A stretch of 64,000 bases of DNA from Mumia xiangluensis. GTDB lineage: Bacteria; Actinomycetota; Actinomycetes; Propionibacteriales; Nocardioidaceae. Below are positions 1-64,000 of the stretch, piece by piece. The stretch's first letter is position 1, and every line of letters begins with the position of its first letter. The translations under genes and the position numbers were made by a program. The DNA is taken from assembly GCF_010994095.1 (NCBI RefSeq), contig NZ_WJYO01000001.1:310001-374000 (forward strand). Direction: 5' to 3'. The notes under the pieces are model-generated. The model did no database searches. It was not told where the DNA came from and was given only the letters and a program-made list of their open reading frames with translations.

Positions 1-973
1 CGAGCGTCCCGGCGAGAGCGCGCCCCATCGGGCCCATCCCGAGCACCGTCACCGACGATCTGGACCGTGGCGGCGCCGCCGCCCCGCGACTGTGGAGCAG
101 CTCGACCACCCCGGCCATGTCCTCCGCACCGTGACCGTCGTCCACGCGACGCTGCATCAGTGCGTGCAGGGGTGCGTACAGCTCGGCACTCACTCCCTGG
201 GCCGCGCTCGCCTCGCCGATGGAGTCGTTGGCGACCTGCATCGCCAGCGGGGAGCCGGTCTCTGCGTAGTCACCGCGGTCGATGCTCCGCGCGGACTCGG
301 GCAGGGTGCCGAGCATCGCGGACAACCACGGTACGAGCAGCTCGTCGGTGAAGGACTCGACCCCGTGCCCCGCCGACCGGACCAGCGCGGCGGCGTGGAA
401 GAACCCGCCGAGCATCCCGTACATCCCGGCCAGCAACGAGAGGTCGTACAACGAGGCGGCCCCGTCGTCGTCGCTCACGTAGACGGGCCGGCCGAGCACG
501 GTGAGGACCTCGCGCGCGGCGTCGTACGCCTCCCGCGGGCCGCTGTACAGGACGAACGCGTGCGGCCCTCCGATCAGCTCGGGGACCGCCATGATGCCGC
601 CGTCGAGGACCGCGTGCCCGCGATCGCGGGCCGCCGCGGCGAAGGACTCGGCCTCCTGCGGGGTGCCGTTCGTCAGGTTGACGACGACGCGGCCGTCCGA
701 CGGGGGCGCCGCTGCGAGGACGGCGCGAGCGGCCTCGTGGTTCACCACGCAGAGCACGACGACGTCGCTCGCTGTGAAGGCCTCGGCGAGGTCGCCGGCA
801 CCGCGTGCACCGCGGGCCACGAGACCGTCCGCCCTCCCGGCGGTGCGGTTCCACACCGTCGTGTCGAACCCCGCGTCGACGAACGTCGACGCGAGCGCGG
901 AACCCATCGCGCCGAGGCCGATCACAGAGACGCTCGTGGGGGTGGTGGGGCTGCTGGTCCGGTCGTCGGTCAT
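1..973 (-). CDS. NAD(P)-dependent oxidoreductase, 6PGDH/imine-reductase-like, apparent tandem fusion (partial)
   Basis: Minus-strand gene starting at ATG 973 and running off the left edge (324 codons visible). Residues about 15-35 hold a Rossmann glycine motif, VIGLGAMGSALA, typical of the 3-hydroxyisobutyrate dehydrogenase/imine reductase superfamily, followed by VVLCVVNHEAA and the helical C-terminal region of that family. The first unit is complete by about residue 297, close to the family's usual 290 aa. The same frame then continues without a stop through an Ala/Pro/Arg linker into a second glycine motif, VTVLGMGPMGRALAG, so a second NAD-binding unit begins before the edge. The product probably reduces or oxidises an imine, hydroxyacid or related substrate; the substrate is unknown. 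It is divergent from an HxlR regulator, its likely controller. Start choice: ATG with a purine-rich stretch (GGAGAGCAGAGG) just upstream. Confidence 0.75.
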   Translation of the reverse strand, partial: MTDDRTSSPTTPTSVSVIGLGAMGSALASTFVDAGFDTTVWNRTAGRADGLVARGARGAGDLAEAFTASDVVVLCVVNHEAARAVLAAAPPSDGRVVVNLTNGTPQEAESFAAAARDRGHAVLDGGIMAVPELIGGPHAFVLYSGPREAYDAAREVLTVLGRPVYVSDDDGAASLYDLSLLAGMYGMLGGFFHAAALVRSAGHGVESFTDELLVPWLSAMLGTLPESARSIDRGDYAETGSPLAMQVANDSIGEASAAQGVSAELYAPLHALMQRRVDDGHGAEDMAGVVELLHSRGAAAPPRSRSSVTVLGMGPMGRALAGTL

Positions 974-1054
974 GTCGCCTCTGCTCTCCGTCGGCGAGAC
1001 GCTCGGCGGCCTCGCTCTCCTGACCAGCGTGGTTCGGGCACCGTACGATCGACA

Positions 1055-1079
1055 AGTACCTACTTTCTAGTTCGGTACT
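1055..1079. promoter_or_regulatory. Candidate HxlR operator between divergent genes
   Basis: AGTACC (1055-1060) and GGTACT (1074-1079) form a perfect 6-bp inverted repeat with a 13-bp spacer. It lies in the 122-bp gap between the oxidoreductase and the HxlR gene, just upstream of the HxlR ribosome-binding site. HxlR-type proteins bind such dyads between divergent genes, so control of both genes is a reasonable inference. Binding itself is not shown. Confidence 0.45.
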
Positions 1080-1095
1080 CACCCGGAGGTAAGAA

Positions 1096-1434
1096 ATGAG
1101 CGATGACGGCGACTTCGGCCCGTACACCTGCGCACTCGATGCCGGTATGACGGTCGTCGGAGGCAAGTGGAAGGCCCTCATCCTCTGGGCACTCCGGGAC
1201 GGACCGCTCCGCTTCGGCGCGCTCCGGCGGGAGGTCGGGGCGATCAGCGAGAAAATGCTGATCCAGCAGCTCAAGGAGCTTCAGGCGTACGGCGTCGTCC
1301 ACCGCGAGTCGTACCACGAGGTCCCGCCACGCGTGGAGTACTCGATGACGCCCTCGGGCAAGGCCCTGCTCGACGCCCTGGATCCGCTCGGCGACTGGGC
1401 GGAGCAGCACCGGGAGCAGATCCTTACGCGCTGA
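1096..1434 (+). CDS. HxlR-family transcriptional regulator
   Basis: 112 aa, the usual size of HxlR winged-helix regulators. The N-terminus carries a cysteine (C12) followed by the family signature VGGKWKALILWALRDG, in which the first helix leads into the winged helix; the segment LKELQAYGVVHRESYHEVPP is the recognition/wing region. Several family members sense reactive electrophiles or oxidants through the N-terminal cysteine, so redox or aldehyde sensing is plausible but not shown. GGAGGT at 1085-1090 lies 5 nt before the ATG. It is divergent from the oxidoreductase at 1-973, the most likely regulated gene, with an inverted repeat between them. Confidence 0.9.
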   Translation: MSDDGDFGPYTCALDAGMTVVGGKWKALILWALRDGPLRFGALRREVGAISEKMLIQQLKELQAYGVVHRESYHEVPPRVEYSMTPSGKALLDALDPLGDWAEQHREQILTR

Positions 1435-1466
1435 GTGCGGGGAAGGACCCTCGCCCCTCCCCGCAC
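1435..1466. terminator. Bidirectional hairpin terminator candidate
   Basis: GTGCGGGGA (1435-1443) pairs perfectly with TCCCCGCAC (1458-1466) around a 14-nt loop, directly after the HxlR stop and 26 bp from the stop of the convergent TAXI gene. There is no T-run, as is common for high-GC actinobacterial hairpins. Confidence 0.5.
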
Positions 1467-1492
1467 GCAGCTCCGCGCCGCACCGCGGGCGG

Positions 1493-2479
1493 CTACTGGA
1501 TCTCCTCGATCGCCCGCTCCGACCCGGGGTGGACCGGGATGGGGTCGGACTTCGCCGCGTCGTCGATCGTGATGTCCTTGGCTGCCGGGTGCACCGCGAC
1601 CAGCGCGTCGGTGTCCTCGTAGACGAGGGTCGTCAGCGCGCACGCGACGTTGTCGGGCATGTCGTTGCGAGCGAGCAGGACGTTCGGGACGGCGATCGTC
1701 GGCACGTCGGCGTCCAGCTCGTACGTGGCGGCCGGGATCGTCGCCTCCTCGTAGACCGGGTTGACCTCCTGCAGTGCCGCCAGCTGCGGCGTGATGTCGA
1801 GGAACTCCACGTCGTCGCCCATCGAGGTGAACAGGTCAGTGATCGCCGGCGTCGGGAGACCCCCGGACCAGACCAGCCCGTCGATCGACCCGTCCTTCAT
1901 GCCGTCCACGGTCTTGGTGAGGTCGAGACGCTGCGCCGAGACGTCGTCCTGGGCGAGCCCGGCGGCCTCGATCAGCCGCTGTGCGATGACCTCCGTGCCC
2001 GACTTCGGCGAGCCGGTGGAGATCCGCTTGCCCTCGAAGTCCGCGATCGACGCGATGTCGGCGTCCTTGCGGACGACGACCTGGGTGTAGTTCGGATAGA
2101 TCCGCCCGATCGAGGAGACCTCCTGCTTCTCCGTGAACGACCCCGTGCCCTCGACGGCGTCGGCGGCGGTGTCGGCGAGCGAGAACGCGATGTCGTAGTC
2201 GCCGGCGACGAGCTGCTGCACGTTCTGCACCGACGCGCCTGTCTCCGCCGCCGTCGCCTTGAGGTCGGTCTCGTCGTTGATGAGCTGCGCGAGTCCGCCG
2301 CCGACGACGTAGTAGACGCCGGTCGAGTTGCCGGTCGCGATGCCGATCCGGCCCGAGCCGGCGTCGCAGCTGTCCTCGTCGCCGCCCGCCTGGTCGTTGT
2401 CCTGCTGACCGCCGCAGGCCGCGAGCGCGAGGGACGCGGTGAGGGCGCCGGCGGTGATGAGCGTACGGGTTCGTCTCAT
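1493..2479 (-). CDS. TAXI-family TRAP transporter solute receptor (lipoprotein)
   Basis: 328 aa extracytoplasmic receptor of a TRAP-TAXI transporter. The N-terminus MRRTRTLITAGALTAS runs into the lipobox LAAC (Cys about residue 21), so it should be a membrane-anchored lipoprotein. The mature part starts with the TAXI hallmark IGIATGNSTGVYYVVGG and continues with the expected TGASVQNVQQL. The open frame extends about 90 codons upstream of 2479, but that part has no signal peptide; the ATG at 2479 gives a clean one. It is transcribed just downstream of its fused permease (8-bp gap). TAXI receptors usually bind dicarboxylates or amino acids such as glutamate; the ligand here is unknown. Confidence 0.92.
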   Translation of the reverse strand: MRRTRTLITAGALTASLALAACGGQQDNDQAGGDEDSCDAGSGRIGIATGNSTGVYYVVGGGLAQLINDETDLKATAAETGASVQNVQQLVAGDYDIAFSLADTAADAVEGTGSFTEKQEVSSIGRIYPNYTQVVVRKDADIASIADFEGKRISTGSPKSGTEVIAQRLIEAAGLAQDDVSAQRLDLTKTVDGMKDGSIDGLVWSGGLPTPAITDLFTSMGDDVEFLDITPQLAALQEVNPVYEEATIPAATYELDADVPTIAVPNVLLARNDMPDNVACALTTLVYEDTDALVAVHPAAKDITIDDAAKSDPIPVHPGSERAIEEIQ

Positions 2480-2486
2480 GGCTACT

Positions 2487-4604
2487 TCACTCCTGGGTGA
2501 TGGGTGTGGCGGTGGGCGTCGGACGACTCCCCCGGCGGCCGAGCACGTGGACGACCACGGCCGCGGCGAGCAGCGCGAGGCCGACGGCGATCGACACCGG
2601 GACGAGGTAGAGGAGGAGGAGAGCGGCCGGGATGCAGAGCAGCCGCTCGAGGCGCCGGGTCGGTCCGAACATCCAGCCCGACGTCGCGACGGCGAGCGCG
2701 GCGACCGCGCACGCGACGACGAGGGTCGTCCAGACGACGTCGACGAACGGTCCACGCCCGAGGAGGGCGGCGCCGTTGTCGGTCATGATGAAGGCCATCG
2801 GGGCCAGGAACGCGGGCAGCGTGTACTTGCACGCCTGCCACATCGTGGCGATCACCTTGCCGCCCGTGATCGCGGCGGACGCGACGGCCGCGAGCGCCGT
2901 CGGCGGTGACACCTCCGACAGCACGGCGTAGTAGAAGATGAACATCGCGACCTCGGGACCGTCCGCGCCGAGGCTGATCAGCGCCGGGCCGATGACGATC
3001 CAGCTGAGGATGAAGGACGCGGTGACCGGGACGGCGAGCCCGAGCACGATGATCGCGACGGCGGAGAACAGCGCGCTGAGCACGACCAGCGTGGCGTGGT
3101 TGGGCGCGAGAGCGTCGGCGGCGTCGACGAGCAGGTCCGACAGCACCTGGCCCAGGCCGGTCTTCGCGATGGTCGACGTGATCACACCAGCGGCGGCACA
3201 GACGGCGATCACCGGGACCGCGGCGCGGATGCCGGTCGCGAGCGCGACGTAGAGACGGGCGGCGTAGTCGCGGACGGAGTCGCCCAGCGGCAGGGTCTCG
3301 GCCGTGGCCTGGTCCTCCTCGATGCCGCCGGCGAACCTCCGTCGCGACAGCACCGCCTCGAGGAGCCCGAAGAACGCGGCTACCGCCGTCGCGTACACGA
3401 CCGCCTTGAACGGCGGGACGTCCAGCGCGAGGAACACGATGATCACGCCGAGGCTCACGAAGTGGTAGCCGAACCGGCCGAGCAGCGCCCACGGGCTGTT
3501 GACGTCGACGTCGACCCTGCGCGCCCCGAAGCGCCGCGCGTCGATCTCGACCGCCAGGAAGATGCCGAGGTAGTAGAGCAGCGTCGGGACGAGCGCCCAG
3601 CCGAGCACCTGGAGGTACGAGACGCCGAGATACTCCGCGATGATGAACGCCGCTGCACCGAGGGTCGGCGGCGACAGGATCGCGCCGATGCCGGACGCCG
3701 CGAGCATGCCGCCGGCCGCCTCGCGCGGGTAGCCCGCACGCTTGAGGATCGGCCACGCGAACGACCCGAGCGTGACCGCAGTCGCAGTCCCCGAGCCCGA
3801 CACGGTGCCCAGCAGGAAGCCGGACGTCGCGACCGTACGACCCGGAGCCGTGCCCGACTTCCGGAACAGCGAGAAGCTGAACTCCACGAAGAAGCGCCCC
3901 GCGCCCATCCGGTCGAGCACCGCCCCGTAGATCGTGAAGAGCACGATGTACGACGCTGCGACGTCGAGCGGGACCCCGAAGAAGCCGCTCGCCTCGTTGT
4001 AGAGCGCGTTGACGATCTGGTCGATGTCCTCGCCCCGGTGCGAGATCACCCAGTCGATCGGCAGGAAGCCGCCGTAGTAGGCGTACGCCAGGAACGCCAC
4101 GCACACGATCGGGAGGACCCAGCCCGTCGTACGGCGCGTCGCCTCGAGGACGAGCAGGAGGAGGACGAGGCCCGCGGCGACGTCGAGCGGCTCGAGCGCG
4201 CCCTGCCGGTCGAGGAATGAGCTGAAGCCCCCGCCGCCGGCGCTCCACTCGGGGAGGGGAAGGACCGGGTAGAGCCCGACGACGAGGGCGGCCAGTGCGA
4301 GCAGCCAGTCGACCGGACCGGGATCGTCACGGGTGTCGGTACGGCGTCGGGCGCGCCCGCGGTACAGGAGGAAGGCCAGCGGCAGGGTGACGCCGAGGAA
4401 GACGATCAGGTAGTACTGGTTGCCCTGCCGCAGGGGGAAGAACACCTGCCAGAGGACGAAGGCCGCGACCACGAAGCACCACAGCGTCATCGCGCGGTCC
4501 CACCGCCTCGAGAGCCGACGTGAGGGGCGCTCCTCGTCGTACTCGGATGCGAGGTGGTCGAGGTCTTCCTTGTCGACCGGGGTATCGCGCTCGGCGGTGG
4601 GCAT
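2487..4604 (-). CDS. TRAP transporter fused DctQ-DctM permease (TAXI type)
   Basis: About 705 aa, the size of fused TRAP permeases that join the small DctQ-like and large DctM-like membrane subunits. A hydrophilic N-terminal tail is followed by a small membrane bundle (about residues 45-180), then the large DctM-like region with the family segment LGTVSGSGTATAVTLGSFAWP and many transmembrane helices. It couples ion influx to uptake of the solute delivered by the adjacent TAXI lipoprotein. Start chosen at ATG 4604 (MPTAERDTP); an in-frame ATG at 4634 would add 10 residues. It is divergent from the two-component system at 4715, probably its regulator. Confidence 0.92.
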   Translation of the reverse strand: MPTAERDTPVDKEDLDHLASEYDEERPSRRLSRRWDRAMTLWCFVVAAFVLWQVFFPLRQGNQYYLIVFLGVTLPLAFLLYRGRARRRTDTRDDPGPVDWLLALAALVVGLYPVLPLPEWSAGGGGFSSFLDRQGALEPLDVAAGLVLLLLVLEATRRTTGWVLPIVCVAFLAYAYYGGFLPIDWVISHRGEDIDQIVNALYNEASGFFGVPLDVAASYIVLFTIYGAVLDRMGAGRFFVEFSFSLFRKSGTAPGRTVATSGFLLGTVSGSGTATAVTLGSFAWPILKRAGYPREAAGGMLAASGIGAILSPPTLGAAAFIIAEYLGVSYLQVLGWALVPTLLYYLGIFLAVEIDARRFGARRVDVDVNSPWALLGRFGYHFVSLGVIIVFLALDVPPFKAVVYATAVAAFFGLLEAVLSRRRFAGGIEEDQATAETLPLGDSVRDYAARLYVALATGIRAAVPVIAVCAAAGVITSTIAKTGLGQVLSDLLVDAADALAPNHATLVVLSALFSAVAIIVLGLAVPVTASFILSWIVIGPALISLGADGPEVAMFIFYYAVLSEVSPPTALAAVASAAITGGKVIATMWQACKYTLPAFLAPMAFIMTDNGAALLGRGPFVDVVWTTLVVACAVAALAVATSGWMFGPTRRLERLLCIPAALLLLYLVPVSIAVGLALLAAAVVVHVLGRRGSRPTPTATPITQE

Positions 4605-4714
4605 GACCGGTAACGTATGCGTGACCCAGGTCACAGAGACCGGTCCGAGCGCCAGCCTTTACACAGTCTTGACGTCGCGCACGATGCCATCGAGACACCC
4701 CCAGGAGGCCCGCC

Positions 4715-5377
4715 GTGCGAGTCCTTCTCGTCGAGGACGACGACGCCGTCGCCAGCGCACTCGCGGCCGCCCTCCAACGCGTGGGGCTGGCGGTCGACCG
4801 CGCCGGCGACGCCGAAGAAGGGTGGCAGAAGCACGGCGACGCGGCACTCGTCCTGCTCGACATGGGGCTTCCCGACTCCGACGGGTTGGCGCTGTGCCGA
4901 CGCATCCGGGCCGCACAGAGCGAGGTGCCGATCATCGCCGTCACGGCTCGGCGCGCCGAGGCGTCCGTCGTGGCGGCACTGCAGTCGGGGGTCGACGACT
5001 ACGTCACCAAGCCGTACAGCACCGAGGTGCTTCTGGCGCGCATCGACGCAGTCATGCGGAGGGTCGGTCGAGGGCTGATGATCGGCGACGTCGTGGTGGG
5101 CGACCTCGCCCTCCAGCCCGAGGACCAGCGCGCCGCCCTCGGCGACACCGAGCTCGACCTCACTCCGAAGGAGTTCGAGCTCCTCCTCGTCCTCGCCCAG
5201 AACGCGGGCCACGTGGTCGACCGGACCGCGCTCATGGAGCAGATCTGGAACACGACCTGGGTCGGCGGTTCGCGGACGCTCGACGTCCACGTGGCCACGC
5301 TGCGGGCCAAGCTGGGCCGCCCCGACCTGATCGAGACCGTGCGCGGCAAGGGCTACCGCATGCCGACGGCAGGGTGA
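4715..5377 (+). CDS. OmpR-family response regulator
   Basis: 220 aa, receiver plus OmpR/PhoB winged helix. Acidic residues D8-D10, phosphoacceptor D49 in VLLDMGLPDSDG and the conserved lysine K99 (VTKPYS) are all present. The C-terminal domain has the PhoB-type LTPKEFELLLVLAQNAG helix and ends with VRGKGYRM. GTG start with AGGAGG 8 nt upstream. It lies 3 bp before its histidine kinase. Its position between a TRAP-TAXI transporter and a second TAXI receptor resembles TctD-type systems that control carboxylate uptake. Confidence 0.94.
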   Translation: MRVLLVEDDDAVASALAAALQRVGLAVDRAGDAEEGWQKHGDAALVLLDMGLPDSDGLALCRRIRAAQSEVPIIAVTARRAEASVVAALQSGVDDYVTKPYSTEVLLARIDAVMRRVGRGLMIGDVVVGDLALQPEDQRAALGDTELDLTPKEFELLLVLAQNAGHVVDRTALMEQIWNTTWVGGSRTLDVHVATLRAKLGRPDLIETVRGKGYRMPTAG

Positions 5378-5380
5378 GCC

Positions 5381-6778
5381 GTGCGCCGCCGTCTGCTCGT
5401 CCTCTCCACCGTCGCCCTGTCGTTCCTCCTCGTCGCGCTGATCGTCCCGTTGATCGGCACGTACGCCTCGGACCGCACCCAGGACCTCTTCGTGATCCGG
5501 CAGGCCGACCTCAACCGGCTCACGGTCGTCGCCGGCACCGCCGTGGAGACCGGGTCGGTCGCCTCGCTGAGGTCCGAGCTCGCCCGGTACGAGGAGGTGT
5601 ACGACGCCCGGCTCGTCGTCGTCGACGCCGACCGCCGTACGGTCGCCGCCTCCCCCGGTGAGCTCGACCCCGCAGCGGTCCCCCGCGAGGTCTCCCGGGC
5701 GCTGGCCGGGAACAGCGCCGAGGAGCCGCAGCCCTTCTGGCCGTGGTCGGCCGACACGTACGTCGTCGCGGCGCCGATCGGGCGCGACGCCCAGGTGCTC
5801 GGTGCCGTGGTGATGGAGATCCCGACCGGCGGGGTCCGCGGCGACGTCGCCGCGCGTCTCGCCCTGCTGCTCGGCGCCGGACTCGGCGTCCTGCTCCTCG
5901 CCGCCGTCGGTGTCGCCGTCCCGCTCGTCCGGTGGATCCTCCGCCCCGTCGACGAGCTCGACGACGCGACGCGGCGGATGGCGCACGGCGACCTCTCGAC
6001 CCGCGTGCCGGCCGACGACGGACCGCCCGAGCTGCGCCGGCTGGCGTCGTCGTTCAACGACATGGCCGACCATGTCGAGGTCTCCCAGCAGCAGCAGGCC
6101 GAGCTGGTGGCCGACGCCTCCCACCAGCTGGGCAATCCCCTGACAGCGCTCCGGCTCCGCGTCGAGACGTTGAGCGCGAAGGCCGACGCCGACGTCGCGG
6201 CCGAGCTCGACCTCGTGCTCCGCGAGACCGACAGGCTCACCCGCATCGTCGACTCGCTGCTCGACCTCGGCCAGGTCGAGGCCGAGCGCGCCCCGCAGGT
6301 CCCGGTGGACGTCGCCGACGCCGTACGCGCACGCTGCCGCGTCTGGGAGCCCGCGATCGCCGACCTTCGGGTCGACGCTCCGCCCCGTGCGACGGCGCTC
6401 GCGACCGCCGACCTCGTCGACGTCGTCCTCGACGCGGTGCTCGACAACGCGACGAAGTTCGCTGGCGGCGCCGCGGTCGAGGTGACCGTCGCCGAGGGAT
6501 CCCGGACGGTCGACCTCGTGGTGCGGGACCACGGCCCCGGGATACCCGACGAGGACCTGTCGAAGGTGGGTGCGCGATTCTTCCGTGGGACGCGGCACCA
6601 GAACGTGCACGGCACCGGCCTCGGGCTGGCGATCGTACGGGCGCACGTGGCCAAGTCGGGCGGGGAGCTCGCCGTACGCCGGCCGGACGGCGACGGCCTC
6701 GAGGTCTGCGTGACCCTCAGGCGCCCCGCTCGCGGTAGTAGCGCAGCGCCCCCGGATGCAGCGCGAGCGGCGACGTGA
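5381..6778 (+). CDS. Sensor histidine kinase
   Basis: 465 aa. TM1 about residues 5-27, extracytoplasmic sensor about 28-158, TM2 about 159-185, HAMP, then HisKA with phospho-acceptor H248 in ADASHQLGNPLTALRL (the usual ELRTP is QLGNP here). The HATPase domain has the N-box LDAVLDNATKF (about 350), G1 DHGPGIPDED (about 384) and G2 GTGLGLAIVRAHV (about 411). GTG start 3 bp after the response regulator, so co-translated. Its last 62 bp overlap the 3' end of the minus-strand TAXI receptor at 6717-7667. The sensor domain could sense a solute directly or through that receptor; this is inference. Confidence 0.94.
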   Translation: MRRRLLVLSTVALSFLLVALIVPLIGTYASDRTQDLFVIRQADLNRLTVVAGTAVETGSVASLRSELARYEEVYDARLVVVDADRRTVAASPGELDPAAVPREVSRALAGNSAEEPQPFWPWSADTYVVAAPIGRDAQVLGAVVMEIPTGGVRGDVAARLALLLGAGLGVLLLAAVGVAVPLVRWILRPVDELDDATRRMAHGDLSTRVPADDGPPELRRLASSFNDMADHVEVSQQQQAELVADASHQLGNPLTALRLRVETLSAKADADVAAELDLVLRETDRLTRIVDSLLDLGQVEAERAPQVPVDVADAVRARCRVWEPAIADLRVDAPPRATALATADLVDVVLDAVLDNATKFAGGAAVEVTVAEGSRTVDLVVRDHGPGIPDEDLSKVGARFFRGTRHQNVHGTGLGLAIVRAHVAKSGGELAVRRPDGDGLEVCVTLRRPARGSSAAPPDAARAAT

Positions 6779-7667
6779 AGATCGCCGCACCGAACGTCGG
6801 TTGACTGACGCCGGGCTCGAGGCGCTCGATCTCGTCCTGCGCCTCGAAGACGAGCCGCGTGATCGCGTACGCGAGGTCGTCTCCGACGGCTGGGTTCGCG
6901 ACGAGGTAGTTCTTGACGCTGAGCGTGCTCACGGCGTCGGGCAGGCCGTACGCGCTCGGCGGGATCGGCGCCCGCACGTACTGCGGCCCGTACGCCGCGA
7001 CCATCGGCTCGACCGCGTCGCCCAGGTCGAGCAGCCGGAGCGGCACCTGGTCCGAGAGCAGCGCGATGGCCTGGTTGGGGAGACCGCTGACGAAGAAGAA
7101 CGCGTCGAGCCGTCCCGAGCGAAGGTCGTCGGCCGAGTCCTGCAACGAGGAGTCGGCGAAGCGTGCGGTCGGCTCGCGCACGCCGTGGACGTCGAGGATG
7201 CGGCCGGCGATGACCCGCGTCCCGGACCCTGGCGCGCCGACGCCGATGCGCGCCGTCCGCAGGTCGGCGACGCGGCGGACTCCGGAGTCCTCGCGGACGA
7301 CGAGGTGGACGAAGCTGTCGTACATCCGCGCCAACGCGACCAGGTCGCGGTCGTCGGACGTGACGGCGTCGGCGGCCGCATCGCCGAGGGAGAATCCGAC
7401 GTCGCACTCCCGTTCGGCGACGAGGCGCAGGTTCTCGAGGGAGGCATCGGTGCCGTGCGCCTGCGCATCGACGCCGTCGAGCCTCGTCTCGAGCACGGTC
7501 GTCAGCGCGCGGCCGTACCGTACGAAGACGCCGCCCGGGTTGCCTGTCGCGATGCGTACCCTGGCGCTGTCGAACTGGGCCCAGCCCCGGCCGACGCACC
7601 CCGAGACGCCGGCGAGCAACGGGAGTCCGAGCAGCGCCAGCGCGCGACGGCGGGGAAGGTCGGGCAC
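6717..7667 (-). CDS. Second TAXI-family solute receptor, orphan lipoprotein
   Basis: 316 aa. The leader MPDLPRRRALALLGLPLL ends in the lipobox SGC (about residue 24). The mature part begins VRIATGNPGGVFVRYG, the TAXI hallmark, followed by LRLVAERECDVGFSLGDAAADAV. It has no permease of its own and lies beside a two-component system whose partner operon already has a complete TRAP-TAXI transporter. It may feed that permease or present ligand to the histidine kinase. GTG start: a -10-like TATGAT (7674-7679, minus sense) lies exactly 6 nt before it, which suggests a leaderless mRNA. The 3' end overlaps the kinase gene by 62 bp tail to tail. Confidence 0.9.
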   Translation of the reverse strand: MPDLPRRRALALLGLPLLAGVSGCVGRGWAQFDSARVRIATGNPGGVFVRYGRALTTVLETRLDGVDAQAHGTDASLENLRLVAERECDVGFSLGDAAADAVTSDDRDLVALARMYDSFVHLVVREDSGVRRVADLRTARIGVGAPGSGTRVIAGRILDVHGVREPTARFADSSLQDSADDLRSGRLDAFFFVSGLPNQAIALLSDQVPLRLLDLGDAVEPMVAAYGPQYVRAPIPPSAYGLPDAVSTLSVKNYLVANPAVGDDLAYAITRLVFEAQDEIERLEPGVSQPTFGAAIFTSPLALHPGALRYYRERGA

Positions 7668-7691
7668 CGGACGATCATAGAGCCTTGCGCG

Positions 7692-7707
7692 TCGTACATG
7701 TGTTCGA
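7692..7707. promoter_or_regulatory. LexA/SOS-like box between divergent promoters
   Basis: TCGTACATGTGTTCGA differs by one base in its arms from the actinobacterial SOS-box form TCGAAC-N4-GTTCGA. On its right is TAGACT (7709-7714), 6 nt before the ATG at 7721; on its left is TATGAT on the minus strand (7674-7679), 6 nt before the GTG at 7667. A bound repressor would block either promoter. Confidence 0.45.
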
Positions 7708-7720
7708 ATAGACTCCAGTC

Positions 7721-8014
7721 ATGTTCGAGATCGGATGCGTCGACGGGGTGATTCGGACGCGGGCGTCGCACCGGAGCGCCGACGTCCTCAACGTCGGCCG
7801 CACCCAACGCCTCGCGACCGACCGACACCGCGACTTCGGGCGCACCGACCTCGACGACCTGCTCGGGCTCTGTCCGCGCTGTCACCACCTGCTGCACGCG
7901 GGCAAGCTCCACGCAGAGCGTGACTCGGACACTGGGGAGGTCGTCCTCCGGAAACGTCTCGGCAGCGGGTCAGCGCACGGGAGGAGCTCGAGCGCGGGGT
8001 CCGTCGGATGCTGA
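7721..8014 (+). pseudogene. Remnant of a DUF222/13E12-type HNH endonuclease gene
   Basis: 97-codon ORF. It starts MFEIG, much like DUF222-family starts (MFE..), then jumps to segments that resemble only the C-terminal part of DUF222-HNH proteins: VLNVGRTQRLAT, then RTDLDDLLGLCPRCHHLLHAGK. The usual N-terminal DUF222 region (about 250 aa) and the central HNH core are missing, so this looks like an internally deleted relic. It keeps a leaderless-type promoter (TAGACT 6 nt before ATG) and a LexA-like box, in keeping with the SOS control described for some 13E12-repeat genes in Mycobacterium. It could still make a small protein; catalysis is unlikely. Confidence 0.5.
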
Positions 8015-8113
8015 TCCAACGCCAGCTGCGCGAGATCCGGCGACTGATGCGCGAGACCTCGCAACGTGAGCAATCCGCACACGCGGCGTGAGGTTTCGCC
8101 GCACCCTGGATGC

Positions 8114-8163
8114 ACGCACGCCGGGCACGACCGGACGGGGGACCGGTCGTACCCGGCGTGCGT
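8114..8163 (-). terminator. Strong hairpin downstream of the atu-type operon
   Basis: Positions 8114-8134 and 8143-8163 are inverted repeats matching at 20 of 21 positions, with an 8-nt loop. The hairpin lies 77-126 nt past the stop of the last gene of the minus-strand operon (enoyl-CoA hydratase). No U-tract follows. The rest of 8015-8239 holds no gene I can support. Confidence 0.5.
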
Positions 8164-8239
8164 CGTGCTTCGCGCGTCGTGCCGGCGTACCGCGCGTGCA
8201 GCAGGCAAACGTGTCTGGGCAGCGGAACAGCCCAGCGCG

Positions 8240-8989
8240 TCAGCCCTTCTTGCGGTTCAGGAATGCCAGCATCGCCGTACGCGCCTCGTCCGAGCCGAAC
8301 AACCGCCCGGACTGCTCGGCGACCTCGTCACCGAGTGCGTCGATCCGCGCGACGAGGTCGGCGTTGAGCAGTGCCTTGGTCTCGCGCAGCCCCTGCGGGT
8401 ACGCCTTGCGGAGACCGACCAGCACCCGCTCGAGCGCGGAGTCCAGCTCGGCCGCGGGCACGACCTCGGTCACGAGCCCGTACGCCGCCGCGTCCGCCGC
8501 CGAGAAGGTCTCCCCCGTCAGGAACGTCCGCGACGCGGCACGCGGAGTCATGCGCGCGAGCGTGGTCAGGGAGATGACCGCAGGCGCGAGCGCGAGGCGT
8601 ACCTCGGTGAACGCGAACGTCACCTCCTCCGCGCACACGACGACATCGGCCGCCCCGACGATCCCCAGACCACCCGCACGGACCGGTCCGTGCAGCCGGA
8701 CGACGACTGGTTTCGGCAGGGTGGCGATGAGGCGCTGGAGCTCGACGAGTCCCTTCGCACCCTCGACCATCCCGCCGCCCGCCGCCTCCGAGAGGTCGGC
8801 GCCAGAGCAGAACACCGTCCCCGCGCCGGCGATCACGACGGCGAGCACGTCGGGGTCGGCGGCCGCCGTCTCGAGATGTCCGGAGAGCTCCGTCACGAGC
8901 TGCTTCGACAGCGCGTTGCGGTTGTGCTGGCTGTCCAGGGTGATGGTCGCGACCTGGTCCGCGACCTCGAGGTGGACGAGCTCGGTCAT
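8240..8989 (-). CDS. Enoyl-CoA hydratase/isomerase family protein
   Basis: 249 aa crotonase-fold protein, typical length. The substrate/oxyanion region is seen in AVVIAGAGTVFCSGADLSE (about residues 50-68) and GPVRAGGLGIVGAADVVV (about 101-118), and the helix after it carries FTEVRLALAP where hydratases place a catalytic glutamate. It would hydrate an unsaturated acyl-CoA after the dehydrogenase and carboxylase encoded upstream. It is the last gene of the long minus-strand operon, 33 bp after the acyl-CoA dehydrogenase. AtuE/LiuC-type roles are possible, but the specificity cannot be read from sequence. Confidence 0.9.
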   Translation of the reverse strand: MTELVHLEVADQVATITLDSQHNRNALSKQLVTELSGHLETAAADPDVLAVVIAGAGTVFCSGADLSEAAGGGMVEGAKGLVELQRLIATLPKPVVVRLHGPVRAGGLGIVGAADVVVCAEEVTFAFTEVRLALAPAVISLTTLARMTPRAASRTFLTGETFSAADAAAYGLVTEVVPAAELDSALERVLVGLRKAYPQGLRETKALLNADLVARIDALGDEVAEQSGRLFGSDEARTAMLAFLNRKKG

Positions 8990-9022
8990 GGGTTGTGCTC
9001 CTTCGGTGGGGCCGGGCGGGGA

Positions 9023-10189
9023 TCAGTACGACTTCGGGAGACCGAGCGAGAACTGCGCGACGAAGTTGAGCACCATCTCGCGGCTCACCGGTGCGATGCG
9101 CGACAGACGCGAGCCTGCCAGCATCTGCACCAACCCGTACTCCTCCGCGAGGCCGTTGCCGCCGTGGGTCTGGATCGCCCGGTCCACGGCGGCACAGACG
9201 ACCTCACCCGCGGCGTACTTGGCCATGTTCGCGGCCTCGCCGGCACCCATGTGGTCGCCCGCGGCGTAGAGCGCCGCCGCCTTCTGCGTCATGAGGCGAG
9301 CGAGCTCGATCTCGATGTGGGTCTGCGCGAGCGGGTGCGCCACGGCCTGGTGGGCACCGATCGGCGCCTTCCACACCTGACGCGTCTTCGCGTACTCGGT
9401 GGCGAGCTCGAGGGCGAGCCGTGCCGTGCCGGTCGCGAACGACGCCGCCATGATCCGCTCGGGGTTGAGCCCGGCGAACAGCTGCTCGATCCCGGCGTCC
9501 TCGCTGCCGATCAGCGCGTCCGACGGAAGGACGACGTCGTCGAAGAACAGCGTGAACTGCTTCTCGGGGCTGACGATCCCCATCGGGATCTCCTGCCACG
9601 TGAATCCCGGGGCATCGGTGGGGACGAGGAACAGCGCCGGCTTGAGGTTGCCGGTCTTGTGGTCCTCGGTCCGCGCGACGACCAGCACCTGGCTCGCCTC
9701 GTCGACGCCCGAGATGAAGGTCTTTCCGCCGGACAGGCGCCAGCCACCGTCCTCCTGGCGGTACGCCGTCGTGGTGATCTTGTGCGAGTTCGAGCCGGCG
9801 TCCGGCTCGGTGATCGAGAACGCGAAGGTGCTCGTTCCGTCAGCGAGGCCAGGGAGCCAGCGCTGCTTCTGCTCGTCGGTGCCGTACTGCGCGATGATCG
9901 TGCCGACGATCGCGGGCGAGACCACCATCAGCAGCAGCGGGCACCCGGCCGCGGCCAGCTCCTCGCAGACGGCCGCGAGGTCGCCGATCTCGCCGCCGCC
10001 ACCGCCGTACTCCTCCGGCACGGCGACGCCGAGGTAGCCGAGCTTGCCGGCCTCCTCCCACAGCTCGGTCGTCTTGCGACCCTCGCGATAGGCGGCGTTG
10101 AAGTAGTCGCGGCCGTACTTGCGGCCGAGCTCGGCTACCGCCTTGCGGAGGTCACGGCGCTCCTCGGACTCGGCGAATGCGGTGCTCAT
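9023..10189 (-). CDS. Acyl-CoA dehydrogenase (isovaleryl/citronellyl-type catalytic base)
   Basis: 388 aa flavoprotein. It has the FAD/substrate motif FSITEPDAGSNSHKI (about residues 120-140), the second signature YGGGGG near the N-terminus, and QTHGGNGLAEEYGL near the C-terminus. The end of the protein lacks the MCAD-type YEGT glutamate; a glutamate in the helix LNPERI (E244) matches the position used by isovaleryl- and long-chain dehydrogenases. The ATG overlaps the stop of the carboxylase alpha gene by 4 bp, so translation is coupled. It likely oxidises a branched acyl-CoA before carboxylation. Confidence 0.92.
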   Translation of the reverse strand: MSTAFAESEERRDLRKAVAELGRKYGRDYFNAAYREGRKTTELWEEAGKLGYLGVAVPEEYGGGGGEIGDLAAVCEELAAAGCPLLLMVVSPAIVGTIIAQYGTDEQKQRWLPGLADGTSTFAFSITEPDAGSNSHKITTTAYRQEDGGWRLSGGKTFISGVDEASQVLVVARTEDHKTGNLKPALFLVPTDAPGFTWQEIPMGIVSPEKQFTLFFDDVVLPSDALIGSEDAGIEQLFAGLNPERIMAASFATGTARLALELATEYAKTRQVWKAPIGAHQAVAHPLAQTHIEIELARLMTQKAAALYAAGDHMGAGEAANMAKYAAGEVVCAAVDRAIQTHGGNGLAEEYGLVQMLAGSRLSRIAPVSREMVLNFVAQFSLGLPKSY

Positions 10190-12231
10190 GCGGTCTCTCC
10201 TTCGTCGGTGCCTTCGATCACGGCGAGCACGGCGCCGGACTCGACCTGCGAGCCTGCGCTGACCGCGAGCTCGGTGACGACGCCATCGGTCGGCGCCGTG
10301 ATGGTGTGCTGCATCTTCATGGCCTCGAGGACGACGACCACGTCGCCCTGCGAGACGGCCTGGCCCTGCTCGACACCGACCGAGATCACGGACCCCGGCA
10401 TCGGCGCGAGAAGGGACCCGGCGACGACCTGGTCGGCGGGGTCGGTGAACCGTGGGACGACCGTGAGGTCGAGCGGTCCGGCGGGGCCGTCGACGTCGAT
10501 GGAGGCGCCGTCACGTGCGACCGCGTACGCCCGTGCCACACCGTCACGCTCCAGCACGACACGGTCTGCCGTGACAACGCTCGCGACAGGCACGACCGCG
10601 TCGTCGTCGGAGTCGGCGGCCTGCGGGGTGAGGCGGCCGACCACCGACGCGTACGCGACGGAGACCTCTTCACCCCGGACCACGTACGACGCGGTGTGCG
10701 GCTGACTCGCGACGTTGCGGAAGCCCGCCGGGATGCGGGACAGGACCGGCGCCGACTCCGCAGCCGCCACTGCCGCAGCGAGCGCTGCGGCAGTGGCGTA
10801 GTCGGCGATCGCCGACGCGTCGGCGCGCGGTGCGGACCAGTCGTCGATCCGCTCCTCCAGCAGCAGCGTGCTGAGCTTCCCCGCGGCGAACTCGGGAGCG
10901 CCGAGGATGCCGTGGAGGAGGTCGAGGTTCGTGGTGACGCCGTGCAAGCGCGTACGGCCCAGCGCCCCGCGCAGAGTCCGGATCGCCGAGGCGCGGTCAG
11001 GGCCGTACGCGATCACCTTGGCCAGCATCGCGTCGTAGTGGATACCGACCTCGCTGCCCGCCTCGACACCGGAGTCCAGCCGCAGTCCGTACGCCGACGG
11101 ACCGGTGAAGCGGGCGACAGAACCAGGCAGGTCGAACGAGCGGACCGTGCCGGTCTGCGGAGAGAAGTCGTCGGCGGCGTCCTCGGCGTACAGGCGGACC
11201 TCGATCGCGTGGCCCCGCGGTGCCGGAGGCTCCGACATCCCGGCCACCTCCTGGAGCGCCCGCCCCTCGGCGACGGCGATCTGCAGGGCGACCAGGTCGA
11301 GTCCCGTGACGGCCTCGGTGACCGGGTGCTCCACCTGGAGCCGCGTGTTCATCTCCAGGAAGGAGATCAGCGCGGACTGCTCGTCTCGTTCCTCCACGCT
11401 CTGCCCATGCTCGTCTCGTTCCTCGACGAGGAACTCGACCGTCCCCGCGCCGGTGTATCCCACCTGCTTCACGAGAGAGCGGGCGGCGTCGTGCAGCGCC
11501 GTACGGGTGGCGTCGGACAGCCCGGGTGCGGGAGCCTCCTCGACGACCTTCTGGTGCCTGCGCTGCAGCGAGCAGTCACGGTCACCGAGGACCCAGCAGG
11601 TCCCGTGGGAGTCGGCCATCACCTGGACCTCGATGTGCCGGGCGTGCTCGAGGTAGTGCTCGACGAACACGGTCGTGTCGCCGAACGCCGACCCGGCCTC
11701 CGCGGCAGCCTGCTCCATCGCGGCCGGCAGCGCATCGAGGTCGCGCACGACGCGCATGCCGCGACCGCCGCCACCCGAGGACGCCTTGACGACGAGCGGG
11801 AGGTCGGAGGTCGTCATGGCCTCGGGCTCGAGCATCCCGGCCACCGGGCCGCCTGCTGCCGCCATGAGCTCCTTGGAACGCACCTTCGACCCCATCGCCT
11901 CGATCGCCTCGGGATCGGGGCCGATCCAGACGAGCCCGGCGTCCCGCACGGCGGCGGCGAAGTCGGCGTTCTCCGACAGGAATCCGTAGCCCGGGTGGAT
12001 CGCGTCCGCACCCGACGCCTGCGCAGCCGCGATGACGAGGTCTCCACGCAGGTACGTCTCACCGGGCGCGTTGCCCGGGAGGCGGACGGCGGCGTCGGCG
12101 TCGCGGACGAACGGGGCGTCCGCGTCGGCGTCGGAGTGCACCGCCACCGTCGCGATGCCGAGTGCTCGGCACGTCGCGAACACCCGCCGGGCGATCTCGC
12201 CCCGGTTCGCGACCAGCACCTTCTGAATCAT
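10186..12231 (-). CDS. Acyl-CoA carboxylase alpha subunit (biotin carboxylase + BCCP)
   Basis: 681 aa. Starts MIQKVLVANRGEIARRV (biotin carboxylase N-terminus), has the ATP-grasp glycine loop KASSGGGGRGMR, the substrate segment FLEMNTRLQVEHPVTE, and ends with a biotinyl domain whose EAMKMQH lysine is K639. Start at ATG 12231, preceded by GGAG at a suitable distance. It pairs with the beta subunit at 12305 to carboxylate a propionyl-, methylcrotonyl- or geranyl-type CoA; the AtuA neighbour favours a branched or terpenoid substrate. Odd feature: between VEFLV and FLEMN there are about 21 residues where homologues have about 6, containing a repeated VEERDE and encoded by a 30-bp-spaced direct repeat. 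Confidence 0.94.
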   Translation of the reverse strand: MIQKVLVANRGEIARRVFATCRALGIATVAVHSDADADAPFVRDADAAVRLPGNAPGETYLRGDLVIAAAQASGADAIHPGYGFLSENADFAAAVRDAGLVWIGPDPEAIEAMGSKVRSKELMAAAGGPVAGMLEPEAMTTSDLPLVVKASSGGGGRGMRVVRDLDALPAAMEQAAAEAGSAFGDTTVFVEHYLEHARHIEVQVMADSHGTCWVLGDRDCSLQRRHQKVVEEAPAPGLSDATRTALHDAARSLVKQVGYTGAGTVEFLVEERDEHGQSVEERDEQSALISFLEMNTRLQVEHPVTEAVTGLDLVALQIAVAEGRALQEVAGMSEPPAPRGHAIEVRLYAEDAADDFSPQTGTVRSFDLPGSVARFTGPSAYGLRLDSGVEAGSEVGIHYDAMLAKVIAYGPDRASAIRTLRGALGRTRLHGVTTNLDLLHGILGAPEFAAGKLSTLLLEERIDDWSAPRADASAIADYATAAALAAAVAAAESAPVLSRIPAGFRNVASQPHTASYVVRGEEVSVAYASVVGRLTPQAADSDDDAVVPVASVVTADRVVLERDGVARAYAVARDGASIDVDGPAGPLDLTVVPRFTDPADQVVAGSLLAPMPGSVISVGVEQGQAVSQGDVVVVLEAMKMQHTITAPTDGVVTELAVSAGSQVESGAVLAVIEGTDEGETA
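11378..11424. repeat. 17-bp direct repeat inside the biotin carboxylase gene
   Basis: TGCTCGTCTCGTTCCTC occurs at 11378-11394 and again at 11408-11424, exactly 30 bp apart, so the insertion stays in frame. It encodes the repeated acidic hairpin extension in the ATP-grasp domain. Confidence 0.85.
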
Positions 12232-12252
12232 CGTGCTCTCTCCTTCATCCAT

Positions 12253-12303
12253 CCCGCTGGTCGAGTAGTCCGAGCCCCCCAGGGCGAGGGCGTATCGAGA
12301 CCC
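12253..12303. repeat. REP-like element, type A, between beta and alpha carboxylase genes
   Basis: Fills most of the 73-bp gap between the two subunit genes. It begins CCCGCTGGTCGAGTAG and ends GGGCGTATCGAGACCC. The same two ends bracket the expanded repeat inside the atuA gene at 16671-16866. The spacer copy could form a hairpin and tune the ratio of the two subunits. Confidence 0.7.
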
Positions 12304-12304
12304 G

Positions 12305-13939
12305 TCACAGTCGGAACACCCCGTAGCCGCGGGCACCCTCGACGGGGGCAGTCGCGATCGCGCTCAGGCAGATGCCGAGCACGGTGCGGGTGTCGCGCGG
12401 GTCGATGACACCGTCGTCGTACAGGAGCCCTGACGTGAAGTACGCCAGCGACTGCTCCTCGATCTGCTTCTCGATGAAGGCGCGCATCTGCTTGTCGCCG
12501 TCCTCGTCGTACGGCTGCCCCTTCGCCTCGGCGGCTCCGCGCGCGACGATCGAGATGACGCCCGCCAGCTGCGCCGGCCCCATCACCGCGGACTTCGCGT
12601 TGGGCCAGCTGAACATGAAGCGCGGGTCGTACGCCCGTCCGCTCATGCCGTAGTGGCCGGCGCCGTACGACGCCCCGATGACGACCGAGATGTGAGGCAC
12701 CGTCGAGTTGGAGACGGCGTTGATCATCTGGGCGCCGTGCTTGATGATGCCGCCCTGCTCGTACTCGGCACCGACCATGTATCCGGTCGTGTTGTGCAGG
12801 AACAGCAGCGGCGTGTCGGTCTGGTTGGCGAGCTGGATGAACTGCGTCGCCTTCTGGGCCTCCTCGCTGAACAGCACGCCCTGCGCGTTGGCGAGGATGC
12901 CGATCGGGAAGCCGTGCACGGACGCGAACCCCGTGACGAGCGAGGAGCCGTACAACGGCTTGAACTCGTCGAAGCCCGATCCGCCCTCCGGAGCGCCGTC
13001 GACGATGCGCGCGATCACCTCACGCGGGTCGAACGGCACCTTGAGGTCCGACGGCACGAGGTCGAGCAGCTCGTCGACGTCGAAGGCCGGCTCCGCGTAC
13101 GAGGCAGCGGCGGACGGCCCCTGCTTGCGCCAGTTGAGGCGACGGACGATCTGGCGGCCGAGGCGGATCGCGTCGTACTCGTCGACGGCGAGGTAGTCCG
13201 CCAGTCCCGAGGTGCGCGCGTGCATCTCCGCACCGCCGAGCGACTCGTCGTCCGACTCCTCGCCGGTCGCCATCTTCACCAGCGGCGGACCTCCGAGGAA
13301 GACCTTGGCGCCCTCCTTCACCATGACGACGTAGTCGCTCATGCCGGGCACGTACGCCCCGCCTGCGGTCGAGTTGCCGAACACCAGCGCCACCGTCGGG
13401 ACCCGCGCCGCGCTCGAGCGCGTGATGTTGCGGAACGTCGCGCCGCCCGGGATGAAGATGTCCTTCTGCGTCGGCAGGTCGGCACCGCCGGACTCGACGA
13501 GGTTGATGGTGGGGAGCCGGTTCTCGGCGGCGATCTGCGCCGCGCGCAGGCCCTTCTTGACCGTGAGCGGGTTGCTCGACCCGCCCTTCACGGTCGGGTC
13601 GTTGGCGATGATCATGCACTCCACGCCCTCGACGACACCGATGCCGGTGACGATCGAGCCGCCGACCGGGAAGTCGGTCCCCCACGCGGCGAGCGTGGAC
13701 AGCTCAAGGAACGGCGCGCCCTCGTCGAGCAGCAGCTCGATGCGCTCACGGGCGAGCAGCTTGCCGCGCGCGTGGTGGCGGTCGATGTAGCGCTGTCCGC
13801 CGCCGGCGAGTGCCTTCGCGTGCTGCTCCGCCAGGTCGGCGATCTTCTCCAGCATCGCCTCGCGGTTGGTCGGCACAGTGCGATCGGACGGTGGTCCGTC
13901 GCCGGTGGTCGGGGCGGCGTCGGCCGCGGTCGTGGTCAT
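12305..13939 (-). CDS. Acyl-CoA carboxylase beta subunit (carboxyltransferase)
   Basis: 544 aa, the size of MccB/PccB-type carboxyltransferases. Two crotonase-like halves are visible: the first with GGSIVTGIGVVEGVEC and FGNSTAGGAYVPGMSDYVV, the second with HNTTGYMVGAEYEQGGIIKHG and GASYGAGHYGMSGRAYDP, both close to methylcrotonyl-/geranyl-CoA carboxylase signatures. It transfers carboxyl from biotin on the alpha subunit to the acyl-CoA. The open frame continues upstream of 13939, but the ATG there overlaps the previous stop by 4 bp (ATGA) and gives the family's normal N-terminus. The best functional guess is methylcrotonyl- or geranyl-CoA carboxylase. Confidence 0.94.
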   Translation of the reverse strand: MTTTAADAAPTTGDGPPSDRTVPTNREAMLEKIADLAEQHAKALAGGGQRYIDRHHARGKLLARERIELLLDEGAPFLELSTLAAWGTDFPVGGSIVTGIGVVEGVECMIIANDPTVKGGSSNPLTVKKGLRAAQIAAENRLPTINLVESGGADLPTQKDIFIPGGATFRNITRSSAARVPTVALVFGNSTAGGAYVPGMSDYVVMVKEGAKVFLGGPPLVKMATGEESDDESLGGAEMHARTSGLADYLAVDEYDAIRLGRQIVRRLNWRKQGPSAAASYAEPAFDVDELLDLVPSDLKVPFDPREVIARIVDGAPEGGSGFDEFKPLYGSSLVTGFASVHGFPIGILANAQGVLFSEEAQKATQFIQLANQTDTPLLFLHNTTGYMVGAEYEQGGIIKHGAQMINAVSNSTVPHISVVIGASYGAGHYGMSGRAYDPRFMFSWPNAKSAVMGPAQLAGVISIVARGAAEAKGQPYDEDGDKQMRAFIEKQIEEQSLAYFTSGLLYDDGVIDPRDTRTVLGICLSAIATAPVEGARGYGVFRL

Positions 13940-15075
13940 GCGGGTTCCTCCAAGGTGAGCTCGACCGGTTGGCCGAGGTAGCGGGAGAATCGGTCGGCCT
14001 GGTGCGCGAAGCGCTCGCGCAGGTCGGCCGGTGTGGGGACGAGCATGGTGAGCGTCAGGACCACCGGGTCGGCCTTGCGCTTCGGACGGGGCCACTTCCA
14101 GCCGCCCACGACCCGACCGTCGTCGGTCGCGAGGCCCCAGAAGAAGATGCCCTCCATCGGTTCGCGGACGAAGTCCTCGGACGCGTCGACGACCTGGCGG
14201 TTCTTGTACGAGATGAGGTACTCGTCGTACGGCGGGAGCAGGTGGCTGCCCAGCCCGTCGCCGCCGCTGGTTGAGCGAGCCTGCGAGTCGAAGCCACCCA
14301 CCCCCCAGTACGTCAGCCCCTCGCGTTCGAACGACGCCGCGCCGCACGCCTCGAAGCCGCGGCGCGCGTCGCCGACCGTGATGCCACCCCACCACGACAG
14401 GTCGTGGGGGGTCGCCGGGCCGTGGCCCAGCAGGTACCGTCCGGCGAGCCGCGCAACGGCCTCGTCGTGATCCAGCGGAGCAGACGCCGGCACACGGTCG
14501 TCGAACGCGGCGAACGTCTGCTGCTTGCCCTGGGGTGCGCCGCTGATCACGACCCGCTCGAGCTCGGCGCGGAGCGTGATGAAGCTGATCCGCTTGGCGG
14601 TGTCGACGCCGCGCTGCTCCAGCCGCTCGGCGAGATCCTTGCGGGTGAGGTGGTCGCCGTCCGCGAGAGCGTCGGCAACCGCGTCGAGGACGTTCGTCAG
14701 CTCGGCCGGGTCGTCGAGGCCGGTCGCCCGCCACGCCGACCCCATCGTGCGGATGACTCGCGGCCCGGTCAGCTCCAGCATCCAGCGCGCGTCGGCCGGG
14801 CGTACGAAGTGCCAGGTCGGACGGAGGACGTGCGTCCGCAGCAGCTCGCCGCTCCCGACGAGCGCACCCACGTCGGCCGCCGTCACCTCGCCGGCGCTGC
14901 GCTGGGCGAGCGCCCAGCCGGCGTCGACGTACTCCTGGGCCTGGACGGCACCCAGCAGGTCCACGACGTCGGGCGGGGTCGCGAACGGCTCACCGACGAG
15001 GCGCTGGCGCCGCATGCGCTCGGCGCGCACGTCGGCCCAGTCGCCGTCGGATGCCTCGATGTACGTCGCGACCAT
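13936..15075 (-). CDS. Winged-helix AlkZ-like (HTH_42) protein
   Basis: 379 aa, typical length for the winged-helix family that includes the DNA glycosylases AlkZ/YcaQ. N-terminal residues 40-50 read LLGAVQAQEY; Q45 and Q47 match the QxQ motif that AlkZ-type enzymes use to unhook alkylated bases. Further family segments are LRPTWHFVRPADARWMLEL and the C-terminal LLPPYDEYLISYKNR. The gene sits inside an acyl-CoA catabolic operon, coupled to the carboxylase beta gene by a 4-bp overlap, an unexpected place for DNA repair. A REP-like sequence is inserted in frame at about residues 261-271. It could repair damage from reactive intermediates, or have lost that role. Confidence 0.8.
   Translation of the reverse strand: MVATYIEASDGDWADVRAERMRRQRLVGEPFATPPDVVDLLGAVQAQEYVDAGWALAQRSAGEVTAADVGALVGSGELLRTHVLRPTWHFVRPADARWMLELTGPRVIRTMGSAWRATGLDDPAELTNVLDAVADALADGDHLTRKDLAERLEQRGVDTAKRISFITLRAELERVVISGAPQGKQQTFAAFDDRVPASAPLDHDEAVARLAGRYLLGHGPATPHDLSWWGGITVGDARRGFEACGAASFEREGLTYWGVGGFDSQARSTSGGDGLGSHLLPPYDEYLISYKNRQVVDASEDFVREPMEGIFFWGLATDDGRVVGGWKWPRPKRKADPVVLTLTMLVPTPADLRERFAHQADRFSRYLGQPVELTLEEPA
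14264..14293. repeat. REP-like element, type B, in frame inside the AlkZ-like gene
   Basis: The sequence reads CCGCTGGTTGAGCGAGC then a slightly shortened GCGAGTCGAAG, the reverse form of the element seen intact at 43287-43319 and 63321-63354. It encodes the stretch QARSTSGG, where the family normally passes directly from the sheet into the HLLPPYDEY motif. Confidence 0.7.
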
Positions 15076-15086
15076 CGCCGTCCTCC

Positions 15087-16286
15087 TCAGTAGCCCAGGA
15101 TCTTCGCGATGAGATCGTTCATGACCTCGGTGGCGCCGCCGCCGATGCCGAGGATGCGGGAGTCGCGGTAGTGGCGCTCGACCTCGGTCTCCCGCATGTA
15201 TCCCATGCCGCCGTGGACCTGCACGGCCTCGTCGACCACGAAGTCGCAGGCGGCGACGGCGTCGTTCTTGGCGATCGCGGCGTCGGCGGCGAGTCGCATC
15301 GGATCGACGCCGGTCGCGCCCGCGGAGAGCGCGGCGGCGCGCTCGACGACCTGCCGCGTGTACGCGCGTGCCGTGACCGTCGCTCGGTGCATCTCGACCA
15401 GCTTGTGCCGGATCACCTGGCGCGTCGCGAGCGGTCGTCCAAAGGTCTCGCGCTCCCGCGCGTAGGCGACGGTCAGGTCGAGCGAACGCTGCGCCGTCGC
15501 GTACGCCTGGACAGCGAGGCTCAGGCGCTCGTTGACGAACTGCTGCATGACGAGGACGAAGCCGCCGTTCTCCTCGCCCACCAGGTTCTGCACGGGCACG
15601 CGAGCCTCGGCGTACGACAGCTCGGCGGTGTCGGAACAGTGCCAGCCCATCTTGCGCAGCGGGTTCGCGACGGTGAACCCGGGCGTCCCCTTGTCGACGA
15701 CGAGCAGCGAGATGCCGCCGTAGCCGTCGCCGCCGGTGCGTACGGCCGTCGTGACGAAGTCGGCCCGCACTCCGGAGGTGATGAAGGTCTTGGCCCCGTC
15801 GACGACGTACGCGTCGCCGTCGCGCACGGCACGGGTCCGCAGGTTCGCGACGTCCGACCCGCCGCCGGGCTCGGTGACCCCGAGCGACCCGATCGTCTCC
15901 CCGGCGAGGGTCGGGCGGACGTACCGCTCGATCAACGACGCGCTCTGCTCGGTCGGGTTCGCGCGGTGTGCCGACACGATGTGCGGGAGCGCGATCCCGT
16001 GCGTGTAGAGGGCGGCGATCAGACCCGACGAGCCGCCGGCCTCGATCATCGCCTCGGTGACGACGGAGATGTCGAGGACGTCGCCGCCCTCGCCACCGAC
16101 GTCCTCGGGGAAACCGATCCCGAGCAGGCCCGCCGCGGCTGCCCGCTTGTGCAGGTCGCGCGGGATCTCGCCGTCGTCCTCCCAGCGCGGCAGGTTGTCG
16201 ACGACCTCGGAACGGACGAACCGCGTCACGGAGTCGCGAAGCGCGGCACGCTCCGGCGTGGACCAGGCGTCGTACGGCGTGGTCAT
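15087..16286 (-). CDS. Acyl-CoA dehydrogenase
   Basis: 399 aa. It carries SLGVTEPGGGSDVANLRT and DGAKTFITSG (about residues 130-165), the NERL helix with E253 at the isovaleryl/long-chain-type base position, and QVHGGMGYMRETEVERHYRD near the end. Start ATG 16286 overlaps the AtuA stop by 4 bp. It is one of two acyl-CoA dehydrogenases in this operon; the two are clearly different paralogues, so they probably act at different steps or chain lengths. Confidence 0.93.
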   Translation of the reverse strand: MTTPYDAWSTPERAALRDSVTRFVRSEVVDNLPRWEDDGEIPRDLHKRAAAAGLLGIGFPEDVGGEGGDVLDISVVTEAMIEAGGSSGLIAALYTHGIALPHIVSAHRANPTEQSASLIERYVRPTLAGETIGSLGVTEPGGGSDVANLRTRAVRDGDAYVVDGAKTFITSGVRADFVTTAVRTGGDGYGGISLLVVDKGTPGFTVANPLRKMGWHCSDTAELSYAEARVPVQNLVGEENGGFVLVMQQFVNERLSLAVQAYATAQRSLDLTVAYARERETFGRPLATRQVIRHKLVEMHRATVTARAYTRQVVERAAALSAGATGVDPMRLAADAAIAKNDAVAACDFVVDEAVQVHGGMGYMRETEVERHYRDSRILGIGGGATEVMNDLIAKILGY

Positions 16287-18226
16287 CGCGCCCCCTCGGC
16301 CGTTCCTGTGGGGAGGATCGAGGAGGGGACGGACGCGACGCGGGCGCGCAGCCACTCGCCGAGCGCCTTCGCCTGCGGGTCGAACCGTGTGGACGCTGCG
16401 ACCCCGTCGCCGAGGAAGCCGTGCAGCACGACGTTCACGGCGCGCAGGTTCGGGAGCGGGTGGATCTCGAGGTCCAGCTCGGCGGCCTCGGGCAGCAGCG
16501 CGCGTACGCCGGCGTCGTCGAGGAGGTCGACGAGCCACGCGTAGGCGGCCTCGGGGTCGGCGACGTCGCCGCGCACCCACACACCGACGTTGGCGTCGCC
16601 CCCCTTGTCGCCCGAGCGCGTGTGCACCACGCGTCCGAGCGGGACCGCTCGCGTGTCGACGCCGCCCTCGCCCGAGCCGGGCCCACCCCCGCTGGTCGAG
16701 TAGCCCGAGCCGGGCCCACCCCCGCTGGTCGAGTAGCCCGAAGCCGGCCCGCCCCCGCTGGCCGAGGAGCCCGAACCGGGCGCCCCCCCGCTGGTCGAGT
16801 CGCCCGAGCCGGGCCCACCCCCGCTGGTCGAGTAGCCCGAGCCCCTGGGCGAGGGCGTATCGAGACCCCCACCCGACGCCGCGGTCGCGGTCGCGGTCGT
16901 GGTCGGCGCAGCGATCTCGATGCGGGTGCCGTCCGCGAGGACGACGGTGTGCGGGACCAGCTCCTGCGCGACGTAGCCGGGCGTGTACACCCCGTACGGT
17001 GTCCCGGCCGCCGGCGGGCGGGTGACGGTGAAGCCGGGGTACGAGGCGAGAGCGACCTCAACCGCCGCCGACGAGAACGCACGACCGACCGGGTCCGGAG
17101 ACGAGTCCTTGACGTGGCAACGCAGCAAGGCGGTGGCCCGCGCCTGGGTGTCGGGGTCCGGCACGTCCGTCCGGTCGAGCTGCCATTCGACCTCGGCCGG
17201 CACCCCGGCCGGGGAGTCGGCGAGGGCGTCTTCGATCTGGGCGCGCACGAGCGCGGCCTTCGCCTCGATGTCGAGCCCGGTGAGGACGAGCTCGACGCTG
17301 TTGCGGAAGCCGCCGAAGGCGTTGAGGGCGACCTTCGTCGTCGCCGGGGGCGCGGACCCGCGCACGCCGGAGACGGCCACCCGGTCGTTGCCTGCCTGCT
17401 CGAGACTGACCGTGTCGAGGTGCGCGACGACGTCGGGTCCGGCGTAGGCGGGGCCGGCGATCTCGTACACGAGCTGGGCCGTGACCGTGTCGACGGTGAC
17501 GACGCCGCCGGTGCCCTCGTGCTTGGTGATGACGGAGCTGCCGTCTGCCGCGATCTCGGCGATCGGGAATCCGGGGTGCAGCATGAGCTTGGGGTCGAGC
17601 TCGGCGAACCCGGCGTAGTTGCCACCGGTCGCCTGGGTCCCGCACTCGATCACGTGCCCGGCGACCACGGCGCCCGCGAGCCGGTCGAAGTCCTCGCGAC
17701 CCCACCCGTGGGCATGGATGGCCGGCCCGACGACGACCGACGCATCGGTTACGCGCCCGGTGACGACGATGTCGGCACCCGCGTCGAGAGCGGCGGCGAT
17801 ACCGAAGGCGCCGAGGTAGGCGTTGGCCGTCAGGGGCTGCTGACCGGCGTGGCCGACGAGGCCGAGCTCGTCGGCACGCGTACGGAGGTCGTCGCCCTCG
17901 ACATGGGCGACGACGACGTCGACGCCCTGCTCGGCAGCGATCTCGCGAAGCTTCGCGGCCAGCCCTGCGGGGTTGAGTCCGCCGGCGTTGGTCACGATGC
18001 GGACGCCGCGTTCCTTCGCGAAGCCCATGCACTCGGCCATCTGCTTGACGAACGTCTTCGCGTAGCCGAGCGAGGGGTCCTTCAGCCGGTCGCGGCCCAG
18101 GATCAGCATCGTGAGCTCGGCGAGGTAGTCACCGGTGAGGTAGTCGAGCTCGCCCTCGGTGAGCATCTCGCGCATCGCGGCGAGACGGTCGCCGTAGAAG
18201 CCGGAGCAGTTGCCGATGCGGATCAC
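16283..18226 (-). CDS. atuA: AtuA-family protein (DUF1446 plus AtuA-like C-terminal domain)
   Basis: 647 aa, slightly longer than the usual 590-600. GTG start at 18226 overlaps the previous stop by 4 bp; the N-terminus MIRIGNCSGFYGDRL is the DUF1446 start, followed by TNAGGLNPAGLAAKL and GRVTDASVVVGPAIH (substrate-cleft signatures). The C-terminal domain (about 530-647) begins VVHTRSGDKGGDANVGVWV. Between them (about residues 453-518) is a Gly/Ser-rich linker of 11-residue repeats made by a tandemly amplified REP-like element. AtuA is required for acyclic terpene (citronellol/geraniol) use in Pseudomonas; its exact reaction is unsettled. Here it sits with a biotin-dependent carboxylase, two dehydrogenases and a hydratase. 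Confidence 0.9.
   Translation of the reverse strand: MIRIGNCSGFYGDRLAAMREMLTEGELDYLTGDYLAELTMLILGRDRLKDPSLGYAKTFVKQMAECMGFAKERGVRIVTNAGGLNPAGLAAKLREIAAEQGVDVVVAHVEGDDLRTRADELGLVGHAGQQPLTANAYLGAFGIAAALDAGADIVVTGRVTDASVVVGPAIHAHGWGREDFDRLAGAVVAGHVIECGTQATGGNYAGFAELDPKLMLHPGFPIAEIAADGSSVITKHEGTGGVVTVDTVTAQLVYEIAGPAYAGPDVVAHLDTVSLEQAGNDRVAVSGVRGSAPPATTKVALNAFGGFRNSVELVLTGLDIEAKAALVRAQIEDALADSPAGVPAEVEWQLDRTDVPDPDTQARATALLRCHVKDSSPDPVGRAFSSAAVEVALASYPGFTVTRPPAAGTPYGVYTPGYVAQELVPHTVVLADGTRIEIAAPTTTATATAASGGGLDTPSPRGSGYSTSGGGPGSGDSTSGGAPGSGSSASGGGPASGYSTSGGGPGSGYSTSGGGPGSGEGGVDTRAVPLGRVVHTRSGDKGGDANVGVWVRGDVADPEAAYAWLVDLLDDAGVRALLPEAAELDLEIHPLPNLRAVNVVLHGFLGDGVAASTRFDPQAKALGEWLRARVASVPSSILPTGTAEGAR
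16671..16866. repeat. Five 33-bp tandem repeats plus REP tail inside atuA
   Basis: Units start at 16671, 16704, 16737, 16770 and 16803, each 33 bp, starting CCCGAGCCGGGCCC and ending GCTGGTCGAGTAG. Units 1, 2 and 5 are identical; 3 and 4 carry substitutions. The array ends in the type A REP tail (to GTATCGAGACC at 16866). Each unit encodes an 11-aa block of the type GSGYSTSGGGP, so copy number can change without frame loss. Confidence 0.92.
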
Positions 18227-19110
18227 GCGGCGCCCTCCGCATCCCCTGCCGGACGAGCGTCGCGCGACGCCAGCGGCTTCGGGTCCGGGCCCGGGAGGCC
18301 GGCGAACGCCTGGACGAGGTCGAGGTACTCGTCGGCAGCGGAGCCGTGCGCGGTCACGTCGACGTCGGCGCGCACGCGGCGGCGGGTGGCGAGCAGCGCG
18401 AAGTCGTACCCGTCTCCTGTGACCCGGTCGACGGCATCCTCCGGCCCGAACGCCCACAGATCACCGTCGGGTCCGGACAGCTCGACGCGGATCGGCGTCG
18501 TGGGGACCTCGCGCCCACGAACCAGGTACGCGAAGCCGCGCGTGCGGTAGCCCAGGTTGGCGACGTGCTTGGCGCGAGCGTCGCGCGGCAGCTCGATCCC
18601 CAGTGCCTCGGCGACGTCGCGGGCGTGCGCCCAGGTCTCCATCAGGCGGGCGGTCGCCATGGAGGCGGGGCTCATCGGTGGTCCGAACCACGCGATCTTC
18701 TCGCCGCGCGGCACGGCCCGCAGCGCATCGGCCAGGCGCGTACGCCCGCCGCGCCACGCCTCGAGCAGATCCACCGGCCCGAGAGCTGCGAGCCGCTCGG
18801 CCTCGGCGTCGACGAAGCCGGTCGGGTTCGCGGCGGCGTTCTTCATCAGCTGTCCGAACGCCTCGCCGCCCTCGATCGCAGCGAGCGACGCATCGTCGGT
18901 CCAGTGGAGGTGTGCGACCTGGTGGGCGATCGTCCAGCCCTCGGCCGTGGTCGGACGGGCCCAGCCGGCGTCGTCGAGGTCCGCGACGAGGGCATCGAGC
19001 TGGGCGCTCTCGGCCCCGAGGTCGGCGAGCACGGAGTCGAGCACGCTGGTGGATCCAGCGGCATCGCGCTCGGCCGGCGCGGGGGTGGTGTCGGGTGATT
19101 CGGTGGTCAT
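18223..19110 (-). CDS. TIGR03084-family protein (DinB-like/maleylpyruvate isomerase-like fold)
   Basis: 295 aa. The segment VLDSVLADLGAESAQLDALV followed by WARPTTAEGWTIAHQVAHLHW (about residues 20-70) is the helical-bundle signature with the histidines (HQVAHLHW) that bind metal in mycothiol-dependent enzymes of this superfamily. TIGR03084 proteins are actinobacterial and recur beside AtuA and acyl-CoA genes, but no reaction is assigned. The gene lies directly between TetR (adjacent, 0-bp gap) and atuA (4-bp overlap). A thiol-dependent detoxification or isomerisation step in this pathway is an inference. Confidence 0.85.
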   Translation of the reverse strand: MTTESPDTTPAPAERDAAGSTSVLDSVLADLGAESAQLDALVADLDDAGWARPTTAEGWTIAHQVAHLHWTDDASLAAIEGGEAFGQLMKNAAANPTGFVDAEAERLAALGPVDLLEAWRGGRTRLADALRAVPRGEKIAWFGPPMSPASMATARLMETWAHARDVAEALGIELPRDARAKHVANLGYRTRGFAYLVRGREVPTTPIRVELSGPDGDLWAFGPEDAVDRVTGDGYDFALLATRRRVRADVDVTAHGSAADEYLDLVQAFAGLPGPDPKPLASRDARPAGDAEGAA

Positions 19111-19710
19111 TCAGCGCTCCAGCTCGGTGTCGAGGGTGTCGGCCCAGGTGTCGAGGATCGAGGCCCGGCGTGCGGTGTCGTCGGTGAGGGACGCCGCGAG
19201 GCCGAGGCCCCGGGCGAGGTCGAGGGTGGCTTGGACCAGCTGCCGGTTGCGGCCGCGGGAGTCGTCGATGCCGAGGAGCTCGACGGCGTACGCGTGGGTC
19301 TCGCGGCCGATCCTGCGCTCGAGCGGTGCGACCGCCTCGCGGAGGTCCTCGTCGGTGCGCGCGGCGACCCACAGCTCGAGCGCGGCGAAGAACACCGGCG
19401 ACACGAACTGGGCGGCCAACGCCTCGAGGACGGCGCGGGTGCGGCCCTCCTGCGGGAGGTTGGCGACGGACTGCGCCATCTCGTCGCGGCGGAGCTCGGT
19501 GAGGTGCTCGACGGCCGCGATGACGAGCGCCTGCTTGCTCGGGAAGTGGTGCAGCTGCGCGCCGCGGGAGACGCCCGCGCGGTGGGAGACGACGGTGGTG
19601 CTGGTCCCTGACCAGCCGACCTCGACCAACGAGTCGACGGTGGCTTCGAGCAGCCGCTGCCGCATGAGCCGGCTGCGCTCTCCCTGGGGCGTGCGCGTGG
19701 TCGAGGTCAC
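19111..19710 (-). CDS. TetR-family transcriptional regulator
   Basis: 199 aa. N-terminal helix-turn-helix: LLEATVDSLVEVGWSGTSTTVVSHRAGVSRGAQLHHFPSK in pieces, with the TetR hallmark GAQLHHF (about residues 50-56). The C-terminal half is a ligand-binding helical domain, probably for an acyl-CoA or terpenoid acid. GTG start 6 nt after a GATGAT -10-like hexamer, so the operon mRNA may be leaderless. It is the first gene of the operon it presumably represses; a dyad operator overlaps the -35. Confidence 0.92.
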   Translation of the reverse strand: MTSTTRTPQGERSRLMRQRLLEATVDSLVEVGWSGTSTTVVSHRAGVSRGAQLHHFPSKQALVIAAVEHLTELRRDEMAQSVANLPQEGRTRAVLEALAAQFVSPVFFAALELWVAARTDEDLREAVAPLERRIGRETHAYAVELLGIDDSRGRNRQLVQATLDLARGLGLAASLTDDTARRASILDTWADTLDTELER

Positions 19711-19716
19711 CCCTGC

Positions 19717-19754
19717 ATCATCACCCCGTAACTAACAAACAGTCAACCCTGTTT
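19717..19754 (-). promoter_or_regulatory. Promoter and TetR operator of the atu-type operon
   Basis: Minus sense: -35 TTGACT (19741-19746), 18-nt spacer, -10 GATGAT (19717-19722), then 6 nt to the GTG. The perfect inverted repeat AAACAG-N6-CTGTTT (19737-19754) is centred on the -35, an ideal repressor position for the TetR encoded first in the operon. Confidence 0.6.
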
Positions 19755-19825
19755 CTTTCTTCGTCGGCCCTTCCCTCGCGCTAATACGCTCGTACGACCC
19801 AGGGCGCGGCCCCTACGCTGTGCCG

Positions 19826-20665
19826 GTGCGCATCCGTTCGTTGCACCTCTACCCCGTCAAGTCCGCCGCGGTCCTGGACGTCTCCGAGGCCGCCATGGAG
19901 CCGTGGGGCCTCGCCGGCGACCGGCGCTGGCTCGCCATCGACCCGACGGGCGGCAAGGCCGACCCCCTCCGGCATCCGCGGATCTTCGCGGTCCGCCCGA
20001 CGCTGCTCGACGGCGGGATCCTGCTCACCGCGGACGGCCACCCCGACCTGTTCGTGGCGACCCCCGCGGACGGCCCCAGGATCCGGATCGCGCTGTCGCG
20101 CCAGCCCGACCTCCGGTACGCCGGGCCGGACGCCGCCGCCTGGCTGACCGAGGTCGTCGGCACCGACCTCCGGCTGGCGTGGCAGGAGGACCCGCACGCG
20201 AGGAGCGTCTCGGCTTCGCACGGCGGCGAGCCCGGGGACGCGCTCTCCCTCGCCGACACCGCCCCGATCCTGCTGACGACCACGGCGTCGCTCGACCGGC
20301 TCAACGGACTCGTCGCGGAAGGCCCCGAGCCGGATCCGCTGCCCATGATCCGGTTCCGCCCGAACGTGGTCGTCGAAGGAGACCTCGAGCCGTTCGTCGA
20401 GGACGGGTGGCGGTCGGTCCGGCTCGGCGCGGTGCCGCTCCGCTTCGCCGAGCACTGCGACCGCTGCGCGATCACGACGATCGACCCCGTGACGCTCTCC
20501 CGCGGCAAGGAGCCCGTCCGAACGCTCGCCCGGCACCGCAAGTGGGATGGCAAGACCTGGTTCGGTGTCCGCCTCCTCCCGGTCGGATCCGGCACGCTGC
20601 ACGTCGGCGACGAGGTCGAGGTCGTCGCGACGGCAGAACCGAATCCGCCTAACGTGAGCGGATGA
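19826..20665 (+). CDS. MOSC domain protein (mARC-like N-terminal barrel)
   Basis: 279 aa. Starts VRIRSLHLYPVKS, the MOSC_N beta-barrel signature, followed by GLAGDRRWLAIDP. The MOSC domain has EHCDRCAITTIDP, where the cysteines (211 and 214) include the one that binds the molybdenum cofactor in mARC/YcbX proteins, and ends with KTWFGVRLLP. Such proteins reduce N-hydroxylated compounds with an electron partner. Start chosen at GTG 19826: a TACGCT hexamer ends 6 nt before it (leaderless pattern); an in-frame GTG at 19820 is possible. The 3' end overlaps the next gene by 4 bp. Confidence 0.9.
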   Translation: MRIRSLHLYPVKSAAVLDVSEAAMEPWGLAGDRRWLAIDPTGGKADPLRHPRIFAVRPTLLDGGILLTADGHPDLFVATPADGPRIRIALSRQPDLRYAGPDAAAWLTEVVGTDLRLAWQEDPHARSVSASHGGEPGDALSLADTAPILLTTTASLDRLNGLVAEGPEPDPLPMIRFRPNVVVEGDLEPFVEDGWRSVRLGAVPLRFAEHCDRCAITTIDPVTLSRGKEPVRTLARHRKWDGKTWFGVRLLPVGSGTLHVGDEVEVVATAEPNPPNVSG

Positions 20666-21306
20666 CCACCATCGCCGTCATCGGCGCCACCGGGTTCGCC
20701 GGCGGTGCGATCGCGTCCGAGGCCCTCGCCCGCGGCTACGACGTGATCGCCGCCGCACGTGACACCGCCTCGATCGGACCTGCCGAGCACCAGACCACCC
20801 GCGACGGCGACGTGTTCGACGCCGCCTTCGTGGACAGCCTGGCCGAGGACGCGGACGTCGTCGTGGTGGCCGTGCCGCACCACGGCCCCGATCGCGACCT
20901 CGTGGAGGCGGTGCCCGCGCTCGCCGACGCCGTACGCCAGCATCACCGCCGCCTCGGCTGGGTCGGAGGCGCGGGATCGCTCCGTGTCGGTGAGGACGGG
21001 CCGCTGCTGATGGAGACGCCCGACTTCCACGAGGCCTGGAAACCCGAGGCGCGCGCCGGATACCAGGCGCTCGACGCGCTCACCCGGACGACGGAGGACG
21101 TGAGCTGGTTCTACGTCAGCCCGTCCGCGGCGTTCGGCCGACTGGCCGACGTCGGCCTGCGCGGCACCTACCGGCTGGGCGGCGACATCCTCCTCACCGA
21201 GCCGGACGGCACGTCGTCGATCTCCGGTCCCGACTTCGCGCAGGCGTTCGTGGACGAGATCGCGAGCCCGACGCACTTCCGCGAGCGGTTCACGGTCGGC
21301 TACTGA
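20662..21306 (+). CDS. NAD(P)H-binding protein (YwnB/NmrA-like atypical SDR)
   Basis: 214 aa. N-terminal TIAVIGATGFAGGAIASEAL (glycine motif GATGFAGG, residues about 8-15) and the C-terminal SWFYVSPSAAFG segment are typical of the short atypical SDR group that binds NAD(P)H and often acts as a reductase or redox sensor. The classical YxxxK pair is not evident. ATG overlaps the MOSC stop by 4 bp, so the pair is co-translated. Substrate unknown. Confidence 0.85.
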   Translation: MTTIAVIGATGFAGGAIASEALARGYDVIAAARDTASIGPAEHQTTRDGDVFDAAFVDSLAEDADVVVVAVPHHGPDRDLVEAVPALADAVRQHHRRLGWVGGAGSLRVGEDGPLLMETPDFHEAWKPEARAGYQALDALTRTTEDVSWFYVSPSAAFGRLADVGLRGTYRLGGDILLTEPDGTSSISGPDFAQAFVDEIASPTHFRERFTVGY

Positions 21307-21367
21307 CGGCGAGGCGCAGGCTCCACCCGCGGCCGGGCCTGCCCCGGCGTCCACTACGGTGGTCGCC

Positions 21368-22354
21368 GTGCCCGAGCGCGAGATCACCAGCGACGTCGCC
21401 CTCTGCCTCCCGAACGGGCGGCTCAACCCGGAGGCGGTCGGGTGGACCCGGCAGCCGCTGCACCAGGCGAACCTCCGCGGCTGGGGGCGTACGAAGCGCT
21501 GGGAGTACTGGGGCGTCGTCTCCCCCACCCACGTGGTTGGCATCCAGGTGTCGTCGCTCGACTACGCCGCCGTGCACGGCCTGTACGTCCTCGACCGCGC
21601 GTCGGGCGAGGAGTGGCGCACCGACGCCATCAGCCCGCTCGGACGCGGGGTCGCGTTCCCCGACCGTGCCGGCTCGGGGCGGGTCGCGGCGGTGGCCCAG
21701 GACCTGACGGTCGACATCGTCCAGCCCGAGCGCGGAGAGCGCGGCACGACCACGATCCGCGCCAGCTCGGCCCGGATCTCCCTCGCGCTCGCCGTCGCGC
21801 AGCCTGAGGCTCACGAGTCGCTGGGCGTCGCCGTGCGCTGGAGCGACCGGCGCTTCCAGTACACGGTCAAGGACCTCGCACGCCCGGTCACGGGCACGCT
21901 CATCCTCGACGGGACGTCGTACGAGATCGAGGACGCGTACGGGGTGCTCGACCACGGCCGCGGCGTGTGGCCCTACCGGATGACGTGGAACTGGGGTGCG
22001 GGCTCCGGGCCCGACGGCAACGCCGTCCAGCTCGGCGGAGGATGGACCGACGGCACGGGCTCGACCGAGAACGCGATCCTCGTCGACGGCACCCTCCACA
22101 AGATCGGCGCGAGCCTCACCTGGGAGTACGACCGCGACGACTGGTCGAAGCCGTGGACCGTCACCGGCGACGGCGTCGACGCGACGTTCCGTCCCGAGCA
22201 CGTCCGGGTCGCGAAGACCGAGCTCGTCGTCCTCGGCAACAGCACGCACCAGGCGTTCGGGACGTGGGCGGGGTCGGCGCGCGGCGACGATGGCACGACT
22301 CTCGACCTCACCGGTCTCGTCGGCTGGGCCGAGGAGGCACGCAACCGCTGGTGA
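21368..22354 (+). CDS. DUF2804 family protein
   Basis: About 328 aa. The N-terminal LCLPNGRLNPEAVGWTRQPL and the tryptophan-rich GRGVWPYRMTWNWGAG are the DUF2804 signatures; the fold is predicted to be a lipocalin-like beta-barrel, function unknown. Start at GTG 21368 is chosen because TACGGT (21355-21360) lies 7 nt upstream (leaderless pattern); GTG 21359 is an in-frame alternative. A single gene between the MOSC pair and the GH3 gene, no obvious partner. Confidence 0.8.
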   Translation: MPEREITSDVALCLPNGRLNPEAVGWTRQPLHQANLRGWGRTKRWEYWGVVSPTHVVGIQVSSLDYAAVHGLYVLDRASGEEWRTDAISPLGRGVAFPDRAGSGRVAAVAQDLTVDIVQPERGERGTTTIRASSARISLALAVAQPEAHESLGVAVRWSDRRFQYTVKDLARPVTGTLILDGTSYEIEDAYGVLDHGRGVWPYRMTWNWGAGSGPDGNAVQLGGGWTDGTGSTENAILVDGTLHKIGASLTWEYDRDDWSKPWTVTGDGVDATFRPEHVRVAKTELVVLGNSTHQAFGTWAGSARGDDGTTLDLTGLVGWAEEARNRW

Positions 22355-22480
22355 CGGCCGTGGACCTGACCCGGCCGCGTTCCCGTGACCGAAACCGGCG
22401 TACGACCTGCGGGTGAGCGGTTGCGTGGTTAGGCTCCCCAGAGCCGGTATCGGGGACCGGTACGAGGGAGCGGGGGCAGG

Positions 22481-24820
22481 ATGACCGAGCAGGACCGTCC
22501 GGATGGGGACGCGGCGTCGCGTCTCACGCTGGAGCAGAAGGCGTCGTTGACGTCCGGCGCCGACTTCTGGCACACCCAGGGTGTCGAGGACGCCGGGATC
22601 GCGTCGATCATGATGGCCGACGGCCCGACCGGGCTGCGCAAGCAGGACGGCGAGCCCGGCGTCTCGATGGGTCTGCGCTCGAGCATCCCGGCCACGTGCT
22701 TCCCCACCGCCACGTCGCTCGGGTCGTCGTGGGACACCGACCTCGTCGAGCGCGTCGCTGCCGCGATCGCCCGGGAGGCGCGCGTCGAGGATGTCTCGAT
22801 CGTTCTGGCGCCCGGCGTGAACATCAAGCGGTCACCGTTGTGCGGACGCAACTTCGAGTACCTGTCGGAGGATCCCTACCTCTCCGGCGAGCTCGGTCTC
22901 GCCTTCGTGCGCGGCCTGCAGTCGCAGGGCGTCGGCGCGTCGATCAAGCACTTCGCTGCGAACAACGCCGAGACCGACCGGATGCGTGTCTCGGTCGATG
23001 CCGACGAGCGGACGCTGCACGAGATCTACCTCGCGGCGTTCGAGCGCGTCGTCACCGACGGCGACCCGTGGACGGTCATGGCGTCGTACAACAAGATCAA
23101 CGGCACCTACGCGACCGAGAACACCTGGCTCCTGCGCGAGGTCCTGCGCGACACGTGGGGGTTCGCCGGGGTCGTCGTCTCCGACTGGGGCGCGGTTCAC
23201 GACCGTGCCGCGGCGCTCGTCGGCGGGACCGACCTGACCATGCCGCCGTTCGGCGACGACGACGCGGTCGTCGACGCAGTCCGCGAAGGATCGCTGGACG
23301 AGAGCGTGCTCGACGAGGCCGTACGCCGGGTGCTGGCGCTGGTCGGCCGAGCACAGGCGGTCGACCGGGACGCCGACGATCGCGACGACGCGGCCGCCGC
23401 AGCGCTCCACGAGACCAACCATGCGCTCGCCCGCGAGGCCGCCGCGGCCGGTGCGGTGCTGCTGAAGAACGAGCGGGTCGGTGGCGTCCCCGTGCTGCCG
23501 CTGAACGACCAGACGCCGCTGCTCGTGGTCGGCGAGCTCGCTCGGACTCCACGGTTCCAAGGCTCCGGCTCGTCGCGCGTGAACCCGACCCGGGTCGACG
23601 TGCCCCTCGATGCGCTGCGCGAGGCGTCCAGCGCCGACGTCGCGTTCGAGGCCGGCTACACGCTCACCGGCACGCCCGAGGAGGACCGGACTTTGCGTAC
23701 GGCGGCCGTCGAGGCCGCGGCGCGCGGTGACCGCACGGTCGTGTGCTTCCTCGGGCTCCCGGAGGAGTACGAGTCCGAGGGCTACGACCGGACGCATCTC
23801 GAGATCCCGCCCGCGCAGGTGGAGCTCGTGCAGGAGCTCGCCTCCGCGAACCCGCGTGTCGTCGTCGTCCTCGCGAACGGCGGCATCGTCACGCCGGTGG
23901 CCTGGTCGCGCGAGGTGCCGGCGCTGCTCGAGACCTGGCTCGGTGGGCAGGCCGCAGGCTCGGCCACCGCCGACCTCCTGCTCGGACGCGTCGAGCCCAC
24001 CGGACGCCTTGCGGAGACCATCCCGTTCCGGCTCGAGGACACCCCGGCCTACATCGACTTCCCCGGCCACCTGGGGCACTCGCGCTACGGCGAGGGAGTG
24101 TTCGTCGGCTACCGCTACTACGACACGAAGCGGATCCCCCCGGCGTACCCGTTCGGTTTCGGCCTGGGCTACACGACGTTCGCCCAGTCCGATCTCGCGG
24201 TCGACGTCGTGGGCGAGGGCGACGGGGTCCGCGCGACCGTGTCCGTGACCGTCACGAACACGGGCGGCCGCCGCGGGACCGAGGTCGTGCAGGTCTACGT
24301 GTCGGACCTGGAGGCGCCCGTCGCCCGACCGGAGCGCGAGCTCAAGGGGTTCGCCCGCGTCACCCTCGATCCCGGCGCCTCGGAGCGCATCACGATCGAG
24401 CTCGGTCCGCGGGCTTTCGCGTACTGGCACCCGACCCTGCGACGCTGGACCGTCGAGCCGGGCACGTTCACCGTCTCGATCGGCGCCTCCTCCGCAGACC
24501 TGCGGCGCAGCGTGACCGTCCAGGTCGACGGCGACGCGCTCCGGACCCCGCTGACCGCGGAGTCGACCCTCGCCGAGTGGTTCGCCGACCCCGTCGGTGG
24601 CCCGCTGGTGGCGAAGGCGCTCGGAGGCAAGGACGACGAGCCGAGCCCGACGGAGACCGCGATGGCGGCACAGGTCCCGCTGTCGACGCTCGCCGGGCTC
24701 ACGGGTTTCCCGCGCGCCGACGTGGACGCGCTGGTACGTCAGCTGACGAACCCGCCGGCGGAGCCGACGACGGCCACGGAGCCGGACCAGCCCGCGGAGC
24801 CGACTTCCGACCAGCCGTGA
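22481..24820 (+). CDS. Glycoside hydrolase family 3 beta-glucosidase
   Basis: 779 aa, no signal peptide, so cytoplasmic. Order: GH3 N-terminal barrel (about 10-290) with KHFAANNAETDRM (substrate lysine/histidine) and nucleophile D235 in VVVSDWGAVHD; GH3 C-terminal domain (about 300-530); fibronectin-III-like domain (about 570-650) starting VSVTVTNTGGRRGTEVVQVYV; then a Pro/Thr-rich tail. It probably removes terminal beta-linked glucose from short oligosaccharides or plant glycosides. It lies 3 kb upstream of the ceb operon but has no CebR box of its own. ATG 22481 follows a GGGGGCAGG purine-rich site. Confidence 0.93.
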   Translation: MTEQDRPDGDAASRLTLEQKASLTSGADFWHTQGVEDAGIASIMMADGPTGLRKQDGEPGVSMGLRSSIPATCFPTATSLGSSWDTDLVERVAAAIAREARVEDVSIVLAPGVNIKRSPLCGRNFEYLSEDPYLSGELGLAFVRGLQSQGVGASIKHFAANNAETDRMRVSVDADERTLHEIYLAAFERVVTDGDPWTVMASYNKINGTYATENTWLLREVLRDTWGFAGVVVSDWGAVHDRAAALVGGTDLTMPPFGDDDAVVDAVREGSLDESVLDEAVRRVLALVGRAQAVDRDADDRDDAAAAALHETNHALAREAAAAGAVLLKNERVGGVPVLPLNDQTPLLVVGELARTPRFQGSGSSRVNPTRVDVPLDALREASSADVAFEAGYTLTGTPEEDRTLRTAAVEAAARGDRTVVCFLGLPEEYESEGYDRTHLEIPPAQVELVQELASANPRVVVVLANGGIVTPVAWSREVPALLETWLGGQAAGSATADLLLGRVEPTGRLAETIPFRLEDTPAYIDFPGHLGHSRYGEGVFVGYRYYDTKRIPPAYPFGFGLGYTTFAQSDLAVDVVGEGDGVRATVSVTVTNTGGRRGTEVVQVYVSDLEAPVARPERELKGFARVTLDPGASERITIELGPRAFAYWHPTLRRWTVEPGTFTVSIGASSADLRRSVTVQVDGDALRTPLTAESTLAEWFADPVGGPLVAKALGGKDDEPSPTETAMAAQVPLSTLAGLTGFPRADVDALVRQLTNPPAEPTTATEPDQPAEPTSDQP

Positions 24821-24823
24821 GCG

Positions 24824-25336
24824 TCAGGCCGGCGCCTCGCTGATCTCCGCCCGGGTCGCCCCCACAGCCTCCGCCAGCGCATCGGCGTCGACCGTGATCC
24901 CGACGCCGTGACCGCCTCCGCCGATCGAGATCGGCCCGGTGATCTCGACGTCCATCACGACAGGCCACGGGGTCGTGCTGCCGAGCGGCGTGATCGTGCC
25001 CCGCTCGTAGCCGGTGACCGCCTTCGCCGTGCCCGCGTCCGGCATCGACACCCGGTTCACTCCGAGCAGGGTGCGCAATCGCGGCCACGAGAACTCACGG
25101 TCACCCGGCACCATGACGAACCGGTAGTCGCCGTCGCTCACCCTCACCACGAGGGTCTTCACGAGGGCTCGCGGCTCGATGCCGCGCGCCGCGGCCGCCT
25201 CCTCGAGCGACCGCACTCGTCCGTGGCGGGTGACGGAGTACGCGAGTCCGAGCTCCTCGGCGGCAGCGATCGCCCGGGCGGACTGGTCGGTGGGGTCGCC
25301 GTCGGACGGACCGGCGTCACGAGAATCAGCGCTCAT
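24824..25336 (-). CDS. YbaK/EbsC-family aminoacyl-tRNA deacylase
   Basis: 170 aa. The core SVTRHGRVRSLEEAAAARG and ALVKTLVVRVSDGDYRFVM (with the conserved Lys of the KTLV strand) match the YbaK fold, which hydrolyses mischarged aminoacyl-tRNAs such as Cys-tRNA(Pro). The region VTGYERGTITPLG is the usual substrate loop. Convergent with the GH3 gene, 3 bp apart. Confidence 0.9.
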   Translation of the reverse strand: MSADSRDAGPSDGDPTDQSARAIAAAEELGLAYSVTRHGRVRSLEEAAAARGIEPRALVKTLVVRVSDGDYRFVMVPGDREFSWPRLRTLLGVNRVSMPDAGTAKAVTGYERGTITPLGSTTPWPVVMDVEITGPISIGGGGHGVGITVDADALAEAVGATRAEISEAPA

Positions 25337-25351
25337 GCCTCCATCGAAGCA

Positions 25352-26110
25352 TCAGACCATGCGGCGGACGATCCCCAGGGGCGCGTGCCGCAGCACGAAC
25401 GCGAGCGGCCGCCACGGCCACGAGGGCACGATGCGCTCGGGCTTCTCGCTGTCGATCGCCGCGACCAACGCCTTCGACCCCGTCACGGTGTCGACCATGC
25501 CCTTCGGCTTCTGCTCGACCTGGTCGTTCATCTCCGACGCGATGTAGCCGGGGAAGATCGCGCTCACCGCGATGTCATGGCCCTTGCGGTTGACCAGGTC
25601 CGAGCGGATCCCCTCGGCGAGGTGGGCGAGGCCGGCCTTGGTCGCCGCGTACGTCGTCATCGAGCCTGGCATCCCCCGCATCGCCGACACCGACGAGATG
25701 ACGACGAGGTGGCCGGAGCGGCGCTCGTAGAAGTGCTCCATCGCCGCCTCGCACTGGGCCAGCGCGGCGACGAAGTTCGTCTGGACCGTCTCGCGGTTCG
25801 CCTCGAAGCGGCCCGTGCCGATGCGTCCGCCCTTGCCGATGCCGGCGTTGACGACGACCCGGTCGAGCCCGCCGAGGTCGGCAGCCGCTGCCTTGAAGAC
25901 CGCGAAGACCTGCTCGTGGTCGTCGACGTCGAGCGCGTGCACGACCACGCGGATCGACGGGTACGCGGCCTCGAGGTCGGCCTTCAGCGCCTCGAGGCGT
26001 TCCACCCGGCGAGCGGTGAGGGCGAGGTCGTGGCCCTTCGCGGCCCAGACGCGGGCCATCCCGGCGCCGAGGCCCGAGCTGGCACCGGTGATGAGGATCG
26101 TCTTGCGCAT
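25352..26110 (-). CDS. SDR-family oxidoreductase
   Basis: 252 aa classical short-chain dehydrogenase. Cofactor motif TGASSGLG (residues 8-15), NAG motif VVNAGIG, catalytic Ser in VISSVSAMRG and YAATK (Tyr/Lys). The hydrophobic C-terminus, WRPLAFVLRHAPLG, suggests membrane association, as in some mycobacterial lipid-acting SDRs. It lies downstream of the histidine phosphatase (15-bp gap) and second SDR, forming a minus-strand trio. Substrate unknown. Confidence 0.92.
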   Translation of the reverse strand: MRKTILITGASSGLGAGMARVWAAKGHDLALTARRVERLEALKADLEAAYPSIRVVVHALDVDDHEQVFAVFKAAAADLGGLDRVVVNAGIGKGGRIGTGRFEANRETVQTNFVAALAQCEAAMEHFYERRSGHLVVISSVSAMRGMPGSMTTYAATKAGLAHLAEGIRSDLVNRKGHDIAVSAIFPGYIASEMNDQVEQKPKGMVDTVTGSKALVAAIDSEKPERIVPSWPWRPLAFVLRHAPLGIVRRMV

Positions 26111-26125
26111 CGGATTCTCCAGCGT

Positions 26126-26803
26126 TCAGCGGTAGGTGACGAGGTCGGGCGGCAGGTGGGTGTGCTCGTTGAACGAGACGAGCGTGCGTCCTGAGGAGCC
26201 GGTGATGATGGTCGTGACGCCGGCGTTGATCGCGACGGTGTTGAGCCGCGGCCACAACGCCTGCGCCTGCGGCGTCCAGGTCGGCGAGTCGCCGGCGAGG
26301 ACGTGCGCGGCGACGATCGCGAGCGGTCCTCCCGAGGTGAAGACGACGGCGGAGTCGCCCTTCCCCAGCGAGTCCGAGAGCCGGTCGAAGGCCGCGAGCA
26401 CGCGCGCGGTGAAGTGCGCGTACGGCTCGGGGTACTCCTCGTCGCGCTCACCGGCCATCCACCGCTGCACTGCCGCCACGAAGACGCGCTGGAACTCCTT
26501 GGGGTCGGTCACCGACGTGCCGGCACCGGGGGCGTACGCCTCGACGACCGACTCGTGAGGGAACTCGTCCCACCCGTGGTCCACGTCGTAGCCGTCCGAC
26601 GGACCCGCGGCGTCGAGCGCGGCGATCGCGGTCTGCGCGTGACGCTTCATCGCACCCGCGACGGCGTGCGTCGGCAGGTAGCCCGAGGCCTCCCAGGACT
26701 GACCGAGCGCCGTGGACTGGGCGTACCCGCGCTCCGAGAGCTGGTCGTAGTCGTCGGCGCCGAACGACGCCTGGCCGTGCCGGACGAGATGGATGGCGCT
26801 CAC
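26126..26803 (-). CDS. Histidine phosphatase family protein
   Basis: 225 aa. N-terminus SAIHLVRHGQASF carries the RHG catalytic motif (H9 as phospho-acceptor) and the second histidine region is VVFTSGGPLAIVAAHV. GTG start at 26803 overlaps the stop of the upstream SDR by 4 bp (GTGA); the open frame extends far upstream but only this start gives the family's N-terminus. Substrate could be a sugar phosphate or phosphoester; unknown. Confidence 0.9.
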   Translation of the reverse strand: MSAIHLVRHGQASFGADDYDQLSERGYAQSTALGQSWEASGYLPTHAVAGAMKRHAQTAIAALDAAGPSDGYDVDHGWDEFPHESVVEAYAPGAGTSVTDPKEFQRVFVAAVQRWMAGERDEEYPEPYAHFTARVLAAFDRLSDSLGKGDSAVVFTSGGPLAIVAAHVLAGDSPTWTPQAQALWPRLNTVAINAGVTTIITGSSGRTLVSFNEHTHLPPDLVTYR

Positions 26804-27648
26804 GACGACACCCGCGCACCCACGCGGCGAGCACCGCCGGACGCCTCGTCCTCGGCAGCGGCCTGGCGCGCGGTGCGGAGCATCATGGCGCGGTAGAGCC
26901 ACGGGGCGAAGCGCTTGGCGGCGTACGCGACCCGCGCGTCCCGGTCGGGCAGGATCACGTGCTTGCCGGCGTCGAGCTGGCGCAGCACCTCGACCGCGAT
27001 CGAGTCGGCGCTGCGGCTGGAGCCCTCGATGAGCCTGCGTGCCGACTCCTTCGCTGCCGGGTCGGCGCTGCGGATCGAGTCGGCGAGGTTCGTGCGGAAG
27101 AACGACGGGCACACGACGGAGACGCCGACGCCGTACGGCTCGAGCTCCCAGCGCAGGCTCTCGCTCAGCGCGACGACACCGGCCTTGACCGCGGTGTACT
27201 CGGTCATCCGCGGTGGGTGGACGAGGCCCGCGGCCGAGGCGGTGTTGACGACGTGGCCGCTGCGCTGCTCCTTGAGCATCGGCGCGAAGGTCCGACAGCC
27301 GCGGGCGACGCCGAGGAGGTTGATCTGGGTGAGCCAGTCCCAGCTCTCGGAGGTCGTCAGGTCGATCCGGCCACCCGACGCGACTCCGGCGTTGTTGACG
27401 ACGAGGTCGATGCCGGACCACGTCTCGCGGACCCACCCGAGGGTGGTGGACCAGTCGTCGTCGCTGCGTACGTCGAGCTGGCGGTACGTGAGGTTGCCGG
27501 ACAGCGCGGCCAGGCTGGACGGGAGGTCCAGGTGCACGTCCGTGGCGAGGACGCGGCACCCGCGCTCGAGCAGGCGGGTCACCAGCGCGAGGCCGAGGCC
27601 CGAGGCTGCGCCGGTGACGAGGACACGGTCGCCTGTGCTGACGGTCAT
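26800..27648 (-). CDS. SDR-family oxidoreductase
   Basis: 282 aa. TGAASGLG cofactor motif (about residues 12-19), VVNNAGVASGG, and catalytic YTAVKAG. The last 50 residues are basic (YAAKRFAPWLYRAMML), resembling SDRs annotated as membrane-associated in mycobacteria. First gene of the three-gene minus-strand unit; divergent from the ceb operon with its CebR boxes 90 bp upstream, so indirect CebR effects are possible. ATG 27648 chosen over an upstream in-frame start because it gives the usual N-terminus. Confidence 0.92.
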   Translation of the reverse strand: MTVSTGDRVLVTGAASGLGLALVTRLLERGCRVLATDVHLDLPSSLAALSGNLTYRQLDVRSDDDWSTTLGWVRETWSGIDLVVNNAGVASGGRIDLTTSESWDWLTQINLLGVARGCRTFAPMLKEQRSGHVVNTASAAGLVHPPRMTEYTAVKAGVVALSESLRWELEPYGVGVSVVCPSFFRTNLADSIRSADPAAKESARRLIEGSSRSADSIAVEVLRQLDAGKHVILPDRDARVAYAAKRFAPWLYRAMMLRTARQAAAEDEASGGARRVGARVSS

Positions 27649-27738
27649 GCGGCAGACCCTACCTAAGCGGACGCTTACTGTGACGCCCGACCACCATGAA
27701 GCCCACCCGTCGCTCCGGTTACGGTTCTGTAACAACAC

Positions 27739-27754
27739 GTGGGAGCGCTCCCAC
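27739..27754. promoter_or_regulatory. CebR operator 1
   Basis: GTGGGAGCGCTCCCAC is a perfect 16-bp palindrome containing the 14-bp CebR site known from Streptomyces. It sits just upstream of the -35 of the cebE promoter, centre at 27746.5. Confidence 0.88.
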
Positions 27755-27760
27755 AGCCCC

Positions 27761-27790
27761 TTGACCTGGCGCTGTGACACGCACCACAGT
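27761..27790 (+). promoter_or_regulatory. cebE promoter
   Basis: A -35 TTGACC (27761-27766) with a weak -10, CACAGT (27785-27790), after an 18-bp spacer. The promoter lies between the two CebR operators, so repressor at either or both sites would block it. Confidence 0.5.
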
Positions 27791-27793
27791 GCG

Positions 27794-27807
27794 TGGGAGC
27801 GCTCCCA
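27794..27807. promoter_or_regulatory. CebR operator 2
   Basis: TGGGAGCGCTCCCA, a perfect 14-bp copy of the CebR site, just downstream of the predicted transcription start and upstream of the GAAGGAG ribosome-binding site. Centre-to-centre distance to operator 1 is 54 bp, about five helical turns. Confidence 0.88.
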
Positions 27808-27837
27808 TCGGCGGGAGCGGCGAAGGAGAGGGTCACC

Positions 27838-29133
27838 GTGTCACACACACGCCGTTCGCGCTGGCTGGCCACCGCAGCAGCGCTCGTCGCGATGTCGTCG
27901 CTCGCCGCCTGTGGCGGAGACGATTCCGGCAGCGACTCCGGAGAGGACGTCACGCTCCGCGTGAACCTGTTCGGCAAGTTCGGGTACACCGATCTGTACA
28001 AGCAGTTCGAGGAGGAGCACCCGGGCGTCAAGATCGTCGAGACGGCCGAGGGCGACCTCGGAAAGTACAACACCCAGCTGACGCAGCGCATCGCTGCCGG
28101 CTCAGGCGCCGGCGACGTCGTCGCCATCGAGGAGGGCCAGGCGGTCAACTTCCTGGCGAGCGCGGACAAGTTCGTGAACCTCCAGGAGCACGGCGCGAAG
28201 GATCTCGAGGACCAGTTCCTGCCGTGGAAGTTCGCCGGTGCCACCACCGCCGACGGCGCGACCACGATCGGTCTCGGCACGGACGTCGGCGGTCTCGCGA
28301 TGTGCTACCGCCGCGACCTCTTCGAGAAGGCGGGCCTCCCGACCGACCGCGAGGCCGTGGCCGCGCTCTGGCCGACGTGGGACGAGTTCATCGCCACCGG
28401 TGAGAAGTTCCAGGACGGGATCAAGGGCAGTGACGCGAAGTTCATCGACAGCGCCACGAACACCTACAACTCGATCCTCATGCAGTCGGCGGACCACACC
28501 TACTTCGACAAGGACGACAACCTCGTCATCGAGAGCAACCCCGCGGTCAAGGCTGCGTGGGACAAGGCCCTCGAGATGGACGAGAAGGGCATCTCGGCCG
28601 AGCTCAAGTCGTTCTCGCCCGAGTGGAACGCCGGCTTCAAGAACGGCGACTTCGCGACCATCGCCTGCCCGGCGTGGATGACCGGCTACATCAAGGACCA
28701 GGCCGGTGAGGAGAACGCCGGCAAGTGGGACATCGCGACCGTCCCCGGCGGCGGCGGCAACTGGGGCGGTTCGTGGCTCGCGGTCCCCGCGGACAGCAAG
28801 AACCAGGACATCGCCATCGAGCTGGTGAAGTTCCTCAGCAACGCCGACGGGCAGCTCGCCGCGTTCAACGCGGTCGGCAACCTGCCGTCCAACCCGAACC
28901 TGTACGAGGATCCCGCGCTCCAGGAGGCGACGAACCCGTACTTCAGCGACGCCCCCGTGGGCCAGCTGTTCGTGGCAGGCGCGGCCAACCTGGAGCCGGT
29001 CTTCCTCGGTGCGAAGAACCAGCCGGTGCGCGACGCCGTCGAGAACGCGATGCGTTCGGTCGAGAACGGCCAGCGCAGCTCGTCCGAGGGCTGGGACGTC
29101 GCCGTGAACGACGCCGAGAAGGCCGCCGGCTAG
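27838..29133 (+). CDS. cebE: Cellobiose/cello-oligosaccharide ABC transporter substrate-binding lipoprotein
   Basis: 431 aa. The signal peptide SRWLATAAALVAMSSLAAC ends at a lipobox cysteine followed by an acidic flexible stretch. The mature protein is a family 1 extracellular binding protein (LRVNLFGKFGYTDLYKQF; later AGSGAGDVVAIEEGQ and WAGGGG-like GGGGNWGGSWLAVP). GTG start 9 nt after GAAGGAG; an in-frame ATG at 27793 lies inside operator 2 and is rejected. Identification as CebE rests on the order binding protein-permease-permease-GH1-LacI plus two CebR boxes, the layout of Streptomyces cebEFG-bglC-cebR. Confidence 0.92.
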   Translation: MSHTRRSRWLATAAALVAMSSLAACGGDDSGSDSGEDVTLRVNLFGKFGYTDLYKQFEEEHPGVKIVETAEGDLGKYNTQLTQRIAAGSGAGDVVAIEEGQAVNFLASADKFVNLQEHGAKDLEDQFLPWKFAGATTADGATTIGLGTDVGGLAMCYRRDLFEKAGLPTDREAVAALWPTWDEFIATGEKFQDGIKGSDAKFIDSATNTYNSILMQSADHTYFDKDDNLVIESNPAVKAAWDKALEMDEKGISAELKSFSPEWNAGFKNGDFATIACPAWMTGYIKDQAGEENAGKWDIATVPGGGGNWGGSWLAVPADSKNQDIAIELVKFLSNADGQLAAFNAVGNLPSNPNLYEDPALQEATNPYFSDAPVGQLFVAGAANLEPVFLGAKNQPVRDAVENAMRSVENGQRSSSEGWDVAVNDAEKAAG

Positions 29134-29175
29134 TCCCGACGAGACCACGCTCGCACCTCCCCGCGAAGCGTGACC

Positions 29176-29219
29176 CGTGGTGCCCGCGCAGCGACCCCTA
29201 CCGCGGCGCGGGCACCACG
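29176..29219. promoter_or_regulatory. Perfect 14-bp stem hairpin between cebE and cebF
   Basis: CGTGGTGCCCGCGC (29176-29189) and GCGCGGGCACCACG (29206-29219) are perfect inverted repeats around a 16-nt loop, 42 nt after the cebE stop. CACCACG repeats follow. It may stop or process the transcript so that the binding protein is made in excess over the permeases, as known for malE-malF-type spacers. Confidence 0.75.
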
Positions 29220-29266
29220 CACCACGCACCACATCCCACCGTCCGACCTCGTCCCCAGGAGCCGGC

Positions 29267-30178
29267 ATGCACCTGCGTGACAGGCTCGCCCGGATCGACA
29301 TCCACGGCGCGCCGTACCTGTTCATCGCCCCGTTCTTCCTGCTCTTCGGGATCTTCGGGCTCTTCCCGCTCGGCTACACGCTGTGGGTCTCGCTGCACGA
29401 CTGGACCCTGCTCGGCGGCAACGAGGGCTGGGTCGGGTTCGGGAACTACACCGAGCTCTTCAGCGACGACTACTTCTGGAACAGCCTGCTCAACACGTTC
29501 GCGATCTTCCTGATCGCGACCATCCCGCAGATGCTCGTCGCGCTCGGGCTGGCGCAGGTGCTCAACGCGAGCCTTCGGGCGATCACCTTCTGGCGGGTCG
29601 GCGTGATCATCCCGACCGCCACGTCGGTCGCCGCCGTCGGGATCATCTTCACGATGGCGTTCTCGCGCGACTTCGGGATCGTCAACTGGATGATCGGTCT
29701 GGTCGGCGTCGACCCGATCGCCTGGAACCAGGAGCGCATCCCGTCCTGGATCGCGATCGCGACGATGGTCGACTGGCGCTGGACCGGCTACAACGCCCTG
29801 ATCCTGCTGGCCGCCCTGCAGGCGGTCCCGAAGGACCTGTACGAGTCAGCGCGGCTCGACGGCGCCTCGGCGGCCCGGCAGTTCTGGTCGATCACGATCC
29901 CGATGCTCCGGCCGACGCTGATGTTCGTCGTCACGGTCTCGACGATCGGCGGGATCCAGCTGTTCACCGAGCCGCTGCTCTTCAACCCCGGCGCGAACGC
30001 CATCACCGGCGGCGACATGAGGCAGTTCCAGACGAGCGCCATGTACGTGGTGGAGCAGGCCTTCACCGGCCAGCGCTTCGGCTACGCGGCCACCGTCGCG
30101 TGGGTCCTGTTCGCCGTGATCGTGCTGGTGTCGCTGGTGAACTCCCTGCTCGTACGACGAATCCGCTCGGCGGACTGA
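29267..30178 (+). CDS. cebF: Cellobiose ABC transporter permease
   Basis: 303 aa, six predicted membrane segments from YLFIAPFFLLFGIFGLFPLG onwards. The EAA loop that contacts the ATPase reads SARLDGASAARQFWSITIP (about residues 195-215). ATG 29267 has CCAGGAG a few bases upstream; the frame is open further upstream but without a plausible start. 133-bp gap after cebE holds the hairpin. No ATPase gene is in the operon, so it should use a shared ATPase such as MsiK. Confidence 0.93.
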   Translation: MHLRDRLARIDIHGAPYLFIAPFFLLFGIFGLFPLGYTLWVSLHDWTLLGGNEGWVGFGNYTELFSDDYFWNSLLNTFAIFLIATIPQMLVALGLAQVLNASLRAITFWRVGVIIPTATSVAAVGIIFTMAFSRDFGIVNWMIGLVGVDPIAWNQERIPSWIAIATMVDWRWTGYNALILLAALQAVPKDLYESARLDGASAARQFWSITIPMLRPTLMFVVTVSTIGGIQLFTEPLLFNPGANAITGGDMRQFQTSAMYVVEQAFTGQRFGYAATVAWVLFAVIVLVSLVNSLLVRRIRSAD

Positions 30179-30188
30179 GGAGCGCCCG

Positions 30189-31093
30189 ATGACTACCCCG
30201 ATGACTGCGACCCTGCCGACGCTGACGGCCACCGACGATCCGGAGGCACCCAGCCGGAAGCGGCGCCGCTCACGCGTGCACCGCGCGTCACCCCTGACCT
30301 ACCTCGTCCTGGCGTTCGTCGTCCTCGCCTCGATCGGCCCGCTCTACTACATGGTCGTCATGGCGTCGCGTCCCAACAGCGACATCACGTCCAACCCGCC
30401 GCCGCTGACGCCCGGCAGCGAGCTGGGCGACAACGTCACGCGGGTCTTCGAGAACCCCGACGTGGTCTTCGCCCAGTCGCTGCTGAACTCGCTGATGGTC
30501 GCGACGGTCGCGACGATCAGCGTGGTGACGCTGTCGGCGCTGGCGGGCTTCGCGTTCGCCAAGCTGCGCTTCCGTGGCAAGAACTTCTTCCTGCTGTGCG
30601 TGATCGGCACGATGATGGTCCCGGTCCAGCTGGGTCTCGTCCCGCTCTACATGCTGATGGGCTGGATCGGCCTCGCCGGCAGCCTCTGGTCGGCCGTGCT
30701 GCCCTTCCTCGTCACCGGGTTCGGTGTGTTCTTCATGCGCCAGTACGTCATGCAGGCCATCCCCGACGAGCTCATCGAGGCCGCCCGCGTCGACGGCGCG
30801 TCGACGACGCGCATCTTCTTCCAGGTGATCTTCCCGGCGCTGCGTCCGGCGGTCGCCGTGCTCGGTCTGCTCACGTTCATGGAGCGCTGGAACGACTTCA
30901 TGTGGCCGTACCTCACGCTGGCCCCCGAGAACCCGACCGTCCAGGTGGCGCTGTCGCGGCTGTCCGGCGGCTACTACACCGACCAGGCGCTGGTCATGGC
31001 GGGCACGCTGCTCGCGACCGTGCCCCTGGTGCTCGTCTTCGTCCTGTTCGGCCGCCGCATCGTCGGCGGAATCATGGAAGGTGGAGTCAAGGG

Positions 31094-31097
<4 letters not shown>
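30189..31097 (+). CDS. cebG: Cellobiose ABC transporter permease
   Basis: 302 aa. An Arg/Lys-rich N-terminal tail (about residues 1-35) precedes the first membrane helix, LTYLVLAFVVLASIGPLYYM; MalG/CebG type. EAA loop IEAARVDGASTTRIFFQVIFP. Forms the membrane channel with CebF. Starts 10 bp after cebF and overlaps bglC by 4 bp. Confidence 0.93.
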
Positions 31098-32514
<1,417 letters not shown>

Positions 32515-32518
<4 letters not shown>

Positions 32519-33555
32519 CGGGTAGTCGGGCGGACGGTACGCCACAGCGCCCGACGCTCGAGCAGGTCGCAGCGCTCGCCGGCGTCGGACGCGGCACGGC
32601 GTCGCGGGTGATCAACGGTTCGCCGTCGGTGTCCCCGCAGACCAGGGACGCGGTGATGAAGGCGGTCGCCGAGCTGGGGTACGTCCCCAACCAGGCCGCG
32701 CGCTCCCTCGTCACGCGTCGCACCGGCGCGATCGCCCTCGTGATCTCCGAGCCCGAGGAGCGGCTGTTCAGCGAGCCGTTCTTCGCCGGTGTCGTGCGCG
32801 GCATCTCGAAGGTGATGGACGAGCACGACCGCCAGCTCGTCCTCGTGCTGGTCCACGGCGCGGCGGAGCGAGCCGACGAGCCCGCCGCGTACCTGAGCCC
32901 GCAGCACGTCGACGGCGCGCTCCTGCTCTCCCAGCACGAGGGCGACGACCTCCCCCAGCGGCTCCGCGACCGCGGGCTCACGCTGGTCCACGGTGGCCGG
33001 CCGCCCGGGGACGAGGAGGCGAGCTGGGTCGACGTCGACAACGTCGGGGGCGCCCGCGGGGCCGTCGCGCACCTGCTCGAGCGGGGGCGTACGACCGTGG
33101 CGACGATCGCGGGCCCGCCGGACATGCAGGCGGGTCGCGACCGTCTCCAGGGCTACCGCGAGGCGCTCGGCGCCGTCGGGATGCCCTTCAACCCCGACCT
33201 GGTCTCGGTCGGCGACTTCACCGAGCTCGGCGGGTGGCGCGCGATGCAGAGCCTGCTCGAGCAGCGCGACGACCTGGACGCGGTGTTCGTCGCGTCGGAC
33301 CCCATGGCGCTCGGGGCGTTGCGCGCGCTGCGCGAGTCCGGGCGCACGGTGCCCGGCGACGTCGCCGTGGTCGGGTTCGACGACTCGCCGATGGCGGCCG
33401 TGAGCGACCCGCCGCTGACCACCGTCAACCAGCCCGTCGAGCGGCTCGGCCGTGAGATGGCCGAGATGCTGCTGGGGTCGCTCGCGGAGGGCGGTGCGAC
33501 CGAGCCCCGCAGCGTCGTGCTCCCGACGAGCCTGGTCCTCCGCGGCTCCTCGTGA
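32515..33555 (+). CDS. cebR: LacI-family cellobiose repressor
   Basis: 346 aa. Helix-turn-helix TLEQVAALAGVGRGTASRVI (about residues 14-33) with hinge, then a periplasmic-binding-like ligand domain (GAIALVISEPEERLF, VDGALLLSQH, FVASDPMALGALRAL, GFDDSPMA). In Streptomyces CebR binds the TGGGAGCGCTCCCA site and is released by cellobiose. The two perfect sites upstream of cebE, and the gene order, support the same role here. ATG overlaps the bglC stop by 4 bp. Confidence 0.93.
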
Positions 33556-33568
33556 CCGGCCGTCCGGG

Positions 33569-34566
33569 CTAGCTCCCGACGTTCGGGTCGGTCTTCTTGA
33601 TCGCAGCCGTGAGCTCGGTGAGCTGCGCGGCGTAGTCGGAGTAGGTGTGGAGCCAGTACGCCGGCCACTCCGTGTACTGCCCGGCTGCGAACGCCGCGAT
33701 GTGGTCAGCGGTGGGCTGAGCCTCGAGGGTCTCGTAGTTGCCCGGGTAGTTGCGGTCGTCGAACATCAGCAGGTCGGGCTGGTAGGTGTCGGCGTTCTCG
33801 AAGCTCAGGGACTCCCAGTACGGGAAGTCCGGGTCCGGCTTCGCGGGCACGATGACGTCGAGGCCCCACTCCTGGAGGTCGAGCAGCTCGGGCGCGTACT
33901 TGGGGACCGCCACCGCGTAGGTGTCCTCGTACGGGCTCAGGGCGAGCGCGGTCAGGCCGGGCTTGGCCGCGGCCGCCTCCGAGAACGTCTGGCGCGCCGA
34001 CTCGAAGGCCGCCTTCGCCTCGGCGCCGCTGCCGCTGTCGACGTCGGCACCGAGCGACTCGGCGAGGACGGCGTACCCCTCGATGAGGTCGACGATCGAG
34101 TCGCCCTGAGACGGACCGACGATCGGGGCGAGCTCGGCGATGCGCTTGCTGGCCTCCTCGACTCCGTCCTCGACACCGCTGTAGGACTTCTCGACCGGCC
34201 AGTAGTCGCCGACGATCAGGTCGGGCTTCAGCTCGGCCGCCTTCTCGACGTCGATCTTGCCCCAGGTCTCCCCGATGACCTCGATGCCGTCGAAGTCGAC
34301 GCCCTGGAGGCCGACGTCGTCCTTGATCGGCCCGTCCGCGTAGACCGCGATCGGCTTGATGCCGTGCTCCATGAGCGCGGCGGCCGAGTAGGCGTGCGCG
34401 ATGATCCGGATCGGCACCTCGTCCGCCTCGTAGGTCTTGCCGTCGCCCGAGACGTACGACCACGCGCCCTCGGCACTGGCGTCGTCGTCGGAGTCTGAGG
34501 AGCCGCACGCGGTAGCCGCGAGGCGGGCGCGAGGCCGGCAGCGAGGACGCGGAAACGTCGGTTCAT
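33569..34566 (-). pseudogene. Iron-siderophore ABC transporter substrate-binding protein, frameshifted in the signal peptide
   Basis: The mature protein is intact (about 315 aa): lipobox-like TAC|GSSDSDDD, then RIIAHAYSAAALMEHGIKP, TWGKIDVEKAAELKPDLIV and a C-terminus typical of FecB/FepB-like siderophore receptors. But the ATG with a good signal peptide (MNRRFRVLAAGLAP, at 34566) is in a different frame from the lipobox cysteine; a single-base indel in the GC-rich stretch around 34515-34530 would join them into one lipoprotein leader. It may be a true loss of function, phase variation or a sequencing error. A DtxR/IdeR-type box lies upstream. Convergent with cebR (13-bp gap). No permease or ATPase partner in the window. 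Confidence 0.75.
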
Positions 34567-34630
34567 CGGGGTTCTCCGTGGGGGAAGAGGGTGGCTGCGG
34601 AGTGCAACGCCTCACCGTAGCGGATCAAGA

Positions 34631-34649
34631 TTAGGGAAGGCTAACCTCG
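34631..34649. promoter_or_regulatory. DtxR/IdeR iron box
   Basis: TTAGGGAAGGCTAACCTCG matches 15 of 19 positions of the classical DtxR/IdeR box. A -10-like TAATCT (34628-34633, minus sense) overlaps it, so metal-loaded repressor would block transcription of the siderophore receptor gene. Confidence 0.75.
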
Positions 34650-34677
34650 CACGAGATCCGAGACAGCGCCCGGCCTG

Positions 34678-35334
34678 TCACTCCACCGGGAGGTCGTCGG
34701 CCTCTCGGGACACGACCGGCACCACGAGCAGCCCGACGCACTCCCGCGCCGCGGACTCGCCGTCGCCCCGGACGATCGCCGCGGCGAGCCCGTCGAGGCG
34801 GGCCCGCACCTCCGGCGTCTCGACCGGGTCGGGACACTGCGCAGCAAGAACGTCCTCGAGCTCGCCGAGGAGGCTGGCACCCGAGAGCCGGCGGACGCAC
34901 CGCCACACCTCGTCGAACGACGGGACGGTGCCGTCGGCGCCGAGCATCGCGATGCGCATGGCCTTCTGCGGGTGAGCCGCGGCGGCCCGCGCGATCCCCG
35001 CCATGACGGCCTCCCGCGCGAGCGCCACCTCGGTGCGCGGGTGGGCTGCGATCCGGCCGGAGAGGTCCTGCTCGGCGACCGGCGCCTGACGGACGAGTGC
35101 GCCGACTCCGTGGCGCACCTCGACCCTGCCCTGGATCTCGAGCGCGGCGAGCGCCTGGGCGAGCGTCGCCCTGCTCACACCGAGGTCCCGCGCGAGCTGA
35201 CGCTCGGGCGGGAGGCGGTCACCTGCCACGAGACCCTGGGCCTCGATGAAGTCCGAGATGTGCTGTGCGAGGTGCTCGTACAGCCTCGGACGCGGGACGG
35301 GTCCGGGGCCGCGCTGACCGTCCGCCCTACTCAT
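34678..35334 (-). CDS. GntR-family transcriptional regulator (FadR-like)
   Basis: 218 aa from ATG 35334 (MSRADGQRGPG). The winged helix is LYEHLAQHISDFIEAQGL, then GDRLPPERQLARDLGVSRAT (about residues 15-75); the C-terminal helical half should bind a carboxylate. An ATG at 35379 would add 15 residues; a micro-ORF (MRLRI) at 35348 overlaps the chosen ATG as ATGA. It is divergent from the MatC-like carrier, and operator-like repeats lie between them, so it likely controls that gene cluster. Confidence 0.9.
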   Translation of the reverse strand: MSRADGQRGPGPVPRPRLYEHLAQHISDFIEAQGLVAGDRLPPERQLARDLGVSRATLAQALAALEIQGRVEVRHGVGALVRQAPVAEQDLSGRIAAHPRTEVALAREAVMAGIARAAAAHPQKAMRIAMLGADGTVPSFDEVWRCVRRLSGASLLGELEDVLAAQCPDPVETPEVRARLDGLAAAIVRGDGESAARECVGLLVVPVVSREADDLPVE

Positions 35335-35363
35335 ATACGCAGCCTCATGGCACCAGAGCGTAC

Positions 35364-35412
35364 TTGACATTTGGGCCACTGGACCAGAGGCTAGGCCACT
35401 GAACCTGTGGCC
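35364..35412. promoter_or_regulatory. Promoter/operator region of the MatC-like cluster
   Basis: A good -35 TTGACA (35364-35369) for the plus strand. It is followed by two direct copies of GGCCACTG[G/A]ACC (35374-35385 and 35394-35405, 20 bp apart). The second copy is also part of the inverted repeat GGCCACTGAACCTGTGGCC (35394-35412). These are the natural binding sites for the divergent GntR regulator. Confidence 0.5.
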
Positions 35413-35485
35413 TACACCACACGCCTGCCTGTCTCACGCTGATCGGTCTCAGGCCTGATTCGTCTCAACAACGGGAGGGGACTCC

Positions 35486-36844
35486 GTGTCCACCGAAATC
35501 GTCGCGCTGGCCGCGCTCGCGCTGGTCTTCCTGATCGCGACCGTCCGCAGCATCAACATGGGCGCGCTCGCGCTCGTGGCTGCCTTCATCGTGGGCCTCA
35601 GCGTCTTCGGTGACGACACGGACGCGATCATCGCCGGATTCCCGGGAGACCTCTTCGTCATCCTGGTCGGTGTCACCTACCTCTTCGCGCTGGCGAAGAA
35701 CAACGGCACCGTCGACTGGATCGTCCACGGCGCCGTACGCGCCGTCCGCGGGCGGGTCGCCCTCGTCCCCTGGGCGATGTTCTTCGTCTGCGCCGTCGTC
35801 ACCGGGATCGGAGCAGTGAGCCCGGCGGCCGTCGCGATCGTCGCCCCGGTCGCGATGGGCTTCGCGCACCGCTACCGGATCCACCCGGTGATGATGGGCA
35901 TGATGGTCGTCCAGGGTGCGACCGGCGGCAGCTTCTCCCCGATCGGCATCTTCGGCAGCATCACCAACGGCGTCGTCGACTCCAACGACATCGAGGGCAG
36001 TGCGACGTTCCTGTTCTTCTCCGCGATGATCGCCGCGACCCTCGTCGCCACGATCACCTACTTCGTCTTCGGCGGCCGCGAGCTCATCGCGCGCGGCAAG
36101 GACGAGCGTGCCCTCGCCGAGATCGGCACGACCGCCGACGCGGCGAGCCACGCGGCGACCCGCGGCACGGTGACCGGCACGCCCACCTCGGTGGTCGAGC
36201 GCGGCCTCGGTCACGCCGACGGCGTCGACGCCACGGACGACGACACCCGCCTCAACGTCGAGCGGTCCACCACCCTCCTCGGTCTGCTCGCCCTCATCGT
36301 GGGAGCCCTCGCGTTCGACCTGGACGTCGGCTTCACCGCCCTGACCGTCGCGGTCGCGCTGACGCTGCTCTTCCCGCCGTCGGCGCGCGGCGCGGTCGAG
36401 AAGATCAGCTGGGGAACGATCCTGCTCGTGGGCGGCATCGTCACCTACGTCAACCTCCTGCAGAACCACGGCGTCGTCACCTGGCTCGGCGACCGGGTCG
36501 CCGAGGTCGGCGCGCCCTTGCTCGCGGCGCTGCTCATCTGCTTCATCGGTGCGGTCGTCTCGGCGTTCGCCTCGACCACCGGCATCATCGGTGCCCTGAT
36601 CCCGCTCGCCGTCCCGTTCCTGCTCACCGACCAGGTCAGCGCGATCGGCCTCATCGCCGCGCTCGCGATCTCCAGCTCGGTGGTCGACTGCAGCCCGTTC
36701 TCGACCAACGGCGCACTGATCGTCGCGAACTCCGACGAGAGCGAGCGCGAGATGGTCTTCAAGCGCCTGATGCAGTGGGGCATGTCCATCGTGGTGGTCG
36801 CCCCGATCGTCACGTGGGCGATCCTCGTCCTCCCGAGCGCGTGA
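35486..36844 (+). CDS. SLC13/MatC-like dicarboxylate carrier
   Basis: 452 aa with 11-12 predicted membrane helices. The N-terminus TVRSINMGALALVAAFIVG is the MatC_N domain found in malonate/dicarboxylate carriers, and the two halves each hold a helix-break motif (VSPAAVAIVAPVAMG and STTGIIGALIPLAVP). GTG start with GGGAGGGG upstream. Head gene of a four-gene plus-strand group and divergent from a GntR regulator, an arrangement like mat loci in rhizobia. Malonate or another small dicarboxylate is the likely cargo, not proven. Confidence 0.85.
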   Translation: MSTEIVALAALALVFLIATVRSINMGALALVAAFIVGLSVFGDDTDAIIAGFPGDLFVILVGVTYLFALAKNNGTVDWIVHGAVRAVRGRVALVPWAMFFVCAVVTGIGAVSPAAVAIVAPVAMGFAHRYRIHPVMMGMMVVQGATGGSFSPIGIFGSITNGVVDSNDIEGSATFLFFSAMIAATLVATITYFVFGGRELIARGKDERALAEIGTTADAASHAATRGTVTGTPTSVVERGLGHADGVDATDDDTRLNVERSTTLLGLLALIVGALAFDLDVGFTALTVAVALTLLFPPSARGAVEKISWGTILLVGGIVTYVNLLQNHGVVTWLGDRVAEVGAPLLAALLICFIGAVVSAFASTTGIIGALIPLAVPFLLTDQVSAIGLIAALAISSSVVDCSPFSTNGALIVANSDESEREMVFKRLMQWGMSIVVVAPIVTWAILVLPSA

Positions 36845-36851
36845 CCGGCCG

Positions 36852-37658
36852 ATGACGGACCCGGACCTCCCCCGCGAGGCGGACGGCGACCACGCCGCCC
36901 GCCTCCGGGCGTCGTTCACCGCGCAGGCCGCCACGTTCGAGGAGCCGACGCTCAACGCCGCATTCACGGCCGGGCTCGGCTGGCTCGTGGAGGCCGCGGC
37001 GCCGAGGGCGATCGACCGGTGCCTCGACCTCGCCGCGGGGACGGGGCTCGTCGGTCGAGCGCTCGCTCCCCACGTCGCCCACGTGACCTGCGTCGACGCC
37101 ACCCCGGCGATGCTCGCGCAGGGCCGTGCCGCCGCCGAGTCCGAGAGTCTCACCAACGTCGCGTTCGTGCTCGGCGACGCAACCGCGCCGGTCGTCCCGC
37201 CGGGGACGATCGACCTCGTCGTCACCCGCTTCTCGCTGCACCACGTCCCGGACCCGGAAGGGCTCCTGCGGGCGATGGTCGCCGCCTGCCGGCCGGGCGG
37301 CAGGATCGTGGTCCACGACCTCGCCTCCTCCCCCGACCCCGAGCTCGCCGCGTGCCAGGACGCGATCGAGACGTGGCGCGACGACTCCCACCTGCGGGCC
37401 CCCGTCGTCGGGGAGGTCGCCGACCTGCTGCGCCGGCTCGGTGCGCAGGTCGACCGCACCGACCAGCGCACGTACACCCGCCCGCTCGAGCCCTGGCTCG
37501 CCCAGTCCGTCACCGCACCCGACCGCGCCGAGCAGGTGCGGGCGGCGTTCGCGGACGAGCTCGCCGGAGGTCGTCCGACCGGCTTCCGCGCCGAGCAGCG
37601 CGAGGATGGGGTCTGGTTCACCCAGACCTGGGAGCTCACCGTCGCCCACCGACCCTGA
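36852..37658 (+). CDS. Class I SAM-dependent methyltransferase
   Basis: 268 aa. SAM-binding motif I DLAAGTGLVGRAL (about residues 57-69), motif II VTCVDATPAML, and post-motif region VTRFSLHHVPDPEGLLRAM, as in UbiE/Methyltransf_11 enzymes. Target unknown. 7 bp after the carrier gene, so in the same transcript. Its fit with acyl-CoA chemistry is not obvious. Confidence 0.9.
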   Translation: MTDPDLPREADGDHAARLRASFTAQAATFEEPTLNAAFTAGLGWLVEAAAPRAIDRCLDLAAGTGLVGRALAPHVAHVTCVDATPAMLAQGRAAAESESLTNVAFVLGDATAPVVPPGTIDLVVTRFSLHHVPDPEGLLRAMVAACRPGGRIVVHDLASSPDPELAACQDAIETWRDDSHLRAPVVGEVADLLRRLGAQVDRTDQRTYTRPLEPWLAQSVTAPDRAEQVRAAFADELAGGRPTGFRAEQREDGVWFTQTWELTVAHRP

Positions 37659-37728
37659 CCGACCGGCCGCAGCCACCGCCGTACCCGATCCGCCGCACCA
37701 CCGTCCCACCGATCAGCAGGAGCACCGC

Positions 37729-38898
37729 ATGCTGTCCGACATCGTCGTCCTCGACCTCACCCGCGCCCTTGCGGGCCCGCACGCCGCGATGATGCTCGGC
37801 GACCTCGGCGCCCGCGTCATCAAGGTCGAGTCGCTCACCGGCGACGACACCCGAGGCTGGGGCCCGCCGTTCGTCGGCGAGCCCGGCGACGAGGAGTCGA
37901 CCTACTTCCTCTCGTGCAACCGCAACAAGGAGTCGGTGACCGCCGACCTCAAGAGCGACGCAGGCAAGGACCTCCTGACGCGGCTCGTACGCCAGGCCGA
38001 CGTCCTGCTGGAGAACTTCCGCCCCGGTGTGCTCGCCCGGCTCGGGTTCTCCGAGGAGCGGCTGCACGAGCTCAACCCGCGCCTCGTGATCTGCGCGATC
38101 ACCGGCTTCGGGCACGACGGACCGGAAGGCGGTCGCGCAGGCTACGACCAGATCGCGCAGGGCGAGGCCGGACTGATGAGCATCACCGGCCCGTCCCCCG
38201 ACGAGCCGACGAAGGTCGGCGTGCCGATCGGCGACCTGCTGGCCGGCATGAACGCCGCGTACGGCGTGGTCGCCGCGCTGCACGAGCGCAACACCACCGG
38301 GCGCGGACGCGTCGTGCGCACCAGCCTGCTCGCGAGCATCGTCGGAGTGCACGCCTTCCAGGGGACACGGTGGACGGTCGCCGGAGAGGTCCCGCGCGGG
38401 ATGGGCAACCACCATCCGTCGATCGCGCCGTACGGGCTGTTCCGTACGGCGGGGTCGCCCGTGCAGATCGCCGTCGGCAGCGAGGGGCTGTGGGCCCGGT
38501 TCGCGCCGCTGATCGGGCTCGACGCCGACGCTGCGCCGTACGCGACCAACCCGGACCGCGTCCGGCGACGCACGGACCTCACGGCACTGATCGAGGAGCG
38601 GTTCGCGGCAGAGGGCGCCGAGGCGTGGCTCGCCCGGCTGGCCGAGGCGGGGGTGCCGGCGGGCAAGGTGCGCACGCTCGACGACGTCTACACCTGGGAC
38701 CAGACGCTCTCCCAAGGGCTGCTCATCGACGTCGACCACGCGAGCCTCGGGACCGTCCAGCTCCCCGGGCCCGCGCTGCGGTTCGACGACAACCCGTACG
38801 CAGGAGCGCGCGAGACGCATCTCGCTCCCCCACGGCTCGGGCAGCACAACGAGTCGGTCGCCGCATGGCTCGACGCCCGCGAGGCGGACGACGAATGA
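37729..38898 (+). CDS. CaiB/BaiF family CoA-transferase
   Basis: 389 aa type III CoA-transferase. N-terminus LSDIVVLDLTRALAGPHAAMML; catalytic aspartate D140 in GYDQIAQGEAG; LLENFRPGVLARLG is the CoA-binding signature. The stop overlaps the next ATG by 4 bp. In context with a MatC-type carrier and a carboxyltransferase it may move CoA onto an imported dicarboxylate such as malonate. ATG 37729 with AGGAG upstream; the frame is open further upstream over the methyltransferase gene. Confidence 0.92.
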   Translation: MLSDIVVLDLTRALAGPHAAMMLGDLGARVIKVESLTGDDTRGWGPPFVGEPGDEESTYFLSCNRNKESVTADLKSDAGKDLLTRLVRQADVLLENFRPGVLARLGFSEERLHELNPRLVICAITGFGHDGPEGGRAGYDQIAQGEAGLMSITGPSPDEPTKVGVPIGDLLAGMNAAYGVVAALHERNTTGRGRVVRTSLLASIVGVHAFQGTRWTVAGEVPRGMGNHHPSIAPYGLFRTAGSPVQIAVGSEGLWARFAPLIGLDADAAPYATNPDRVRRRTDLTALIEERFAAEGAEAWLARLAEAGVPAGKVRTLDDVYTWDQTLSQGLLIDVDHASLGTVQLPGPALRFDDNPYAGARETHLAPPRLGQHNESVAAWLDAREADDE

Positions 38899-40406
38899 GC
38901 ACACGTCTCGGTGGCCAGGCGCTGATCGACCTGGTCCTCGACACCGGCTCGTTCCATTCCTGGGACGTCCCGGTCGTACGCGGCGCGGTCGACGAGGCGT
39001 ACGCGGCCGACCTCACCCGTGCCGCGGAACGCGCGGGCACCGACGAGGCCGTCCTCACGGGCGAGGGGACGATCCGGGGACGCCGGGTCGCCGTGCTCGT
39101 CGGCGAGTTCGGATTCCTCGCGGGCTCCATCGGGGTCGACGCGGCGGAGCGCCTCACGGTCGCGATCGAACGTGCCACCGCCGAAGGGCTCCCGCTGCTC
39201 GCGGCACCCGTGTCGGGCGGCACCCGGATGCAGGAGGGCACGCCCGCCTTCGTGCGGATGGTCCAGATCACCGCGGCGATCTGCGCGCACAAGGACGCCG
39301 GCCTCCCCTACCTCGTCTACCTGCGCAACCCCACCACCGGCGGTGTGATGGCGTCGTGGGGCTCGCTCGGCCACATCACGGTCGCCGAGCCCGGCGCGCT
39401 GCTCGGATTCCTCGGTCCACGGGTCTACGAGGCGCTGTACGGCGAGGCGTTCCCCGAAGGCGTACAGACGGCGGAGAACCTGTACGCGCACGGGATCGTC
39501 GACGCGGTCCTGCCGCCTGAGGAGCTGGCTGACATCGTCGACCGGGCGCTGCGCGTGCTGCAGACGCCGAGGCCGGCGGCCGGTCCGCCTGCCGAGCAGG
39601 CCCCGCAGGCCGAGCAGACCCCCGTCCCTCCCTCCGACCCGTGGGAGTCCGTCGTCGCGTCGCGGCGCGAGGAGCGTCCCGGCGTCCGCGCGCTGCTGCG
39701 CCACGGGGCTGGCGACGTGGTCCCGCTCAACGGCACCGGGCAGGGCGAGGCGGGCCACGGTCTCGTGCTCGCCCTGGTGCGTTTCGGCGAGGCTCCGGCC
39801 GTCCTGCTCGGACAGGACCGGCGCGAGCAGACGACCGTACGCCCGCTCGGTCCCGATGCCCTGCGCGAGGCGCGCCGTGGGATGCGGCTGGCGGCCGAGC
39901 TCGGGCTGCCGCTGGTCAGCGTCATCGACACCCCGGGCGCTGCGCTGTCGGTCGACGCCGAGCAGGGCGGCCTCGCCGGTGAGATCGCTCGCTCGCTCGC
40001 CGACATGGTGACGCTGCGGGTCCCGACGCTGACCGTGCTGCTCGGGCAGGGCACCGGCGGTGGTGCGCTCGCGCTGCTTCCCGCCGACCGTGTCGTCGCC
40101 GCGGAGCACGCCTGGCTCTCCCCGCTGCCGCCGGAGGGCGCGAGCGCGATCGTCCACCGCACCCCCGACCGGGCGGCGGAGATGGCGCGGGCCCAGCGGG
40201 TCGGCGCGGCGGCCCTCACCGACGACGGTGTCGTGGACCGCGTGGTCGCCGAGAGCCCGGATGCCGCCGACGAGCCCGAGGCGTTCTGCCGACGGGTGGG
40301 GGCCGTCGTCGAGGAGGAGCTCGCGACGCTGTGCGCCATCGACGACGGCGCACGCCGCGCGGCGCGGCGTGCGCGCTTCCGGCACGGGCTCGCAGCACCC
40401 CGGTGA
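38895..40406 (+). CDS. Fused AccD-AccA-type carboxyltransferase
   Basis: 503 aa. First half (about 1-225) is AccD-like: LAGSIGVDAAERLTVAIERA and GSLGHITVAEPGALLGFLGP, but without the four-cysteine zinc ribbon of E. coli AccD. Proline-rich linker about 225-250. Second half is AccA-like: ARRGMRLAAELGLPLVSVIDTPGAALS and GGALALLPADRVVAAEHAW. Such fusions either complete an acetyl-CoA carboxylase or run in reverse on malonyl-CoA. With no biotin carboxylase or BCCP gene here, a decarboxylating or transcarboxylating role is plausible (compare MdcD/MdcE). Translationally coupled to the CoA-transferase. Confidence 0.85.
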   Translation: MSTRLGGQALIDLVLDTGSFHSWDVPVVRGAVDEAYAADLTRAAERAGTDEAVLTGEGTIRGRRVAVLVGEFGFLAGSIGVDAAERLTVAIERATAEGLPLLAAPVSGGTRMQEGTPAFVRMVQITAAICAHKDAGLPYLVYLRNPTTGGVMASWGSLGHITVAEPGALLGFLGPRVYEALYGEAFPEGVQTAENLYAHGIVDAVLPPEELADIVDRALRVLQTPRPAAGPPAEQAPQAEQTPVPPSDPWESVVASRREERPGVRALLRHGAGDVVPLNGTGQGEAGHGLVLALVRFGEAPAVLLGQDRREQTTVRPLGPDALREARRGMRLAAELGLPLVSVIDTPGAALSVDAEQGGLAGEIARSLADMVTLRVPTLTVLLGQGTGGGALALLPADRVVAAEHAWLSPLPPEGASAIVHRTPDRAAEMARAQRVGAAALTDDGVVDRVVAESPDAADEPEAFCRRVGAVVEEELATLCAIDDGARRAARRARFRHGLAAPR

Positions 40407-40446
40407 CGACAGCGCCGGCAGTGACGTCGGCGCCGACAGCGCCGCC

Positions 40447-40926
40447 TCACCCGCGCGGGTACGCGGCCGCGAGGCGCCGGTGCCGGTGCGCGAAGAGCGC
40501 GTCCACGATCCGGGTCGTGATCCCGTCCACACCCGGCACCGCGGCCAGCCCCGGGCGTACGGAGAAGGTCAGGACGTCCCGCAGCTCGCACGCGTCGTCG
40601 GTGAGCGGACGCACCGCACGCTGGTGCTCCCACCGGCCGAGGGTCAGCATCCGCGAGCGCTCGTGGAAGCACAGGTCGCCGATCTCCACGATCGTCATGT
40701 CGTCGAACTCGACCGGCAGCGCGCCGCCGAGCAGCACCCACGCCTTGCCGAGCGGCCTCCCGACGACGCCGTCGGCATCGGCGAGGGTCTTGCCGCGCAG
40801 TCCGGGCGGCACCGTCATCGAGAGCCAGGGGGCGAGTTCGAAGGTGACCCCCTCCGGGGTCGTCGCACGGGCCCACACCTGTGCGGCCGGCGCCGGCAGG
40901 ACGACGCGGCGGTCGACGACGGGCAC
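40447..40926 (-). CDS. SRPBCC-like small protein
   Basis: 159 aa. The start PVVDRRVVLPAPAAQVWARATTP and the pattern FELAPWLSMTVPP followed by FDDMTIVEIG, LRDVLTFSVRPGL are like START/SRPBCC ligand-binding folds (polyketide-cyclase-like), without recognisable catalytic residues. GTG start 3 bp after the USP stop, so it belongs to the minus-strand group with the USP and permease. Function unknown. Confidence 0.6.
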   Translation of the reverse strand: MPVVDRRVVLPAPAAQVWARATTPEGVTFELAPWLSMTVPPGLRGKTLADADGVVGRPLGKAWVLLGGALPVEFDDMTIVEIGDLCFHERSRMLTLGRWEHQRAVRPLTDDACELRDVLTFSVRPGLAAVPGVDGITTRIVDALFAHRHRRLAAAYPRG

Positions 40927-40929
40927 GGG

Positions 40930-41814
40930 CTACCTCCGCGGGAGCGTGATCACGGGGACCGGGACCTGTCCCATGATGCGGGGTGCGTTGGACCCGAGGA
41001 AGATCCGCCGCACCGGACCCTCGCGGCTCGACGTCATCACGAGGAGGTCGCCTTCGCGCCAGTGCACCTTGTCGACCGCGCCGCGCCAGGAGTCGGCGAC
41101 GACGACGAACCGGTCGGTCACCTGCACACCGGCCGCCTCGACGAGCGCTGCCGCACGGTCGTGGAGCGCGTCGATCCCCTCACGCCACACGTCGTAGACG
41201 GCATCGTCCGCGCGGCGCCCGCCGCCGTCGGGGAACGCCGGCAGACGCCGTACGCCGAAGGTGGCGAGCGCGACTCCGACGCCGGCGTGGCGGGCGAGCA
41301 GCGTGGTCGAGTCGAGGGCTGCCTGCGCTCCGTCGTCGGAGTCGATCGCGAGGACCAGCCGCTCGAGGCGGTCCGTCGGCTCCGACCAGAACGACCGCGG
41401 TGCGATCACGACCGGGAGCGACGACCGGTGGAGCAGCCAGGTGCTCACGCTGCCGAGCGCGATGTGCCCCATCCGTGCGTCCCCGGCCGACCCGACGACG
41501 AGCATCGTCGCCTCGGCGCGCTCGGCCTGCGCGACGAGCTCGCGCGGGACGGAGCGAGCCGTTCGCACGACGGCGTCGACGCGCACCTCCGGAGGCGGGA
41601 CCGTGCGCGCCTCGGCGATCGCCTCGGCCGCGACCGCCTCGAGGTGGCGACGCCAGTCGGCGTCCGCGCCGGAGGTCGCCGACGCTCGACCCCACGCGTC
41701 CGGGACCACGCAGCACAGCAGGAGGTCCTGGCGGGTCGATGCCGCGATCCGGCCGGCGAGGTGCACCGCGCCCGCGCCCCGCCCGTCGGGCCCGATCCCC
41801 GCGACCACCGTCAC
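40930..41814 (-). CDS. Tandem universal stress protein
   Basis: 294 aa, two USP domains. The first ends LVVGSAGDARMGHIALGSVSTWLLHRSSLPVVI, the ATP-binding GxxGxxxxGS-type loop; the second (from RLERLVLAIDSDDGA) ends LVMTSSREGPVRRIFLGSNAPRIM. GTG start overlaps the permease stop by 4 bp, so stress signalling and amino-acid uptake are co-expressed. Confidence 0.92.
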   Translation of the reverse strand: MTVVAGIGPDGRGAGAVHLAGRIAASTRQDLLLCCVVPDAWGRASATSGADADWRRHLEAVAAEAIAEARTVPPPEVRVDAVVRTARSVPRELVAQAERAEATMLVVGSAGDARMGHIALGSVSTWLLHRSSLPVVIAPRSFWSEPTDRLERLVLAIDSDDGAQAALDSTTLLARHAGVGVALATFGVRRLPAFPDGGGRRADDAVYDVWREGIDALHDRAAALVEAAGVQVTDRFVVVADSWRGAVDKVHWREGDLLVMTSSREGPVRRIFLGSNAPRIMGQVPVPVITLPRR

Positions 41815-43235
41815 GGTGCGACCGCCTCGTCGTCACCGGTGGTACGGCGCAGCGTCGAACGCTTGAAGCCGTACGAGAAGTAGAAGGCCAGCACGACCGC
41901 GATCCAGACGAGGAACACCACCCACGTCACCAGGGCCAGCCCGGTGATCACGTACAGGCATGCCGCGATCGAGAGCAGCGGCAGGACCGGGTAGAACGGC
42001 ACCCGGAAGGTGCGCTCGAGGTCGGGGGCGCGACGACGCAGGATGATGACGCCGGCCGCGACGACCATGAACGCGACCAGCGTCCCGATGCTCACCGTGT
42101 CGAGGAGCCACTCCAGCGGGACGAAGCCGGCGATGAGCGCGACGACCGACGCCACGATGATCGTGTTCGGGACCGGGGTCAGCGTCCGAGGATTCACGCG
42201 CGCGAAGATCGGCGGCAGCATCCGGTCGCGTCCCATCGTGAAGAGGATGCGCGTCTGCCCGTACAGCACGACCAAGGTGATGCTGAAGATCGAGATGACC
42301 GCGCCGGCTGCGAGGACCGTGCTCGGCCAGGTCGATCCGGTGACGTTCTCCAGGATCTGCGCGAGCCCGGCCTGCTGGCCCTCGAAGTCCTGCCACGGCT
42401 GCGCCGCGACCGCGGTCAGAGCGACCGCGACGTAGAGCGTCGAGACGATGACGAGCGACCAGATGATCGCGCGCGGCATCGTGCGTGCCGGGTCCTTCAC
42501 CTCGTCACCGGCGGTGGACACGGCGTCGAGGCCGATGTAGGAGAAGAAGATCGTCGCCGACGCCGTCTGGATGCCCGCGACACCGAACGGTGCGAAGTCC
42601 GAGAGGTTGTCGCTGTCCCAGCCGGTCGCGGCGATCGCGATGAACAGCACGAGCACGCCGACCTTGATGGCGACCATGATCGTGTTGACCGTCGCCGACT
42701 CGCTCGCACCGCGGATCAGCAGCATCGCGCACAGCGCGACCAGGATCATCGCCGGGAGGTTGACGATGCCGCCGGCCTCCGGCGCGTACGACAGGTCGTG
42801 CGGGATCTCGACGCCGAACAGGTTGTCGAGGAGCTGGTTGAGGTACTCAGACCAGCCGACGGCGACGGCGGACGCCGAGACGCCGTACTCCAGGAGCAGG
42901 CACGCCGCGACGATCATCGCGACCACCTCTCCGAGGGTGGCGTAGGCGTAGGAGTACGACGAGCCCGAGACCGGCACGCTGCCCGCGAGCTCGGCGTAGC
43001 AGAGGGCGGTCAGCCCGGCCGTGACGGCCGCGATCACGAACGACACGACGACGGCCGGGCCCGCGTCGGGCACCGCGGTCGTGAGGACGAAGAAGATCCC
43101 CGTGCCGACCGTCGCCCCGACCCCGAACCCGATCAGCTGGACGAGCCCGATGGTGCGCTTGAGGCCTTCCTCGGTGTGCGGGTGCCGGCCCACCGGCATG
43201 CGCCGGAAGATCTGCGACGTGAACGAGTCGGCCAT
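41811..43235 (-). CDS. APC-superfamily amino acid permease (CAT type)
   Basis: 474 aa, 12 predicted helices. LVQLIGFGVGATVGTGIFFV is the TM1 substrate motif (GxGxGTGIF), and DEVKDPARTMPRAI the conserved loop. Probably imports a cationic or neutral amino acid (YhdG/CAT-like). The last gene's stop overlaps the USP gene. Upstream 43236-43325 contains only a REP element. Confidence 0.9.
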   Translation of the reverse strand: MADSFTSQIFRRMPVGRHPHTEEGLKRTIGLVQLIGFGVGATVGTGIFFVLTTAVPDAGPAVVVSFVIAAVTAGLTALCYAELAGSVPVSGSSYSYAYATLGEVVAMIVAACLLLEYGVSASAVAVGWSEYLNQLLDNLFGVEIPHDLSYAPEAGGIVNLPAMILVALCAMLLIRGASESATVNTIMVAIKVGVLVLFIAIAATGWDSDNLSDFAPFGVAGIQTASATIFFSYIGLDAVSTAGDEVKDPARTMPRAIIWSLVIVSTLYVAVALTAVAAQPWQDFEGQQAGLAQILENVTGSTWPSTVLAAGAVISIFSITLVVLYGQTRILFTMGRDRMLPPIFARVNPRTLTPVPNTIIVASVVALIAGFVPLEWLLDTVSIGTLVAFMVVAAGVIILRRRAPDLERTFRVPFYPVLPLLSIAACLYVITGLALVTWVVFLVWIAVVLAFYFSYGFKRSTLRRTTGDDEAVAP

Positions 43236-43286
43236 GTCTGATCAAACGCACGACTGCGAGGGCTCCGCAAGCCGGAGAGGGTCGGG

Positions 43287-43319
43287 TTTTCGACTCGCTT
43301 CGCTCGCTCAACCAGCGGG
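43287..43319. repeat. REP-like element, type B (intact form)
   Basis: TTTTCGACTCGC, then TTCGCTCGCTCAACC, then AGCGGG, in the gap between the ankyrin lipoprotein stop and the permease start. The inner part GCTCGC-type sequence pairs with GCGAGC-type sequence elsewhere, giving weak hairpin potential. Reference copy for the in-gene elements at 14264 and 45569. Confidence 0.75.
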
Positions 43320-43325
43320 GGAAGC

Positions 43326-44630
43326 TCAGCGCGCCGCGGCGGCGAGGTCCCGCGCGATCACGTCGAACCCGCGCGACCGCGCGTGGTCCAGCGCCGTACG
43401 GCCGTCGCGGTCGCCGATCGACGTGTCGACGCCGGCGTCGATCAGGGTCCGCACGATCTGCTGGTACGGCCGCGACCCGTCGCCGAGGATCACCGCCTCG
43501 AGCAGCGCGGTCCAGCCCAGGTCGTTGACGTGGTCGAGGTCGACGCCGGTGCGGACGACCCTGCGGACGTAGTCGACGTGCCCGCGCTCGGAGGCGGGGA
43601 TCGGCGACAGTCCGCCGAACCGGTTCTTGATCGTGAGGTCGGGCCGAGCCGGCAGCAGGATCTCCAGCATCTCGACGCTCCCGGTCACGCCGGTGACGAG
43701 CCACGGGGTGTCGTGCCGGTAGTCGAGCGCGTCGGGGTCTGCGCCGAGGTTCACGAGCAGCCGCGCTACCGCGGTCCGGTCGCCCGCGCTGGCGAGCAGG
43801 AGCGGTGTCTGCTGCCGGTCGTTGCGGGTCTCGAGGTCGGCGCCGGCGCGCAGCGCGAGGGCTGCCGCGTCGGGGTCGCCCTTCTCGGCGGCCCGCAGCA
43901 GACGCGCATTCGCCTGCGCGCGCGGGACGCGCTCGGCGTCGGCCGCTCGTCGAAGCAGCCCGGCCTGCGCGTCGAGCCCGCGGCTGCGGGCGTGCTGCAG
44001 CGGCGACACCCCGTCACGGGCCGACGGCACGGTCACGTCGGCACCTGCGGCCACCAGGACGCGTACGGTGTCGACGTAGTCAGCGGCCCGCTCCGCCTTG
44101 GCGAAGACCAGGGCCTCGTGCAGCGCGACCCAGCCGAGGTTGTTGACGTGGTCCAGCGAGATCCCGGCCTGGACGAGGCGGCCGACGATGTCGGCGTGCC
44201 CCCGCTCGGCGGCACGGATCAGGCCGGTGCCGTCGAAGGAGTCGAGGCTCTCGACGTCCGCGCCGCGCGCGAGCGTCAGCTCGAGGAGGCGGAGGTAGCC
44301 CTCGCTGGTGGCCACGAGGTACGCGCTCTGGACCGTGTCGTCCAACGCGTTGACGTCCGCGCCCGCATCGATGAGGCGACGCGCCTCGGCGACGTCGTTC
44401 TTCCACGCCGCGTCGAGAAGGCGGGAGTCGAGCTCGTCCTGGGAGAGTTTCACGGAGGGGTCCTTCGCGGGGGGAGCCGTGGTCGGGCTCGCGGGGGCGG
44501 ACGGCGTCGGGGACGGTACGGCGGTGGTGGCCGTGGACGGGGTCGGCTCCTGCGTCGTGGGTTCCGACGTGGCGCAGCCGGTGAGGCCGACGGCGAGTGC
44601 GGCGAGGACGACAGCGGCGCGGGTCATCAT
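43326..44630 (-). CDS. Ankyrin-repeat lipoprotein
   Basis: 434 aa. Signal peptide MMTRAAVVLAALAVGLTGC with lipobox Cys 19, then a Pro/Thr/Ser-rich tether (about 20-58), then ankyrin repeats to the end (typical ARRLIDAGADVNALD, LVQAGISLDHVNNLGW, LLVNLGADPDALD). The ankyrin part is an internal duplication: GH(A/V)D.V......DLDHVN.LGW.AL and D.ARSRG.D occur in both halves. Probably a surface-anchored protein-binding scaffold. ATG overlaps the GntR stop by 4 bp, an odd operon partner. Confidence 0.88.
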   Translation of the reverse strand: MMTRAAVVLAALAVGLTGCATSEPTTQEPTPSTATTAVPSPTPSAPASPTTAPPAKDPSVKLSQDELDSRLLDAAWKNDVAEARRLIDAGADVNALDDTVQSAYLVATSEGYLRLLELTLARGADVESLDSFDGTGLIRAAERGHADIVGRLVQAGISLDHVNNLGWVALHEALVFAKAERAADYVDTVRVLVAAGADVTVPSARDGVSPLQHARSRGLDAQAGLLRRAADAERVPRAQANARLLRAAEKGDPDAAALALRAGADLETRNDRQQTPLLLASAGDRTAVARLLVNLGADPDALDYRHDTPWLVTGVTGSVEMLEILLPARPDLTIKNRFGGLSPIPASERGHVDYVRRVVRTGVDLDHVNDLGWTALLEAVILGDGSRPYQQIVRTLIDAGVDTSIGDRDGRTALDHARSRGFDVIARDLAAAAR

Positions 44631-45283
44631 GAGCCCACCTCGGCGACGTGCTCCATCGCCGACACCGCGCGCACCACCGAGTCCCGGGCGTGGGCCTCGA
44701 TGATCGCGACGGCACGCTCGGAGTCGGCTGCTGCCAGGGCGTCGTACAGGTCGACGTGCTCACGGTGGACGATCGCGGGGTCGGTGTGCTGGCGCAGCAG
44801 CCACCGGCGGCGCTCGGTGAGTCCGTCGAGGATCTCCCCGACGATGCCGCCGTGGCCGACCTCGACGAGGGCCTCGTGGAAGCGGGCGTTGGCGGCGACC
44901 GCGGCGTCGTGGTCGCCGTCGTCCAAGGCTTCGGAGGCCTCCCCGAGGACGGCGCGGATCGGTTCGAGGTCCGTCGGGCGCTCCGCGCTCGCGATCTGTC
45001 GGACGAGGACCACCTCGAGTGCGCCCGCGACCTCGGTGAGCTCGGCGATCTGCGCCGCGTCGTACTGGCGGACCTCGATGCCCCGGGTCGCCCGGTCGAC
45101 GGCGAAGCCTTCCCGGACGAGCGAGTGCAGGGCCTCGCGAACCGGGACGCGCGAGACCCCGAGGTCCCCGGCGATGGCCCGCTCCACGAGGCGCGTGCCC
45201 GGGGCGTAGTCGCCGCGCACGATGCGCTCACGGATCGCGGCGCGGACGTCGTCGCGCAACGGGCGGAAGGGTTCGGTGACCAT
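44627..45283 (-). CDS. GntR-family regulator, FCD type
   Basis: 218 aa from ATG 45283 (MVTEPFRPLRDDV). Winged helix with ERAIAGDLGVSRVPVREALH (about residues 35-55), C-terminal FCD helical domain with the metal/ligand region ANARFHEALVEVGHGG and REHVDLYDALAAAD. Likely ligand a small carboxylate. Overlaps the ankyrin gene by 4 bp, and its own promoter carries a GGTATACC site, suggesting autoregulation of the pair. Confidence 0.92.
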   Translation of the reverse strand: MVTEPFRPLRDDVRAAIRERIVRGDYAPGTRLVERAIAGDLGVSRVPVREALHSLVREGFAVDRATRGIEVRQYDAAQIAELTEVAGALEVVLVRQIASAERPTDLEPIRAVLGEASEALDDGDHDAAVAANARFHEALVEVGHGGIVGEILDGLTERRRWLLRQHTDPAIVHREHVDLYDALAAADSERAVAIIEAHARDSVVRAVSAMEHVAEVGS

Positions 45284-45291
45284 GGGAAAAC

Positions 45292-45299
45292 GGTATACC
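45292..45299. promoter_or_regulatory. GntR/FCD operator core
   Basis: GGTATACC, a perfect 8-bp palindrome 9 bp upstream of the GntR ATG, flanked by TT on the minus-sense left. FCD-type GntR proteins often bind TTGGTATACCAA-like sites. Confidence 0.5.
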
Positions 45300-45370
45300 A
45301 AACGGCCAAACCGCTGCGTCCTCCATGCGACCGCTCCCCCTCCGCACCGGGTGGAGCTTGCGGACGCACG

Positions 45371-45402
45371 AGGGCCCCGGAACCTCGCGGTCCCGGGGCC
45401 CT
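45371..45402 (-). terminator. Terminator hairpin of the fadA-fadB unit
   Basis: AGGGCCCCGG (45371-45380) and CCGGGGCCCT (45393-45402) pair perfectly with a 12-nt loop, 42 nt beyond the fadB stop. REP-like TCGACAGGCTCAG sequence lies between (45409-45421). Confidence 0.55.
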
Positions 45403-45443
45403 GTGGTCTCGACAGGCTCAGTCAGCTCAGTCGGTCAGTCGGC

Positions 45444-47669
45444 TCAGACGAACTTCTCGTCCTTCGACGCCTTCTCGAGCAGCAGCGCCGGCGGGGAGAA
45501 GCGCTCGCCGTACGCCGTCGCGAGCTCCTGCGCCCGCTCCGTGAACGCCTTCACGCCGATGCGGGCCGCCTGTCCTGAGCGAGCGGAGCGAGTCGAAGGG
45601 TCAGCGGCCTCGTACCCGTTGATGTACTGCAGGGCACCACCGAAGACCGGCGGGAAGCCGATGCCGAAGATCGAGCCGATGTTGGCGTCGGCGACCGTGC
45701 GGAGCACGCCCTCCTCGAGGCAGCGGACCGTCTCGATGGCCATGATGAACGTGTAGCGCTCCTGCATGTCCTCCCACGGGATCTCTGCACCCTCCTTGCG
45801 GAACTGCGAGAGGCCCGACCACAGGTGCTTCTTGGCGTCGGCGGGGTATTCGTAGAACCCGGCCCCGGCGGCCTTGCCCTTGCGGCCCTGGTCGACGAGC
45901 GTGTTGATGACGTCCATCGCGGGGCTGTCCGGGAAGGCCTTGCCCGCGCCCTCGGCAGCTGCCTTGGCCTCGCCGTTGATCTTCTGCGGGAGCGTCAGCG
46001 TGACCTCGTCGATCATCGCCAGCGGCGGAGCCGGGAAGCCCTTGGTCGTGGCGGCGCGCTCGATCGAGACCGGGTCGAGGCCCTCGGCGAGCATCTCGGC
46101 GCCCTCCATGGTGAGGGTGCCGAAGACCCGGCTGGTGAAGAAGCCGCGGCTGTCGTTGACGACGATCGGGGTCTTCTTGATCTGCTTGACGTAGTCGAGC
46201 GAGCGGGCGATCGCCTCATCCGAGGTCTTCTCGCCCACGATGATCTCGACCAGCGGCATCTTGTCGACCGGCGAGAAGAAGTGGATCCCGATGAAGTCCT
46301 CGGGACGCTTGACGCCGTCGGCGAGGATCGTGATCGGCAGCGTCGACGTGTTGGAGCCGAGCAGCGCGTCGGAGTTCACGATCGGCTCGAGGTCGCCGAA
46401 GACCTGCTTCTTGAGGTCGACCGACTCGAAGACCGCCTCGATGACGAAGTCGCAGCCCGCGAGATCGGCGTAGTCGGCCGTCGGGTGGATGCGGGCGAGG
46501 ATCTCGTCACGCTTCTCCGCCGTCAGGCGACCCTTCTCGACCTGCTTGTCGAGGAGGTTCGTCGAGTAGGACTTGCCCTTCTCGGCGGCCTCGATCGAGA
46601 TGTCCTTGAGGACGACGTCGATGCCTGCGCGCGCCGAGACGTACGCGACGCCGGCGCCCATCATGCCCGCACCGAGGATCGCCACCTTGGAGGCCTTCGT
46701 CTTCTCGATGCCCGCCGGCCGCGAACCGCCGGCGTTGATCGCACCGAGGTCGAAGAAGAACGCCTGCGTCATGTTCTTGAACTGCTGACCCGTGACGAGG
46801 TCGACGAAGTAGCGCGACTCGATGCGGGACGCGGTGTCGAAGTCGACCTGAGCACCCTCGACGGCCGCGGCCATGATGTTGCGCGGGGCCTTGTAGGGGG
46901 CACCCTTGGTCTGCTTGCGCAGGGTGGCGGGGAACGCCGGCAGGAACTGCGCGAGCTTCGGGGTGGAGGGGGTGCCACCGGGCATCCGGTAGCCCTTCTG
47001 GTCCCACGGCTGGGTGAAGGCCTCGGCGTCGTCCTTGTGGGCGAGGATCCAGGCCTTGGCAGCCGGGACCAGCTCGTCCTGCGTCGCGACGAGCTCGTCG
47101 ACGAGCCCCGTGGCGAGCGCCTTGGCGGGCTTCATGCGCGGCCCCTGCAGGAGGACCTCCATGAGCGCCTTCTGCAGGCCGAACATGCGGACCGTGCGGG
47201 TGACGCCGCCGCCGGCGGGGAGCAGGCCGAGCGTGACCTCGGGAAGGCCGATCTCGTATCCGCCCTCGACGGCGATGCGGTGGTGGGTCGCGAGCGCGAT
47301 CTCGAGCCCGCCGCCGAGCGCGGCACCGTTGATCGCGGCGACGACCGGCTTGCCGAGCGTCTCGAGGCGGCGCATCGTCGCCTTCATGGACTCGACGCCC
47401 TCGAAGACCTGCGGCGAGTCGGCCGGGGTCATCTGCGTCATCAGCTTGAGGTCGCCGCCGGCGAAGAACGTGCTCTTCGCACTGGTGACCACGACGCCGA
47501 CGACGTCGTCGCCCTCGGCCACGAGGCGCTCGACGGCCGCCGCCATCGAGGCCTGGTAGGCCTCGTTCATCGTGTTGGCGCTCTGGTTGGGATCGTCGAG
47601 GACAAGGGTGACGATGCCGTCCTCGCCGCGCTCGTAACGGACGGCGTCCGCGGTTGCGTTCTCAGTCAT
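45444..47669 (-). CDS. fadB: Fatty-acid oxidation multifunctional protein (enoyl-CoA hydratase/3-hydroxyacyl-CoA dehydrogenase)
   Basis: 741 aa. N-terminal crotonase domain (about 1-200: NGAALGGGLEIALATHHRIA, LPEVTLGLLPAGGGVTRTV with the two catalytic glutamates), linker, then NAD-binding 3-hydroxyacyl-CoA dehydrogenase starting VAILGAGMMGAGVAYVSA (about 330) with GIHFFSPVDKMPLVEI and the C-terminal domain. It does steps 2 and 3 of beta-oxidation and pairs with fadA upstream (39-bp gap). Near residue 690 a REP-like element is inserted in frame, giving DPSTRSARSGQ, just before the GVKAFTERAQEL end. Confidence 0.94.
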   Translation of the reverse strand: MTENATADAVRYERGEDGIVTLVLDDPNQSANTMNEAYQASMAAAVERLVAEGDDVVGVVVTSAKSTFFAGGDLKLMTQMTPADSPQVFEGVESMKATMRRLETLGKPVVAAINGAALGGGLEIALATHHRIAVEGGYEIGLPEVTLGLLPAGGGVTRTVRMFGLQKALMEVLLQGPRMKPAKALATGLVDELVATQDELVPAAKAWILAHKDDAEAFTQPWDQKGYRMPGGTPSTPKLAQFLPAFPATLRKQTKGAPYKAPRNIMAAAVEGAQVDFDTASRIESRYFVDLVTGQQFKNMTQAFFFDLGAINAGGSRPAGIEKTKASKVAILGAGMMGAGVAYVSARAGIDVVLKDISIEAAEKGKSYSTNLLDKQVEKGRLTAEKRDEILARIHPTADYADLAGCDFVIEAVFESVDLKKQVFGDLEPIVNSDALLGSNTSTLPITILADGVKRPEDFIGIHFFSPVDKMPLVEIIVGEKTSDEAIARSLDYVKQIKKTPIVVNDSRGFFTSRVFGTLTMEGAEMLAEGLDPVSIERAATTKGFPAPPLAMIDEVTLTLPQKINGEAKAAAEGAGKAFPDSPAMDVINTLVDQGRKGKAAGAGFYEYPADAKKHLWSGLSQFRKEGAEIPWEDMQERYTFIMAIETVRCLEEGVLRTVADANIGSIFGIGFPPVFGGALQYINGYEAADPSTRSARSGQAARIGVKAFTERAQELATAYGERFSPPALLLEKASKDEKFV
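45569..45600. repeat. REP-like element, type B, in frame inside fadB
   Basis: CCTGTCCTGAGCGAGC then GGAGCGAGTCGAAGGG; the GAGCGAGCGGAGCGAGTCGAA core equals the complementary form of the intergenic type B element. It adds about 10 residues in the C-terminal domain of FadB, near a surface loop by position. Confidence 0.8.
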
Positions 47670-47708
47670 GTGTGTGCTGCTCCGTATGAGGTCTGGTGGG
47701 CGAGGAGG

Positions 47709-48920
47709 TCAGAGGCGCTCGACGACGGTGGCGATACCCATGCCGCCGCCGACACACAAGGTGGCGACGCCGTAGCGCTGGTCGCGACGCTCGAGCTCGT
47801 CGACGAGGGTGCCGAGGATCATCGCGCCGGTCGCGCCGAGGGGGTGGCCGAGCGCGATGGCGCCGCCGTTGACGTTGACGATGTCGTGCGGGACGGACAT
47901 GTCCTTCATGAAGCGGAGCACGACGGCCGCGAACGCCTCGTTCATCTCGTACAGGTCGATGTCGCTCGCCTCGAGGCCGGCCTTCGCGAGCGCCTTGCGG
48001 GTCGCGGGGGCGGGTCCGGTGAGCATGATCGTCGGCTCGGAGCCGGAGACCGCGGTGGAGAGGATGCGGGCGCGCGGCGTGAGGCCGTTGCGCTTGCCGG
48101 CCTTCTCGTTGCCGATGACGACGATCGCCGCGCCGTCCACGATGCCCGAGCTGTTGCCGGCGTGGTGGACGTGGTTGATCTTCTCGACGGAGTGGTACTT
48201 CTCGAGCGCGACGGAGTCGAAGCCGGCGAAGTCGCCGATGGCCTCGAAGGACGGCGCGAGCGACGAGAGCGACTCGGCGGTGGTGCCGGGGCGTACGAAC
48301 TCGTCGTGGTCGAGGATCGTCAGGCCGTTGATGTCGGTGACGGGGATGACCGACTTGGCGAAGTAGCCGTTGGCGATCGCCTTCGCGGCGCGGGCCTGCG
48401 ACTCGGCAGCGTAGGTGTCGACGTCGGTGCGGCTGAAGCCCTCGACGGTCGCGATCAGGTCGGCGCCGATGCCCTGCGGGACGAAGTCGGTGTCGAACGC
48501 GGTGCGCGGGTCGAGCGCCCAGGCGCCGCCGTCGCTGGCCATCGGGACGCGGCTCATCGACTCGACGCCGCCGGCGAGGATCAGGTCCTCCCAGCCGGAG
48601 CGGACGCGCTGCGCGGCCTGGTTGACGGCCTCGAGGCCCGAGGCGCAGAAGCGGTTGAGCTGGACACCGGCGACGGTGTCGGGGAGACCGGCGGCGAGCG
48701 CTGCGGTCTTGGCGATGTCGGAGCCCTGGTCACCGACCGGCGTCACGACGCCGAGGACGACGTCCTCGACCTGGGCCGGGTCCAGCGTCGGGTTGCGCTT
48801 CTGGACCTCCTCGAGGAGCCCGGTCACGAGGCTGATGGGCTTCACCTCGTGCAGGGATCCGGTCTTCTTGCCGCGCCCGCGAGGGGTGCGGATCGCGTCG
48901 TAGATGAATGCCTCAGTCAT
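47709..48920 (-). CDS. fadA: Acetyl-CoA C-acyltransferase (thiolase)
   Basis: 403 aa. Nucleophile C92 in [22 protein letters not shown] (His) and the second cysteine in [12 protein letters not shown] near the C-terminus. Last step of beta-oxidation, cleaving 3-ketoacyl-CoA. First gene of the fadA-fadB unit, with a textbook promoter and operator upstream. Ribosome-binding GAAGGA lies before the ATG at 48920. Confidence 0.95.
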
Positions 48921-48952
48921 GGCGGTCCTTCGATTCGTTGGCGACCCGGCAG

Positions 48953-48981
48953 AAGTTACTTGTCAGTAACGGCCATGTCAA
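48953..48981 (-). promoter_or_regulatory. fadA promoter with overlapping dyad operator
   Basis: Minus sense: -35 TTGACA (48976-48981), 17-bp spacer, -10 TAACTT (48953-48958). The inverted repeat GTTACT-N4-AGTAAC (48955-48970) overlaps the -10 and spacer, a repressor position. The candidate regulators are not next door; the MerR at 49980 or a TetR elsewhere are options. Confidence 0.65.
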
Positions 48982-48998
48982 TGATACGCACACCACTA

Positions 48999-49015
48999 TG
49001 ACAGCGGTACTGTCA
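48999..49015. promoter_or_regulatory. Dyad TGACAG-N5-CTGTCA
   Basis: Perfect 6-bp arms, upstream of the fadA -35 and 21 bp downstream of the hydrolase stop. Could be a second regulator site for fadA or a small hairpin ending the hydrolase transcript. Confidence 0.35.
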
Positions 49016-49035
49016 CGGTGCCAACCGGGTGCGGG

Positions 49036-49932
49036 TCAGGCGCGGGGAGGCCGTGACCACTCACCCAGGAGGGCCTGCAGCGCAGCGATCAGCGCGACCG
49101 GCTGATCGAGCATGATGTGGTGCCCGGCATCCGGGATCACCGTCACCGGCACGTGGCCGCCGAGCCGCTCAGCCACGGCCGCCGTGATGTCCGTGGTGGC
49201 CATCCCGCGCTCGCCGCGGATCAGTGCCGTCGGGCACACCGTCGAGGTCAGGTCCTCCGGCTCCATCTGGGCACTGAAGAAGATCTTGGGGTCGAACTTC
49301 CACGTCCACCCGTCAGGCACCTCGCGGACCGAGGCTGCCGCGATGTGCTCCTCGACGTACGGGAGCGTCGCTCCGTCCTCAGGGAGGGTCCGGAACCGCG
49401 CCACGACGGCCTCCCACGTGGGATAGACCCGGGTGCCCGGCATCCGACGACCCGACTGCTGCCAGGCGCGCGCCTCGGGCGGGATCTGGCGTACGGGCGA
49501 GTCGATCGCACAGGCGCCGGCCAGCTCTGCTCCGTGGTCGCGCGCGGCGGCGAGGGTCACGAATCCGCCCATGCTGTGGCCGATGACGACCGGCTTGGTC
49601 CCCGAGGCGCCACGCCCCTCTCCCTCGGCGGCCGCGACCGCCATCAGCTCGCGGGCGTACGTGGCGAGGCTGTACGACGGGCGACGGCCGGAGTCACCGT
49701 GACCCGACAGGTCGATCGCGACCACCCGGTGCGACGCGGTGAGGAACGGCGCGACGTGGTCCCACCACCCCGCGTGCGCAGCACCGCCGTGCACGAGCAC
49801 GACGACCGGGTTCCCCGCCTCGCCCCACGTCCGGTACGCGATGCGTACGCCGTCGACGTCGATGTCGTGGCGGTGGTACGGCTCGGCGAGCGCGTCGGCG
49901 AACCAAGCGGGAGCTCCCACGGGTGACCTCAC
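49036..49932 (-). CDS. Alpha/beta hydrolase
   Basis: 298 aa. Oxyanion HGGAAHAGWWD (about residues 48-58), nucleophile elbow GHSMGGF (Ser), Asp in ACAIDSPV region and C-terminal histidine in PDAGHHIMLDQP. Likely an esterase, lactonase or similar; substrate unknown. GTG start at 49932. Not obviously co-transcribed with the MerR gene upstream (47-bp gap, same strand). Confidence 0.88.
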   Translation of the reverse strand: MRSPVGAPAWFADALAEPYHRHDIDVDGVRIAYRTWGEAGNPVVVLVHGGAAHAGWWDHVAPFLTASHRVVAIDLSGHGDSGRRPSYSLATYARELMAVAAAEGEGRGASGTKPVVIGHSMGGFVTLAAARDHGAELAGACAIDSPVRQIPPEARAWQQSGRRMPGTRVYPTWEAVVARFRTLPEDGATLPYVEEHIAAASVREVPDGWTWKFDPKIFFSAQMEPEDLTSTVCPTALIRGERGMATTDITAAVAERLGGHVPVTVIPDAGHHIMLDQPVALIAALQALLGEWSRPPRA

Positions 49933-49979
49933 TTGCAGACAGACCTGACGGTTTCTCAGCGCAATCGTACGCTGCCGCC

Positions 49980-50690
49980 TCAGGTCCGCCGTCGGATCGT
50001 CGCCCGCTTCGTCTCGTTCACCGCGCTCTCGTACGCCGTCACGAGCGCCTGCACGGTGAGCGGCTTGAACTGCTCGATGATGGCCGCGATCGCCTCGGGC
50101 GGCTCGCCGCTCGCGCGGTAGTGAGGCAGCACCTTCACCCGGAAGACCTCGGTCAGCTCCTCGGCCATCGCGCGCGCGTGCGACTCGATGATCCGCTCCG
50201 CCTCGATCGCGCCGTCGACCGGCAGGCCGAGGTTCATCAACCCGATGCCGACGGAGAGGTGCGCGGGAGCAACGCGGAAGAGGTCCTCGTCCGGCGTCGG
50301 CTCGACGACGCGGAGCGCGACCAGCAGCTCGATGTCGTCGTCCGACAGGGACCGGCCTGCGCGCCGCTCGAGGGTCTCACGGTCGACGGCCTCCGGAAGG
50401 TCCGACAGCCACGGCGCGAGCATCGTGCGCTGGAGGGCCACGTCACCGGGCGTGGCGTCGGCGGGCAGCCGCTCGAGGTAGCCCTCGATCGCCGACAGGG
50501 TGAAGCCGTGCGCCTGCAGCTCGCGGACCAGCTCGAGCCGCGCCAGATGGTCCGCACCGTAGAAGCCGTTGCGCCCCTCGCGCACCGGCGGCGGGATCAG
50601 GCCGCGGCCCGCATAGAAGCGGATCGTCCGCACACTCATCCCGACCCGCTCGGCGAGCTGCTCGACGGAGAGGCGTTCGGAGGGAGTCAT
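49980..50690 (-). CDS. MerR-family transcriptional regulator
   Basis: 236 aa. MerR helix-turn-helix LSVEQLAERVGMSVRTIRFYAGRGLIPPP (in pieces; residues about 7-35), the dimer helix LVRELQAHGFTLSAIEGYL, then a C-terminal domain of about 130 residues without cysteine metal motif, so an organic ligand is likely. TAGGGT (50697-50702, minus sense) ends 6 nt before the ATG: leaderless pattern. Position near fadBA and hydrolase makes it a candidate for their control. Confidence 0.9.
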   Translation of the reverse strand: MTPSERLSVEQLAERVGMSVRTIRFYAGRGLIPPPVREGRNGFYGADHLARLELVRELQAHGFTLSAIEGYLERLPADATPGDVALQRTMLAPWLSDLPEAVDRETLERRAGRSLSDDDIELLVALRVVEPTPDEDLFRVAPAHLSVGIGLMNLGLPVDGAIEAERIIESHARAMAEELTEVFRVKVLPHYRASGEPPEAIAAIIEQFKPLTVQALVTAYESAVNETKRATIRRRT

Positions 50691-50769
50691 GGCGGCACCC
50701 TAGCGCCGAGCCCGCCGCACCGTTCGGCGTGCGGTGGCCGAAAGCGGCCGCCAATATTACTTTCAAGAC

Positions 50770-53700
50770 ATGTCGCCCGCTCCCCGGACCGCTGCTCCGC
50801 GCGCGCCCCGAGCCCGTGCCAAGCGCCCCCGCCAGCGTCGTACGCCATGGCTCTTCGCAGCGCTCGCCGTGCTCCTGCTCGCCGGGCTCCTCCAGCCCGG
50901 ACCGGCGGCGGCCGACGGCGACGGCTTCCTGACGATCAGCAAGTCGGCGAGCCAGCCCGGACCGTTCCAGCCGGGCGACACCTTCAGCTACACGATCACA
51001 GTCGGTTGCTCCAACACCGTCGGCAGCGGCTGCGACGCCGCGCAGGTCACCGACACGCTGCCGCCGCCCCTGGTCCTCGACCCGGCCAGCAGCGATCCGG
51101 TGGTGGTCGTCGGCCCCGCTCCGAGCGAGGTCACCCTCGACGGCGACAACGGCTTCACGGTCGACTTCACCGGCGACACCGGATCGGGTCTCACCGGCCT
51201 CCCGACCGGCCAGACCGTCCAGATCATCGTCAGCGTCATGGTCCCCGAGGACGCCACCTTCGACGACGCCGGCACGCTGACCAACACGGCCACCGTCACG
51301 GCGGACAACGCCGAGACCAAGAGCGGCACCGCCGACGTCACGCTCGAGGTCCCGCTCGTGCTCGACTCCACGGTCACGAAGAACCTCTCGCCCGACACCC
51401 CGGTCCCCGCGGTCCCGGGTCAGGCCGTGCAGTTCGAGATCGGTGGCGGCAACACGTCCAACGCCGCCGTCGACGAGCTCGTCATCCAGGACCCGGCCGA
51501 CGGCGCGGCGGATCCGTTCGAGTACCTCGAGCTCACCGGGATCGCGAGCATCACGCCTCCCGAAGGTGCCGACACCGTCCAGGTCGACTGGCTGGATGCC
51601 GACGGCGTATGGCACACCGGCTCCGCGACGACCCCGATCCCTGACGACCCGAACGATCTCCTCGCGGGCGTGGACCTCGCGGACGTCCACGGGCTGCGGT
51701 TCACGTTCAGCGCCGACGGTGGGACCGTCCCGATCACGCCGGAGGACGGCCAGGCGGCGATCGTCCTCGACACCCAGACCCGGGACAACGTCATCGACAT
51801 CCCGCCCGGGACGACCGAGACCGTGTCCAACACGGCGTCGTCGCAGGTCAACCTCGACGACGACTCCTCCACCCCCGTGACCGACGACGACACCGTCGTC
51901 CTCGAGCGCAACCCGCCGACGGTCGCGATCGACAAGTCGTACGCGCTGGACCACCTGACACCGGGCCAGTCGACCACCGCGACCGTGCGCGCGACGAACG
52001 GCAGCACGCCCGTCACCGAGATGGTGATCGCCGACCCCGCGGCGGGCACGCCGGACTTCGTCGAGCAAGGGATCACGTTCACCGGCTTCACCGACGGCGT
52101 CGAGTGGCCGGTCGCTGCCACCGGCGTCTCGATCCAGTACACCTACGAGGACGGGTTCACCGAGGATCCGAAGACGTCCACCGACGTCGACACGATCCCC
52201 GGCCCGACCGACGGGCACCGCGTGTCCGGCTACACGATCACCTTCACCGGGCCGATCGACGCCAACGCGTACGCGAACCTCCCCTTCACGGTGACCGCCG
52301 ACCCGCTCCCGGGCGACGAGTCCGTGACGACCACCAACACGGCGTCCTCCCAGGTCACCGCCTCCAACGGCGAGGAGAGCGACGTCGCCACCGACGACGC
52401 GGACATGACCCGCGACCCGCTCCGTGTCACCACCGACGTCACCAAGAACATCGGCAACGGCGAGCTCCCAGGCGTGCCCGGGGCAGGCACCACGGTGAAC
52501 ATCAGCGGTCTGGTCTGCGGCGAGTGCGCAGACAAGGAGCCGTCGACCACCGGCTCGGAGTACCTCCAGATCACCGATCCGCCGAGCCCGTCGGGAACAC
52601 CGAGCGACTTCTGGAACCACTTCGACGTCACCTCGTTCGGACCGACCGACGTCCCGGCCAACGCCGACATGACCGTCGAGTACTGGGACGGCACGGAGTG
52701 GGTCCCGCTCGCCGGTCCGGTCGAAGGACCTGCGACGTGGTCGTACACGCCGACGGCCGACGAGCAGGACGCCATCCAGGGCGTCCGCTACACGTTCACG
52801 CCGAAGGAGGGCGAGCTCCTCCCGCCCGGCTTCAATGTCATCACGTACATGAACGTCGAGCTCCGTGAGGAGCTGCGCGACGGCACAGGACCCGCGACGC
52901 CCGACCCGGAGGGCGACCCGATCACGGTCGGCAACGAGGCCGGCAGCGAGGTCCACAACCCCAACGCCGTCGACCCCACCGACAACGCGACCGCCGACGA
53001 CGACGTCGTCATCAACCCGGTGCCGCCGGGCCCGGGTCCGGACACGATCGACAAGGGATGGCTCGTCGACGGCACCCCGGAGCAGACGGGCGCGACCGTA
53101 CCGTCGCTCACCGACGACCTGCGGACGGCACGCATCTCCTGGGGGACGAACCTCTTCCCCGCCGATCAGTACGTGATCACGGACCCCGCAACCGATCCCA
53201 CCGACGTCGCCACGTCGCTCTTCGACGCGTGGGACCTCTACCGGATCGAGCCGATCACGGCGGCGACCGACCCGATGATGACCTTCGACGCCATCGCCTC
53301 GGTCGAGCTGTACGTCGACGGCACCGGCTGGCTGGACATCACCGACGACGCCTGCGCCAGCGGGTGCGACGGGCAGTTCGGCGGATACACGCTCACCGAG
53401 GAGCAGCGCGCCACCACGCTCGGCGTCCGGATCACGTACGAGGAGAGCCCGACCCGCGCCGACCGCATCACGGGCCCGGCCGATCCGCAGCCCGGGACCG
53501 GCGTCGCTCGGACCGCGGGCAACGACCGCCCGCTCGACCTGACCTTCCAGCTGCGCCAGCAGCTGCGCTCGGACCCCACCCAGGCCGTGCTCGGCGACAC
53601 GCACGACTACACCTACAACACGGGCCAGGCCGGCCTGGTGCGCAACACCGTCGACGGCACCATGATCAGCGGCGACGACGAGCGCACCACCACCGACTTC

Positions 53701-56700
53701 GCCGACATCCTCATCGTCGACGAGCCGGTGAACGTCGACATCTCCAAGACCTTCGACCAGGACGTCCTCGGCATCCCCCCGGTGGGCACACCCCAGGCGG
53801 AGTACCCGCTGATCAGCGCCAGCATCACGGCGTCGAACGACAGCATCGCCAAGCTGCGCGAGCTGCGCGTCGACGACCCCAGCGCGAGCCCCGAGCTACA
53901 ACCTGAGCCCTTCCGGACGCTCAACCTCTACGCGATCGGAGAGATCACGACGCCGGCCGGTGCCACCGGGACCGAGGTCGTCCTCTACCGCAACTGGAGC
54001 ACGACGCCGACGTCGTACACGGTGGCGGCTGCCCAGGCGTTCACCCCCGCCGAGCTCGCCGACGTCACCGGGGTCGCCGTGGTGCACACCGGACTCATCG
54101 AGTCGCAGGCGACCACCGACGTCGAGCTCGTCTTCCAGCTCCGCGCGACGAACCGCGTGACCGAAGCGCCACCCACGCCGACCTCGACGGCCATCCCGAA
54201 CGTCGCGACGGCGACCGGGAGCAACCCGCACGACACCGTCACCGACCAGGCGACGGACGGGTTCACGCTCGCCGAGCCGACGTACGGCGTGCTCCCCGGC
54301 AAGACCATCGCCCCGGCCGAGCGCTACGAGAACGAGACGAACGCGTACGTCGTGACGTTGAGCGGACAGCCGACGGGGACGGTGCGCACCGAGGAGATGA
54401 CACTCACCGACACGAGCGAGACGTTCTGGAACGCGTTCGACTTCGGCGCGTTCACCCCGGTCGTGCTGCAGTTCCCGATCCGGCAGCTCAAGGTCGACGC
54501 GCTCGTCGGAGTGACGTACGAGCTCGACGGGTCCGGTGCGCCCGTGGCGCTGTGCAACGGGGTGACCGACCTGACGGCGTGCTGGGTCGAGGGCGAGTGG
54601 GCGGCGTCCGCGGTCGGCGGAGCGATCACGCCCACACTGCCTGACGGCGTCGCCGCCGCGGACGTCCGCGGCGTGCGGGTCTCGGCGCGTAACGCAACGG
54701 GCACCCAGTGGGAGCGACCCAACAACCCGCGGCTCCTCATCAGGTTCGCCGCGACGCAGCGCGACACGCTGCGGATCGGACCGGACGGCGGCGCCGACAC
54801 CCCGGTCCCCTCCACCCGGCCCGGCATGGAGAAGGCGCCCGGTGAAACCGTCCAGGGGCAGACCACCGACACGGTCGACGTGCATGCCGAGGGCACCTGG
54901 CTCGATCCGGCGGGGACGGTCTGGACGGCCGACAGCGACGCGACCGCGACGACGCTGCTGAGGCATCTCCCCAACGAGATCAGCGTGGTGAAGGCTCCGG
55001 GCAACGGGAGCGACACCGACCCCCCGTCGTACGTCCCCGGGCAGTCGATCCCGTACGTCATGACCTTCACCAACACCGGGCAGTGGCCGATCACCGGGCT
55101 GGAGCTCTCCGACCAGATCGCGACCGACGCCCAGGGGTCGCTGCTCGTCGAGCCCCGGGACGCCTCCGGCGAACCCGTGCCGAACTACTCCTTCACCCTC
55201 GTCGGCGCCGACGGGACCCCGAAGTCGACCGCGGGCTTCTCGGCGAGCCTGAACGAGCAGACGGGGTTGCTCAGCATCACCGTGCCCGACGGCTTCGTCC
55301 TCGAGCCTGGCGACGTCCTCACCGTGCGGGCCCCCTTGCAGTTCAGGCCCGGGCTGCCGCCGGGGACCTCGGTCGGCAACAGCGTCACCGCGACCAGCGA
55401 CCGGCCGTTCGACACCTGCCAGTACACGACGAACCAGACGGTCTCCGACACCAGCGAGGTCGTCGACGACTGCACGGCGACCACGCACACGACTCCACGG
55501 GCCGCGAGCCCGCTCGTGGTCCAGAAGTCGGTGAAGGGCGTCGGAGCGGGCGTCGCGGGGGCCACCGAGGGCGACCCGAACTACGACGACCTCGGTCGCC
55601 TCGTCACCGGGACGGGGGCCCCGCAGACCTGCGAGAGCCCGAACGGCCAGAACGGCTACTACCGCAGCCCGTGCGTGCCGATCACCCGGCCGGGCGGGAT
55701 CGAGCGCTGGCAGTACTCGGCGCAGAACGCCGGCAACGTCCCGGCGCACGTCATCGCCGGTATCGACAGCTTCCCGCGCTACGGCGACGTCGGCGTGATC
55801 ACCGGCACGCCGCGCGGGTCGGAGTGGGAGACCACGATCGTCGGCAACCCCACCAGCAACCTTGGCGACGTGGACCAGCTCGCGAAGTCCGTCACCTGGT
55901 ACTACCTGGAGGGCACCCCGTCCTCGGAGTGCAACGCGGCCGACATCCGCAACGAGACGACGCCCGGGGGACTTCCGACCACGGACCCCTGCTACGACGA
56001 GGTCAACAACCGGGAGTGGATCGAGGTCGCGGACGACACCACGGAGGCCGACTTCGCGGGCGCCGAGGCCGTCAAGTTCGTGATCGAGTACGCCGAGGAC
56101 GGCACGGGTCTCGCACCCGGCAGCTCCATCCACCTCACGCTCGACACGCGGACCGCGTGGGCGGTGGACAACGGCGTCTCCACGGAGTTCCCGATCGCCT
56201 GGAACTCGGTCGCGTCGGGCACCCAGGGAGTCACGGGCAACCAGACGATCGTCAGTCCGATCGTCGAGCCGACCCGCGTCGGCGTCGCCACCGCGATCGG
56301 CAAGCTGGCGCTGCAGAAGCAGGTGGAGGGCGCGGACCTGCCCGGCGTCACGTACCCGTCCGCGTACACGTTCCGGGTGCAGTGCACCTCCGGTCCGGAG
56401 ACGGTGCCGCTGGTCGACTCCGAGGGCAACGACGCCAGCCTCGTGACGCTGCAGGCCGACGGCACGCTCGTGACGTACAACAGCGGCCAGACGATCAACC
56501 TCCCGCTGTACGCCGACTGCACGCTGACCGAGGAGCCGATCGCCCAGGGCGCCACCGTCACGTACGACCCTGCCGGTGCCGACGGAACCTCGGGCCCGGT
56601 CACGGCGCTCAACGACCAGACCGACCGTGACGACGTCGTCGACCCGGCGTTCCCCGAGACCGTCGAGCTCGCGCAGATCACCGCGACCAACACGTACGCC

Positions 56701-59187
56701 GTCGCCGGCTTCTCGGTCTCCAAGGCCGTCGAGAACGGAGGTGCCGTCGACCAGGACGGGAACCCGATCGTCTACGACGCGACGTACGACTTCACCGCGT
56801 CGTGCCTCTTCAACGGCGACGAGGTCGTCCCGGAGGCGGACCAGACGTTCAGCCTCGCGGACGGGGAGGAGAAGGTCTTCGACGAGCTGCCTGCTGGTGC
56901 GGACTGCACGGTTGAGGAGACCGGGACCGGTGGTTCCGCCTCGACCTCGATGGTCGTGACCGAGGGCGGGGTCGCCGGCGACCCGACGCCGGGCACCTCC
57001 GCAGAGTTCACGCTCGCCCCTGACGGCGACGGAATCCACGTCAACGGTGTCGCGGTGACCAACACCTACACGGTCGGCGCGATGTCGCTCACGAAGGAGG
57101 TCACCGGCAACGGAGCCGAGGACTGGGGCGACGGTCCCTTCGAGGTGCGGCTGGTCTGCACGCTCGACAATGCCGACCCCACGACCGTGTACGACGCGAC
57201 GCACACGCTGACGCCACCGGACGACCTGACCTGGGAGGTCACGAACCTGCCGACCGGCGCTGACTGCACGGTGACCGAGACTCAGAACGCCGGCGCGACC
57301 GACGTCGCGATCACGAACGGGACCTTCACCGTCGGAGACGACGTCGAGGACCCGACGTTGGTCACCGTCACGAACACCTTCACCGTCGGCTCGGTGTCGC
57401 TCACCAAGGAGCTGTACGGCGCGCCGAACGACCTCGAGAACGTGCGCGAGACCGGGCACTTCGAGTTCACGATCTCGTGCACCCGCGTCGTCGACGGCGA
57501 GACGGTCCCCGTCGCGATCCCGGACGGCGACACCCGCACCATCGACTATGCGAACGGTGACCCGGAGACCGTGACCTGGGACGGCATCCCGACGGGTTCC
57601 ACCTGTCAGGTCCAGGAGACCGTCGCGACGCCGGCGCCGATCTTCTCGACCGTCGTCCCCAGGACGTTCGTCGTCGGCGACGACACGTCCGGCCCGGTCG
57701 TCCTGCGGGGGATCAACATCTACGCGCCCGGCTGGCTCGTGCTGAACAAGGCGGTCGAGGGCGACGCTGCCCAGTTCGCGCCGGACGACTTCGAGGTCAC
57801 GGTCGTCTGCACCCGCGCCGGAGGCACCGTCACGCTCCCCAACGGCGGAGTCGTGACGCTGGCCGGTGACGGCAGCCCCGCGATCCTGGCTCCGATCCCC
57901 GAGGACGCCGAGTGCCACGTCGAGAGCGAGGCGGCCTCGGGCGCGACGGAGGTCGACCTCGGCGGGCCCGTGACCATCCCCGTGTTCTCGCCCGGGCCGC
58001 CCGTGGTGCTGCCGCGGGCGGAGATCACCGTGACCAACACGTACGACGCCACGGGCTTCACGGTGTCGAAGGCGGTCGAGGGTGCGACGGACGCCGACGA
58101 CGAGCCCATCACGTACACGACGGAGTTCACGTTCACGGCGAGCTGCACCTTCCTCGGCGAGGAGGTGCTCCCCGAGGCCGACCGGACGTTCACGCTGACG
58201 CAGGGCGAGTCGAAGGAGTTCACCGGGCTCCCGGTCGGCGCGGACTGCATCGTCGAGGAGACCAGCGCTGACGGCGCGAGCGCGACGTCCGTCACCGTCA
58301 CCCAGGACGACGCCGTCCTCGCGCCGGAGGACCAGACGGACACCGTGAGCGGCACGTTCACCCTGGTCGGCGGCGGAAGCGACGTCTCTCTCGTCGGCTA
58401 CACGAACACGATGCCGATCGGCGCGATCACGGTCACGAAGGAGGTCACCGGCGACGGCGCCGAGCGGTGGGGCGGCGGCGAGTTCGAGGTGCGGCTGACG
58501 TGCTCGTACGACGAGGCCGATCCGACGACCGTCTTCGACGGCACCCACACGCTCAGCGGGGACGACCCGGTGTGGACCGTCGATGCGCTCCCGGTCGGCG
58601 CGGACTGCGGCGTGACCGAGACGGCGACCGGCGGCGCGACGAGCACGACGATCGAGCCGAGCGGCACCGTCACGATCACCGACGACACGGAGGCACCGGT
58701 CGCGGTCACGGTGACGAACACCTTCGACCTCGGGGCCATCAGCGTCGAGAAGCGGATCACCGGGCCCGGAGCCGAGGACCGCGGTGGGGAGTCCTTCACG
58801 GTGTCGCTCGCGTGCACGCGCGACGTCGACGGCGAGGACGTCGACATCGAGATCCCGGGCGGCGCGGAGCGGACACTGAAGCGGCCGGACGCGCTCGTCG
58901 CCACGTACGACGAGCTCCCGGTCGGCGCCGAGTGCGTCGTCAGCGAGACCGACGCCGGGGGCGCGGAGCGTACGACGGTGGATCCAGGAACGGTGACCGT
59001 CGGCTCGACGGAGGACCCGGTCGAGGTCGTGGTGACCAACCGCTTCGACGCAGCGCCCTCGCCGGACGACGAGGGCGGGACGAGCCTGCCGGGCACCGGC
59101 AGCCCCGTCTCCTCGTGGCTGGCGTTGCTCGCCCTGGCGCTTCTCGCCACCGGTCTGATGCTCGTACGGAGGCGCCGTACGGAGTGA
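50770..59187 (+). CDS. Giant LPXTG-type cell-wall surface protein with DUF11-like and DUF5979/SpaA-like repeats
   Basis: About 2,805 aa from ATG 50770; a GTG at 50734 would add 12. Basic N-region then TM-like signal LFAALAVLLLAGLLQPGPAAA. Residues about 55-1840 are long beta-rich DUF11-like units with recurring TVTNTA/NTASSQV and DTL/DPA motifs. From about 1840 come eight DUF5979-type prealbumin repeats (each about 100-130 aa, GADCTVTET and TNTY/F signatures). The end is LPGTG (2773-2777), hydrophobic helix, and basic tail RRRRTE: a sortase signal. No sortase or pilin partner lies in the window. Probably an adhesin or stalk. It ends convergent with a USP gene, 7 bp apart. Confidence 0.92.
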   Translation: MSPAPRTAAPRAPRARAKRPRQRRTPWLFAALAVLLLAGLLQPGPAAADGDGFLTISKSASQPGPFQPGDTFSYTITVGCSNTVGSGCDAAQVTDTLPPPLVLDPASSDPVVVVGPAPSEVTLDGDNGFTVDFTGDTGSGLTGLPTGQTVQIIVSVMVPEDATFDDAGTLTNTATVTADNAETKSGTADVTLEVPLVLDSTVTKNLSPDTPVPAVPGQAVQFEIGGGNTSNAAVDELVIQDPADGAADPFEYLELTGIASITPPEGADTVQVDWLDADGVWHTGSATTPIPDDPNDLLAGVDLADVHGLRFTFSADGGTVPITPEDGQAAIVLDTQTRDNVIDIPPGTTETVSNTASSQVNLDDDSSTPVTDDDTVVLERNPPTVAIDKSYALDHLTPGQSTTATVRATNGSTPVTEMVIADPAAGTPDFVEQGITFTGFTDGVEWPVAATGVSIQYTYEDGFTEDPKTSTDVDTIPGPTDGHRVSGYTITFTGPIDANAYANLPFTVTADPLPGDESVTTTNTASSQVTASNGEESDVATDDADMTRDPLRVTTDVTKNIGNGELPGVPGAGTTVNISGLVCGECADKEPSTTGSEYLQITDPPSPSGTPSDFWNHFDVTSFGPTDVPANADMTVEYWDGTEWVPLAGPVEGPATWSYTPTADEQDAIQGVRYTFTPKEGELLPPGFNVITYMNVELREELRDGTGPATPDPEGDPITVGNEAGSEVHNPNAVDPTDNATADDDVVINPVPPGPGPDTIDKGWLVDGTPEQTGATVPSLTDDLRTARISWGTNLFPADQYVITDPATDPTDVATSLFDAWDLYRIEPITAATDPMMTFDAIASVELYVDGTGWLDITDDACASGCDGQFGGYTLTEEQRATTLGVRITYEESPTRADRITGPADPQPGTGVARTAGNDRPLDLTFQLRQQLRSDPTQAVLGDTHDYTYNTGQAGLVRNTVDGTMISGDDERTTTDFADILIVDEPVNVDISKTFDQDVLGIPPVGTPQAEYPLISASITASNDSIAKLRELRVDDPSASPELQPEPFRTLNLYAIGEITTPAGATGTEVVLYRNWSTTPTSYTVAAAQAFTPAELADVTGVAVVHTGLIESQATTDVELVFQLRATNRVTEAPPTPTSTAIPNVATATGSNPHDTVTDQATDGFTLAEPTYGVLPGKTIAPAERYENETNAYVVTLSGQPTGTVRTEEMTLTDTSETFWNAFDFGAFTPVVLQFPIRQLKVDALVGVTYELDGSGAPVALCNGVTDLTACWVEGEWAASAVGGAITPTLPDGVAAADVRGVRVSARNATGTQWERPNNPRLLIRFAATQRDTLRIGPDGGADTPVPSTRPGMEKAPGETVQGQTTDTVDVHAEGTWLDPAGTVWTADSDATATTLLRHLPNEISVVKAPGNGSDTDPPSYVPGQSIPYVMTFTNTGQWPITGLELSDQIATDAQGSLLVEPRDASGEPVPNYSFTLVGADGTPKSTAGFSASLNEQTGLLSITVPDGFVLEPGDVLTVRAPLQFRPGLPPGTSVGNSVTATSDRPFDTCQYTTNQTVSDTSEVVDDCTATTHTTPRAASPLVVQKSVKGVGAGVAGATEGDPNYDDLGRLVTGTGAPQTCESPNGQNGYYRSPCVPITRPGGIERWQYSAQNAGNVPAHVIAGIDSFPRYGDVGVITGTPRGSEWETTIVGNPTSNLGDVDQLAKSVTWYYLEGTPSSECNAADIRNETTPGGLPTTDPCYDEVNNREWIEVADDTTEADFAGAEAVKFVIEYAEDGTGLAPGSSIHLTLDTRTAWAVDNGVSTEFPIAWNSVASGTQGVTGNQTIVSPIVEPTRVGVATAIGKLALQKQVEGADLPGVTYPSAYTFRVQCTSGPETVPLVDSEGNDASLVTLQADGTLVTYNSGQTINLPLYADCTLTEEPIAQGATVTYDPAGADGTSGPVTALNDQTDRDDVVDPAFPETVELAQITATNTYAVAGFSVSKAVENGGAVDQDGNPIVYDATYDFTASCLFNGDEVVPEADQTFSLADGEEKVFDELPAGADCTVEETGTGGSASTSMVVTEGGVAGDPTPGTSAEFTLAPDGDGIHVNGVAVTNTYTVGAMSLTKEVTGNGAEDWGDGPFEVRLVCTLDNADPTTVYDATHTLTPPDDLTWEVTNLPTGADCTVTETQNAGATDVAITNGTFTVGDDVEDPTLVTVTNTFTVGSVSLTKELYGAPNDLENVRETGHFEFTISCTRVVDGETVPVAIPDGDTRTIDYANGDPETVTWDGIPTGSTCQVQETVATPAPIFSTVVPRTFVVGDDTSGPVVLRGINIYAPGWLVLNKAVEGDAAQFAPDDFEVTVVCTRAGGTVTLPNGGVVTLAGDGSPAILAPIPEDAECHVESEAASGATEVDLGGPVTIPVFSPGPPVVLPRAEITVTNTYDATGFTVSKAVEGATDADDEPITYTTEFTFTASCTFLGEEVLPEADRTFTLTQGESKEFTGLPVGADCIVEETSADGASATSVTVTQDDAVLAPEDQTDTVSGTFTLVGGGSDVSLVGYTNTMPIGAITVTKEVTGDGAERWGGGEFEVRLTCSYDEADPTTVFDGTHTLSGDDPVWTVDALPVGADCGVTETATGGATSTTIEPSGTVTITDDTEAPVAVTVTNTFDLGAISVEKRITGPGAEDRGGESFTVSLACTRDVDGEDVDIEIPGGAERTLKRPDALVATYDELPVGAECVVSETDAGGAERTTVDPGTVTVGSTEDPVEVVVTNRFDAAPSPDDEGGTSLPGTGSPVSSWLALLALALLATGLMLVRRRRTE
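56296..59052 (+). repeat. Eight tandem DUF5979-like repeat modules of the surface protein
   Basis: Module starts, by the hydrophobic [V/A]-x-K-x-V lead strand, are near 56300, 56707, 57081, 57390, 57721, 58048, 58423 and 58738. Each ends with V-x-[N/Y]-x-TNT/TNR. Modules 2 and 6, and modules 3 and 7, are the closest pairs, which points to block duplication of a larger unit. Cysteine pairs (for example ...VRLVC...GADCTV...) recur and may form a disulfide in each module. Confidence 0.75.
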
Positions 59188-59194
59188 GCGACGC

Positions 59195-59614
59195 TCAGGC
59201 AGCGCCCATCGGCAGGATCACGACGGGGCACGGCGCCGTGCGCGCGAGAACGTCGCTGACCGAGCCGAGCGCGTTGTGCTTGATCGAGGACGTCCCGTGG
59301 CTGCCGACGACGATCATCTGCGCGCCGGCGGCGACCGAGAGCAGGACGTCGACGGGCAGGCCCTCGTGCACGCCGACGGTCACCTCGGTGTCGCCGTCGT
59401 GGAGCGCGGCAGCCTCGGCCGTCTCGGCCGCGATGCGCTCACCCTCGGAGATCGTGCCGACGGAGGACTTCTGGGGATCGACGGTGACGACGACCTGCAC
59501 CGCTGCTCCGCGCAGGTCGGCCTCGGTCATGGCCCAGTGGAGGGCACGGCGTGCTCCGGCGGATCCGTCGCTGCCGACCACGATCGTCCCGGTCTTCTGA
59601 GGTGAGTCGCTCAT
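59195..59614 (-). CDS. Universal stress protein (single domain)
   Basis: 139 aa, one USP domain: TIVVGSDGSAGARRALHWA (about residues 9-27) and nucleotide loop IVVGSHGTSSIKHNALGSVSDVLARTAPCPVVI. Separate from the MarR/MFS unit, to which it is divergent (96-bp gap). Convergent with the surface protein gene. Confidence 0.94.
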   Translation of the reverse strand: MSDSPQKTGTIVVGSDGSAGARRALHWAMTEADLRGAAVQVVVTVDPQKSSVGTISEGERIAAETAEAAALHDGDTEVTVGVHEGLPVDVLLSVAAGAQMIVVGSHGTSSIKHNALGSVSDVLARTAPCPVVILPMGAA

Positions 59615-59710
59615 GTCGCCATCCTGTCGGGTCCCAGCCGGGCAGGCGACCTCGGAGGCGCCAAGGACCTCGACCTGGAGAGATGTATAAGCAAGTGATA
59701 TAACGTCCTT

Positions 59711-60217
59711 ATGCAATCTGCGCCTGCGCGTGACCTCGCCGTCGCGCTCGAACGCCTCACCAGCCTGCTCCGCCACCTCGCCCCCTCCGGGCTCTCTCTC
59801 ACGGCGGTCGGCACCCTGGCGACGCTCGAACGCTCCGGACCCACGCGCCTGACCCGGCTCGCCACGGTCGAGGGCGTCACCCAGCCCGCAATGACGCAGC
59901 TGGTGACCCGCCTCGAGAAGACCGGCCTCGTACGCCGCGAGTCCGATCCCGAGGACGGTCGAGCCGTCCTCGTCGCGATCACCGACGACGGCTCGGCGTG
60001 GTTGGCTCACCGCCGGACCCTCCGAGCCGAGCTCCTCGGCGAGCTCCTTGCAGACCTCTCACCCGCCGACCAGCAGGCGCTGGCCGACGCACGCCCGGCG
60101 TTCGAGGCCCTCACGCGCCTCGTCGTGCCCTCCCTCGAGGGCCCGTCCTCCACCCGTCCCTCTCAGGCTCTGCCATCTCAGGCTCTGCCCTCTCACGAAA
60201 GAAGGAAGCGTTCGTGA
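59711..60217 (+). CDS. MarR-family transcriptional regulator
   Basis: 168 aa. Winged helix with LTRLATVEGVTQPAMTQLVTRLEKTGLVRRESDPEDGR (in pieces; residues about 45-85), the classic MarR DxR wing. The C-terminus is a Ser/Pro-rich tail with a PSQAL repeat. TATAAC (59699-59704) ends 6 nt before the ATG, a leaderless pattern, with TGGAGA as a possible -35 (59676-59681). It overlaps the MFS-USP gene by 4 bp, so it likely represses that efflux pump. Confidence 0.92.
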   Translation: MQSAPARDLAVALERLTSLLRHLAPSGLSLTAVGTLATLERSGPTRLTRLATVEGVTQPAMTQLVTRLEKTGLVRRESDPEDGRAVLVAITDDGSAWLAHRRTLRAELLGELLADLSPADQQALADARPAFEALTRLVVPSLEGPSSTRPSQALPSQALPSHERRKRS

Positions 60218-61950
60218 CGTCCCACTCCGCGACCGCGGTCGCGAGTCCGTTCAAGCAGCCCAAGGCGGTGTGGGCGGTCGCGTTCGCCTGCGTCGTGTCC
60301 TTCATGGGCATCGGCCTGGTCGACCCGATCCTCCCGGTCATCGCCGAAGACCTGCAGGCGACACCGAGCCAGGTGTCGCTGCTCTTCACCAGCTATCTCG
60401 TGGTGACGGCGGTCGCCATGCTCTTCACCGGCTGGGTCTCGAGCCGGATCGGCGCCAAGAAGACCCTCATCGCGGGTCTCGTGATCGTCGTCGTCTTCGC
60501 TGCTCTTGCCGGTTCGTCCGATACCGTCGGCCAGATCGTCGGGTTCCGAGCAGGCTGGGGCGTCGGCAACGCACTCTTCATCGCGACGTCGCTCGCGGTG
60601 ATCGTGGCGTCCGCGTCCGGCGGGTTCGCCGGCGCGATCATCCTGTACGAAGCGGCGCTCGGCCTCGGCATCGCCGTCGGCCCGCTGCTCGGCGGACTGC
60701 TCGGCGAGATCAGCTGGAAGGGCCCGTTCTACGGCGTCTCGGCGCTGATGGCGGTCGCGCTGATCGCGACGATCGTGCTCGTGGAGCCGACCCCGAAGCC
60801 CGCCGAGAAGACCTCCCTCGTCGCTCCGCTCAAGGCGCTTCGGCACCGCGGGCTCCTCACGATCTCGCTCACCGCCCTCTGCTACAACTGGGCGTTCTTC
60901 ACGGTCCTCGGCTACACCCCGTACCCGATGGAGCTCGGAGCGATCGAGCTCGGCTTCGTCTTCTTCGGCTGGGGGCTGCTCGTCGCCGCGTTCTCGGTCG
61001 TCGGCGCACCTCGGCTGCAGGGCCGGTTCGGGATCGCCCGCACGCTGTATGCCAACCTCGCCGTCTTCGCGGTGCTGGTGCTGGCGATCGGCCTGTTCGT
61101 CGAGAACCGCACCGTGCTCATCGTCGCGGTGATCGCCACCGGCGTCGTGATCGGCGTCAACAACACGGTGACCACGCAGGCGGTCATGACCATCTCGCCC
61201 GTCGAGCGGCCGGTGGCATCGGCAGCGTACGGGTTCGTCCGGTTCATCGGCGGAGGCCTCGCGCCGTTCTTCGCGGGGAAGCTGGTGGAGCGCTTCGACA
61301 TGCACATGCCGTTCTACGTCGCGACCGGGTTCCTCCTCGTCGGCATCGCCATCCTCGCGACCGCGCACCGGCACCTCGCCGAGGCCGAGTCGGCGCAGGT
61401 CGAGGTCGAGGTCGTGGAGGTCGCCGCGCCTGTCTCCCCGCCGGTTGCCTCGGCGCTCACCCACGACCACGTCGTCGACCAGCACGCGGAGCTCGCCGCC
61501 GAGACCGACGGCGTGCTCGTCGCCGCCGTCGACGCGACGCCGCTCGCTACGGAGGTGACGGCGGCCGCTGGACGGCTCGCCCAGCGGTACGGGCGTACGG
61601 TCCACCTCGTCCACGCGCAGGAGTCCGCGATCACGCCGGACGCCGCGGCCGACACCGAGAACCTCACCGCAGCCGAGGCCGTCGTCCGGGCGCACCTCGA
61701 ACAGCTCGCGGCGCTCGGCGTCCCCGCCGTCGGCCACGTCCTGCGGCACGCGCCGGGGCACGGAGCAGCAGGACGACTCGTCGCCGAGTACGCGAACGAG
61801 CTGCAGGCGCGGGCGCTCGTGATCGGTCCCCCGCGGACCACCGGCGACCTCGGCGCGCTCGTCGAGGAGTCGGCGAGCCAGGAGCTGCTCCGCCACGCCC
61901 GCACCAGCCTCGTGGTCGTGAACCACCAGCAGGTCCCGACCGCGGTCTGA
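60214..61950 (+). CDS. MFS efflux transporter with C-terminal universal stress domain
   Basis: 578 aa. Residues about 1-395: 12-helix major facilitator (FMGIGLVDPILPVIAEDLQATPSQVSLLFTSY, then SRIGAKKTLIAG loop 2-3 motif). Residues about 415-578: cytosolic USP-like domain (from about 430: DGVLVAAVDATPLATEVTAAA to ALVIGPPRTTGDLGALVEESASQELLRHARTSLVVV). GTG start overlaps the MarR stop by 4 bp; GAAGGAAG is the ribosome-binding site. The fused domain could tie transport to ATP or stress state. Substrate probably a hydrophobic drug. Confidence 0.93.
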   Translation: MTSHSATAVASPFKQPKAVWAVAFACVVSFMGIGLVDPILPVIAEDLQATPSQVSLLFTSYLVVTAVAMLFTGWVSSRIGAKKTLIAGLVIVVVFAALAGSSDTVGQIVGFRAGWGVGNALFIATSLAVIVASASGGFAGAIILYEAALGLGIAVGPLLGGLLGEISWKGPFYGVSALMAVALIATIVLVEPTPKPAEKTSLVAPLKALRHRGLLTISLTALCYNWAFFTVLGYTPYPMELGAIELGFVFFGWGLLVAAFSVVGAPRLQGRFGIARTLYANLAVFAVLVLAIGLFVENRTVLIVAVIATGVVIGVNNTVTTQAVMTISPVERPVASAAYGFVRFIGGGLAPFFAGKLVERFDMHMPFYVATGFLLVGIAILATAHRHLAEAESAQVEVEVVEVAAPVSPPVASALTHDHVVDQHAELAAETDGVLVAAVDATPLATEVTAAAGRLAQRYGRTVHLVHAQESAITPDAAADTENLTAAEAVVRAHLEQLAALGVPAVGHVLRHAPGHGAAGRLVAEYANELQARALVIGPPRTTGDLGALVEESASQELLRHARTSLVVVNHQQVPTAV

Positions 61951-62011
61951 CCGCCCGCGGTCAGCAGGCGCCGCCGCCACCGGCCGCGCCCCCGGCACCG
62001 CCCACCCGGCG

Positions 62012-62153
62012 CGGCGCCTCGGCGTTTGCCACGCTCGCACCGCAAATGCCGGCCCGGCGCCTCGGCGTTTGCCACGCTCGCACCGCAAATGCCGCCCGTG
62101 CACCGCAGATTCAAGGTGCATGAGCGGTATTTGCGGTGCCGGCGTGGCAAACG
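62012..62153. repeat. Direct and inverted repeat block between convergent genes
   Basis: Two 40-bp direct copies (62012-62051 and 62055-62094) begin CGGCGCCTCGGCGTTTGCC. A third copy, inverted and with about 3 mismatches in 29 bp, lies at 62125-62153, so copy 2 and it can form a long hairpin. It lies between the MFS-USP gene (ends 61950) and the acyl-CoA dehydrogenase (minus-strand stop at 62161), where it may terminate both. Confidence 0.85.
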
Positions 62154-62160
62154 GAGCAGG

Positions 62161-63303
62161 TCAGATGCCCATCGTGCGGCCGATGATCTCCTTCATGATC
62201 TCGGTCGTGCCGCCGTAGATCGTCTGGATGCGGGTGTCCGCGTACGCCCTGGAGATCGGGTACTCGGACATGAACCCGTATCCGCCGAACAGCTGCAGGC
62301 ACTTGTCGACCGTCTTCTTCTGAAGCTCGGTCGTCCACCACTTGCCCATCGCGGCATCGGACACCGTCAACGTCCCGGCGTTGAGCTCCATGATCGAGCG
62401 GTCCACGAAGACCTGGGCGATCTGCGCCTCGGTCTCGAGCTCGGCGAGCACGAAGCGGCTGTTCTGGAACGACCCGATCGGACGCCCGAACGCCTTGCGC
62501 TCCTTGACGTACTCCAGCGTCATGTCGATCACCGCGCGGCACGCGGCAGCGGCGGTGACGGAGATCGTGAGCCGCTCCTGCGGCAGCTTCTCCATGAGGT
62601 AGATGAAGCCGTTGCCCTCCTCGCCGAGGAGGTTCTCCTTGGGAACCTTGACGTCGGTGAAGAACAGCTCGGCGGTGTCCTGCGCCTTCAGGCCGAGCTT
62701 GTCGAGGTTGCGTCCACGCTCGAAGCCCTCCATGCCGCGCTCGAGGACGATCAGCGAGACGCCGCGCGCACCTGCCGACGGATCGGTCTTCACCGCGACG
62801 ATCACCAGGTCGGCGAGGATGCCGTTGGAGATGAACGTCTTCTGACCGTTCACCAGGTAGTGGTCACCCTGATCGATCGCCGTCGTCGCGATCGACTGCA
62901 GGTCGGAGCCGGTGCCGGGCTCGGTCATCGCGATCGCGGTGATCGTCTCGCCCGTGCAGAACTTCGGCAGCCAGCGCGCCTTCTGCTCGTCGTTCGCGTA
63001 CGACAGCAGGTAGCCCGACACCAGGTCGTTGTGCAGCGCGAAGCCGACCCCGGTCGCGGCCGCGTGCGCGAGCTCCTCCTCGATGATCGCGTTGAACCGG
63101 AAGTCGCTGACGCCACCGCCGCCGTACTCCTCCGGCATCATGAAGCCGAGGAACCCCTGCCTGCCCGCGGCGAGCCACATGTCGCGCGAGACGATCCCGT
63201 CCTTCTCCCACTGGTCGTGGTGCGGCTTGATCTCCTTCTCGACGAACGTCCGGAACGCGTCGCGGAAGGCGTCGTGGTCCTCGGTGAAGATGTTGCGCTG
63301 CAT
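62161..63303 (-). CDS. Acyl-CoA dehydrogenase
   Basis: 380 aa. IAMTEPGTGSDLQSIATTA and NGQKTFISNG (about residues 122-160), then EKLPQERL with E243 at the isovaleryl/long-chain-type base position (the C-terminal motif is YGGTTEIMKE, not YEGT), and LQLFGGYGFMSEYPISRAYAD. First step of acyl-CoA oxidation. Next to a CaiB-type racemase, so possibly branched chains. The ATG is preceded by AGGAGCACC. Confidence 0.94.
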   Translation of the reverse strand: MQRNIFTEDHDAFRDAFRTFVEKEIKPHHDQWEKDGIVSRDMWLAAGRQGFLGFMMPEEYGGGGVSDFRFNAIIEEELAHAAATGVGFALHNDLVSGYLLSYANDEQKARWLPKFCTGETITAIAMTEPGTGSDLQSIATTAIDQGDHYLVNGQKTFISNGILADLVIVAVKTDPSAGARGVSLIVLERGMEGFERGRNLDKLGLKAQDTAELFFTDVKVPKENLLGEEGNGFIYLMEKLPQERLTISVTAAAACRAVIDMTLEYVKERKAFGRPIGSFQNSRFVLAELETEAQIAQVFVDRSIMELNAGTLTVSDAAMGKWWTTELQKKTVDKCLQLFGGYGFMSEYPISRAYADTRIQTIYGGTTEIMKEIIGRTMGI

Positions 63304-63320
63304 GGTGCTCCTTGGTGGTG

Positions 63321-63500
63321 GGTTTCGACTCGCTCCGCTCGCTCAACCAGCGGGTGTCTCGCGTGCTCAGCCAGCGGGTTTCGACTCGCTCCGCTCGCTC
63401 AACCAGCGGGTGTCTCGCGTGCTCAACCAGCGGGTGACGGGCTGCTCAACCAGCGGGTGTCGCGTGCTCAACCAGCGGGTGTCGCGTGCTCAACCGGCGG
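63321..63500. repeat. Degenerate REP-like array, about seven units, overlapping a stop codon
   Basis: Two intact type B elements (63321-63354 and 63379-63410) are followed by short CTCAACCAGCGGG units at roughly 23-bp spacing; seven core copies in total. The last unit supplies the stop codon TGA of the alpha-methylacyl-CoA racemase gene (63490). Confidence 0.9.
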
Positions 63501-64000
63501 AAGGGTCGGGCTCCTCGCGCTGCACGACGGCGCCGGACTCGATGAGGGCGTCGACGCCGCCGATGCCCCAGGCGGCGAGCGCCTCGCGGGTGTGCGTGCC
63601 GGGGTGGGACGGCGTACGGCCGAGTGCCGCGGGCGTACGCGAGAAGCGCGGCGCTGGTGCCGCCTGGACGACTCCTTCGTGCTCGAGGTACGTCCCGCGC
63701 GCGGCGAGGTGCGGGTGCTTCGGGGCCTCGCGCATCGGGACGACCGGTGCGACGCAGGCGTCGGTCCCCTCGAACAGGTCCGCCCACTCGGCCTGGGTGC
63801 GCTCGGCGAACCGCGCAGCCAGACGCTCGCGTAGCTGCGGCCACGCCCGTGGGTCGTCGCGGTCCGGCAGGTCGTCCAGCTCCAGGAGGTGAACCATCTC
63901 CGCGTAGAACTGCGGCTCGAGCGCCCCGACCGACATCCACAGGCCGTCCGAGGTCTCGTACACGTCGTAGAACGGCGCGCCGCTGTCGAGCAGGTTGGTG
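63490..64000 (-). CDS. Alpha-methylacyl-CoA racemase (CaiB/BaiF family), C-terminal part
   Basis: 170 codons visible, continuing off the right edge; only the C-terminal part is present. TNLLDSGAPFYDVYETSDGLWMSVGALEPQFY, in pieces, is the AMACR signature; it ends FSRTPAALGRTPSHPGTHTREAL. It isomerises the alpha-methyl centre of branched acyl-CoAs so that dehydrogenases can act. The catalytic Asp and His lie beyond the edge. The REP array provides the stop. Confidence 0.88.
   Translation of the reverse strand, partial: TNLLDSGAPFYDVYETSDGLWMSVGALEPQFYAEMVHLLELDDLPDRDDPRAWPQLRERLAARFAERTQAEWADLFEGTDACVAPVVPMREAPKHPHLAARGTYLEHEGVVQAAPAPRFSRTPAALGRTPSHPGTHTREALAAWGIGGVDALIESGAVVQREEPDPSAG

What the first reader, a model, noticed from the sequence alone, without database searches (positions are those of the whole stretch)
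12253..63500. A REP-like family that invades genes without breaking them
Related short elements occur between genes (12253, 43287, 63321) and in frame within genes (14264, 16671, 45569), and one supplies a stop codon (63490). The spread into at least three enzyme genes without frame loss implies selection or an insertion mechanism that favours in-frame events. No transposase is visible in the window.
Basis: partly seen in the sequence, partly recalled or inferred. Interest (0 to 1): 0.75.

Follow-up and report, generated by a model that had tools for sequence, protein, structure and literature searches.

The report
Mobile DNA repeats in protein linkers
A soil-type bacterium carries hundreds of copies of a very short DNA repeat, some of them sitting in flexible parts of its enzymes without breaking them, although the enzyme best known for moving such repeats is missing, so what moves them is open.

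Summary
The elements belong to a high-copy family: 357 matches against 5 in a reversed control in the genome, 130 strict copies against 0 in 1.2 Mb. The host is a Mumia or close to it. The FadJ copy is an exact 33-nt, 11-residue insertion, empty in 5 of 5 congeners.

A frame-favouring mechanism is not supported. Spacings of array units are multiples of three in 41 of 41 cases inside genes but in 36 of 121 outside, so frame is kept by selection.

The known mover of REPs, a Y1/RAYT transposase, is absent here and from 147 of 149 family genomes; the two that have one are element-poor.

Beyond ordinary REPs: arrays of three or more units end 3' in an intact copy in 55 of 55 cases; the same genes are occupied in two species (9 shared, about 0.5 expected), often by another subfamily; one subfamily burst only in this lineage. 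In 14 of 17 scanned host genes the element lies outside Pfam domains.

A new variant of REP/RPE-type elements; the mobilising activity is unknown.

The parts
12254..12302 (+). full element, subfamily B variant, between genes
13936..15075 (-). host gene: AlkZ-like DNA glycosylase (PF06224)
14264..14295 (+). full element A1 inside the AlkZ-like gene, antisense to it, read as GGFDSQARSTSGG; the same loop holds other subfamilies in congeners
16283..18226 (-). host gene: AtuA family protein (PF07287) with AtuA ferredoxin-like domain (PF23544)
16670..16867 (+). row of 33-nt 3'-truncated B units ending in one full B element (16826-16867), in the linker between the two AtuA domains
43286..43318 (-). 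full element A, just 3' of the ankyrin-repeat gene 43326-44630; site empty in congener G064
45444..47669 (-). host gene: FadJ/FadB, enoyl-CoA hydratase / 3-hydroxyacyl-CoA dehydrogenase
45567..45599 (+). 33-nt insertion (subfamily X core 45573-45600), read on the minus strand as PSTRSARSGQA; absent in 5 of 5 congeners
63321..63499 (-). array: two full A elements (63321-63348, 63377-63404) and truncated units, spacing 22-32 nt
63490..64000 (-). 3' part of a gene (continues to 64665) whose stop TGA (63490-63492) lies in an element half; C-terminal tail differs from congener G064

Best explanation
These are non-autonomous REP-type elements: a 26-42 nt imperfect palindrome with conserved ends GGTYGAG...TCGARACC, mostly preceded by CCGCT. 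They disperse by copying through a trans-acting activity that is not a Y1/RAYT transposase and is not identified here (inferred). Beside an existing copy, tandem rows of 3'-truncated units build up on its 5' side, most simply because a polymerase stalled in the palindrome slips back (inferred from the strict polarity). Array growth ignores reading frame outside genes (shown); inside genes only triplet changes are seen, mostly in linkers, tails and loops, which is best read as purifying selection (pattern shown, cause inferred). The active subfamily changes between species, and the same genes are re-occupied or overwritten by the current one (pattern shown; fresh insertion or conversion not told apart).
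For: Copy number far above control. Coupled end bases, C-G 85 and T-A 50 of 135 full copies, no mixed pair. Exact 33-nt insertion against five empty congeners. Frame test 41 of 41 in genes against 36 of 121 outside; congener 11 of 11 against 15 of 37. Array polarity 39 of 39 own and 16 of 16 congener arrays of three or more units. Shared occupied genes 9 where about 0.5 is expected. Subfamily A ends (GAAACC) 33 of 91 here, 2 of 75 in G064; intergenic sites with A/A1 only are the same subfamily in G064 in 0 of 12, sites with C in 8 of 11. Y1 absent here and from 147 of 149 family genomes.
Against: No mover was found, so active copying by an enzyme is unproved. Folding energies of five consensus elements are no better than shuffles (z -0.2 to -1.5). 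No clear target-site duplication at the FadJ site. The coupled end bases follow subfamilies and may reflect few events; G064 has 2 unmatched pairs of 76. Of 16 mapped genic sites 6 are empty in G064, and 6 of the 10 occupied differ in subfamily, one of these (271673) between two near types. In-gene frame is partly built into gene calling: a gene broken by an insertion would not be called as one gene. Mutation by drift of old copies was not modelled.
Confidence: 0.6

Rival explanations
1. Spread without any dedicated enzyme: hairpin-prone short DNA is copied or captured during replication or break repair (template switching, end joining) and homogenised by conversion between copies.
For: No mover found. 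Tandem truncated units with similar spacers look like slippage. Ku is present in this genome and in 144 of 149 family genomes. Different subfamilies sit at the same place, in the two window-gene and PadR loci with nearly the same junction.
Against: Ends are conserved across the family while the inside differs between genomes, which suits recognition in trans; a subfamily-specific burst suits active copying. Ku is nearly universal, so its presence tests nothing.
Confidence: 0.3
2. Classic REP/REPIN elements moved by a RAYT (TnpA-REP) that was lost recently or sits elsewhere.
For: Size, copy number and 3'-end preference resemble REPs.
Against: PF01797 is absent from the genome and from 147 of 149 family genomes; the two positives (G003, G010) have only 18 and 15 pattern matches, while the five richest (621, 352, 329, 287, 282) have none. 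The genome is 98.6% complete, so a gap is possible but would not explain the family.
Confidence: 0.05
3. An insertion mechanism that prefers in-frame events.
For: All in-gene array spacings found are multiples of three (41 of 41). No own gene pair in 815 kb looked like halves of one congener gene.
Against: Outside genes there is no triplet preference (36 of 121), and subfamily core lengths are 26, 27, 28, 35 and 42 nt.
Confidence: 0.02
4. In-gene copies are favoured because the encoded linker peptides are useful.
For: The same genes carry elements in two species; DnaX and PabB-C-A linkers carry different ones in several congeners.
Against: Other congeners have no full copy there, and peptide, frame and orientation differ between species, so no particular peptide is conserved; tolerance explains this as well.
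Confidence: 0.02
5. Chance GC-rich similarity.
For: Single half-sites at up to two mismatches are at chance level (1493 against 1707 in the control).
Against: Full elements: 130 against 0 and 357 against 5; an exact insertion against congeners.
Confidence: 0.01

Closest known systems
REPs / REPINs with RAYT (TnpA-REP), GTAG families (Di Nocera et al. 2013, PMC3733652: outline, sections 6, 14, 15 and passages seen; Corneloup et al. 2021, PMC8266576: abstract and outline seen)
   Same: 20-40 nt imperfect palindromes in high copy, many subfamilies, most often near 3' ends of genes, some copies inside genes or supplying stop codons
   Different: No Y1 transposase in the genome or in 147 of 149 family genomes; no GTAG tag at the end (B-type has GAGTAG inside); head-to-tail rows of truncated units with one fixed polarity
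CGTC-tagged REPs (PMC3733652, sections 6 and 14 seen)
   Same: No dedicated transposase known; copies inside genes
   Different: No CGTC tag; that paper calls CGTC elements mostly head-to-head dimers with head-to-tail dimers negligible, whereas rows here are head-to-tail; 'Actinobacteria' does not occur in its main text
Rickettsia palindromic elements (RPE; review PMC10969869, passages seen)
   Same: In-frame insertion of palindromic repeats into many unrelated protein genes
   Different: RPEs are given there as about 150 bp in Rickettsia; here 26-42 nt cores in a 4.6 Mb actinobacterium, and subfamily change at one site can be followed between species

Membership tests
REP (RAYT-associated, GTAG) | short palindromic repeat in high copy | tested here: met
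   357 matches in the genome, 26-42 nt cores; pairing of the ends supported by coupled bases, but folds are not better than shuffles
REP (RAYT-associated, GTAG) | preferentially between genes, near 3' ends | tested here: met
   per kb: convergent 2.31, tandem 0.95, divergent 0.44, genes 0.021
REP (RAYT-associated, GTAG) | RAYT / Y1 transposase in the genome or close relatives | tested here: not met
   PF01797: 0 in own genome, 2 of 149 in the family, both element-poor
REP (RAYT-associated, GTAG) | GTAG tag beside the stem | tested here: not met
   the five bases before the core are CCGCT in 93 of 135 full matches
CGTC REP | CGTC (or TGTC/CCTC) tag at one end | tested here: not met
   same count; the rare X type reads CGTCC or TGTCC before TGAG, which resembles the tag but was not tested further
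CGTC REP | mainly head-to-head dimers | tested here: not met
   same-orientation half-site within 50 nt on the 5' side at 78 of 135 full copies, opposite-orientation 7 (5') and 20 (3'); congener G064 is more mixed: 26 against 23 and 26 of 75
RPE | in-frame insertion into several unrelated genes | tested here: met
   23 strict copies in 18 predicted genes in 1.2 Mb; exact insertion shown for FadJ
RPE | length of about 150 bp, Rickettsia | tested here: not met
   26-42 nt cores, host Mumia or near it
MITE | terminal inverted repeats, target-site duplication, cognate DDE transposase | tested here: inconclusive
   short inverted ends present; no clear duplication at the FadJ site; DDE transposases were not searched

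The most novel reading that the evidence does not exclude
An unknown, non-Y1 copying system in Nocardioidaceae recognises CCGCTGGTYGAG...TCGARACC ends and keeps overwriting the same protein linkers with whichever subfamily is active, so that linkers of proteins such as DnaX, the PabB-C-A fusion and the AlkZ-like glycosylase are rewritten by a mobile element species by species. The strict array polarity (truncated units 5', intact unit 3') would be the fingerprint of its copying step.
Probability: 0.4. Interest if true: 0.78.

Novelty: new variant of a known kind. Interest (0 to 1): 0.6.

Why it matters
It separates REP-like spread from RAYTs in a large group of free-living bacteria, so the mover can be looked for. 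It answers the frame question with an internal control: the same units vary freely outside genes and change only in triplets inside. And it shows protein linkers as places of repeated turnover of a mobile element between species, a concrete source of linker evolution.

Tried and rejected
Orientation rule: two loci (L008, L013) suggested that elements point along the upstream gene. The counts did not bear this out (loose scan: tandem 28 sense and 32 antisense, inside genes 32 and 24; strict scan inside genes 11 and 12).

Movers considered: DUF222/HNH proteins occur in 147 of 149 family genomes with no visible relation to element number (for example G068 with 352 pattern matches and 2 hits, G008 with 13 matches and 14 hits; hits per genome were limited by a scoring cap, and no correlation was computed). 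Reverse transcriptase is absent here and from G061 and G068, two of the richest genomes, so it is not required. Ku is nearly universal and gives no test. DDE and other transposases and tyrosine or serine recombinases were not searched.

Plasmids and phages: window 63310-63500 had no match in either collection; no other element was tried there.

Methods replaced: the loose scan mixed in chance matches and gave way. Half-sites at two mismatches are at chance level (79 of 96 in genes, 55 of 175 outside), so the test was repeated at one mismatch (7 own spacings partly overlapping genes were set aside). In one search, 49 of 55 clusters mapped to G064. In one search the FadJ site fell out through the gap filter; 16 genic and 31 intergenic sites and 239 of 331 control gaps were scored; subfamily labels there allow two mismatches and near types can be confused. 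In one search a few of the 20 and 13 element-bearing genes may be chance matches (three mismatches allowed); the shared pair at 853242 looks like one. The 3 C-A pairs were artefacts of taking an outer start; one search corrects them. The 80 named loci were used only to name the genus.
Full report
What is there. The window lies in a 4,622,342-base genome in 9 contigs. Its FadJ protein is 91% and 90% identical (best segment) to those of Mumia sp. zg.B17 and Mumia quercus, the other 78 loci kept being at 77% or less, so the host is a Mumia or very near one. The short repeats at 12253, 14264, 16671, 43287, 45569 and 63321-63490 were read directly. They belong to one family: a core with ends GGTYGAG and TCGARACC, preceded by CCGCT in 93 of 135 full matches in 1.2 Mb. 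The end pattern (with TCGARRCC) has 357 matches in the genome against 5 for the reversed pattern. A strict consensus scan of C1:100001-1300000 gave 130 non-overlapping copies and none in reversed sequence. Subfamilies are A (28 nt core), A1 (27), C (26), B (42), D (35), a few others, and a sister type X with CCTGAG...TCGAAGG. The fourth base from each end is coupled: C-G 85, T-A 50, mixed 0 (congener G064 C-G 72, T-A 2, T-G 2). This argues for pairing of the ends, though it partly follows subfamilies, and the predicted folds of five consensus elements are no better than shuffles.

Where copies sit. With genes called by my own script (1097 genes in 1.2 Mb), strict copies occur at 2.31 per kb between convergent genes, 0.95 in tandem gaps, 0.44 in divergent gaps and 0.021 in genes. 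Of 130 copies, 23 lie inside 18 predicted genes; three of these are 6-20 nt from a predicted start and may be upstream of the real one. Seventeen of the 18 host genes were scanned against Pfam (119578-121662, across two stretches, was not). By the residue positions the element lies outside every Pfam-matched stretch in 14 of 17: between two domains (E2 lipoyl/E3-binding, AtuA, TPP enzyme, PabB-C-A fusion), behind domain III of DnaX, behind the last match of FadJ, at C-terminal tails (PadR, HAD), before the first domain (NarJ-like, PucR, biotin carboxylase, GH1, pirin), or in an unmatched part (FhuF-like). It lies within the matched domain in CobN (four copies), the AlkZ-like protein and a UvrD-like helicase.

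Are they insertions? FadJ carries PSTRSARSGQA, 33 nt, between AAD and ARIGV, where all five congeners run straight on (DNA alignment with two of them). In the closest solved relative, a FadB chain, this region aligns with gaps.

Frame: selection, not mechanism. The spacing between neighbouring half-sites (CGCTGGTYGAG, up to 1 mismatch, 15-45 nt apart) is a multiple of three in 41 of 41 cases in 15 genes, and in 36 of 121 cases outside genes, where 21, 22, 23, 24 and 25 nt are all common. The congener gives 11 of 11 in 8 genes and 15 of 37 outside. The total inserted length must be a multiple of three for a gene to be called whole, but single units need not be; that each is points to selection at each growth step. 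This tests array growth; for first insertion it is an inference. In the 815 kb compared, the script printed no pair of adjacent own genes matching one congener gene. Subfamily A (33 nt with CCGCT) lies in genes in 10 of 49 copies and C (31 nt) in 3 of 49, not significant (p 0.07).

Array polarity. Arrays are rows of 3'-truncated units, with spacers that by eye are similar within an array and differ between arrays, ending in a full element on the 3' side (29 arrays of four or more units). For arrays of three or more units the 3'-most unit is full in 39 of 39 own and 16 of 16 congener arrays, the 5'-most in 5 and 2; for two or more units the 3'-most is full in 53 of 60 and 25 of 27; the reversed control gave 8 such arrays, none with a full unit. 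Some arrays hold several full units. Local duplication of spacer plus 5' half, as from a polymerase that stalls in the palindrome and slips back, would give this; that is inference.

Turnover. G064 is a congener whose length equals that of the published Mumia sp. Pv 4-285 (abstract and passages seen). It is largely collinear with the region compared. Copies ending GAAACC are 33 of 91 full matches here (815 kb) and 2 of 75 there (800 kb), while the commonest C core is frequent in both (19 and 29). At own-occupied sites G064 holds some element or half in 10 of 16 genic and 13 of 31 intergenic sites, against 25 of 239 own-empty control gaps. At the genic sites 6 differ in subfamily (one, 271673, between near types), 2 are the same, 2 are halves only and 6 are empty. 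Intergenic sites with A/A1 only: 8 empty, 3 half, 1 different, 0 same; with C: 8 same, 3 empty; others: 7 empty, 1 different. Among 570 ortholog pairs, 20 own and 13 congener genes carry elements and 9 are shared (about 0.5 expected, Fisher p 7e-12; one shared pair may be a chance match). In the AlkZ-like loop own has A1, G064 a C-like type plus a half, G021 three tandem B-type copies and G049 a degenerate one. In the DnaX linker own and G064 have C, G057 has another core read in another frame, G038 and G049 have no full copy, and G021 aligned only up to the linker. In the PabB-C-A linker own and G064 have antisense elements, G049 and G021 sense ones, G038 and G057 no full copy. So both overwriting and independent gain are likely. 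Half-site orientation agrees between own and G064 at 6 of the 7 genic sites where both could be scored (counting majority strand). G021 shows many copies near its own B variant (capped lists).

The mover. PF01797 (Y1_Tnp; that it covers RAYT and IS200/IS605 transposases is recalled) is absent here and from 147 of 149 family genomes; the two positives hold 18 and 15 pattern matches, while the richest five hold 621, 352, 329, 287 and 282. All 149 have at least one match; the pattern also has chance matches in coding sequence, so low counts mean little. DUF222, Ku and reverse transcriptase do not explain the spread. In 198 genomes of the phylum the pattern with the GCTGG prefix exceeds two copies only here (210) and in G156 (7), which has a shorter variant that the pattern mostly misses; only about 16 of the 198 are of the same class.

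Known work. Di Nocera et al. 2013 (PMC3733652; outline, sections 6, 14, 15 and passages) describe GTAG and CGTC REPs, their place downstream of genes, copies inside genes, and for CGTC the lack of a transposase; 'Actinobacteria' does not occur in its main text. RPEs in Rickettsia are the precedent for in-frame insertion (review PMC10969869, passages). RepRanger (PMC12306157; abstract, outline and passages) lists palindrome counts for three Actinomycetota and does not contain 'Nocardioid'. Six element or variant strings gave no paper, and the listings showed none on this family; most subscription papers are not in that library.

Verdict. The family works like REP/RPE elements but fails the RAYT and tag criteria, so it is filed as a new variant of a known kind.

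Noticed in passing
window 50869-59187 (+): A 2772-residue predicted protein with eight matches to DUF5979 (PF19407), the source of the other direct repeats in this part of the window.
   Followed up: partly
window 62006-62091: A 43-nt unit repeated twice in tandem, 98% identical, just 3' of the predicted MFS/Usp gene 60214-61950.
   Followed up: no
window 29168-29227: Inverted repeat with 26-nt arms, 85% complementary, 8 nt apart.
   Followed up: no
L070 and L073 (AtuA linker of G064 and G021): The AtuA linker holds other, GCGAG-rich repeats in two congeners instead of this family, so the linker may take up repeats of several kinds.
   Followed up: no
in-gene sense copies, C1:100001-1300000: Of 11 sense copies inside genes, 10 are read in one frame (PLVERAKRVET or PLVEARSDRD type); the 11th lies 18 nt from a predicted start. 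By inspection another sense frame is also free of stops.
   Followed up: no
   Followed up: no
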